DNA from: Bacteroidaceae bacterium
GTDB taxonomy: Bacteria; Bacteroidota; Bacteroidia; Bacteroidales; Bacteroidaceae
Assembly: GCA_017645655.1 (NCBI GenBank)
Contig: JAGCNZ010000130.1
Location: 1-34,012, forward strand
Reading direction: 5' to 3'
Length of the DNA: 34,012 bases
Part shown: piece after piece, positions 1 through 34,012 of the stretch
Position numbering within the stretch: position 1 is the first letter of the stretch
How the letters are laid out: each line of letters begins with the position of its first letter
The notes under the pieces: model-generated
What the model was told of the DNA's origin: nothing
The model's input: only the letters and a program-made list of their open reading frames with translations
The model's database searches: none
Made by a program: the position numbers and the translations under genes

Positions 1-171
1 ATAAAGCACGTCGCTGGGCGTGGCCACGAGGATGCTTGCCGTCACGAAGTCGTCGGCCTCGGTGATAGCCAATGAGTCCTGTCGTGCCTGTTGCAGGCTA
101 TCGGCCTCTTGTCCGAAGCATATGACGGGTGCCAGGAATGCAAGGAGGATGATGGACGAACGAAGACTCAT
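1..171 (-). CDS. Exported protein, N-terminal fragment (runs off the window)
   Basis: The minus-strand reading frame starts with ATG at 171 and stays open to the window edge, giving 57 residues. It begins MSLRSSIILLAFLAPVICFG, a typical signal peptide with a hydrophobic core and a likely cleavage site before GQEADS. The mature part then reads ITEADDFVTASILVATPSDV. It starts 26 nt after the stop of the upstream gene (198-1673), so the two are probably co-transcribed. The phrase around VATPSDVLY is faintly like the start of DUF4105 proteins of Bacteroidales, but that is a guess from too little sequence. The function is not assignable here. Confidence 0.7.
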   Translation of the reverse strand, partial: MSLRSSIILLAFLAPVICFGQEADSLQQARQDSLAITEADDFVTASILVATPSDVLY

Positions 172-197
172 GTGTGCTGGAGTTCTTTTGTTTGCGT

Positions 198-1673
198 TTA
201 TTGTGCAGACATGATGTTGAGGACTTGCTGATAGTCGCCGCCATCGACAACGTTGTCGTTGTTGATGTCGCACTTCGCGTCGTATCCGTCGACAGACATA
301 ACGTTGAGGATTTGCTGTGCGTCTCCGCCATCCACTACGCCGTCGCCCGTCACGTCACCAATGACGCCGGCAGGGAAGTCGTCTGTGCCGAGCTGCACGA
401 AGATTGACATGCCGCCGAAGGGGATGTTGATGGTGACGAAGAGTTTGTCGAGGTTCATCTTGCCCTGCAGCTGGATGGGAATGCCGCCGTTTTGACAGAG
501 AATCGGGCCCATCCATGTGTCGCTCACTTCGGGGTCGCCAGCTGTGATGGTGATGTCGCCGTCGTAGCTGAAATGCATCAGGCCGTCATCGCCTTTCTCT
601 GCTGCGAGGTCACGCACGAAGATGTTGCCCACGCCCATTTGCTGTCCCTCTTGCACGAGGACAAAGTTCTTGAGCAGGAAGTTGATGGTGCCGTTGCCAT
701 TGTCGCTAACCATGACGTCTGCCACTTGCGGTTCTGCAGAGCTCCCGTCGATGGTAACGAGGAGCTGGTCGGTATAAACCTTTACGGGGATAAGGTTGAC
801 GAGGATTGTCATGCCGGGTATCTCAATGTTGATGCTGACGAAGAGCTGGTCGTCGCTCAGTCTGCCTTCGAGCTTGACGGGCAGTCCTTCCTCACCGGAG
901 AGTGCAGGGCCAACCCATCCTTCTGCCACCTCAGGGTCGCCGGCCTCGATAATGAGGTTGCCGTCGTAGCTGAAGTGCATCATGCCGTCTTCGCTTGCTT
1001 CGGTAGCAAGGTTGTTGAGGGCGATGTTGCCTACGGGCATCTTCTCGCCATCCTGCTCGAGGATGAAGTTGTTGAGCGCGAAGTTGATGGTGCCGTCGCC
1101 ATTATCGAAGACGCTGATATCAGTAATCTGCGGAGTGGTCTCTGCGCCGTTGACAGAAACGAGGAGCAGGTCCTTGTAGCGTGTCTCGCCGGGCTTGAGG
1201 AAGTCGTCTGTGCCGACCTCGACGAAGATATCCTGTCCGAGTTCGCTCATGTCGATATTGATAGTTGCATAGAGCTTCACGTCGTTGTATTTGCCCTGCA
1301 GCGTGTAGGGAATGTTCACAAAGAATTGGGCGAACATCTGGAAGTTGGCGGGGAGTTTCTCGGCGGGGATGGTAAACTTGCGCTCCGAGTCCTGGAAATA
1401 CTTCAGGCCGTCCTCGCCTTCCGTCATAGCAACGTTCTCAAGGCAGACGTCGCCAATGTTGGTGGGTTCCGTACCGATAGTAATGGTGAAGTCCTTCAGC
1501 ACGAAATTGATGGTGCTGTTGCCGTTGTCGACGATGGTGACCTCGGCATCAGACTCGTTCGTAACAGAACCGTTGGTGGTTACAACGTAGTGTTCGGTGT
1601 AGTTTTTCTCGCTCTGTGCCATGCTGCCGAGGCAGAAAAATGCACAAAGAACAGTGAGTAAAGTTTTCTTCAT
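198..1673 (-). CDS. Secreted protein with three calycin-like repeats and a dockerin-like tail
   Basis: The product has 491 residues. A signal peptide (residues 1-19, ending SMAQ) is followed by three homologous blocks at about 23-160, 165-300 and 302-430. Each starts with the pattern DNGNxTINFxLKDF and continues with VGNIxLxNLA, DGLxHFSYDG and a VxLEGK-like strand. This resembles the lipocalin/calycin-like beta-barrel repeats of secreted Bacteroidales proteins. The last 55 residues hold two calcium-loop helices, GDVTGDGVVDGGDAQQILNVM shortened at one end and CDINNDNVVDGGDYQQVLNI, which is a dockerin type I-like pair. The gene has its own TACCTTTG promoter (1725-1732) and is followed closely by another exported protein. 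The protein is probably surface or extracellular and ligand-binding. The ligand is unknown, and no cohesin partner is visible in the window. Confidence 0.75.
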   Translation of the reverse strand: MKKTLLTVLCAFFCLGSMAQSEKNYTEHYVVTTNGSVTNESDAEVTIVDNGNSTINFVLKDFTITIGTEPTNIGDVCLENVAMTEGEDGLKYFQDSERKFTIPAEKLPANFQMFAQFFVNIPYTLQGKYNDVKLYATINIDMSELGQDIFVEVGTDDFLKPGETRYKDLLLVSVNGAETTPQITDISVFDNGDGTINFALNNFILEQDGEKMPVGNIALNNLATEASEDGMMHFSYDGNLIIEAGDPEVAEGWVGPALSGEEGLPVKLEGRLSDDQLFVSINIEIPGMTILVNLIPVKVYTDQLLVTIDGSSAEPQVADVMVSDNGNGTINFLLKNFVLVQEGQQMGVGNIFVRDLAAEKGDDGLMHFSYDGDITITAGDPEVSDTWMGPILCQNGGIPIQLQGKMNLDKLFVTINIPFGGMSIFVQLGTDDFPAGVIGDVTGDGVVDGGDAQQILNVMSVDGYDAKCDINNDNVVDGGDYQQVLNIMSAQ

Positions 1674-1724
1674 CTTTTTATAATTTTGATGTTAATTAGT
1701 AGTCACTTCTCTAAAATTCAGGCG

Positions 1725-1732
1725 CAAAGGTA
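1725..1732 (-). promoter_or_regulatory. -7 box of the calycin/dockerin gene
   Basis: The minus strand reads TACCTTTG, matching the Bacteroidetes -7 consensus TAnnTTTG. The start point would be near 1718, about 45 nt before the ATG at 1673. No convincing TTG is seen about 20 nt upstream. The surrounding 16 bases GTCGTACCTTTGCGCC recur exactly in the promoter at 21889-21904. Confidence 0.6.
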
Positions 1733-1738
1733 CGACTT

Positions 1739-1791
1739 TTTACCGACATAGAGACGAAAAAAAAGGTAAAATATGCACAATTTACCGACAT
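1739..1791. promoter_or_regulatory. Operator-like repeats upstream of the calycin/dockerin gene
   Basis: TTTACCGACAT occurs twice, at 1739-1749 and 1781-1791, exactly 42 bp apart (four helical turns). Between them GGTAAA (1765-1770) forms a dyad with TTTACC (1781-1786) across a 10-bp spacer. The block sits directly upstream of the TACCTTTG box. It could bind a transcription factor. It could also be decayed material of the adjacent 22-bp array, whose units often end TTTACC. Confidence 0.35.
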
Positions 1792-1849
1792 TTTACCTGA
1801 AGACCGATTCTTTGAGAACTAACGGAACAAATGAAATCAGAAAGCACTG

Positions 1850-2002
1850 CACGGTGAGATGAAAAACGCAGCACGTGATGTTCGGATTTATAACACGTGA
1901 TGTTTGGAATTATAACACGTGATATTTGAAATATTACACGTGATATTTGAAATTTACCCACGTGATGTTTGAAAGTCAGACACGGCACGTTTGGAAATCA
2001 GG
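1850..2002. repeat. 22-bp tandem CACGTG array 1
   Basis: CACGTG begins at 1872, 1894, 1916, 1937 and 1959, spaced 22, 22, 21 and 22 bp. A decayed unit starts CACGGTGAGATG at 1850, and another starts CACGGCACGTTTGG at 1981. The unit is CACGTG followed by ATRTTTGRAATTTAYM; the middle ATATTTGAAATAT is itself nearly palindromic. Weaker traces with TTTGAGAACTAA extend left to about 1802. The array lies between the terminator of the SusD gene on its right and the promoter of the calycin/dockerin gene on its left. There are no spacers, so it is not a CRISPR array. Confidence 0.9.
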
Positions 2003-2023
2003 CATGCGACACTTACCTTCGGG

Positions 2024-2066
2024 CACAAAAAAAGAGCTGCCTGAGATATTCCCCGGCAGCTCTTTT
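2024..2066 (-). terminator. Rho-independent terminator of the FAS1-SusCD operon
   Basis: AAAAGAGCTGCC (2030-2041) pairs perfectly with GGCAGCTCTTTT (2055-2066) around a 13-nt loop. Read on the minus strand the stem is followed by a run of T (complement of 2027-2033). It lies 18 nt after the stop codon of the last SusD gene and ends the long minus-strand operon. Confidence 0.9.
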
Positions 2067-2083
2067 GCCAATCTTGCTATCTG

Positions 2084-4555
2084 TTATTCCTCGGGAAGGG
2101 GGAGGAACCAGTTGGTCATGTTCTGCAAGCGACTACGGAGTTTGTTGTCCACCTCGCCAGTGCGACGCTTCGAGATGCGCTCTGCCAGATAGTCGGGATT
2201 GCCGCGACGCATAGCCACACGGCAGAGGTCGCTGAAGCGCGTACCCTCGAATGCAAGCTCGAGAGCGCATTCGTCGATGATAAGGTCCTCAACGGCATTC
2301 TGCACTTCATCATCAAACTTGCCGCTGTAGATATCTTCCTCCGTCAGCTCCATGCCTGTTGCCTCCTTAATCTTCTTCTGAACCATATTTACATAGTTGT
2401 AGGAAGAGAGACATCCAGCCGGCTCGTCGAAGCGGATGAAGCCGCAACCACGCTGGTGGATACCCATGGTGAGATACTCATCATTGTTGTCATCAGGATA
2501 GCGCAGGCTGTTGGTGGTCTCGTTGAGCAACTTGCCCTGGTCCTTGATGTAGATGCGCTGACGATTGTTCAAGCCGCGGAGATAAGTCTGCTTGAAGTCC
2601 ATATACGGAGCATTAAGGGCACGCTCCACCTCGCGACGATCCAGATAATTACATGCAACACCGTGACTGCGCACGAGCTTCACGTTGGATGCAGTAGCGG
2701 GAGTGTTCCAGAATGCATCATCATCGGCAGCCGTATAGTAGATTGACTCAAAGTCAACCTCGCGCATAGAGGGCTCCGGCAAAGACTCATCAGGATCCAG
2801 TATGGACTCATACTGTCTCAGAGCTTCTGCATACTCCTCCTCGAAATAAGCTTCCAACCAGGATATCAGGTCATCGAAATGATGTATCTGATTGTCCGTA
2901 TCCCATCCCTCGGGCAGCAGCACGCCGCTTGTATCACGATAGCAATACAGGGAGTCCTTGACTGGATAGTCGAATCCGTTAGAGAACAAATTGGTCAGAC
3001 GGCTCTTCAGGTTCACAGAACTGGGAGCCTCGGGGAACCATTCGGGATAATTGCAAAGGCCAGTCTTGAGGACAGCAAATGCATAGCTGGGATAGCCGGC
3101 ACGGTTCAAAGCCTCAGCATAGCGGAGCCATACAGTGCTCTTGCGATAGATGACGGGATACGTGGTGATGAAACCAGCACGAGGATTCTGCTTGGAAACC
3201 ATCTTGCCATAATAGGTGTCATCGCCAATAAGGTATGTCCATTGGCGACCACGGCCGTTGAAAATCCAGGAACGACGAGCATCGCCGACTCCAGGAAGCT
3301 CCACAAGAGCAGGACTTCCATTGCCCCAGAAATCAGCAGCGCTGACATCGCCCACATAAATCTCGAACTTCTGGCTGTCGCAAAGCGCTTCATAACCCTT
3401 GCTGGGGATAAGCTCGCGCTCATAGTTGGGAGTAAGAATGACCATAGAGGCAATGTCGGACGACTGCTCGACATCACCACTGTTATTAACCGAAATAGAA
3501 GTGTGGAGGCCAGTCGTCATCTCAGCAGTGAAGCCGAACAAGCGGTTGACGTCCGTCATCACCTTACCCTCGAGCTTACCCGTATTGCTGGGAATGCAGG
3601 TAATCATCTCCGTGGAACGGGCCACCTGACCTCTCTCTCCATAAGGAGAACCGGTATAATCGTAGATGGGATAGTCCAGACGCTCATCCAGACGACCAGT
3701 GCTGTAGTAATTGTCCACATCAATAGGACCGCAATAGCGCGTGTTGATGTAGTTGAAGTAGTGCTGCGCTGCATCCACATACTTGCCGCTCAGCAGATAG
3801 AGGTCGCCCAAAACAATAGGAATGGGGAACATGCACCTGCTGCTGTGGCAAACGAAATGGCTGCTGCTGGAGCTGGCATCACCATAGTTGTTGTACTGCG
3901 GCATGCCGTATTCCGAATTCAACTCAAACGCTTCCAGCTTCTCCAGCTCGGGGCCAAGCTCCTCTGCCAGCAACTGGGCAGTGAGCTTCGCATGGTTCTT
4001 GTCGTCCATGAAGTTGTCGATGTCGTCCGTCGTGAGCATGGGCTCCTTGTAGAAAGGCACCCTGTTCTCGCCGTAAGCATACAACAACTGCATGTAAACC
4101 CATGCACGGATAGACTGCACCTGAGCATATTCCTTCATCATGTACAGTTTGTTCGTGCCGGTAGTACGAACAGTGTCACACATAGCGATGTACGCATTAC
4201 AGCTGTTGATGACGTGATAATAGTCTGCAACCTTCAGGTAAGCGCATGCGCCATCCTTCCAGTCTTCAGGGTCTTCCACTTCACCAAAGTTGATAATGGC
4301 GCCGATGGTATCGCTGACGTAACCCGACGCGTCAACCAGGTCACCACGACACTCGTTCAGGATAACATAGCGCTCGGCTATGTTCTGCAGAGACTTGAGG
4401 ATGCCCCAATAGGAATAAAGCGTATCCTCTGCCACGGTATATGCGTGGCGCTCGCTGTCTGGGGAGAGCATGTCTTGGCAAGACGTAGAGAACATACCAT
4501 ACATCATGCTCAGCAATAACATGCTTATGATTGATTTCCTTTTCATCTTATTCAT
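2084..4555 (-). CDS. SusD/RagB-family outer-membrane lipoprotein (second pair)
   Basis: This is the nutrient-binding surface lipoprotein that caps its SusC partner. The frame opens at 4594, but the first 13 codons are an AT-rich heptamer-repeat spacer. The ATG at 4555 (MNKMKRKS) puts the lipoprotein signal in place: a hydrophobic stretch ending FSTSC, with that Cys as the lipidation site. The SusD hallmarks are the N-terminal helical TPR-like region (YMQLLYAYGENRVPFYKEPM) and the C-terminal ECALELAFEGTRFSDLCRVA and NWFLPLPE motifs. At about 823 residues it is longer than most SusD proteins (500-650); the extra sequence lies in the middle and the C-terminal third. It follows its SusC gene by 38 nt and is the last gene before the terminator. 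The ligand cannot be read from the sequence. Confidence 0.9.
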   Translation of the reverse strand: MNKMKRKSIISMLLLSMMYGMFSTSCQDMLSPDSERHAYTVAEDTLYSYWGILKSLQNIAERYVILNECRGDLVDASGYVSDTIGAIINFGEVEDPEDWKDGACAYLKVADYYHVINSCNAYIAMCDTVRTTGTNKLYMMKEYAQVQSIRAWVYMQLLYAYGENRVPFYKEPMLTTDDIDNFMDDKNHAKLTAQLLAEELGPELEKLEAFELNSEYGMPQYNNYGDASSSSSHFVCHSSRCMFPIPIVLGDLYLLSGKYVDAAQHYFNYINTRYCGPIDVDNYYSTGRLDERLDYPIYDYTGSPYGERGQVARSTEMITCIPSNTGKLEGKVMTDVNRLFGFTAEMTTGLHTSISVNNSGDVEQSSDIASMVILTPNYERELIPSKGYEALCDSQKFEIYVGDVSAADFWGNGSPALVELPGVGDARRSWIFNGRGRQWTYLIGDDTYYGKMVSKQNPRAGFITTYPVIYRKSTVWLRYAEALNRAGYPSYAFAVLKTGLCNYPEWFPEAPSSVNLKSRLTNLFSNGFDYPVKDSLYCYRDTSGVLLPEGWDTDNQIHHFDDLISWLEAYFEEEYAEALRQYESILDPDESLPEPSMREVDFESIYYTAADDDAFWNTPATASNVKLVRSHGVACNYLDRREVERALNAPYMDFKQTYLRGLNNRQRIYIKDQGKLLNETTNSLRYPDDNNDEYLTMGIHQRGCGFIRFDEPAGCLSSYNYVNMVQKKIKEATGMELTEEDIYSGKFDDEVQNAVEDLIIDECALELAFEGTRFSDLCRVAMRRGNPDYLAERISKRRTGEVDNKLRSRLQNMTNWFLPLPEE

Positions 4556-4563
4556 TTTAATTA

Positions 4564-4591
4564 TGAATTGTGAATTGTGAATAATGAATTG
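4564..4591. repeat. Heptamer TGAATTG spacer repeat
   Basis: TGAATTG occurs at 4564-4570, 4571-4577 and 4585-4591, with a partial TGAATA between. It fills the SusC-SusD junction and explains why the frame is open upstream of the likely SusD start. It is a simple sequence repeat of the kind often seen between Bacteroidales genes. Confidence 0.6.
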
Positions 4592-4593
4592 CA

Positions 4594-7500
4594 TTAGAGG
4601 TTAATCGAAACACCTACATTGAAGCTGCGTCCACTGGGAATGAGGCCAGTATCCACACCCTGATAGAGAACACCGTTGCGACAGCTCATCTCGGGATCTG
4701 TACCCAGATACTTGGTGATGGTAAAGAGGTTGTTAGCCTCGCCCCACACCTTCAGGCCGAGCAGCCAGCTGTTGCTGTAAGGAATCTTGTAGGTCAGGCG
4801 AACATTCTTGAGCTTGAGGAAACTGCCGTCTTCAATCCAACGGTCGCTCATACGCTCATTGTTGCGCCATTCCTCACTGTCAATGTAGCATGCCTTAGGT
4901 ATGTCAGTCTCCTGACCTTCATACGTCCAGCGACGCAGGACAGCTGTGGTCTGGTTGTAAGTGGTATTCAGACCTTCCAGCTTGCTGCGCTGGTAGTTGT
5001 AGATGTCGTTGCCAAGGCTATACTTGAAGTTGACGTCGAGTCGCAGGTTCTTCCATGTCAGACTGCTATAGATATTACCATAGATGTCGGGATTGGGATT
5101 GCCGATAACCGTCTTATCACTCTCGTCGATAATACCGTCTTGGTTGCGATCCACGAAACGGATATCACCAGCCTTGAAGTCATAATATTGCTTGCCTTCT
5201 TCCTTGAGTCCAGTCGGATACTTAAGGTAGCCGAGCACGCCTGCAGAGCTGGCCTCTGCATCGCTGGACAAGATACCGTCGGTCTGCCAACCCCAGAAGC
5301 TGCCAACTGCTGTACCAACAGCTGTGATGACATTATCCTCGCCATATACACTGGAGGTGTAGCCATGAACGTCAACTGAGTTGCCATTCATGTCCTTCTG
5401 ATAGAAGTGGTTGCTGGGGCTGTCGGGAAGCGCAGTAATCTTGTTGTTGTAGTGGCCAAGGGTTGCGCCCAACTCCCATTTCCAGTTCTTCTTGTTGATA
5501 AGCGCAGCATTGACATTGAACTCGAAGCCGCGGTTGGTAAGGGCACCCTCGTTGGTCCAATACTTCTTCATACCCGACATGTAATGCAGTTCCTTGAGAG
5601 TAAGCAAGTCGGTTGTCTTATTCCAAAAGAGGTCAATACCTGCAGAGAGGCGGTTGTTCAGGAACACACCCTGCAGAGCGACGTTCCACTTCGTTGTGGT
5701 TTCCCACTGAATGGAACTGTTCTCTATATTATTAAGGTAAAGACCAACGGTATTGTTGGTGACCTTCATGCTCTCCCAATATGTGCGGGCAGCATAGTAG
5801 TCGAGGTCGTCGTTACCGCTCTGGTCAAAGCCGGCTGTCAACTTGAGGTAGTTGATGCCTCCTCTGGTATTGGGGAACCACTTTTCATTGCTGATAAGCC
5901 AACCTAACTGAACCGACGGGAAGACACCCCAGCTGACACCACCCAACTGGAAGCCAGACTTGGTGTTCTTACCGAAACGGCTGCTAGACTGCATGCTCAA
6001 GGCAAAGTCTGCGAAGTAACGGTTAGCATAGTTGTAGTTGCCATCAACATAAAGAGCCATGTCAATCCAGTTGTCGTTGGTACCGCCATAATTGAGGTAA
6101 AGCATGTTCTTGTTCATGACTGGCAACTTATCGTTCTCATTGTTGTAACCACGCATGTAGTTGTAACTGTAAGAATAGTTGTTATAACGCCAACCGCCGA
6201 AGACATTGATGGTGTGCGCGCCATAGATGTTGCGCCAGTCGAGACGCAGATCGTTCTGAAGAGTTGTCTCCTTAGAGAAGAGTGTCTTCTGCACGGCATT
6301 GATGTCGCCCAAATCCTTGAGGAAGTAATTAGTCGTACCACTGACTGGCAGGAAGTACTTCTCGCTGTTGCGCGTCATCAGGAAGTTGAAGCGGTCGCTG
6401 ATGCTGAACGTCTTCGTCACTTGGTACTTAGGACTGACATTCAGGTCAATCTGGGTGCACTGCGCATAATTCTTGTTCTCACCGGGACCATTCTGTAAAA
6501 TCCAATAAGGATTACGGAGAGCCTCGTTGATACCCTTATCTCCAAGACGGAGGGGGAACTGGAAAGGATTGATTATCCAATTGGCATCATGATTGCTTGC
6601 ATACTTACCAGCATAGTCCTTCGACAATGCCAGGCGATCGCTGGAGTACTGCTCCGTGGAATTCTCATCATAATAATACGCATATGGACTGATAAAGGGA
6701 GCCTGAATGAGACCGAGCACATTGGTCGAACCGATGTTCTGCATGCTGTAGTCCTCGCTCCATCCACTATCAAGAATGTCATAGCTGACTTGATTGTAAG
6801 CAATGTCCAGTCCTGTACGCAACTTCTTAAAGACCTCAATGTCAGTGTTGAAACGGAGATTCAGACGATCGAAGTCTGTACCCTTGCCAGTTGACTTGCC
6901 ACTGGTATAACCCAAGGAGAGTGCATACATGCCGACCTCATCACCACCCTCGACGTTAATCTTGTAGTTCTGGGTCATGGCATTACGATACATGTCCTTT
7001 TGCCAATCGGTGTTGTTGCTGAACACCTTGCGATAGTAGTTGGACGGACTCTTGTCCAAGAAAGCATATCGGCTAAGACTGCTTGCTGACATGTTCTTGA
7101 TAGTGCTGACCATATCACTCAGATAAGTACTATACTCATCGCCGCTGAGAACAGGAAGCTTCTTGGGAGCAAGCTCCACACCACCATAGATGCGCACACC
7201 AATCTTCGTTGCCATGCTCTTACCACGCTTGGTAGTAATCTTGATGACGCCATTGCCACCCTTAGCACCATAAAGTGCTGTTCCGTTCTTGATAATCTCC
7301 ACCTTCTCGATGTTGTCGGGATCAATGCCAGCAAGAAGGTTGTTGTAGAAACCTTCATGCATGGTCACACGGTCATACTGGGGGTCAATCATGTTGCCGT
7401 CCAGGATGATGAGAGGCTGTGCATTGGCATTGATAGAGTTCACACCACGAATGGTCATGTAAGAACCAATGCCAGGAATACCGTTGCGCAAGATAGTACG

Positions 7501-8025
7501 CACATCGCCTGCCAACTGGCGTTCAATGTCCTGATCGACGGAAATGCCACTACTTTCATTGATGTAGGCAGTCTTTTGTGAAATGATGGTCGTTCCGTCG
7601 GTAAATGAACTATTGAAGTTATCGACTATCATATTGGCATCTGCCACACCATCCTTCACCGCAACTTGCAGCGGATTATACCCTTCGGCATATACATAGA
7701 TCGCATCCGAGAACACAGGAATGGATAACTTATAGCTACCATCCTCTCCGGTGAGGGTAGAGTACTTCTCCAGACCTAACGCCTGAATGCGGACGCCACC
7801 CATTGGCTCACCTGTAGCATCGTCAATCACGAAGCCGGTCACCTCCTTCATCTCGTATGTCTTTTCCTTCTTAGGTTTAGCTATCTTCTTGACAGCTACC
7901 TCTTCTTCCTCCCCTGCCTCATCTTGTGCATAGACATTCGTCACACAGAGACAGAAAAGAGCCGTGAAGCATAGACTTATACCCAAAGTCCTATGCAAGA
8001 ATGAATTGTTGAATATCTTTTTCAT
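4594..8025 (-). CDS. SusC/RagA-family TonB-linked outer-membrane transporter (second pair)
   Basis: The product has 1143 residues. A signal peptide (1-33, ending VYA) leads to an unusual charged linker at 34-58 (acidic EAGEEEEV, then KKIAKPKKEK). A carboxypeptidase-regulatory-like domain follows at about 60-135 (VTGFVIDDATGEPMGGVRI, EDGSYKLSI). The plug is at about 150-270 (RNGIPGIGSYMTIRGVNSIN, PLIILDG, then KNGTALYGAKGGNGVIKITT). The rest is a 22-strand-type barrel ending GVSINL. A FVDRNQDGIIDESDKTVIGN loop near the C-terminus is typical of SusC proteins. No STN domain is seen, so an ECF/anti-sigma relay is unlikely to act through this protein. It imports the ligand held by the SusD next to it, using TonB energy. 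Its start is 30 nt after the FAS1 gene. Confidence 0.92.
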   Translation of the reverse strand: MKKIFNNSFLHRTLGISLCFTALFCLCVTNVYAQDEAGEEEEVAVKKIAKPKKEKTYEMKEVTGFVIDDATGEPMGGVRIQALGLEKYSTLTGEDGSYKLSIPVFSDAIYVYAEGYNPLQVAVKDGVADANMIVDNFNSSFTDGTTIISQKTAYINESSGISVDQDIERQLAGDVRTILRNGIPGIGSYMTIRGVNSINANAQPLIILDGNMIDPQYDRVTMHEGFYNNLLAGIDPDNIEKVEIIKNGTALYGAKGGNGVIKITTKRGKSMATKIGVRIYGGVELAPKKLPVLSGDEYSTYLSDMVSTIKNMSASSLSRYAFLDKSPSNYYRKVFSNNTDWQKDMYRNAMTQNYKINVEGGDEVGMYALSLGYTSGKSTGKGTDFDRLNLRFNTDIEVFKKLRTGLDIAYNQVSYDILDSGWSEDYSMQNIGSTNVLGLIQAPFISPYAYYYDENSTEQYSSDRLALSKDYAGKYASNHDANWIINPFQFPLRLGDKGINEALRNPYWILQNGPGENKNYAQCTQIDLNVSPKYQVTKTFSISDRFNFLMTRNSEKYFLPVSGTTNYFLKDLGDINAVQKTLFSKETTLQNDLRLDWRNIYGAHTINVFGGWRYNNYSYSYNYMRGYNNENDKLPVMNKNMLYLNYGGTNDNWIDMALYVDGNYNYANRYFADFALSMQSSSRFGKNTKSGFQLGGVSWGVFPSVQLGWLISNEKWFPNTRGGINYLKLTAGFDQSGNDDLDYYAARTYWESMKVTNNTVGLYLNNIENSSIQWETTTKWNVALQGVFLNNRLSAGIDLFWNKTTDLLTLKELHYMSGMKKYWTNEGALTNRGFEFNVNAALINKKNWKWELGATLGHYNNKITALPDSPSNHFYQKDMNGNSVDVHGYTSSVYGEDNVITAVGTAVGSFWGWQTDGILSSDAEASSAGVLGYLKYPTGLKEEGKQYYDFKAGDIRFVDRNQDGIIDESDKTVIGNPNPDIYGNIYSSLTWKNLRLDVNFKYSLGNDIYNYQRSKLEGLNTTYNQTTAVLRRWTYEGQETDIPKACYIDSEEWRNNERMSDRWIEDGSFLKLKNVRLTYKIPYSNSWLLGLKVWGEANNLFTITKYLGTDPEMSCRNGVLYQGVDTGLIPSGRSFNVGVSINL

Positions 8026-8055
8026 AATTCTGCTATCGTATTACTATGGGACAAG

Positions 8056-10068
8056 CTAATTTTTTCTCCTAAGAATGACCTTGTCTATCACGAGATCATA
8101 TACGAAACCGTTCTTAGCATCACTCTTACCAGTGTAACCTTCAAGAACAAGCGTCGGATAAGAGAAGCGCATATTCTTATATGAATAGGGGAAATTGAAA
8201 TCCTCGGCTATCGTTATTGTGTCAACTTTCAGGCCATCATAAGTGTTGGTTACCCAAGACGAGTTGGCATCCTTCGCATTTTGTTGGTTGTTGTTGTATG
8301 TAATTTGTGTCCTGAACTTGAACTTGTTGATTGAAGCAAGACTCCTGACATAATTCGTATCTATTTCCGTCGTAGGTACAAATATCGTGTCTGTTTCATC
8401 AAACTCACTGACAATTGTGTCTTTCTTGAAGAATTTGGGTTCTATCTCAGCAGCAGAAGCAATGTCAATGTACCAGTGTGGTACAACAACAAGCTGGATG
8501 TCGTACTTACCACTCATGACTTGAGCATTTGGAACATAGGCATTAGGATTATTACCTATGAGCTTTATTTCTGCCTTAGGCGCATTGGTCGGACCAGGAG
8601 CATCCATGTGGTAGAAATTGCCATTGCTTACTTTTCCATAGAGATCTGTAATTTTGCTGTAGGCCTCATTGGAGAATGAATATCTTCTAGAGCCAACGCC
8701 TACCTTGAACTTAGTGCTCTCTGTATTATAGAATATGCCCATATTCTCTATTTCCACCTCAACGTCGGGTGTATAGAATTCCTTCGGGAAGTTCCACGAG
8801 TTGACTTCGAAGGCAAGACCATTACTCATCTCCACGGGTTCTCCGTCGAAGAGGCTTGTCTTGTCCCAGTCACCCACATTGCGAAGAGTATCACCAAAGG
8901 TATTATACAGATACTCATCTGGACTATTGGCCTTGCCACCATCTCCCTTATACCTCTTGAACATTTCCAGTGTCCACATCTCCTCGCCTCTCTTCGGCTG
9001 CTTGTGGATATTGAAGACAAGGGGCGCAATAAGATCCATCTCAATGCTGGTCTTCTGCAAAGAATCCGGATTCAATCCTTTGATGGTCGTTGGGGAATTA
9101 AGGTCACCTTTGGACTTGTCGTCATAATAATTCGCATAATTGTATGACTCCTTTAACATTTCATATGCAGAATTCCATGCAGCATCGGTAGGCATTATCA
9201 TTACGAATACCGAGTCCTCGTTGTTGATGCGTGCGTGGAAGCATTTTTCTTCCATCTGCCACTTCTCTGCTCCTTCACGAGGAAGATACGTCCTGGATTC
9301 AAACAGACGATTGGATGTGAAATAGACACTATCAACATAGGTCGGGTTACCATTCTCATCAGGCAAACCTTCGATACTGTTGTCAGCAGAGAAATATGTC
9401 GTGTCTTTGCTTACAACATATTTACCAAACTCTGTCTGCGGCTCCCTAAACTTAAGGTACTCGTAGAAATTGTAGCGGAATGGAGCAATGCCTTTGAGAA
9501 CATGCATCACACCATTGGCAGCAGGAATGTTGTATTCTCCGAGAGGAATACCCTCAAGTGCACGACTTGTCTTGTCAAACTCTAGGTTCTTGCCATTAAT
9601 CATCTTAACGGTATCGACCCCTGGTTCAGAGATGTTGTGACGCCAAAGGGCAATGTGATTACCTAGGAACTGCTGCTGAACATTATAACCAGCAACATTA
9701 ACTCCTTCTGCATCAGCATTACTCTCGGTCAACATTTCCATCCACTTAGCGTATTCTTCATCTGTTAACACACTATTATCGGGAACCCAAACCGTATTTA
9801 CCTGTCCACCTGCAAGAATGTCCGCATAAGTATAAGTTGACACTGGATGTGTATTATCTTTGTAATACTTGGCATTACGAACAATCTCGGCGAACTTGCT
9901 GTAATTGGGATTATCCTTTATCATATCCCACAACGTTAGTGTGGTTCCGGCAACAGACTCATCACTATCGTAATGGTCGTCCCATGTGTCGGTACAACTC
10001 GGCACAACCGTCAGAACCGTACCTATGGCAATTGCACCGATGTATCTGTTTATTCTGTTATTAGCCAT
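8056..10068 (-). CDS. Fasciclin (FAS1)-domain surface lipoprotein, 670 aa
   Basis: The N-terminus GAIAIGTVLTVVPSC is a lipoprotein signal with lipid Cys25. Two FAS1-type units are marked by the conserved strand motif: TVWVPDNSVL at about 92-101 and VFVMIMPTDAAWNSAYEML at about 287-305. Each is followed by helices and a NGVMHVLKGI-like segment (about 184-193 in the first). The remaining 270 residues form a beta-rich C-terminal domain that I do not recognise. FAS1 domains usually mediate adhesion or protein-glycan contact. Here the gene lies between SusD (42 nt) and SusC (30 nt), so it probably works as an accessory surface binder for that transporter, comparable to SusE/SusF. The ligand is unknown. 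Confidence 0.8.
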   Translation of the reverse strand: MANNRINRYIGAIAIGTVLTVVPSCTDTWDDHYDSDESVAGTTLTLWDMIKDNPNYSKFAEIVRNAKYYKDNTHPVSTYTYADILAGGQVNTVWVPDNSVLTDEEYAKWMEMLTESNADAEGVNVAGYNVQQQFLGNHIALWRHNISEPGVDTVKMINGKNLEFDKTSRALEGIPLGEYNIPAANGVMHVLKGIAPFRYNFYEYLKFREPQTEFGKYVVSKDTTYFSADNSIEGLPDENGNPTYVDSVYFTSNRLFESRTYLPREGAEKWQMEEKCFHARINNEDSVFVMIMPTDAAWNSAYEMLKESYNYANYYDDKSKGDLNSPTTIKGLNPDSLQKTSIEMDLIAPLVFNIHKQPKRGEEMWTLEMFKRYKGDGGKANSPDEYLYNTFGDTLRNVGDWDKTSLFDGEPVEMSNGLAFEVNSWNFPKEFYTPDVEVEIENMGIFYNTESTKFKVGVGSRRYSFSNEAYSKITDLYGKVSNGNFYHMDAPGPTNAPKAEIKLIGNNPNAYVPNAQVMSGKYDIQLVVVPHWYIDIASAAEIEPKFFKKDTIVSEFDETDTIFVPTTEIDTNYVRSLASINKFKFRTQITYNNNQQNAKDANSSWVTNTYDGLKVDTITIAEDFNFPYSYKNMRFSYPTLVLEGYTGKSDAKNGFVYDLVIDKVILRRKN

Positions 10069-10110
10069 ATTATGTATGTCTTTTATAACTGATTCACTTT
10101 TATAACTCTC

Positions 10111-12081
10111 TTACCGCTCGTACTTAGACTTGTTCCATACAGGATTCTGCTCAATAGCACCATTGGCAGCCTTAACCTCCATGTAGTAAATGGGGCTGTA
10201 CAGGCCATAACGATTCTTGAAACGATTTATCAATGTCGTAGCAAGACCTTGATTTCCTCCAGTTCCCAAGAATTGCGTAACCATTGCGCTCATACCTGTC
10301 TGACCATTAGGAATACCTGGTTCTCTTGGGTCCTCTGGATCAGCAGTCCTGTATGAACAACGTTCTGCCAACCGAACCAAATCAAACCAGCGCTTGCCTT
10401 CACCAAGAAGTTCTATCTGACGCTCATTCATAACACACATAATACCCTCACTGAGAGTAACTGTGACATTATTACCCGCCTTCGGGGTTTGAGCCGTACC
10501 ATAAACATTACCGGGCTTCGTGGCCTCTTGGTCTTGCATGGCATCTGTTGCTGGAATCTTAGAAGGATTCCTATAGTTACAATAAGAACGACGATGAATT
10601 GCATTACAGATAGCTTTCACAGCCTTTAAATTTGCATTACCCAGACAAGCAAGAGCTTCAGCCTTGATAAGCATCACGTCAGTCATACGATAGATAATCC
10701 AATTATTGAATGTCGAAGAAGTGTACGTAAAACTTCTAATCTCGCGACTATTCATTGAACCTTCCATATTTAGTGATCTTCCAGGTATAAAGTGATACTT
10801 CATGCAATAGTAACCAGCCTGAGCTTGTGTAGTGGCAGCATCAGAACTTGTTGACACCTTGTTTTGGCATCCAACCCAAATTCGAGAGTCCCACATTGCA
10901 CCATTATCTCCAGTACCTGTTATACTATTATCATTGTAAAGCTTAGCTATTGCCTCCTTATTAACCATCAAATGCGTTCCATTACCAAACCCATAAAGAG
11001 AGTTAACAATCGTGTTCGAAAGCTCGTCAGACAAACTATACTGCAACTCGAAGATACTCTCCCTACTATTCTTTGATGAGAAAATTGCGGTTTGAGCCTC
11101 CAATTGTGGAACTGTGGCTTGAGCTGCGCCTTCGAAGTTATTCTTTATCATGGCGTAGTTACTGCCTAACCCATAATCAACTGTTTCTGAAGAAGAGGAA
11201 AGTCCTGCGCTCCTTTGCTCTTCAATATTCTGATCGGCAAGAGATTTGAGACTTGCTTCAGCATATTCAATAGCCTTGTTGTAGTCATCAGCAATAGAGT
11301 ATGAAACTTCTTCACCATTAATAACAATAACATCCTTCGTGTTTTTGTCATGTCGACCTTCATGCAGAGACGCACGCCACAGATACATATCTGCCAACAT
11401 GGCGTAGATAGCACAATTGGTAATCATACCCTTTGTGTCACGCTTGTCGCTGAAACGGTTACGTGCCTTACCCTTCACACGCTCACAGTCGAGGATGATA
11501 GAATCCAACACGGCGAGCTGATTGGTGAGAGGGAAAGACTCTACTTCTGAGTCCTTGTTGATTACTTTCGTAGTGTAAGGAACATCCTTGAAAGCGCGAA
11601 TCAAATAGAAATAATTCAAGGCACGAAGGGCTGTCATCTCAGCATGCATCTGAATCCATTCGCCAGATGTAAACTGTTTGTCCCTTTCGAGGACTTCTTC
11701 ACCATGCTGCAAAACCTTGTTACAGTAGTTGATTGTCGTATATACGCCACCCCAGTCGAACACATCCATACTGGAGTCTGGCATACCGTTAACAATCTCA
11801 ATGTAGGTATCACGATTCCCCTGAGCACTATGCTCAACCGAATTCACAGCATATGAGTCAGAACGAAGGTCACCCCAAACTACCAGTTTGGATACGGTTC
11901 TTGCCATTTGTCGGTATGCACCATAACGCACACCTTCTAGGTCGTTCTTGTCCTCCCAGAAGTTTTCTTCTACAACACGATCCTGAGGATAGATAGTCAG
12001 CCAATCCGTGCAGGAAGATGTACCGAGGGCCAAAAGACCCGTGAGGCAAACTGTACGATATATATTTTTTATACTTTTCAT
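10111..12081 (-). CDS. SusD/RagB-family outer-membrane lipoprotein (first pair)
   Basis: The frame opens at 12105 and would overlap SusC, but the ATG at 12081 (MKSIKNIYRTVCLTGLLALG) gives a clean lipoprotein signal with lipobox LGTSSC and a 13-nt gap after the SusC stop. The mature start TDWLTIYPQDRVVEENFW is the classic SusD opening (a predicted helix after xDxL, then EFW). The TPR-like region includes LRALNYFYLIRAFKDVPYTT. The C-terminal signature is MNERQIELLGEGKRWFDLVR. The length of about 656 residues is at the long end for the family. The protein is predicted to sit on the outer membrane as the lid of the SusC encoded just upstream. Confidence 0.93.
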   Translation of the reverse strand: MKSIKNIYRTVCLTGLLALGTSSCTDWLTIYPQDRVVEENFWEDKNDLEGVRYGAYRQMARTVSKLVVWGDLRSDSYAVNSVEHSAQGNRDTYIEIVNGMPDSSMDVFDWGGVYTTINYCNKVLQHGEEVLERDKQFTSGEWIQMHAEMTALRALNYFYLIRAFKDVPYTTKVINKDSEVESFPLTNQLAVLDSIILDCERVKGKARNRFSDKRDTKGMITNCAIYAMLADMYLWRASLHEGRHDKNTKDVIVINGEEVSYSIADDYNKAIEYAEASLKSLADQNIEEQRSAGLSSSSETVDYGLGSNYAMIKNNFEGAAQATVPQLEAQTAIFSSKNSRESIFELQYSLSDELSNTIVNSLYGFGNGTHLMVNKEAIAKLYNDNSITGTGDNGAMWDSRIWVGCQNKVSTSSDAATTQAQAGYYCMKYHFIPGRSLNMEGSMNSREIRSFTYTSSTFNNWIIYRMTDVMLIKAEALACLGNANLKAVKAICNAIHRRSYCNYRNPSKIPATDAMQDQEATKPGNVYGTAQTPKAGNNVTVTLSEGIMCVMNERQIELLGEGKRWFDLVRLAERCSYRTADPEDPREPGIPNGQTGMSAMVTQFLGTGGNQGLATTLINRFKNRYGLYSPIYYMEVKAANGAIEQNPVWNKSKYER

Positions 12082-12094
12082 AGTCGTCACAATT

Positions 12095-15000
12095 TTAGAA
12101 ACCAAGGGTTAAACTACACGTGAATGACTTCGTGCGGGGAGTACGGTTGTTGTCCCTTGATACGGCGAATCCCTGAGGAGAGACGTCGGGGTCAACACCA
12201 GTGTACTTAGTCCAGCACCAAAGGTTGTCCAGAGATGCGTGCAACTTCAGCTGATTAATGTGATACTTCCTAAGCTTCTTAGCATCAAACTCGTAGTTCA
12301 ACTGAACGTACTGCAAACGCAGATAATCACCATTCTCAACGTAGCGGTCACTAGGCAAAGAATTATAACTCTTGTAACCATTGACACTGCTCAGTGCACG
12401 AGGAACAACAGTCTCGTCACCGTTCTTACGCCAACGCCATGTGGTAGCGAAGCTTTGGTTCGTGTTGTTCAGCATGCTCTCCAGATTCATACGAGCCAAA
12501 TTGACAATTTGATTGCCGACGCGGAAATTGAAGCCAACATTCATGGACAACCTACCATAATATATATTAAAGCCGAAGCCACCATTGCACTTTGGATTGG
12601 AGTTACCGAGGTAAACCATATCGTAGCGGTCAATCTGACCGTCATGGTTAATGTCCTCATAGATAGCATCACCGCCTTGGAACTGGTAACGATAGCCTTC
12701 GTTGTAACAGTAGTACATGGGCAGAGGAATACCCTTAGCATCAGTTAACATATTGCCATCTGCATCGAAAGCGATTGGACAAGTATGCACCTCGCCACGT
12801 CGTTCTGCAGCAGCTGCAGTGTTGATGGGATTACCCTGTGCGTCATAGCCAGTTCCCGTGCCCCATTCGAGGCCATGATCTTGAGCATATTGACGAGATA
12901 CTCCGTTTTCATCTGCTTCTGCATAGCCGTAACCAGCAACCGAAGCATTTGTAATGCCGTTGTGATCGTAGTCATATTTATAAACGCCAAGGTAGTGAAG
13001 TCCATAGATAGAACCAAGAGCGTTACCAATCTGTACACGCTGGTTGTAGTTCAGGTTGCCGGGCTGATAGGTCTCAGCACCGTTCAGACTTTCAAGAATA
13101 AGAGGATTCATTTCCTCAACCTCGTTGAAGTTCTGTGCAATATTGCCACGCAATTTCATTGAGAACTTACCAACCTTAAAGATGCGAGAGGTATAGAAGT
13201 TGACCTCCCAACCCTTATTGCGAAGGACACCTGCATTTACCTGTGCCAAATGTGAGAAACCATTAGCACTTGGAATACGAAGATTACCCATCAACAGGTC
13301 TGTTGTCTTATGGTCATATACTTCACCTTCAAAGGTTACTAAATCCTTGAAGAATCCAATATTCCAACCGACATTTAACTTTCTGGTCTTCTCCCAACGA
13401 AGCTGTTCCAAGGAGAGGTTCTCCGGTGTGATGACTTGGTGGCCATTATAATAGCCGTTGGTAGCATACTTGTTATACTGATTGCTGCCAGCACCACCAC
13501 CACCGGTGATACCCCAAGAAGCACGGACTGCAAGCATACTTAACCAGTTCTTACTCCACTTCATAAAGTCCTCGTCAATGATGTTCCAACGGACACCAGC
13601 AGACGGGAAGAATCCATATTTGTGGCTGCGACCGAAACCGGTACTACCGTCCCAGCGAGCAGACGCGTCAACATTGTACTTACTCTTGTAAGAATAGTGA
13701 ACATTGCCATAGAACGTCTGCCATCTCCACTCGTTAGTACCGGAACTTGCAGAACGGAGCAACGCAACAACTGTAGGATCCGTAATGCCATTGGGGACAT
13801 TCCACAAGCCAAGTAACTGAGAGCTACTGCTACCCGTTGCCATTTCGAAACGTACGAGGGCACCCAGACTATGGTCACGATTCTTGAACGCAGAGTAGTA
13901 GCGTAAATCATGGCGAGTAGTAAACTCCAGTGACTTGTATTCGTCGTTACTTACATAGTTACGTTCGTTGGCGGTGAGAGAAGCTGCATTATCGCCACCC
14001 CAAACCCATTCCATGGTCTTGAGTTCACTGGGACAATACTGGTCGTTGCTTGTGTTGTAGATATTGAGCTGCACATCACCAACATAGTTCAGTCGGTGAT
14101 GGTCATCATCCTTACCAAGCAACTTATACTCAACGCTGAACTGCGGAGTAAGGTTGTACTGCTTCTGCTTCCACCAAGCCTTCATAGCACGTGCTACGGG
14201 GTTACCATTCGTAAACATGTCGTTGAGGTCATAGGACGTGTATTTTTGCTTGTCGTAGTTCTGCATCTCAGAAGTGCCACCTGTTTGATATACGGCAGCC
14301 AAAGGAAGCATATTAAAGTAATTGTCCGTACGAACCGGATTGCCGTTTTCGTCCAATCTGTACTCGTAGACACTCATGTTAGGCATTGCATTGTATGCTC
14401 GAGCCAGAATGTCATTACCGTAGTTCTTGTTGTTGGTCGTAAACGCCATATTAATGTTACTCATGAACTTAATACGCTCGCTGACCCAGTAGTCCAATGC
14501 AGTAGTGGTAGTGAAACGGTTAAGAGTCTGTCCAATAATAGAACCTGTACTCTTATCATAGTTGGCACTGATACGGAAAGCTGCCCTATCACCACCACCA
14601 GCAAGAGCAACAGTGAACTTATGCTCCTGACCAAACTGCTGAACCTCTTTCACCCAGTTTGTGTTGTTACTATAGTGAGGATAGATGTAACGCAATTCTG
14701 TATTGTAATCCAACTCAGACATTGACGTATTCTGGTGGTTGGGATTATAGTATGCTTCTTTAAGCATCATAGTATATCCGTCACCATTGAGCATCTCATA
14801 ACCCTCTGGTTGCCATGTGCCCTTAAACTTGTAAGTGAAGTTCACACGTGTGGGACCACGAGAACCACGGCGCAACTTGATTTCAATGACACCGTTAGAG
14901 CCTTTTGCACCCCACTTAGCTGTACTTGACGCATCCTTAAGGACTGTTATTTCCTGGATATCTTCAGGATTGACATTCAGCAGTGTGGAGAATTGCTCCT

Positions 15001-15652
15001 CGTTATCCATCGTTTCGAAGTTGTACTGGTCCTTTGTATCTTCCGGAAGTTCGAAGATGTGGTCGTTGACGACAATCAGAGGCTGAGCATTACCATTAAT
15101 AGTAGAGGTACCGCGCAGGCGCATAGTAGTACCCGAACCGAGGTTACCGGAGTTGGGCACAATGTCGAGACCAGCAATCTGACCTTGCAGTGCCTGGTCA
15201 ACAGACTCGAAAGCAAGACCTTCCATGTCGTCCATCTTGAAGTTCTGGACAGCACCGGCATACTCACGAGCTGGGATTTCAAGACCTGTAGTAGGCGCCA
15301 GTTTCTTACCTGTTACGGTGACCTCTTGAATGGTCTTCGTATTATCTTTCAAAGTAATAGGGAATACGCTTTTTCCACTTCCTATTTTTGCGCGATAAGT
15401 GATATAGCCAATATAGGAAACTTCCAGCGTATTGTTGGGGTCCTTGATATTCATGGTGAAGTTACCATTCATATCAGTAACGGCCTGACTTACGATACGA
15501 TTGTTCTTGTCTATCTCCTTGACGTTTGCGCCAATGATGACATCAATAGCATCAGAGACGGTACCAGAGATACGCCGTTGCTGTGCGTTTGAGGGTAACG
15601 CCATGAGTGCGACCACCCAAAGCAGTAAAAGCTTAATTATATTATTCTTCAT
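12095..15652 (-). CDS. SusC/RagA-family TonB-linked outer-membrane transporter (first pair)
   Basis: The product has 1185 residues. A signal peptide (1-23, PSNA) is followed by a carboxypeptidase-regulatory-like domain (about 26-102: ISGTVSDAIDVIIGANVKE, DMNGNFTM, LEVSYIGYIT). A TonB-box-like IQEVTVTG is at about 108-115. The plug (about 130-262) contains GTTMRLRGTSTINGNAQPLI and LKDASSTAKWGAKGSNGVIE, which are standard SusC/RagA signatures. The barrel ends SFTCSLTLGF with the aromatic C-terminus expected of outer-membrane proteins. The gene begins 12 nt after the large FAS1 gene and is followed by SusD, so the four proteins are probably made together. The transported ligand is unknown. Confidence 0.93.
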   Translation of the reverse strand: MKNNIIKLLLLWVVALMALPSNAQQRRISGTVSDAIDVIIGANVKEIDKNNRIVSQAVTDMNGNFTMNIKDPNNTLEVSYIGYITYRAKIGSGKSVFPITLKDNTKTIQEVTVTGKKLAPTTGLEIPAREYAGAVQNFKMDDMEGLAFESVDQALQGQIAGLDIVPNSGNLGSGTTMRLRGTSTINGNAQPLIVVNDHIFELPEDTKDQYNFETMDNEEQFSTLLNVNPEDIQEITVLKDASSTAKWGAKGSNGVIEIKLRRGSRGPTRVNFTYKFKGTWQPEGYEMLNGDGYTMMLKEAYYNPNHQNTSMSELDYNTELRYIYPHYSNNTNWVKEVQQFGQEHKFTVALAGGGDRAAFRISANYDKSTGSIIGQTLNRFTTTTALDYWVSERIKFMSNINMAFTTNNKNYGNDILARAYNAMPNMSVYEYRLDENGNPVRTDNYFNMLPLAAVYQTGGTSEMQNYDKQKYTSYDLNDMFTNGNPVARAMKAWWKQKQYNLTPQFSVEYKLLGKDDDHHRLNYVGDVQLNIYNTSNDQYCPSELKTMEWVWGGDNAASLTANERNYVSNDEYKSLEFTTRHDLRYYSAFKNRDHSLGALVRFEMATGSSSSQLLGLWNVPNGITDPTVVALLRSASSGTNEWRWQTFYGNVHYSYKSKYNVDASARWDGSTGFGRSHKYGFFPSAGVRWNIIDEDFMKWSKNWLSMLAVRASWGITGGGGAGSNQYNKYATNGYYNGHQVITPENLSLEQLRWEKTRKLNVGWNIGFFKDLVTFEGEVYDHKTTDLLMGNLRIPSANGFSHLAQVNAGVLRNKGWEVNFYTSRIFKVGKFSMKLRGNIAQNFNEVEEMNPLILESLNGAETYQPGNLNYNQRVQIGNALGSIYGLHYLGVYKYDYDHNGITNASVAGYGYAEADENGVSRQYAQDHGLEWGTGTGYDAQGNPINTAAAAERRGEVHTCPIAFDADGNMLTDAKGIPLPMYYCYNEGYRYQFQGGDAIYEDINHDGQIDRYDMVYLGNSNPKCNGGFGFNIYYGRLSMNVGFNFRVGNQIVNLARMNLESMLNNTNQSFATTWRWRKNGDETVVPRALSSVNGYKSYNSLPSDRYVENGDYLRLQYVQLNYEFDAKKLRKYHINQLKLHASLDNLWCWTKYTGVDPDVSPQGFAVSRDNNRTPRTKSFTCSLTLGF

Positions 15653-15664
15653 AGTCGGATGATT

Positions 15665-18600
15665 TTATCGGATAGCGTATCTCTGTAAATATCTCTTAGC
15701 TCTGATGGTAGATTCCCATGTCTTGTCATGCCTGCCATCAATCACCTCAGTATGGTTCAGATAACCATCTATGGAGTGAATCACGGCAGCACTGGAAGAA
15801 TTGATGGTGATACCCTTCATTGCCACATCAACTGGTGTACTGCTACAAGAGATGTCACGTGCCAAAACGTTCTTTTCTCCGACAGTTACGAAAGGAGTTG
15901 CACCCATGCTGTTTCCATTCTTCTTCCATGTCACATCGTCACAGACGCGGAGGTCTGTTCCGTCACCATTGGGCACGCGATCAACATGAAGTTTACAGAA
16001 AAGTTCGAGTTCCTTGTCATAGCTGGATGTTACCATCTCGTTGGGGGCAAGGACGGTTCTGTCTGCAAATACAGAGTTATCGGCGAAGTGATAACGTACG
16101 AAATTGGTCAAGTAGGTAATCTTAGCAGCAATACGGACGCTGTCTTCGTAAGTCTGAAGTGAATCGGTATATTCAATTTCACCATCTGCATCATACTTTA
16201 CGACCCATTCTGTTCCGTCTTCGTTCTCTACCATCACTGGTTTGCAGTGAGTACGGAAATCCTCGCGAATATCTTCCCAAGTGGGCAGACCATCTTCGAT
16301 AGCCGTCATCACAGCATCATTAGTGGGAACAAAGATAGTGTAACGATAGTTATTGAAGAACTGCACGTTGTAGTCCAAACCTTTATCATCAATAAAGATC
16401 TTGAACTTCTTGAGTCCAGCCTCACGCTGTGTCTTGGTAAGGTTTGCATCAACAAGTCCACAGCCTATAATTTCTGTTTCATAGCCATCGGCTGTACAGA
16501 GGTCATAGAAGTTGCTGTATGGAGTTTCGCCACCTACGCCATCCACCTTACCTGCTCTGTCTTCATCATTGGTGAAGTGACTGTACACACTACGATACGT
16601 GGGAACCAACGGTGCGTCAAGGACGAAGGTGTATCCATTGTCCGTTTCATTTGGCTCGACTACGTGGCAGGAGAGAACGCCCGGCGTTTCACTTTCAATA
16701 CCCTGACGTTCGTTCTCGAGTTGGAAGCCACCCTTCAGAGCGATGACATTGTCCTCCTCGTCACGGACAACCTTGATAGCATTGCCGTTCTTAGAGAGGT
16801 AATATTCAGGAAGAGGATCCGAAGTGGGAATACCATAATACTCCTGAGAAGGCAGAGATGTGTTCCCATTACCAGTGTGCGACATGGGGTTGGTTCCGTC
16901 GTGCACGATGGTGTGACTTTCCAGGATGTCCTTCAGGCGGTTTTTCACCTCGTCATTGGTATAGAGGGACGTGCCAGGTATCGGCTGTGTACTGATAGTG
17001 CCAATAGTACCTTTATCTTTATTATAAGGACAATAATAGTTATAGAATTGGAGCTTCACAGGGAAAGAGCCACCGACGAAGGAGAACTTGACGGCACGAG
17101 GTGTGCGGCTCTTCATGCTGGCAGGATCATAATAGTATGCCAGCGCATTGTCGGAAGGCAACAGGAATGTGAACCTACTTTGCATGGCCTTAAGGTAGGC
17201 GTAGTAGTTCAGGTTCATGTAGTCATCATAGATGGCAGACTTCATGATTTTGTTTGACCTACTGATGAATGCAGGCGCAGTAACAGACCTATAGTCTGCA
17301 GGCACGGGCGTGCAACCCATCACATAGACAACGCCATTGCTACAAATCAAAGCGGTATCAAGCTGGTTGATGGCATCCTCTACATTCTCAAACAAAGGCT
17401 CCATTGCATCATCAGTCAGCTTAGACCATTTGCTAGGAACTGAACCGACGAATGTACGCTGCTGGAGGTTGTAGACGAGTTTGTCTATCGTACCGAGAGG
17501 GATGCAGTCAATCTGACGATAGAGGCCTTCGTAGTCACCCTCTGTTGGCGGAACCCATTCAATTGCGTCGGGGTCACCCTCTTTTGCATAGTAGACCTTC
17601 AACAGACGCTGACCGGAACCCTTGGTAAAGTAATGCCACAACTCTTCGTCGCTGGGGACGAAGATAGCAGCCATGTCCTTGCGGACATCAACTTCATCGT
17701 AGTAACCATTCCATCCCGGGTCAAACTTAAGAGCGGGGATACGATCCTTAAGGTCCTTATCGATATCGTCTTGCTTGACAGCGACCAAATAGGGATCGTA
17801 TTTCTGGTAGGTTCCCTTTGGACCTGGCTCGAACTTAGGTATCTCATTATCAGCGTTGGGCCTAACGTACCCTGCCTTTACGGAGAAATTGTTATTGGAA
17901 AAATATCTTTTGGTAAAGATGGAGTCCTCTGCAGGGAAGTCAGGATGAAGCACCCTATATGCTTCGGTGATGCGAGCGCAATAGAAGGGAGCGCTGAAGC
18001 GGTCAAGGATATGGCTGAAGATATTGGTCTTGCCATTTGTTCGAATCACCTCCGCCATATTCGTGAGCGGACAGAGAGGCTTCTCGGTGACATTGACATA
18101 ACCATTCTCGCAGACACCGTCCTTTTCCTTCAGGAGTGCGTCGTAGATATGTACATCGCTTGTATTGCGTTCACGTCCCATGAATAGAGCGAAGTCCTCG
18201 TCCTTCACCGTGTTCCTGGACATGTGCTCAGACGTAAAGTGGAGCATCATGGGCAGGGTGGAGTCGATGGCCAAGTAGATACCATGACCGCCATTTGACG
18301 CACGGAAGCGTGCCCAATAATCCTTTTCCGTAACGGAATAGCTGTAGGGCAGATTGTCGCCCGCCGGATCTTCGGACACCGATGGAAGGAAAGTGATAGA
18401 GTCCGTAGCTTCCACGTCGGTGTAGCGGCGCATATATTCGCCACGGGTGGGAGAGCTAGTTCCAGATGACTGGCTGCTCGCGAGGTTCTCCATCACGATT
18501 GCATTGTTGAGCATGCTGGTGTGAATCAGCAGCTTCTTCTGAGCTTGGCTCAGGTTCTCATAACTTGTGGCATAATGCCAGGGGTTGGCTTCGGGCAGCT

Positions 18601-18919
18601 TAGCATTGGCTGCAAAGAAGGCATCCCAAGCAGAGTCGTTTGCCACGAAGACTGTCTTAGAACCGGTTCGGTTCAGCACATCAGTCAGCGAACGAACACC
18701 CTCGGGATTAACGTCCTTGTCAGCCAGCAATTTCAGATAGGTTCTGAAATTACCTTTCTGCTCCAGGCTTTCATAAATGCTTGAGTTGAGCCAACTGGGC
18801 TTTTCGTCGTCCAGAACGAACTCATCCTTACAAGCATACATCAGCCCGCAAGCCGCTAACAGACATACCAAACGTGAGGAATGTCTGCTCCATTTGCTTA
18901 AACGGTTTGTCATACGCAT
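15665..18919 (-). CDS. Large fasciclin (FAS1)-repeat surface lipoprotein, 1084 aa
   Basis: This is the first gene of the operon. The signal LVCLLAACGLMYAC marks a lipoprotein with lipid Cys30. Four FAS1 units are recognisable by their hallmark strand-helix motif: TVFVANDSAWDAFF (about 89-102), AIFVPSDEELWHYF (about 418-431), FTFLLPSDNALAYY (about 583-596) and TIFVPTNDAVMTAI (about 861-874). Each is followed further on by a partner motif such as NGVVYVMG. The units are expanded by long insertions, so the domains are larger than the usual 130-150 residues. ATG codons at 18919 and 18913 are both possible starts; either keeps the lipobox. The gene is 12 nt upstream of SusC. It is likely a surface-exposed receptor or adhesin cooperating with the transporter; its partner is not known. 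Confidence 0.8.
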   Translation of the reverse strand: MRMTNRLSKWSRHSSRLVCLLAACGLMYACKDEFVLDDEKPSWLNSSIYESLEQKGNFRTYLKLLADKDVNPEGVRSLTDVLNRTGSKTVFVANDSAWDAFFAANAKLPEANPWHYATSYENLSQAQKKLLIHTSMLNNAIVMENLASSQSSGTSSPTRGEYMRRYTDVEATDSITFLPSVSEDPAGDNLPYSYSVTEKDYWARFRASNGGHGIYLAIDSTLPMMLHFTSEHMSRNTVKDEDFALFMGRERNTSDVHIYDALLKEKDGVCENGYVNVTEKPLCPLTNMAEVIRTNGKTNIFSHILDRFSAPFYCARITEAYRVLHPDFPAEDSIFTKRYFSNNNFSVKAGYVRPNADNEIPKFEPGPKGTYQKYDPYLVAVKQDDIDKDLKDRIPALKFDPGWNGYYDEVDVRKDMAAIFVPSDEELWHYFTKGSGQRLLKVYYAKEGDPDAIEWVPPTEGDYEGLYRQIDCIPLGTIDKLVYNLQQRTFVGSVPSKWSKLTDDAMEPLFENVEDAINQLDTALICSNGVVYVMGCTPVPADYRSVTAPAFISRSNKIMKSAIYDDYMNLNYYAYLKAMQSRFTFLLPSDNALAYYYDPASMKSRTPRAVKFSFVGGSFPVKLQFYNYYCPYNKDKGTIGTISTQPIPGTSLYTNDEVKNRLKDILESHTIVHDGTNPMSHTGNGNTSLPSQEYYGIPTSDPLPEYYLSKNGNAIKVVRDEEDNVIALKGGFQLENERQGIESETPGVLSCHVVEPNETDNGYTFVLDAPLVPTYRSVYSHFTNDEDRAGKVDGVGGETPYSNFYDLCTADGYETEIIGCGLVDANLTKTQREAGLKKFKIFIDDKGLDYNVQFFNNYRYTIFVPTNDAVMTAIEDGLPTWEDIREDFRTHCKPVMVENEDGTEWVVKYDADGEIEYTDSLQTYEDSVRIAAKITYLTNFVRYHFADNSVFADRTVLAPNEMVTSSYDKELELFCKLHVDRVPNGDGTDLRVCDDVTWKKNGNSMGATPFVTVGEKNVLARDISCSSTPVDVAMKGITINSSSAAVIHSIDGYLNHTEVIDGRHDKTWESTIRAKRYLQRYAIR

Positions 18920-18992
18920 TGTTTTATTTAGTTTTATGTTGTTTTTCGCGTTTTTCCAACTCTTTTTGCGTCGTTATACGCACTGAACTGAG

Positions 18993-19000
18993 CAAATTTA
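18993..19000 (-). promoter_or_regulatory. -7 box of the FAS1-SusCD operon
   Basis: The minus strand reads TAAATTTG (TAnnTTTG). Predicted initiation near 18986 gives a leader of about 67 nt before the ATG at 18919. The leader contains a short hairpin, TGCGT (18967-18971) with ACGCA (18978-18982). The -33 element is not clear. Confidence 0.5.
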
Positions 19001-19050
19001 CGTTTTTTTTAACGAAATGCGACATATACATTAAGAAAACGCGTCCTTTT

Positions 19051-19146
19051 TAAGGTTATTTAACTAAATAAGGTTAATTTTATTCAATCGGAAATGGTTT
19101 TTCGGGTTTTTTCGGGGTGAGTTGTGCACTAAAAATGTTCACAACT
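19051..19146. promoter_or_regulatory. Candidate operators upstream of the FAS1-SusCD promoter
   Basis: Two elements lie upstream of the TAAATTTG box. TAAGGTTA is repeated directly at 19051-19058 and 19069-19076. A 27-bp dyad at 19120-19146 pairs AGTTGTGCAC with GTTCACAACT across TAAAAAT with one mismatch. No regulator gene is linked, so these are only candidates for binding sites. The dyad lacks the T-run expected of a terminator. Confidence 0.3.
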
Positions 19147-19365
19147 ACACTTATCGACATTATCGCCTCGAAATGGCACATCAATTAAACATAAAAGCTT
19201 CGGATTACGAAAAAGGACGGAGCAAGCATTGGAACGAGGAGGTCCAGAAAATTTCAGACAGGGTTCCAAAAGTATTGAAAGGGTTAAAGAAAATCGACTG
19301 AAGCAATTTTGAAAAAATCACGACATTAACATAGTGCATTGATGCTGCAAACGAGCAAAACGAAT

Positions 19366-19453
19366 AAGGCATTTGAGGTAGAGAAACAAAGAATTTGAGA
19401 TAGAAAAACGAGGCGTTTGAGGTAGAGGGACGAGGCATTTGTGAAAAAGGAAA
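19366..19453. repeat. 22-bp tandem array 4 (divergent unit)
   Basis: Four units start at 19366, 19388, 19410 and 19432, each exactly 22 bp. The consensus is RAGGCRTTTGAGG followed by TAGAGRRAC; the last unit is decayed (TTTGTGAAAAAGG). The core RTTTGA and the period match the CACGTG arrays, but CACGTG is absent. It lies beyond the terminator hairpin of the leftward protease gene, as arrays 1-3 do for their genes. No gene is seen in the surrounding 18920-19532 interval; the small open frame there looks like a by-product of the repeats. Confidence 0.8.
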
Positions 19454-19469
19454 GGGTGTATGAAGAAAG

Positions 19470-19506
19470 AAACGGGGTGATGCAGAAGAGTTGCACAGCC
19501 CCGTTT
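19470..19506 (-). terminator. Probable terminator of the M6 protease gene
   Basis: AAACGGGG (19470-19477) pairs with CCCCGTTT (19499-19506). An inner TGCA pair (19481-19484 with 19491-19494) extends the stem. On the minus strand it is followed by a pyrimidine-rich TTTCTTTCTTC stretch. It lies 26 nt beyond the protease stop codon. Confidence 0.65.
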
Positions 19507-19532
19507 ACTTGTTCAGAACAGCCCGATTTGCA

Positions 19533-21821
19533 TCAGTGCGCTATGTGGATTTTACCATCCCTGAGGTAGACGCCGCGCCGAGGAACGCGATGGAGGCGAT
19601 GCCCCGACAGGTCGTAGATTGCGCTGTCTGACGTGTGACTTTCATTCACCTCATTTACTGGAGCTGCGATGTCAACGTCCAGCCAGTCTGTCCAATCCGA
19701 TGTTCCTTCATCACAGACGGCTTGAACGCGATAATAGTACATGTCCGACTCCAAGGGTTCGATGACGAAACTGGTTGTGGTCAGTCCCGTATAAGTCATA
19801 AGGCTGCTACCCGTTCCGCTCATATCCAAAATGTTTACATTATAGAGGTAAAAGCGCTTCTTTTTCTCCGTTGAAGCGAACTTGACTTTACACCCTGTGG
19901 GAACATCATCGAAGGTGCAACTGTAGGTGGCACTCTCGGCAGCAAGCTGAACCGTTTGAGTGCCGATGGTTTGGTTGCCGTCGAGCACAGAGACGACGAT
20001 GCTGCTGCCGTCCTGATTAAAATCTGCTGCGTCGAACTCCACGACGAGTGTGCCCGGTTCGTTCTGAATGGCGGGAGTGGTGATGTATCCGCACACCTGA
20101 GCGGAAGAGACACGCACCGACGCCTCGCCTGTGCCGAAGAGTCCTGATGCGCTCCAGCCCGTGGTTTGCATGTACCTGTCCAGTATGCTGTTACTGATGG
20201 TAGAGCCCACACCGACTTCGCTGCACTTGGAGAAATTTTCGGAAAGGCATGAGGCGGGAGCAGGTGCTCCACTCACCGCTTCCACTTGCAGCGTGTAGCT
20301 TGTGGCACCCTCGACAGGCATCCAGTTGGCAGTGAACGAGTTTGCCGAGATATTTGTCGGAGGTGCAAGGAAAGGTGTCGGCAGCACGATGAGTTCGCCA
20401 TAGACGAAGTTTATCTTGCCGTCGGGCGTCTCGGAGATGCTGTGAATGAGGTTCGAGTGGGTCTTTGGTCCGTTCTTCTCGGCGATGAACCACGTGAGTT
20501 GCGGCACTTCGCTCACGCCTTGCAGGCCGGGATAAGGGTCGCCAGCCTCATCGTTGGCAGAGATTTGATACTGGTATGTACCATCATCGTTTCTTTTAAG
20601 GATGCCGACCTGGCCGTCGGCAGGCAGGAAAGTCATGCGCTGATGGTCTTTATATATGTTGACGGCATTGTTTCTCCAAGCCGTCTGGTCGTAGTCGATG
20701 TGCCATACCATGAGGCCGTGACCGCGGTTGCCGGAGCCGAAGGTTGTCTGCTGACGGTTTTCCAGGATGTAGTATTCGTTGTCGTTACCGGTGTTTCGAA
20801 TGATGTAGGCAACGCCCTCGACGTTGATGGCCGGCATGTCTGTCACCTTGCAAGGCTCGGTGAGGGGAATGACGTCCATCCATCCGGCAGCCCAGCGTTC
20901 GTAGGCAGTATAGGGCGAAGGCACTTCGCCGATGTTTTGCGGCCCGTTGTAACTGCCGCCGTCGAGTAGGTCCCAGTTCTGCGCGGCAGTTCCTCCAGTG
21001 TATTCCGCGTCATAGAAGTCCGGGTAGCCGAGGCAATGACTGAACTCGTGACAGGCCGTCCCGATGCCTTCGAGTGTGGTGGAACTGACAAGTTCATTGG
21101 ATACCGCGTAAGTGTCAATGAGCACGTCATCCAGTCTTTGCTTGCCCGAGCCGTTGCCCCAGAGCCTTGCGCTCTCCAGACTCCATTCGTGCGGCCAGAT
21201 GTAGCCTGGTGTGTTGAACTTGGTTATGCCGGCATAGATGACATAGACCTGGTCCACGAATCCGTCGCCGTCCCAGTCGTAGTTGGCATAGTTGACTTCA
21301 GGATTGGCGAGTTGCAAGGCTTCGATAACCATTTCGGCAGCACGGTCGTCGAGGTTGCTGTTGGGTGGCGAGCCGTAGTACTCGCGAGTGTTGGAAAGGG
21401 TGAGTGGGCCGACGACATCGAAGTCGATGGTCAGCAAGCCGTAGCTCTGCTCGAAGAAATAGTCGCGCACGGAGCCTACGTGATTGTAGAGCGAGAAGCC
21501 CTGCTGGTTGAAGCGGTCATTCCATTGGCTGGCCGCGCCGTCTTTCAACTTGCCCTCAGCGTCGGAGAATTCCACGAGCAGCACGAGTCCCTTCTTCGTC
21601 TCGGCTTGTGTCTGAGCGCGCCATGGGCCCTGGCGATGGCGGAGTGCGATGTTGGCCTGGCGCATCTTCTCGAGGCGTGCCAACCTTCGTTCGTTGACTC
21701 CTGGCAGGCGGTGTGTGTGGTGATTGCTGCGCTGGGGAGTCTCCCTGACCAGAGGCTGTGCGCCGACGGAGAGGCCAGTAAGGAGCACGACAATCAGTAT
21801 GACGAGTTTTTTTCTAAACAT
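19533..21821 (-). CDS. Secreted M6-family zinc metalloprotease
   Basis: The product has 762 residues. A signal peptide (1-21, LLTGLSVGA) and an Arg-rich propeptide-like stretch (about 25-75, PQRSNHHTHRLPGVNERRLA) precede the catalytic domain (about 78-420). The zinc site is HEFSHCLGYPD (H258, E259, H262, D268), the M6/immune-inhibitor-A pattern HExxHxxGxxD. DWDGDGFVD (182-190) looks like a calcium loop. The later part has a fibronectin-III-like segment (NISANSFTANWMPVEGATSY), a jelly-roll-like region and a second FN3-like strand set. The tail IYDLSGHRLHRVPRRGVYLR is the short C-terminal motif common on secreted Prevotella proteins. It is probably an extracellular or surface endoprotease; the substrate is unknown. 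It is divergent from the kinase gene at 21908. Confidence 0.88.
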   Translation of the reverse strand: MFRKKLVILIVVLLTGLSVGAQPLVRETPQRSNHHTHRLPGVNERRLARLEKMRQANIALRHRQGPWRAQTQAETKKGLVLLVEFSDAEGKLKDGAASQWNDRFNQQGFSLYNHVGSVRDYFFEQSYGLLTIDFDVVGPLTLSNTREYYGSPPNSNLDDRAAEMVIEALQLANPEVNYANYDWDGDGFVDQVYVIYAGITKFNTPGYIWPHEWSLESARLWGNGSGKQRLDDVLIDTYAVSNELVSSTTLEGIGTACHEFSHCLGYPDFYDAEYTGGTAAQNWDLLDGGSYNGPQNIGEVPSPYTAYERWAAGWMDVIPLTEPCKVTDMPAINVEGVAYIIRNTGNDNEYYILENRQQTTFGSGNRGHGLMVWHIDYDQTAWRNNAVNIYKDHQRMTFLPADGQVGILKRNDDGTYQYQISANDEAGDPYPGLQGVSEVPQLTWFIAEKNGPKTHSNLIHSISETPDGKINFVYGELIVLPTPFLAPPTNISANSFTANWMPVEGATSYTLQVEAVSGAPAPASCLSENFSKCSEVGVGSTISNSILDRYMQTTGWSASGLFGTGEASVRVSSAQVCGYITTPAIQNEPGTLVVEFDAADFNQDGSSIVVSVLDGNQTIGTQTVQLAAESATYSCTFDDVPTGCKVKFASTEKKKRFYLYNVNILDMSGTGSSLMTYTGLTTTSFVIEPLESDMYYYRVQAVCDEGTSDWTDWLDVDIAAPVNEVNESHTSDSAIYDLSGHRLHRVPRRGVYLRDGKIHIAH

Positions 21822-21849
21822 ATTTAATATATCTTACGTGTTGCGAGGG

Positions 21850-21857
21850 CAAATATA
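21850..21857 (-). promoter_or_regulatory. -7 box of the M6 protease gene
   Basis: The minus strand reads TATATTTG, a TAnnTTTG match, placing initiation near 21843 and giving a leader of about 22 nt. No good TTG is visible at the -33 distance. It is back to back with the kinase promoter. Confidence 0.45.
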
Positions 21858-21867
21858 TAAAGAATTA

Positions 21868-21899
21868 TTTGATTTTTCAGCATAAAGGTCGTACCTTTG
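21868..21899 (+). promoter_or_regulatory. Promoter of the ThiD/PdxK-like kinase gene
   Basis: TTTG (21868-21871), a 20-nt spacer and TACCTTTG (21892-21899) fit the Bacteroidetes consensus fully. The usual start 6-8 nt downstream falls at about 21906, only 2 nt before the ATG at 21908, so the mRNA would be leaderless or nearly so. AAAGGT-CGT-ACCTTT (21884-21898) is a perfect dyad over the -7 box. Confidence 0.75.
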
Positions 21900-21907
21900 C
21901 GCCCTGA

Positions 21908-22675
21908 ATGGAGAAAAAAGTAAATACAGGCAAGGTTTTCCTGATTGCAGGAAGCGAACCATTGGGCAGCGCCGGTGTCCAGGCGGACATCAAGGCGATT
22001 ACGCGTTGCGAGGGCTGGGCTGCAGCCGCACTGACCTGCATTGTCGACGAGGACGTGCATCGCATCAAGGGCATCCACCACTTGCCCACCGACCTGATAG
22101 TCTCGCAGGCCGAGTCGTTCCTGAGCACCGTGGGAGCGGACTGCATCAAGACCGGCATCCTGCCCACCGAGGAAATCATCCGGGCCGTGGCCGGCGTGCT
22201 TCGACGCTACAACAAGCAACCCATCCTCATCGACCCGGTCATCGTGAATTTCGCGGGCGAGCAACTGGTCAGCGACGAAGCCATCTCGGCCTACAAAAAC
22301 GAGCTCTTCCCCCTCGCCACACTCATCACGCCGAACGTCCGCGAAGCCGAGTTCCTACTCGGGCACAGCATCAGCCAGCCGGAAAGCGACTTGAAGACGC
22401 TCGCCGGATGGGGTTGCAGCGTGCTGGTGAAAAGCGTGGACGAGGGAAAGTACCTCGTGGACTACCTCTACGACGCTGCCTCCGGAACGCTTACCCCCCA
22501 CCCTAAGAAGAAACTTGTGCTGGACGACCGCAACGGCACGGGCGACACCTTGGCCAGCGCCATCGCGACGCATCTGGCGAAAGGCGACGACCTGGCGACC
22601 GCCGTCATGCGCGCCGAAGCCTATATGAACTACTTCCTGGCGGGACCGCGCTACTATATCAGCGCCGACCTCTAA
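21908..22675 (+). CDS. ThiD/PdxK-like phosphomethylpyrimidine or pyridoxine kinase
   Basis: The product has 255 residues, the usual length for this ribokinase-superfamily group. It reads AGSEPLGSAGVQADIKA (about 14-30), the counterpart of the substrate-binding AGxDxxGGAGIQADLK motif of ThiD. It continues with KTGILPT (81-87), DPVIV (109-113), TPNVREAEFLLG (141-152) and the anion-hole motif NGTGD (209-213). ThiD phosphorylates hydroxymethylpyrimidine and its monophosphate for thiamine synthesis; relatives phosphorylate pyridoxine or pyridoxal. Two features are atypical: EPLGSAG in place of the glycine-rich DxxGGAG, and Asp in GTGD where many ThiD proteins have Cys. No thiamine gene is nearby, so the substrate is left open. 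The start codon is fixed by the promoter just upstream. Confidence 0.85.
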   Translation: MEKKVNTGKVFLIAGSEPLGSAGVQADIKAITRCEGWAAAALTCIVDEDVHRIKGIHHLPTDLIVSQAESFLSTVGADCIKTGILPTEEIIRAVAGVLRRYNKQPILIDPVIVNFAGEQLVSDEAISAYKNELFPLATLITPNVREAEFLLGHSISQPESDLKTLAGWGCSVLVKSVDEGKYLVDYLYDAASGTLTPHPKKKLVLDDRNGTGDTLASAIATHLAKGDDLATAVMRAEAYMNYFLAGPRYYISADL

Positions 22676-22695
22676 GGCCTGACAGAAACGCCCGG

Positions 22696-22810
22696 CGCAG
22701 GTAGACCTAAAACGCAACACGTGACGATTGAAATCTACCCACGTGATAAATTCATTTTACCCACGTGATATTTGAAATATTACACGTGATATTTTCATTT
22801 TACCCACGTG
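22696..22810. repeat. 22-bp tandem CACGTG array 2
   Basis: CACGTG begins at 22718, 22740, 22762, 22783 and 22805 (spacing 22, 22, 21, 22). A decayed leading unit (22696-22717) ends AAAACGCAA, much like the decayed leader of array 1 (AAAACGCAG). The 33 bases at 22762-22794 are identical to 1916-1948 of array 1. The last unit runs directly into the terminator hairpin. The array fills the space between the convergent kinase and Wzc-type genes, and its strand orientation is the same as in arrays 1 and 3. Confidence 0.9.
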
Positions 22811-22823
22811 ACGTTTACAAACA

Positions 22824-22855
22824 CAGCGTGCCATGTTTTTCAACACGGCACGCTG
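22824..22855. terminator. Bidirectional terminator hairpin between the kinase and Wzc-type genes
   Basis: CAGCGTGCC (22824-22832) pairs perfectly with GGCACGCTG (22847-22855) around a T-rich 14-nt loop. It lies 16 nt beyond the stop of the leftward Wzc-type gene. T-runs are weak on both sides, so its efficiency is uncertain. ACACGGCACG in the right arm also occurs at the right end of array 1. Confidence 0.65.
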
Positions 22856-22871
22856 CTCTTATAAATTTCCC

Positions 22872-25340
22872 TTATTTCTCAGTGTGTCCCAGGCCTTCCT
22901 GAGCACCGTACCGGCCATAGATGCCGTAGTGCCCATAGCGTCCCTTGCCTATGCCATACTTGCCGTAAGTGCCGTACTTGCCATACCTGCCATAGCCGTA
23001 ATAGTAGCCATACTTCTTCTTACGCATGTCGATAGCGTTGAGGACGAGGTTGACCTTGGGCAACTTGTTCTCCTCCTTGAAGCTGTTGATGAGGTCGAAG
23101 TTGCCACGCGGACTGTAGTCGGCACGGCACACGAAGAGGCTCATGTCGGCCACACGGCCGATAGAAAGCGTATCGCTCACCAGTCCGACAGGCGGCGTGT
23201 CGAGCAGCACATAGTCGTAGTGCTCCTTGAGAAGCTCAATGGCATGGTCGAGCTGCTCGCGCGAGATGAGTTCGCCCGGGTTGGGAGGAATGATGCCGGC
23301 GGGCAACACGTCGAGGTTGGCGTTGGCCACACCGTGGACAATCTGCGACTCGAGCGCTTCGTACGACCCGTCGTTGCCGGAGAGGAAGGTCGTGATGCCC
23401 TTCTTGTCGGCAGGGATATTAAACAGTTTGACGAGTCTCGGCTTGCGGATGTCGAGGCCAACAACAATGACCTTCTTGCCCATCAAGGCAAGCGACATCG
23501 CCAGGTTGGTGCAGACAAACGTCTTGCCCTCGCCAGGGATACAGCTGGAGCAAAGGATGACCTTCTCGTTCCCCTCGAGGATGAAGCGCAAGTTCGTGCG
23601 GAGGCCTCGGAAAGCCTCCTCCATCGAGTCGTTCGTATTCTCGCGGACCACGAGCGCTTTCTCGCCGTCTACCGTCTTGCCAGCCAGCGGAATGTCGGCC
23701 AGCACACTTATCTTCGTCAGCTTCTCCACATCTTCGCGTCCCTCGATACGATAGCGGAACAAGTCCTTCAAGAAGAAGAAAGCGATGGGCAAACCCAGGC
23801 CGAGCAACAAAGCAATGAGCCATATAATGTTACGCTTGGGCGACACCTGTCCCCTCAGCTGCGGAGAGTCAATGATGCGCGCCTTGGCTGCAGTACTTGC
23901 CAAGGAGATGTAGTTCTCCTCACGCTTCTGGAGAAGCATCAGGTAAAGGTTGGCCTTGATTTCCTGCTGACGGCTCATGTTCGTCAAAGCACGCTCCTGT
24001 GTCGGGGTGCTGCTGATGCGGCTGCTGTACATCGAGTACTGCCTGTCGGCGCTCGACTTCTGCGTCATCACGTCGTTGCGGATGGCATCGAGGCTCATCC
24101 TGATGGAGGGCCACATCTCCTCAAGCTGAGACGTAAGGTTCTTCACATAAGGATTGTCCTCGCTCGACGACTTGAGCAAACGGTTCCTCTGCAGGACAGC
24201 ATCGTTGTAGCGGGCAATAGTGGCATTCAGGCTGGCGTCGGCCAGACCCAGGTTAGCCGGGATGACCTGCATGGCGTTGGCAGGATTGTTCACATAATTG
24301 ACGAGCGCATTGATGAGGTTGAGCTGCGTCTCGAACTCCACCTGCTTCTTCTGGTACTCCGTCGTGCTTGAAAGCGCCGTCGTAGCATCATTGGCCAGAT
24401 TGATGAGTTCGTTGCTCTTCTTGTATTGCTCGAGCTCGCCTTCCGTCACGTCCAGCTCGCCACGAATATCGTCGATACGAGCCTTGATGAAGTCGCCGGT
24501 CTTCATGGCGACCTCGTTCTTGTCCTCGTTCGCGTCGTCGTTGTAGCACTTGAGCAACTCGTTCAGATAGTCAATCGAACGGCCGACCTGCGTATCGGTG
24601 AAGGACACCTGTGCCACGGTAGTGAACTTGCTTGTTGGTCCGGCAGAGAGTCGTCCTCTGTACATGCGAGCGGCAGTCTCGATGGGAAGGATGGTGGCAT
24701 AGAGCTTCTCGTCCTTCCACCTGCTGCCCGGGTTCTGCTGCAAGATGATGACACCCATCGGCGTGTTGATGCTGCCCGGCAACTTCTTGACGTCATGGTC
24801 GAAGGTTACAGGCTCGCTCTGTCCCGCCATTCGCACCTTGCCCGACACATGCAAGCCCTTGTCCGCCTTGGTCATCGCCAACTCGATAGGCGTCCTCAGC
24901 ACCGTAAGCTGATGCTGCGGCATATCCACGATGATGGGATTGTTCTGGTACTGCTCTATCTTCTGGACACGGCCCTCAATGGCATAGCTGACATAAAGCT
25001 TCAGCGACTTCACAACGCGACTGTTCACATTGGTACTGGTCAATATCTCAAGCTCGTTGTCGAAGCCGTTACTATTCGAGATGATACCCATATCCTCGAG
25101 ATTCATCTGACCACTCCTGGACCAGCGCTTGCCTTCCTCATCTTTAATCAGCACCTTCATTGCCGAAGTATAGACGGGCTTCGTGTAGCGAAGGTAACAA
25201 AAAGCTATGCCGAGTGCAATGATGGTGGACAACAAAATCCACTGCCAGTTAAGCACTATGATGGTCCATATCGCAGAAAGAGTAATACCACCAGACTCTT
25301 CTTCCTTCTGTAATTCCTCGTTCACAACGTAATCTGCCAT
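22872..25340 (-). CDS. Wzc-type exopolysaccharide co-polymerase and tyrosine autokinase
   Basis: The product has 822 residues. Membrane segments at about 24-50 and 504-524 flank a Wzz-type periplasmic region with a coiled-coil part (about 270-480, including SSTPTQERALTNMSRQQEIK, the GNVR-like segment). The cytoplasmic BY-kinase domain carries Walker A SSCIPGEGKT (598-607), Walker A' VIVVGLDIRKPR (624-635) and Walker B YVLLDTPP (710-717). The tail from about 776 has 13 tyrosines in YG-type steps (KYGYYYGYGRYGKYGTYGKY and on), the expected autophosphorylation cluster. Such proteins control chain length and export of capsule or exopolysaccharide with an outer-membrane Wza. The gene is divergent from a sugar-phosphotransferase gene that would start the same kind of polymer. 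No Wza-like gene is in the window. Confidence 0.92.
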   Translation of the reverse strand: MADYVVNEELQKEEESGGITLSAIWTIIVLNWQWILLSTIIALGIAFCYLRYTKPVYTSAMKVLIKDEEGKRWSRSGQMNLEDMGIISNSNGFDNELEILTSTNVNSRVVKSLKLYVSYAIEGRVQKIEQYQNNPIIVDMPQHQLTVLRTPIELAMTKADKGLHVSGKVRMAGQSEPVTFDHDVKKLPGSINTPMGVIILQQNPGSRWKDEKLYATILPIETAARMYRGRLSAGPTSKFTTVAQVSFTDTQVGRSIDYLNELLKCYNDDANEDKNEVAMKTGDFIKARIDDIRGELDVTEGELEQYKKSNELINLANDATTALSSTTEYQKKQVEFETQLNLINALVNYVNNPANAMQVIPANLGLADASLNATIARYNDAVLQRNRLLKSSSEDNPYVKNLTSQLEEMWPSIRMSLDAIRNDVMTQKSSADRQYSMYSSRISSTPTQERALTNMSRQQEIKANLYLMLLQKREENYISLASTAAKARIIDSPQLRGQVSPKRNIIWLIALLLGLGLPIAFFFLKDLFRYRIEGREDVEKLTKISVLADIPLAGKTVDGEKALVVRENTNDSMEEAFRGLRTNLRFILEGNEKVILCSSCIPGEGKTFVCTNLAMSLALMGKKVIVVGLDIRKPRLVKLFNIPADKKGITTFLSGNDGSYEALESQIVHGVANANLDVLPAGIIPPNPGELISREQLDHAIELLKEHYDYVLLDTPPVGLVSDTLSIGRVADMSLFVCRADYSPRGNFDLINSFKEENKLPKVNLVLNAIDMRKKKYGYYYGYGRYGKYGTYGKYGIGKGRYGHYGIYGRYGAQEGLGHTEK

Positions 25341-25390
25341 GTTTACTATAAGTTTGTGTTGTTATATCGCCTAATAATCCAATCAGCGTG

Positions 25391-25415
25391 CAAAGATACA
25401 AATTATTATAATAAT
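25391..25415 (-). promoter_or_regulatory. Wzc-type gene promoter with palindrome in the spacer
   Basis: The minus strand has TATCTTTG (25391-25398), predicting a start near 25384 and a 44-nt leader. Immediately upstream ATTATTATAATAAT (25402-25415) is a perfect 14-bp palindrome lying where the -7/-33 spacer would be. A TTG at the -33 distance is not evident. Confidence 0.5.
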
Positions 25416-25468
25416 GATAAAGAAATTAAGCGAAAAATTGTCTTTAACGGAGTTTTATCTGTCGTTCC

Positions 25469-25501
25469 TTGCAATTTATTGTATAAATTGTCGTAACTTT
25501 G
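25469..25501 (+). promoter_or_regulatory. Sugar-phosphotransferase promoter with dyad operator
   Basis: TTG (25469-25471), a 22-nt spacer and TAACTTTG (25494-25501) form a Bacteroidetes promoter. The spacer is almost wholly a perfect dyad, CAATTTAT-TGT-ATAAATTG (25472-25490), well placed for a repressor or other regulator. Predicted initiation is near 25508. Confidence 0.6.
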
Positions 25502-25511
25502 CCTACGGACT

Positions 25512-26864
25512 ATGCGCACACAATGCGTTCCCCCACTCATAACGATGCAAAAGAAAACGACAAAGACCTGGCTCTGGCTGCGTGCCTGCCTGAACCTGCT
25601 TCTCGACACATTCGTCTGTGCCGGCTGCCACTATGCAGCATCGCTGCTGGTAGGCACACGACTCGGCACAGCCCGTCCGCACATTTGGCTTGAAGTCATT
25701 GGGTGGAGCTGCGTGCTGCTATTTGTCGTGACGCGCTTCATTCCCAACAACGCCTACAGCCGTACGGCACGACGCGACGAGGTGGTGGCTGAAGCACTGA
25801 AGACCGCGCTTGCCGTCAGCGTGCTTGCCTTCGCTGTCTTTCCCGAAAGAAGTTCCCTTCAATACCTCGCCTGCCTCCTCTTCTTCGTGATGCTGCCCAT
25901 AGAACGCCTCATCCTGCATTCCTGGTTCATCCGCTATGCTTTGCGTCATAACGAGCAAGGCATCTTTATCTCCGACGAGGAAGGGCTTTGGCAACAGAAA
26001 GCCTTGATGCAGAATACGTACGGGCTGAAACTGGCTCGCCTCGAGGAACAAACGGCGAAGCAACTTGAAGCGTATCAAGTCGCTCACCCCGAAGTGGAGA
26101 GTGTATACATGGCCCCTTCTGCGGTATCGGCAACCGAGTTTGAGGACATCGCACACACTTGTCGCAAGAAAGGCTTGGCGCTCTATGTCTTGCCACTTGC
26201 CCCGTCCGCTATGCCACAATCGCTACAAAGCGAGTGTCGCGGGACTGTCTGTGTCCTCTCGCCTTCAAAGTCGCCCCTGCAAAGCATCCTCAACAGAACA
26301 GCAAAGCGCCTGACCGACATCGTGCTGAGCCTCGTGATTCTGCTCATATTATTCCCCGTCTTTGCACTTATTGCCTACATCTGCATCAAGCGACAGAGTC
26401 GTGGCCCTGTACTCATCACGCGACACATGGTTGGCATGAACGGCAAGACGTTCCAGTGTCTCACCTTCCGCACACGTCACTACGAGGCTGCCCCCTCCTT
26501 CCTTGATGGTATCAACGATCCTGGCTACTTCCCCTTCGGCAAGTTCCTCAAGCACTCCCGCCTCGAGCTCTTGCCGCAGTTCCTGTGTGTGCTGTGGGGC
26601 AGCATGACGATTGTCGGCTCACAGATGATGCGGCCGGAGCGCTACCCTGAGTACCGTCGCGAGCTGAACCATCTTTTCTCTTCAGGTTACCTTCTCAAGG
26701 CAGGCATTACCAGTTACCGGTTCGCCTCGCCGGGTCAGGGCAGCACACAGGCTGATGTGTGGTACAGCCGCAACTGGGGCTACTGGCTCGATGTGCGCAT
26801 CATGCTTCAACGGCTCGGCACGCTCTTGAGGGAAACGAAAGCAAAGTCTATTAATTATATATAA
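25512..26864 (+). CDS. Polyprenyl-phosphate sugar-1-phosphate transferase (PF02397-like)
   Basis: The product has 450 residues from the ATG at 25512; the ATG at 25545 (MQKKTTKTW) is an alternative. The N-terminal half has several membrane segments (about 20-45, 58-75, 95-130). The C-terminal transferase domain begins RTAKRLTDIVLSLVILLILF (about 257-276). It continues GPVLITRHMVGMNGKTFQCL, FRTRH, LKHSRLELLPQF and AGITSYRF. This is the family that starts capsule or exopolysaccharide units by linking a sugar phosphate to undecaprenyl phosphate. Two family motifs are altered: the usual DELPQ catalytic dyad reads ELLPQ, and GPRP reads GSQMMRP. It is paired divergently with the Wzc-type gene, which supports the assignment, but catalytic activity is uncertain. 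Confidence 0.8.
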   Translation: MRTQCVPPLITMQKKTTKTWLWLRACLNLLLDTFVCAGCHYAASLLVGTRLGTARPHIWLEVIGWSCVLLFVVTRFIPNNAYSRTARRDEVVAEALKTALAVSVLAFAVFPERSSLQYLACLLFFVMLPIERLILHSWFIRYALRHNEQGIFISDEEGLWQQKALMQNTYGLKLARLEEQTAKQLEAYQVAHPEVESVYMAPSAVSATEFEDIAHTCRKKGLALYVLPLAPSAMPQSLQSECRGTVCVLSPSKSPLQSILNRTAKRLTDIVLSLVILLILFPVFALIAYICIKRQSRGPVLITRHMVGMNGKTFQCLTFRTRHYEAAPSFLDGINDPGYFPFGKFLKHSRLELLPQFLCVLWGSMTIVGSQMMRPERYPEYRRELNHLFSSGYLLKAGITSYRFASPGQGSTQADVWYSRNWGYWLDVRIMLQRLGTLLRETKAKSINYI

Positions 26865-26909
26865 TGTGAGATAAGTAAACAGTAAATAGCAAAAAAGTAA
26901 ACCAACATC

Positions 26910-27539
26910 ATGTCTATATTCAGTAAACTCTTTGGCAAGAATAATAAGGACGATCAGCAGACAAAGGCTGGCGGCATGGAGGACTTCATGCTCTTGATTC
27001 GCGTCTATTATCAGGCAGTCATGGCATCGCAGCTCGGCATCAACAATCTCGGCGCATTGCCAGACCTTCGCATCTTCAAGCAAACCTACCGTGTCGCTAC
27101 AGTTAACAACAAGCTTGGCATTGCCGAGAAGAAACATTGCCGCAAGCTTATGCAGGACATCTATGGCATCAGCGACGGCTTCTTTGTGGAGATAGACGGC
27201 AGCATTCGCAAGCACTGTCGCAAGATACAAGATGCACAGAGCTATCTCGTCCAATTCCAAGGTTTCAGCCAAGACCTGATGATGCTGATGGGCAACCTCA
27301 TGCAATGGAAGATGAGACTGCCAAGCTTCTTCCGCGGAGCGCTTCGTGAGATGACGGCAAAGCAGGTGCATCAAGTCCTCACAAAGAACGATTGGAAGGA
27401 CGAAGGCGTACGTCGCGCATGTGTTTCCGTCCGCAAATATCAGAACGTGCTTGGCTACACCGAGCAGTGGATGACGGAGTACGTACATACGATTGTTATG
27501 CTTGCAAAGAAGGAGCCAAAGAAAAATAGTGAGCAATAA
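26910..27539 (+). CDS. Conserved hypothetical protein, 209 aa
   Basis: I do not recognise the family. The protein starts MSIFSKLFGKNNKDDQQ, has no signal peptide or membrane segment, and is predicted mostly helical with many basic residues. A central part (KHCRKLMQDIYGISDGFFVE) contains a His-Cys pair that recurs as KHCRKIQ about 25 residues later. It ends with a charged tail KKEPKKNSEQ. It follows the sugar transferase by 45 nt with no promoter seen between, so it may be co-transcribed with it. The next gene has its own promoter in the 56-nt gap. A cytoplasmic role is the only safe inference. Confidence 0.8.
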   Translation: MSIFSKLFGKNNKDDQQTKAGGMEDFMLLIRVYYQAVMASQLGINNLGALPDLRIFKQTYRVATVNNKLGIAEKKHCRKLMQDIYGISDGFFVEIDGSIRKHCRKIQDAQSYLVQFQGFSQDLMMLMGNLMQWKMRLPSFFRGALREMTAKQVHQVLTKNDWKDEGVRRACVSVRKYQNVLGYTEQWMTEYVHTIVMLAKKEPKKNSEQ

Positions 27540-27541
27540 AC

Positions 27542-27572
27542 TTGCATAATACAAAAAAAAGTATTATCTTTG
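27542..27572 (+). promoter_or_regulatory. Promoter of the zapB-like/zapA/rny operon
   Basis: TTG (27542-27544), a 20-nt spacer and TATCTTTG (27565-27572) match the Bacteroidetes consensus. Initiation near 27579 gives a leader of about 17 nt before the ATG at 27596. The -33 element overlaps the end of the upstream gene. Confidence 0.75.
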
Positions 27573-27595
27573 CCCGCAAATTGAGTTAATTCGTC

Positions 27596-27895
27596 ATGAA
27601 TCAGGAACTGAAAGACCTCATCACACGCCTCGAGACACGCGTCAGGCAGCTCATCATGCAGCAGGATCAGCTGCAGGAAGAGCTCGTGAAAGTGCGTGCG
27701 CAGCTCGGCGAGAAGGGAGACGAGATACAAAAGCTTCAGGCTCAGAACGAAGAACTCAAGCAGCAATACAGCCGTCTGAAGATGGCTAAGTACATCGACA
27801 TGGCCGACAACGACGTCAAAGACATGCGCGGCCGCATACGAACGATGGTGCGCGATATTGACCGGTGCATCTCTATGCTTAAAGTAACACAGTAA
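27596..27895 (+). CDS. Small coiled-coil protein, ZapB-like
   Basis: The product has 99 residues, almost wholly coiled coil: regular heptads run through LKDLITRLETRVRQLIMQQD to about residue 62 (EELKQQYSRLKM). A conserved C-terminal helix follows (DVKDMRGRIRTMVRDIDRCI). A short coiled-coil protein just before ZapA in Bacteroidales is likely a ZapA partner at the division ring, like ZapB, but the similarity is structural and positional, not a sequence match I can verify. It starts the operon and is 6 nt upstream of the next gene, which implies translational coupling. Confidence 0.75.
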   Translation: MNQELKDLITRLETRVRQLIMQQDQLQEELVKVRAQLGEKGDEIQKLQAQNEELKQQYSRLKMAKYIDMADNDVKDMRGRIRTMVRDIDRCISMLKVTQ

Positions 27896-27901
27896 CAGAT
27901 T

Positions 27902-28192
27902 ATGGATGACACCCTTTCAATAACTCTCCACTTCGGTTCATGGACTTTGCCCATGACCATCAAGCGCGACGAAGAATATGTCTATCGTCAGGCTGAGAAG
28001 CTTATCAAGGAGAGGTTCAACTTCTATACAGGCAGCTATCCCGGACAGAGTTCAGAGATGTATCTGTTGATGACTATCCTTGACATTGCCGTGCAGAGCA
28101 AGCGTCATGAGACCACCAACGATGCAGGACCGGTGTTGCAGGCTCTCCGGCCGCTGCTCACGGAAGTCGAGGCCGCACTCATCAAGTCGTAA
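27902..28192 (+). CDS. zapA: Cell division protein ZapA
   Basis: The product has 96 residues, a typical ZapA length. The N-terminal beta part (LSITLHFGSWTLPMTIKRDE) leads to the family's RxAEKLIKERFNFY helix and a long C-terminal helix (MTILDIAVQSKRHETTNDAG on to LTEVEAALIKS). ZapA binds FtsZ and bundles its filaments at midcell; in Bacteroidetes it is commonly found next to rny. It lies between the coiled-coil gene (6-nt gap) and rny (41-nt gap), all in one direction. Nothing anomalous was seen. Confidence 0.85.
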   Translation: MDDTLSITLHFGSWTLPMTIKRDEEYVYRQAEKLIKERFNFYTGSYPGQSSEMYLLMTILDIAVQSKRHETTNDAGPVLQALRPLLTEVEAALIKS

Positions 28193-28233
28193 GAGTGAGT
28201 GACCCCGAGTATTAACAACAAACTTTTTTTTAC

Positions 28234-29796
28234 ATGACAATTCCTATTATAGTTGCCCTTCTGGTTGCTATCGTAGCCTTCTTTGCCCTTGTGGCTGTGT
28301 GGTACTTCATTGTGGTGCCAGTCAAGAGAAAGGCGCTTGCCGAGGAGGCTCGCGAGACAGCCGAGAAAGAGGCAGAAGTCATCAAGCAGAAGAAGCTGCT
28401 TGAGGTGAAGGAGAAGTTCCTGAGCAAGCGCACAGAACTGGAAAAGGAGGTGCGCCAGCACAATCAGCAGATACAGCAGAGCGAGAACCGCATCAAGCAG
28501 CGTGAGATGCAGCTCAACCAGAAGCAGGACGAACTGACTCGCCGCAAGCAGGAAGCCGATGCTCAGCGCCAGCGCATGGAGACGCAGCAGGCACTTCTCG
28601 AGAAGAAGGAGGAGGAGGTGAATGCTCGCTTCTCTGACCTCATCAATCAAGAGCGCACTAAGCTCGAGGAGATTTCCGGGCTGAGCGTTGAAGAGGCTCG
28701 CGAGCGCCTCATTGAATCTTTGAAGGACGAAGCGAAGACCAACGCTGCCGCCTATATCAACGAGATTATGGACGATGCACGCATGACGGCCACGAAGGAG
28801 GCAAAGCGCATCATCATCCAAAGCATTCAGCGCGTCGCTACGGAAACAGCTGTCGAGAACTCCGTCACGGTGTTCCACATCGACGACAACGATGTGAAGG
28901 GACGCATCATCGGTCGCGAGGGACGCAACATTCGCGCCCTGGAAGCTGCAACTGGCGTGGAAATCGTGGTCGACGACACACCTGAGGCAATCGTCATCAG
29001 CGCCTTCGACCCCATCCGTCGCGAGGTGTGCCGCCTGGCACTCCACCAGCTGGTGACCGACGGACGCATCCATCCTGCTCGCATCGAGGAGGTCGTGGCA
29101 AAGGTCAAGAAGCAGATCGAGGAGGAAATCCTCGAGGTGGGCAAGCGCACCACCATCGACTTGGGCGTGCACGGCCTGCACCCCGAACTGGTTCGAATCA
29201 TAGGCAAGATGAAGTATCGCAGCAGCTACGGACAGAACCTCCTGCAGCATGCGCGAGAGACTGCCAACCTCTGTGCCGTCATGGCAAGCGAGCTGGGTCT
29301 CAATCCGAAGAAGGCAAAGCGCGCTGGCTTGCTGCACGACATCGGCAAGGTGCCCGACGAGGAACCCGATCTGCCGCACGCTCTCTATGGCGCAAAGCTT
29401 GCGGAGAAGTACAAGGAGAAGCCGGAGATATGCAACGCCATCGGCGCGCACCACGATGAGATGGAGATGACGACACTGCTCGCTCCCATCGTGCAGGTCT
29501 GCGATGCCATCAGCGGTGCCCGTCCCGGTGCTCGTCGCGAGATTGTCGAGGCATACATCAAGCGCCTCAAAGACTTGGAAGACATCGCCATGAGCCACCC
29601 GGGAGTGGTCAAGACTTACGCCATCCAGGCCGGTCGCGAACTGCGCGTCATCGTTGGTGCCGACAAGATTGACGACAAGCAGACTGAGCAGTTGAGCACC
29701 GAGATTGCCACGAAGATACAGAACGAAATGACGTATCCCGGACAGGTCAAGATTACGGTCATCCGCGAGACACGCTCGATTGCATACGCCAAATAG
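28234..29796 (+). CDS. rny: Ribonuclease Y
   Basis: The product has 520 residues, matching the family. One N-terminal membrane helix (about 4-27) is followed by a long charged coiled coil (about 33-160), a KH RNA-binding domain with [13 protein letters not shown] (223-235) and [10 protein letters not shown], and an HD domain. The HD metal residues include H339 (LQHARET) and the pair in [12 protein letters not shown] (H368, D369), with AHHDEME near 405. It is a membrane-attached endoribonuclease that initiates mRNA decay. It is third in the zapB-like/zapA/rny unit. Its stop codon is directly followed by array 3 and a strong hairpin, so its own mRNA 3' end would carry the repeats. Confidence 0.97.
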
Positions 29797-29797
29797 T

Positions 29798-29945
29798 CAC
29801 GTCGAAAAACTAAGCACGTGACGTTTGAAAACTAAGCACGTGATAATTGCAATTTACCCACGTTAAAATAAAATTTATCCACGTGATAATTGCAATTTAC
29901 CCACGTGATAATTTCAATTTACCCACGTGAGGTTTGAAAACCAAG
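29798..29945. repeat. 22-bp tandem CACGTG array 3
   Basis: CACGTG starts at 29815, 29837, 29880, 29902 and 29924. CACGTT at 29859 is a one-base variant, and a shortened leader CACGTCGAAAAACTAAG is at 29798. Spacings are 17, 22, 22, 21, 22 and 22. Internal units read CACGTGAT then AATTGCAATTTACC, with the palindrome AATTGCAATT. End units instead read CACGTGAC or CACGTGAG then GTTTGAAAACYAAG. The array begins 2 nt after the rny stop and ends at the terminator hairpin shared with recA. Confidence 0.92.
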
Positions 29946-29978
29946 CAAGGCGCACTTCAGATTTTGAAGTGCGCCTTG
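29946..29978. terminator. Bidirectional terminator between rny and recA
   Basis: CAAGGCGCACTTCA (29946-29959) pairs perfectly over 14 bp with TGAAGTGCGCCTTG (29965-29978) around GATTT. The plus side is followed by TTCGTTTT. It lies 42 nt beyond the recA stop and about 150 nt beyond the rny stop, serving the two convergent genes. Confidence 0.85.
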
Positions 29979-30020
29979 TTCGTTTTACCCCATCCAAAAG
30001 GGGAAAGTAGGGGTGGCTGC

Positions 30021-31049
30021 TTACGCTTTCTTTGCGTTCATGGCCTCGTAGATCTTGGCGGTAATCTCGTCGCAAAGTTCCGGATTATCGCGCAGGACTG
30101 CCTTCGTAGCCTCCTTGCCCTGCCCGAGCTTCGAACCGTTATAACTGTACCACGACCCGCTCTTCTCGAGGATACCGAAATCGACGCCAAGGTCGACGAC
30201 CTCGCCGACACGGCAGATGCCTTCGCCATACATGATTTCGAACTCGGCACGACGGAATGGAGGCGCCACTTTATTCTTTACCACCTTGACTTTCACCTCG
30301 TTGCCAATGACGGTGTCGCCGTCCTTGATGCCCTGCGACTTGCGAATGTCGAGGCGGACCGAAGCGTAGAACTTCAGCGCGTTACCGCCCGTAGTGGTTT
30401 CCGGATTGCCAAACATGACGCCGATCTTCTCGCGAAGCTGGTTGATGAAGATGCAGGTGGTGTTCGTCTTGTTGATGGTCGCGGTGAGCTTTCTCAGAGC
30501 CTGACTCATCAGACGTGCTTGCAGGCCGACCTTGTTGTCGCCCATGTCGCCCTCGAGCTCTGCCTTAGGTGTCAAGGCAGCCACAGAGTCGATGACAATG
30601 ATGTCCACTGCTGCGCTGCGAATGAGCTGGTCGGCGATGTCGAGAGCCTGTTCGCCGTTGTCGGGTTGAGAGATGAGAAGTTCGTCGACATTCACGCCGA
30701 GGTTGGCAGCATAGAAGCGGTCGAAAGCATGCTCAGCGTCGATGAAAGCCGCGATGCCGCCTTGCTTCTGAGCCTCAGCAATGGCATGAATAGCCAAAGT
30801 CGTCTTGCCAGAAGACTCCGGGCCATATATCTCGACGATTCTTCCCCTTGGATAGCCCCCAACGCCCAACGCATAGTCCAGCGCGATGGAACCCGTCGGG
30901 ATGACCTGTATATTGTCTATTCTCTCCTCGCCAAGCTTCATGATAGAGCCCTTGCCGAAGTCCTTCTCTATCTTCGCCATTGCAGCCTGCAGGGCTTTCA
31001 GCTTTTCGCTCTGCACAGAAGCACCTGTTTCAATTTCTTTCTTTGCCAT
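30021..31049 (-). CDS. recA: Recombinase RecA
   Basis: The product has 342 residues. Walker A is GPESSGKT (76-83), followed by [20 protein letters not shown] (Walker B and loop L1), then [20 protein letters not shown] (loop L2) and [14 protein letters not shown]. RecA forms filaments on single-stranded DNA for homologous recombination and promotes LexA-type self-cleavage. The C-terminus is short and basic (YEAMNAKKA) rather than strongly acidic as in E. coli. The gene starts 51 nt after the dehydrogenase gene on the same strand. I saw no TAnnTTTG promoter and no SOS box in that gap, so it may be co-transcribed. Confidence 0.98.
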
Positions 31050-31100
31050 AATTTGTTCTCGTTATTTCGTTATTACGTTGTTTAGATATTTCGGAATTCA

Positions 31101-32333
31101 TCACAATTCCAGGTCTCCGTCGTGTATCTCCTGCCACGGCAGGCCTTGACTGTTGAGCTGCTCCATGAACGGATCGGGGTCAAACTCCTCGACATTATGG
31201 ACGCCTGGCTTGCTCCAAAGGCCCTTGAGGAACATCATGGCACCTATCATGGCCGGCACACCTGTGGTGTAGCTGACGCCTTGCATGCCCGTCTCTTCGT
31301 ATGCGGCTTGGTGAGAGCAGTTATTATATATATAATATGTGTGCTCCTGACCGTCTCTGAGGCCGCGGATGCGACAGCCAATGCTCGTCTCTCCGTCGTA
31401 GTTCTCGCCGAGGTCCTGCGGGTTGGGCAGCACGGCCTTGAGGAACTGCAGGGGAACAATCTTGACTACCGCCTCGCCGCTGCCGTCTGCCTTTGGTGCT
31501 TTGTACTCCACTTCGTCTATGCGACTCATGCCGATGTTCTGAATGACGTCAAGGTAAGTGAGGTATTGCTGACCGAATGTCATCCAGAAACGCGCGCGCT
31601 TGATGGTCGGATAGTTGATGACGAGCGACTCTATCTCCTCGTGATGGAGCAGGTAACTCTCCCTTGGTCCGATGCCGGGATAGGTCAAAGGCTTATGAAT
31701 CTCCATCGGCTCCGTCTCGATGTACTTGCCGTTCTCCCAGTAGAGACCCTTCTGAGTAATCTCTCTGATGTTGATTTCTGGGTTGAAGTTCGTGGCGAAA
31801 GCCTTGTGATGGTTGCCTGCGTTGCAGTCCACGATGTCGAGATATTGAATCTCATCAAAGTGGTGCTTGGCTGCGTAGGCTGTGAAGATGCTCGTCACGC
31901 CAGGGTCGAAGCCGCAACCAAGAATGGCACAGAGGCCGGCTTTCTCAAATCTTTCGCGATACGCCCACTGCCAGGAGTACTCGAAGTGCGCCTCGTCCTT
32001 GGGCTCGTAGTTAGCTGTGTCGAGATAGTTGCAACCGGTTTGCAGGCAGGCTTCCATGATGGTGAGGTCCTGATAGGGCAGTGCGAGGTTCATCACGATG
32101 TCCGGTTTATAGCTGCTCAGCAGCCTGACGAGCTGCTCCACGCTGTCGGCATCGACCTGCGCAGTCTTGACCTTCGTGCCATACTTCTTGTTAAGAACCT
32201 CTGCCAAGGCAATACATTTCTTCTCCGTACGGCTGGCAATCATTACTTCTGTAAAGGTGTCGGGGTTCTGACACACCTTGTGAGCGGCGACGGTAGCCAC
32301 GCCGCCGGCTCCTATAATCAGTACTCTTCCCAT
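31101..32333 (-). CDS. Carboxyspermidine/carboxynorspermidine dehydrogenase (saccharopine dehydrogenase family)
   Basis: The product has 410 residues. An N-terminal Rossmann fold starts MGRVLIIGAGGVATVAAHKV, with the dinucleotide loop GAGGVA (8-13). It is followed by MNLALPYQDLTIMEACLQTG and CNYLDTANYEP, AILGCGFDPGVTSIF, and a C-terminal catalytic domain with YPGIGPRESYLLHHEEIESL. This subgroup, common in Bacteroidales, condenses aspartate semialdehyde with putrescine (or diaminopropane) and reduces the product to carboxyspermidine (or the nor-form). The decarboxylase that would complete spermidine synthesis is not in the window. It is preceded by a consensus promoter and followed by recA. 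A plain saccharopine dehydrogenase is the less likely alternative. Confidence 0.82.
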   Translation of the reverse strand: MGRVLIIGAGGVATVAAHKVCQNPDTFTEVMIASRTEKKCIALAEVLNKKYGTKVKTAQVDADSVEQLVRLLSSYKPDIVMNLALPYQDLTIMEACLQTGCNYLDTANYEPKDEAHFEYSWQWAYRERFEKAGLCAILGCGFDPGVTSIFTAYAAKHHFDEIQYLDIVDCNAGNHHKAFATNFNPEINIREITQKGLYWENGKYIETEPMEIHKPLTYPGIGPRESYLLHHEEIESLVINYPTIKRARFWMTFGQQYLTYLDVIQNIGMSRIDEVEYKAPKADGSGEAVVKIVPLQFLKAVLPNPQDLGENYDGETSIGCRIRGLRDGQEHTYYIYNNCSHQAAYEETGMQGVSYTTGVPAMIGAMMFLKGLWSKPGVHNVEEFDPDPFMEQLNSQGLPWQEIHDGDLEL

Positions 32334-32358
32334 TGTTGATGTTATTAGTTAGCGAATG

Positions 32359-32389
32359 CAAACTTACGAAAAAAAGTCCAAAGCAGCAA
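32359..32389 (-). promoter_or_regulatory. Promoter of the carboxyspermidine dehydrogenase gene
   Basis: On the minus strand TTG (32389-32387), a 20-nt spacer and TAAGTTTG (32366-32359) match the consensus, predicting a leader of about 19 nt. The -33 element lies in the loop of the terminator of the upstream Spy-like gene. Confidence 0.65.
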
Positions 32390-32405
32390 GACTTTGGACT
32401 TTTTT
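32369..32405 (-). terminator. Terminator of the Spy-like gene
   Basis: AAGTCCAAAG (32374-32383) pairs with CTTTGGACTT (32392-32401) around CAGCAAGA, with A-run and T-run flanks extending the stem. Read on the minus strand it ends in seven T residues. It lies 28 nt beyond the stop of the Spy-like gene. Confidence 0.93.
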
Positions 32406-32433
32406 CTTTCTCTTTTTATGCTTTAAGCATGTC

Positions 32434-33021
32434 TTAGAAGCCACCGCCGCCAGGGCCGCCGAAGCCGCCACCACGCTGTCCGCCTCCGAAGCCACCGCCG
32501 CGAGGACCACCTTCGAAGTTGCCGCGACGCTGGTTATCACCGTTGCCTTGACGACGCATCTGCTCGCGACCTGCCTGCTGACCGCGTTGGGGATTGAGCA
32601 CCTTCAGCACTTGCTGAGGAGTAAGCACTTTGCCAAACTCTTCGGCATACTTCTTCTGAACCTCCAGACGCTTCTGCATCGTAGAGATCTGCTGCTCCTG
32701 ACGCTCGAAATACTGCTTCATCTGCTTTTCCGCATCTTCCTTGCTCAGTTCCTTCTTCTCGTCGCCACGCTCAGCTTGTTCTTGACGCTGACCTTGGTTC
32801 TGGTTGGTTGCGAACATTTCCTTCTGGTAGGAAGCGTAGGTTTCAAGGAACGACTTCTTTGCTTCGTCCTTCAGATTGAGTTCTGTAGCCATGCGGTCGC
32901 CGGCTCTTTCGATGCGTTCGGTCATTGCCTTTGCACGGTCTTCTGCATTTCCACGCTCTTGAGCGCTTACGGCAGTGCTGCCCATGAGAGCCACGACTGC
33001 CAAGATGATTGTCTTTCTCAT
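32434..33021 (-). CDS. Spy/CpxP-like periplasmic protein with glycine-rich tail
   Basis: The product has 195 residues. A signal peptide (MRKTIILAVVALMGSTAVSA) leads to a mature helical part rich in Glu, Gln, Lys and Arg (about 22-150). It includes AKAMTERIERAGDRMATELN and EEFGKVLTPQQVLKVL, the LTPQQ-type motif of Spy/CpxP-like proteins. From about 150 the chain becomes Arg/Gln/Gly-rich and ends in GGF steps (FEGGPRGGGFGGGQRGGGFG and on), a low-complexity tail. Related Bacteroidales proteins are thought to be envelope-stress chaperones or metal-responsive sensors, but that is inferred from the family. It has its own strong terminator. I saw no clear promoter in the 102-nt gap upstream. Confidence 0.8.
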   Translation of the reverse strand: MRKTIILAVVALMGSTAVSAQERGNAEDRAKAMTERIERAGDRMATELNLKDEAKKSFLETYASYQKEMFATNQNQGQRQEQAERGDEKKELSKEDAEKQMKQYFERQEQQISTMQKRLEVQKKYAEEFGKVLTPQQVLKVLNPQRGQQAGREQMRRQGNGDNQRRGNFEGGPRGGGFGGGQRGGGFGGPGGGGF

Positions 33022-33123
33022 AATTAATTGGTTTATAACGTTGTTTGTAATCTTGTCACACTCGTTTGACCAGGCGACCTGCCGTAAAGTTTAATCGGAA
33101 TTGTCGCTTCTAACGTTTTTTAA

Positions 33124-33957
33124 CTATCTGACGGTGATGTGGAAGCATCCCTGCTTGACTTCATACTTGATGTAGCACATATCCTTCTCTCGGATATCGC
33201 GGAGCACTTCGCTCAGCACCCATTTGAGTGTGTCGTTCTGAACGGCCCTGCGCTCCGGCTTGCCTGGCGGCGAGACCGTGGAATAGCGGTTGTAGCAGAT
33301 GTCGAACGTGGTTCCAAAGCGATGACAACTCTCTGTGGAAGCGTTTCCATTACGCTGTGCCAGTCGGGCCACATCGTCTTCTGTCCTAAGCACACTCGAT
33401 ACGATGATACGATGAAGGGGTATACCTTTTATATATAGGCTGTCAAGATAGTTGCGACCTATCGTCGAAAGCAGATGAGAGGCACGAGGCACAAGGTAAG
33501 GGATGCTGTGACTCATGCCTTTATCTATGCAGTAGAAAGGATTTGCCCCGACATAGACGAGTTCTTTCCTGCGGTGCTCCGCCTCTTCTCGGTTGCGGAC
33601 GGGACGAACGCCCCACTTCCTGGCTGCCACGATCTGCACCTCCTGAACGTCGGGGAAGCAGGCTGCATAGGAATAGACGCTGCGCACGGGATGCCACTTC
33701 ACACGGTCTCCCGGATTAGCAGACAGGTTCTTCAGCTCAGGACCACTCAGTCCTCCTTCAGTCCCACCATGGGAGGACTGGAGTCCCACCGTGGGAGGAC
33801 TGGAGTCCTCCTGTGGTGGGACGAATTCCGGGACTGGCTGCGTTTCGCCAGTCTTCTCGCCAGCCGTCACCTCAGGGAACGCCAGCCTTACCGCCCCAAG
33901 CAGCAGGACTGTGCCCCCAAACAGGCCTAAAAATATCTTCTTCTTCAGTCTTCTCAT
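33124..33957 (-). CDS. DUF5715-family membrane-anchored protein (M15 peptidase-like)
   Basis: The frame opens at 33975, but a TACTTTTG promoter overlaps that ATG, so the ATG at 33957 (MRRLKKKIFLGLFGGTVLLL) is the better start and gives 277 residues. The N-terminus is a basic signal anchor. A Pro/Gly/Ser-rich linker (about 28-70) is encoded partly by 22-bp repeats. The folded part runs from about 80 to the end and includes YVGANPFYCIDKG, IPYLVPRASHLLSTIGRNYL, ESCHRFGTTFDICYNRY and VLSEVLRDIREKDMCYIKYE. The HRFGTTFD segment resembles the His/Asp metal-binding part of D-Ala-D-Ala carboxypeptidase-like (M15) folds, as in DUF5715. A periplasmic cell-wall role is plausible but unproven. Confidence 0.8.
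   Translation of the reverse strand: MRRLKKKIFLGLFGGTVLLLGAVRLAFPEVTAGEKTGETQPVPEFVPPQEDSSPPTVGLQSSHGGTEGGLSGPELKNLSANPGDRVKWHPVRSVYSYAACFPDVQEVQIVAARKWGVRPVRNREEAEHRRKELVYVGANPFYCIDKGMSHSIPYLVPRASHLLSTIGRNYLDSLYIKGIPLHRIIVSSVLRTEDDVARLAQRNGNASTESCHRFGTTFDICYNRYSTVSPPGKPERRAVQNDTLKWVLSEVLRDIREKDMCYIKYEVKQGCFHITVR
33748..33825. repeat. GC-rich 22-bp repeat inside the DUF5715 gene
   Basis: Two 22-bp units (33762-33783 and 33784-33805) read TCCCACCRTGGGA followed by GGACTGGAG and differ at one base. Partial units flank them on both sides (CAGTCCTCC from 33748; TCCTCCTGTGGTGGGAC from 33806). TCCCACCATGGGA and GGACTGGAGTCC are both near-palindromic, so stable hairpins are expected in DNA and mRNA. 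Because 22 is not a multiple of 3, successive units are read in different frames. Confidence 0.88.
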
Positions 33958-33972
33958 TGCCGTTTTGTCGTA

Positions 33973-33980
33973 CAAAAGTA
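33973..33980 (-). promoter_or_regulatory. -7 box of the DUF5715 gene
   Basis: The minus strand reads TACTTTTG, matching TAnnTTTG, with initiation near 33966 and a leader of about 9 nt to the ATG at 33957. The box overlaps the more upstream ATG at 33975, which argues against that codon as the start. No TTG lies at the -33 distance within the window. Confidence 0.5.
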
Positions 33981-33990
33981 CAACAAAAAA

Positions 33991-34011
33991 GTGAAAAGTG
34001 AAAAGTGAAAA
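33991..34011. repeat. Heptamer GTGAAAA tandem repeat
   Basis: GTGAAAA occurs three times in tandem up to the window edge and may continue beyond it. It lies just upstream of the DUF5715 promoter, in the -33 region. Confidence 0.7.
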
Positions 34012-34012
34012 G

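What the first reader, a model, noticed from the sequence alone, without database searches (positions are those of the whole stretch)
1850..29945. Dispersed family of 22-bp CACGTG tandem arrays placed beyond gene terminators
Seen directly: three intergenic arrays (1850-2002, 22696-22810, 29798-29945) repeat CACGTG every 21-22 bp for five to seven units, all in the same orientation. Each lies immediately past the hairpin that ends a leftward gene (last susD, wzc-like, recA). The period equals about two helical turns, so all palindromes face the same side of the helix. Inference: phased binding sites for an abundant DNA-binding or nucleoid protein, a transcription or supercoiling boundary between convergent genes, or an RNA 3'-end element. 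I know of no named element of this form in Bacteroidales, but I could not search.
Basis: partly seen in the sequence, partly recalled or inferred. Interest (0 to 1): 0.82.

Follow-up and report, generated by a model that had tools for sequence, protein, structure and literature searches.

The report
Phased 22-bp palindrome arrays between genes
Gaps between genes in this bacterium and its relatives hold short tandem arrays of palindromes spaced about two DNA turns apart; the letters change between species while the spacing, and often the position, stay, which points to a repeat class whose fixed feature is its geometry.

Summary
The three arrays are real and belong to roughly 175 in this genome (276 phased CACGTG triples, reversed control 0; 182 copies of a 21-bp central unit). 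They lie between genes, mostly beside a gene 3' end, without orientation preference. CACGTG is not the invariant: congeners carry 22-bp arrays, partly at the same gene junctions, with other palindromes (CACGTT, CACGCC, TCATGA, ACATGT, CCCTATAGGG). Period 22, with 21, leads among tandem repeats in most Bacteroidales sampled, but not outside the order or in E. coli. At nine G000/G128 junctions the CACGTG core is 86% identical among loci of its own genome, yet no more like the orthologous G128 gap than shuffled sequence. In G128, TCATGA cores sit inside older arrays in 22-bp register. Best reading: a REP/BIME-like class of non-autonomous palindromic repeats with a two-turn register, nested invasion and species-specific sweeps. 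The enzyme is unknown: a RAYT-type domain was not found in CACGTG-rich genomes, but four ACATGT-bearing genomes have one. A boundary or scaffold role at 3' ends is unproven; arrays are missing at 5 of 15 orthologous junctions.

The parts
1850..2002 (+). array 1: five exact CACGTG (1872-1964) plus degenerate edge units; steps 22,22,21,22
1916..1942 (+). central 21-bp unit of array 1 (CACGTGATATTTGAAATATTACACGTG), one of 182 copies in the genome at up to 2 mismatches
2030..2067 (-). hairpin with T-run ending the leftward SusD-like gene (2084-4594); array 1 lies beyond it
   Evidence: (read by eye), Pfam
22718..22810 (+). array 2: five CACGTG, steps 22,22,21,22, between a kinase gene (+, 21908-22675) and a Wzc-like gene (-, 22872-25340)
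22762..22788 (+). central 21-bp unit of array 2
22824..22855 (.). hairpin CAGCGTGCC...GGCACGCTG next to array 2, resembling edge units
   Evidence: read by eye
29815..29929 (+). array 3: five exact CACGTG and one CACGTT (29859), the 21-bp step after 29859, between rny (+, 28234-29796) and recA (-, 30021-31049)
29946..29978 (.). terminator-like hairpin between array 3 and recA; a like hairpin precedes the array in G128, G008, G112 and G094, with the first hexamer 17-19 nt from it in all five
   Evidence: read by eye
19367..19441 (+). 22-bp tandem array of another sequence (AGGCATTTGAGGTAGAGAAACG, 3.4 copies) in the gap at the 3' end of the leftward gene 19533-21821
33742..33835 (.). 22-bp palindromic array of the GGACT..AGTCC / CCCAC.GTGGG type inside the N-terminal part of a DUF5715 gene, outside the Pfam domain

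Best explanation
The arrays belong to a Bacteroidales class of non-autonomous intergenic palindromic repeats with a fixed geometry: short palindromes repeated every 22 bp (or 21), two DNA turns, in units of unrelated sequence. Shown: arrays keep their place between genes over species divergence at many but not all junctions; in G128 TCATGA (and some ACATGT) cores lie inside older arrays in 22-bp register; one near-identical core is shared by roughly 175 loci of this genome, and of two patterns counted other congeners are rich in the other one (ACATGT in G020, G035, G005). Inferred: copies move between loci through a protein that reads dyads in two-turn register, so that incoming cores land at a dyad of a resident array and keep phase; the 3'-end preference is mostly purifying selection against insertion in genes and promoters. 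Any host function (3'-end boundary, DNA-protein scaffold) would be secondary.
For: 182 near-identical central units (in the sample 109 units at 105 loci) inside diverse phased edges: outside the 21-bp unit, whose columns are fixed by my selection, conservation falls from about 1.5-2 bits in the neighbouring units to near 0 about five units out. Core identity within the genome 0.86, to the orthologous G128 gap 0.43, shuffled 0.43 (9 of 10 shared loci). 10 of 15 array-bearing conserved junctions also have a 22-bp array in G128, with other units. recA junction in register in five species (by eye). TCATGA cores: CACG or CGTG at exactly -21 in 6 of 7 elements, and at +23 in the 2 of 7 that show one on the right; ACATGT: +23 in 2 of 6, no left-hand tetramer in any of the 6. 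Period 22 in 786,984 unselected bp of G128: 94 arrays, next 20 at 14 bp, 4 at 21. ACATGT type in 14 of 121 genus genomes, own included, and in 0 of 60 others of the phylum.
Against: No enzyme was tied to the arrays, and no target duplication or clean empty site was found. Y1_Tnp (PF01797) was not found in G000, G128, G012, G075, G112, G094 or G008; its four strong hits (E below 1e-15) are in G027, G088, G035 and G013, all ACATGT carriers, but none of the four genes has ACATGT repeats at its sides. Long conservation of position with phase could mean host function instead of parasitism. In this genome's family the dyads show no covariation. Two of six other Bacteroidales genomes sampled showed no 21-22 bp array. 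Gene calls come from my own codon-model caller; most genomes used are drafts.
Confidence: 0.55

Rival explanations
1. Host-functional phased protein scaffolds: an abundant DNA-binding protein assembles on two-turn dyad arrays at transcription-unit ends and acts as roadblock, supercoiling sink or domain boundary.
For: 21-22 bp period kept over unrelated sequences, register across type boundaries, 3'-end bias, conserved positions, terminators found more often at array-facing 3' ends (36 of 122 on either side of the array) than in gaps without arrays (10 of 79).
Against: Several unrelated palindrome types coexist in one genome, hard for one sequence-reading protein. Arrays absent at 5 of 15 orthologous junctions; at the KDPG junction two species have an 18-bp gap and two a 117-bp gap without array. 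Divergent gaps also hold some (5 of 36).
Confidence: 0.22
2. RNA or single-strand hairpin elements: arrays act as, or are copied through, long hairpins, for transcript 3'-end stability or single-strand (RAYT-like) transposition.
For: In the ACATGT family the middle dinucleotides are complementary in 14 of 26 elements against 4.2 in shuffles (0 of 20,000 reach it), six pair types; with nine complete elements, 17 of 35 against 5.7; inner dinucleotides 0 of 35 against 5.1, as for an open apex. Four of four strong Y1_Tnp hits among 27 clade genomes fall in ACATGT-bearing genomes (chosen after the fact; 0.0009 by chance for 4 of 4 within the 6 richest), and one of the four genes (G013) lies 183 bp from a 22-bp array of another type. 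Windows with arrays 2 and 3 fold better than shuffles (z -5.8 to -7.6, adjoining hairpins included).
Against: The middle-position signal sits in G005, G088, G013, G113 (14 of 17); 0 of 9 in G027, G132, G112, and 2 of 8 in G128. Pairing inside single units is rarer than in shuffles (4 of 69 against 10.6). No pairing excess in the CACGTG family. ACATGT-bearing G128 and G005 have no Y1_Tnp hit. A strict period is not expected of independent RNA hairpins.
Confidence: 0.15
3. Plain minisatellites: slippage and unequal exchange at intergenic hairpins, with no mobile or functional side.
For: Unit number varies 4-6 at the recA junction while edges stay; homogeneous middles and degenerate edges.
Against: Does not explain one core at roughly 175 loci, nor why unrelated units keep 21-22 bp while 20 and 23 are nearly empty.
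Confidence: 0.08

Closest known systems
REP / BIME / REPIN elements with RAYT transposases
   Same: High-copy extragenic palindromes, clustered, species-specific types, hybrid clusters (PMC2817692: start of abstract in a listing, and passages).
   Different: Here a 21-22 bp head-to-tail register kept across unrelated sequences and type boundaries in phase; no Y1_Tnp hit in the CACGTG-rich own genome and six other array-bearing genomes. For the ACATGT family a Y1 link stays open.
BrickBuilt MITE of Porphyromonas gingivalis
   Same: Intergenic tandem repeats (23 nt) inside a leader and tail, 19 copies in one strain, another Bacteroidales genome (PMC4596501: abstract, sections 5 and 8, part 1 of section 7, and passages read).
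   Different: Unit of 23 nt and other sequence, IS5-like terminal repeats, up to 22.8 units, reported there in P. gingivalis and P. gulae only. A shared leader was seen at only a few CACGTG arrays.
Iteron arrays of plasmid origins
   Same: Direct repeats spaced about two helical turns (recalled, from no call).
   Different: Here chromosomal-type contigs with roughly 175 loci, at gene 3' ends, many sequence types.
parS / Noc sites
   Same: parS has a CACGTG centre (recalled).
   Different: parS is GTTT-CACGTG-AAAC (recalled); here the flanks are inverted (AAAC....CACGTGA.GTTT) and the sites are arrayed.

Membership tests
REP/BIME with RAYT | extragenic, high copy | tested here: met
   103 of 104 arrays outside called genes (own caller); 182 central units
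REP/BIME with RAYT | imperfect palindromic unit | tested here: met
   129 period-22 arrays of ten congeners: mean 14.3 of 22 dyad matches against 11.5 shuffled, 45 of 129 at p<0.05; period-14 arrays as control 6.97 against 6.94, 1 of 29
REP/BIME with RAYT | cognate RAYT (Y1 transposase) in the genome, flanked by the repeats | tested here: inconclusive
   CACGTG/type I: not met, no PF01797 hit in G000, G128, G012, G075, G112, G094, G008 (drafts incomplete). ACATGT family: Y1_Tnp hits in G027, G088, G035, G013, none flanked by ACATGT repeats; no hit in G128, G005
REP/BIME with RAYT | GTAG/CGTC tag next to the stem | not tested
   -
BrickBuilt | 23-nt unit with IS5-like terminal repeats | tested here: not met
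   steps in 104 arrays: 226 of 22 bp, 92 of 21, 5 of 20, 27 double steps of 43-45, none of 23 although allowed; published consensus differs; terminal repeats not searched for
CRISPR | constant repeat, unique spacers, cas genes | tested here: inconclusive
   the stretches between hexamers are near-constant, not unique; cas genes not searched
known structured RNA | match to an Rfam family | tested here: not met
   0 matches in the window at gathering score; other loci not searched
intrinsic terminator | hairpin followed by T-run | tested here: inconclusive
   none found between stop and array or in 150 bp beyond it for 86 of 122 facing 3' ends; the array interior beyond 20 bp from its edges was not scanned

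The most novel reading that the evidence does not exclude
A two-turn DNA register, not a sequence, is the conserved feature: an order-wide system in which any palindrome family can occupy phased 21-22 bp slots at transcription-unit ends, exchanged in phase by genome-wide sweeps, read by a protein family that measures dyad spacing.
Probability: 0.25. Interest if true: 0.9.

Novelty: new variant of a known kind. Interest (0 to 1): 0.74.

Why it matters
If right, one genus of Bacteroidales offers a natural series in which the same chromosomal sites have been rewritten with different palindromes while helical phase was kept. That would make two open questions testable: what moves REP-like repeats where no RAYT is found, and whether bacterial intergenic palindromes are selfish DNA or protein scaffolds. 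It also bears on why gaps in this genome are long: 22 of 26 tandem gaps of 250-500 bp in the long stretches hold an array by the loose criterion.

Tried and rejected
RAYT mobilisation of the CACGTG family: no PF01797 hit in the own genome or six other array-bearing genomes. On rechecking I saw that the four strong Y1_Tnp hits lie in ACATGT-bearing genomes; the genes' sides hold no ACATGT array (two single ACATGT inside L348, none in the other three), so this is a lead, not a finding. It raised the hairpin rival from 0.12 to 0.15. parS reading: flanks in the wrong order. Whole-array hairpin in the CACGTG family: no axis with excess pairing. Local hairpins: one within-unit column pair (51/60, 74% against 48% expected) that may just separate unit types. 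Orientation relative to genes: none. Rfam: nothing in the window. Empty sites at C67 2604, C90 10912 and C17 85867, by eye: no clean edges. Dinucleotides of the TCATGA family by eye: 2 of 21 complementary in the long-hairpin register, no support. Order-wide CACGTG triples: 3 of 295 genomes including the own one, reversed control 5 of 295, so outside the genus CACGTG triples are no commoner than the control.

Papers: BrickBuilt paper read as stated under Closest known systems; PMC5771137, PMC3733652 and PMC2817692 by passages; PMC2267715 searched for five terms without a passage; all others only as search listings. Searches that showed no description of 21-22 bp palindrome arrays in Bacteroidales: (listings, partly capped; subscription papers not covered).

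Rows dropped and biases: four arrays at stretch ends and one inside a called gene are not among the 99, 8 of 104 arrays without a recognisable central unit or full flanks, 1 of 10 shared loci, one N-containing hit. One of the 15 junctions carries a TCATGA array in G000, not a CACGTG one. Several congener stretches and three were chosen because they held known arrays; the 40 G128 stretches were not (first 20 kb of contigs 1-40). In some searches I left out two listed exact places by mistake (67 of 69); one search repeats the test with all 69 exact places of the listing, which was cut; one-mismatch places are left out there. The 26 elements are those with two neighbouring exact places. The eight G035 places were left out because their units are not palindromic there. 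One search took 6 of the 7 ACATGT loci.

Full report
What is there. The window holds three arrays of CACGTG at 22-bp steps with one 21-bp step each. The genome (G000, 2.74 Mb, 130 contigs, 84% complete) has 276 phased triples CACGTG-N15/16-CACGTG-N15/16-CACGTG; the reversed pattern has none. A 27-bp central unit, CACGTGATATTTnAAATATTmCACGTG, occurs 182 times at up to two mismatches, its reversed control never. I took stretches around listed arrays plus four long contigs and the window (612,590 bp) and found 104 arrays with at least three chained exact hexamers; their steps are 226 of 22 bp, 92 of 21, 5 of 20 and 27 double steps. In that sample 109 central units lie at 105 loci, which for 182 units suggests roughly 175 loci.

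Architecture. 96 of the 104 arrays were aligned on the 21-bp unit, whose own columns are therefore fixed by selection. Beside it conservation stays at about 1.5-2 bits in the neighbouring units and falls to near zero about five units out on either side, still in 22-bp phase; outer units read roughly CACGnGAnGTTTnnAAAC. So a nearly constant core sits in degenerate, phased edges.

Placement. With a simple codon-model gene caller, 103 of 104 arrays are intergenic; of 99 with both neighbours, 62 lie in tandem gaps (31 and 31 by orientation), 30 convergent, 7 divergent. In 375 kb of long stretches arrays (strict criterion) occupy 14 of 33 convergent, 24 of 205 tandem and 5 of 36 divergent gaps; for gaps of 120-500 bp the figures are 12 of 16, 24 of 51 and 3 of 22, though arrays themselves lengthen gaps. 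Intrinsic terminators were found between stop and array for 27 of 122 facing 3' ends and beyond the array for 10 (one end has both), 86 have none; in gaps without arrays 10 of 79 ends have one; shuffled sequence gave 1 of 122.

CACGTG is not the point. At the recA-rny junction, five of the 30 loci printed (G000, G128, G008, G112, G094) have a 22-bp array that starts 17-19 nt from a like hairpin, with 4-6 units and other or partly other hexamers (read by eye); other loci have a different neighbour, another array or none. Of 77 gene junctions conserved between the G000 sample and G128 (median protein identity 89%), 15 hold an array in G000 (one of them of the TCATGA type); 10 of these also do in G128 with different units, 5 do not, and none of the other 62 has one in G128 only (the G000 sample is enriched for arrays). 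For nine parsable cores, best ungapped identity is 0.86 to other loci of the same genome, 0.43 to the orthologous G128 gap, 0.44 to other G128 gaps, 0.43 to shuffled gaps; the outermost 45 bp of the gaps are 0.57 against 0.47 shuffled. The C8 junction shows the core lying between edge units recognisable in both species (by eye).

Several types, one register. In about 1.17 Mb of ten congeners, period 22 gives 130 arrays, the next periods 30 (14 bp), 12 (21) and 11 (24); most come from G128, whose 786,984 unselected bp give 94 at 22 against 20 at 14 and 4 each at 21 and 24. G113 is an exception (1 at 22, 3 at 21). Units fall into families: CACGTT/CACGCC/CACGTG with GTTTGCAAAC; TCATGA with ATTTAATTAAAT; TACATGTA with TGCAATTGCA; CCCTATAGGG; GCGSCCGCC; TCGCGA; GGACT/AGTCC. 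Dyad symmetry exceeds shuffled units (14.3 against 11.5 of 22; 45 of 129 individually at p<0.05), which period-14 arrays do not (6.97 against 6.94) and the 11 period-21 arrays hardly do (10.6 against 9.7). Several G128 hits cluster in one region (L285) and may be coding. Nine of ten TCATGA elements have three hexamers. In 6 of the 7 from G128 a CACG or CGTG starts exactly 21 bp before the first hexamer; on the right it starts 23 bp after the start of the last in the 2 of 7 that show one; both mean 22 bp between dyad centres. Two elements show a second left-hand tetramer (-16, -26). Of six ACATGT elements two show the right-hand tetramer at +23 and none a left-hand one. At the KDPG aldolase/symporter junction, nine of 23 relatives' loci keep the gene pair: G128 has TCATGA, G035 a TCATGA hybrid, G088 an ACATG-type palindrome with long matching arms, G075 four CACGTT-like units in an 87-bp gap, G112 and G094 an 18-bp gap, G024 and G012 117 bp with a hairpin, G138 a 733-bp gap not resolved (by eye).

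Spread. CACGTG triples: 9 of 36 other genus genomes in the first sample, 19 of 33 genomes chosen mostly for RecA similarity; in the order 3 of 295 including the own genome, reversed control 5. ACATGT pattern (up to one mismatch): 14 of 121 genus genomes, own included, and 0 of 60 others in the phylum, with 91, 86 and 45 hits in G020, G035 and G005 against 1 in G000; these three have 0, 4 and 4 CACGTG triples against 276. So, of two patterns counted, different congeners are rich in different ones. In 400 kb from six other Bacteroidales genomes and one congener, period 22 gives 10 and 21 gives 5, every other period from 12 to 40 at most 1; without the three stretches chosen because they held CACGTG triples it is 6 and 3. 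G285 (60 kb), G042 (40 kb) and the congener G130 (20 kb) had none; whether these arrays are intergenic was not tested. Outside the order (20 stretches, 328 kb) 14 gives 6, 21 gives 5 (simple-sequence-like by eye) and 22 gives 1; E. coli K-12 (200 kb) none at either.

Mechanism. The two-turn period across unrelated sequences, the register at type boundaries and the trans-locus identity of cores argue for a process acting on DNA dyads in helical register and copying cores between loci. Y1_Tnp, the domain of the RAYTs that are proposed to move REPs, was not found in G000, G128, G012, G075, G112, G094 or G008. But 13 of 27 clade genomes have it, and its four strong hits lie in G027, G088, G035 and G013, all among the six genomes of that set richest in ACATGT; the association was noticed afterwards, the genes have no ACATGT arrays at their sides, and one (G013) lies 183 bp from a 22-bp array of another type. 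Evidence on hairpins is split. The CACGTG family shows no pairing covariation. In the ACATGT family the middle dinucleotides are complementary in 14 of 26 elements (4.2 in shuffles, 0 of 20,000 reach it; six pair types), in G005, G088, G013 and G113 but not in G027, G132 and G112; adding nine complete elements it is 17 of 35. Inner dinucleotides are never complementary (0 of 35, 5.1 expected), and pairing within single units is rarer than in shuffles (4 of 69 against 10.6). The shuffles ignore relatedness. A single-strand or cruciform intermediate in some lineages is therefore possible.

Known relatives. Nearest in kind are REP/BIME elements and, in P. gingivalis, the BrickBuilt MITE; what I read of them does not describe this register across types. 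Nine searches of the open-access library showed no description.

Organism. 

Noticed in passing
window 33742-33835: A 22-bp palindromic array (GGACT/AGTCC type) lies inside the N-terminal part of a DUF5715 gene, outside the Pfam domain; similar arrays occur at another locus of this genome and in G128.
   Followed up: partly
window 19367-19441: A 22-bp array of purine-rich units without evident dyads in the gap at the 3' end of an M6-peptidase-like gene.
   Followed up: no
L138, L168, L190, L212, L220: A shared 'leader' (GGTGCTAAAGCATCCAAG or close variants) directly precedes several CACGTG arrays; a C-run/G-run unit (CCCCCTAAAGGGGG) follows others, partly in tandem.
   Followed up: no
L290, L297, L313 and G000 C17 near 91301: A 22-bp element GCGSCCGCCAAAA... 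of about four units keeps much of its unit-by-unit differences between loci and species, unlike a slipping minisatellite.
   Followed up: no
L349 1048-1219 and 1402-1857: In G013 a Y1_Tnp-type gene lies 183 bp from a 22-bp array of yet another unit (GCTCACGAGYCRTYGGCCATAA); L348 (G035) has a 22-bp array one gene away from its Y1 gene.
   Followed up: partly
recA junctions of G113, G013, G109 (L248, L251, L238): Another dispersed hairpin built of CACGAATT-like repeats recurs beside recA in several congeners.
   Followed up: no
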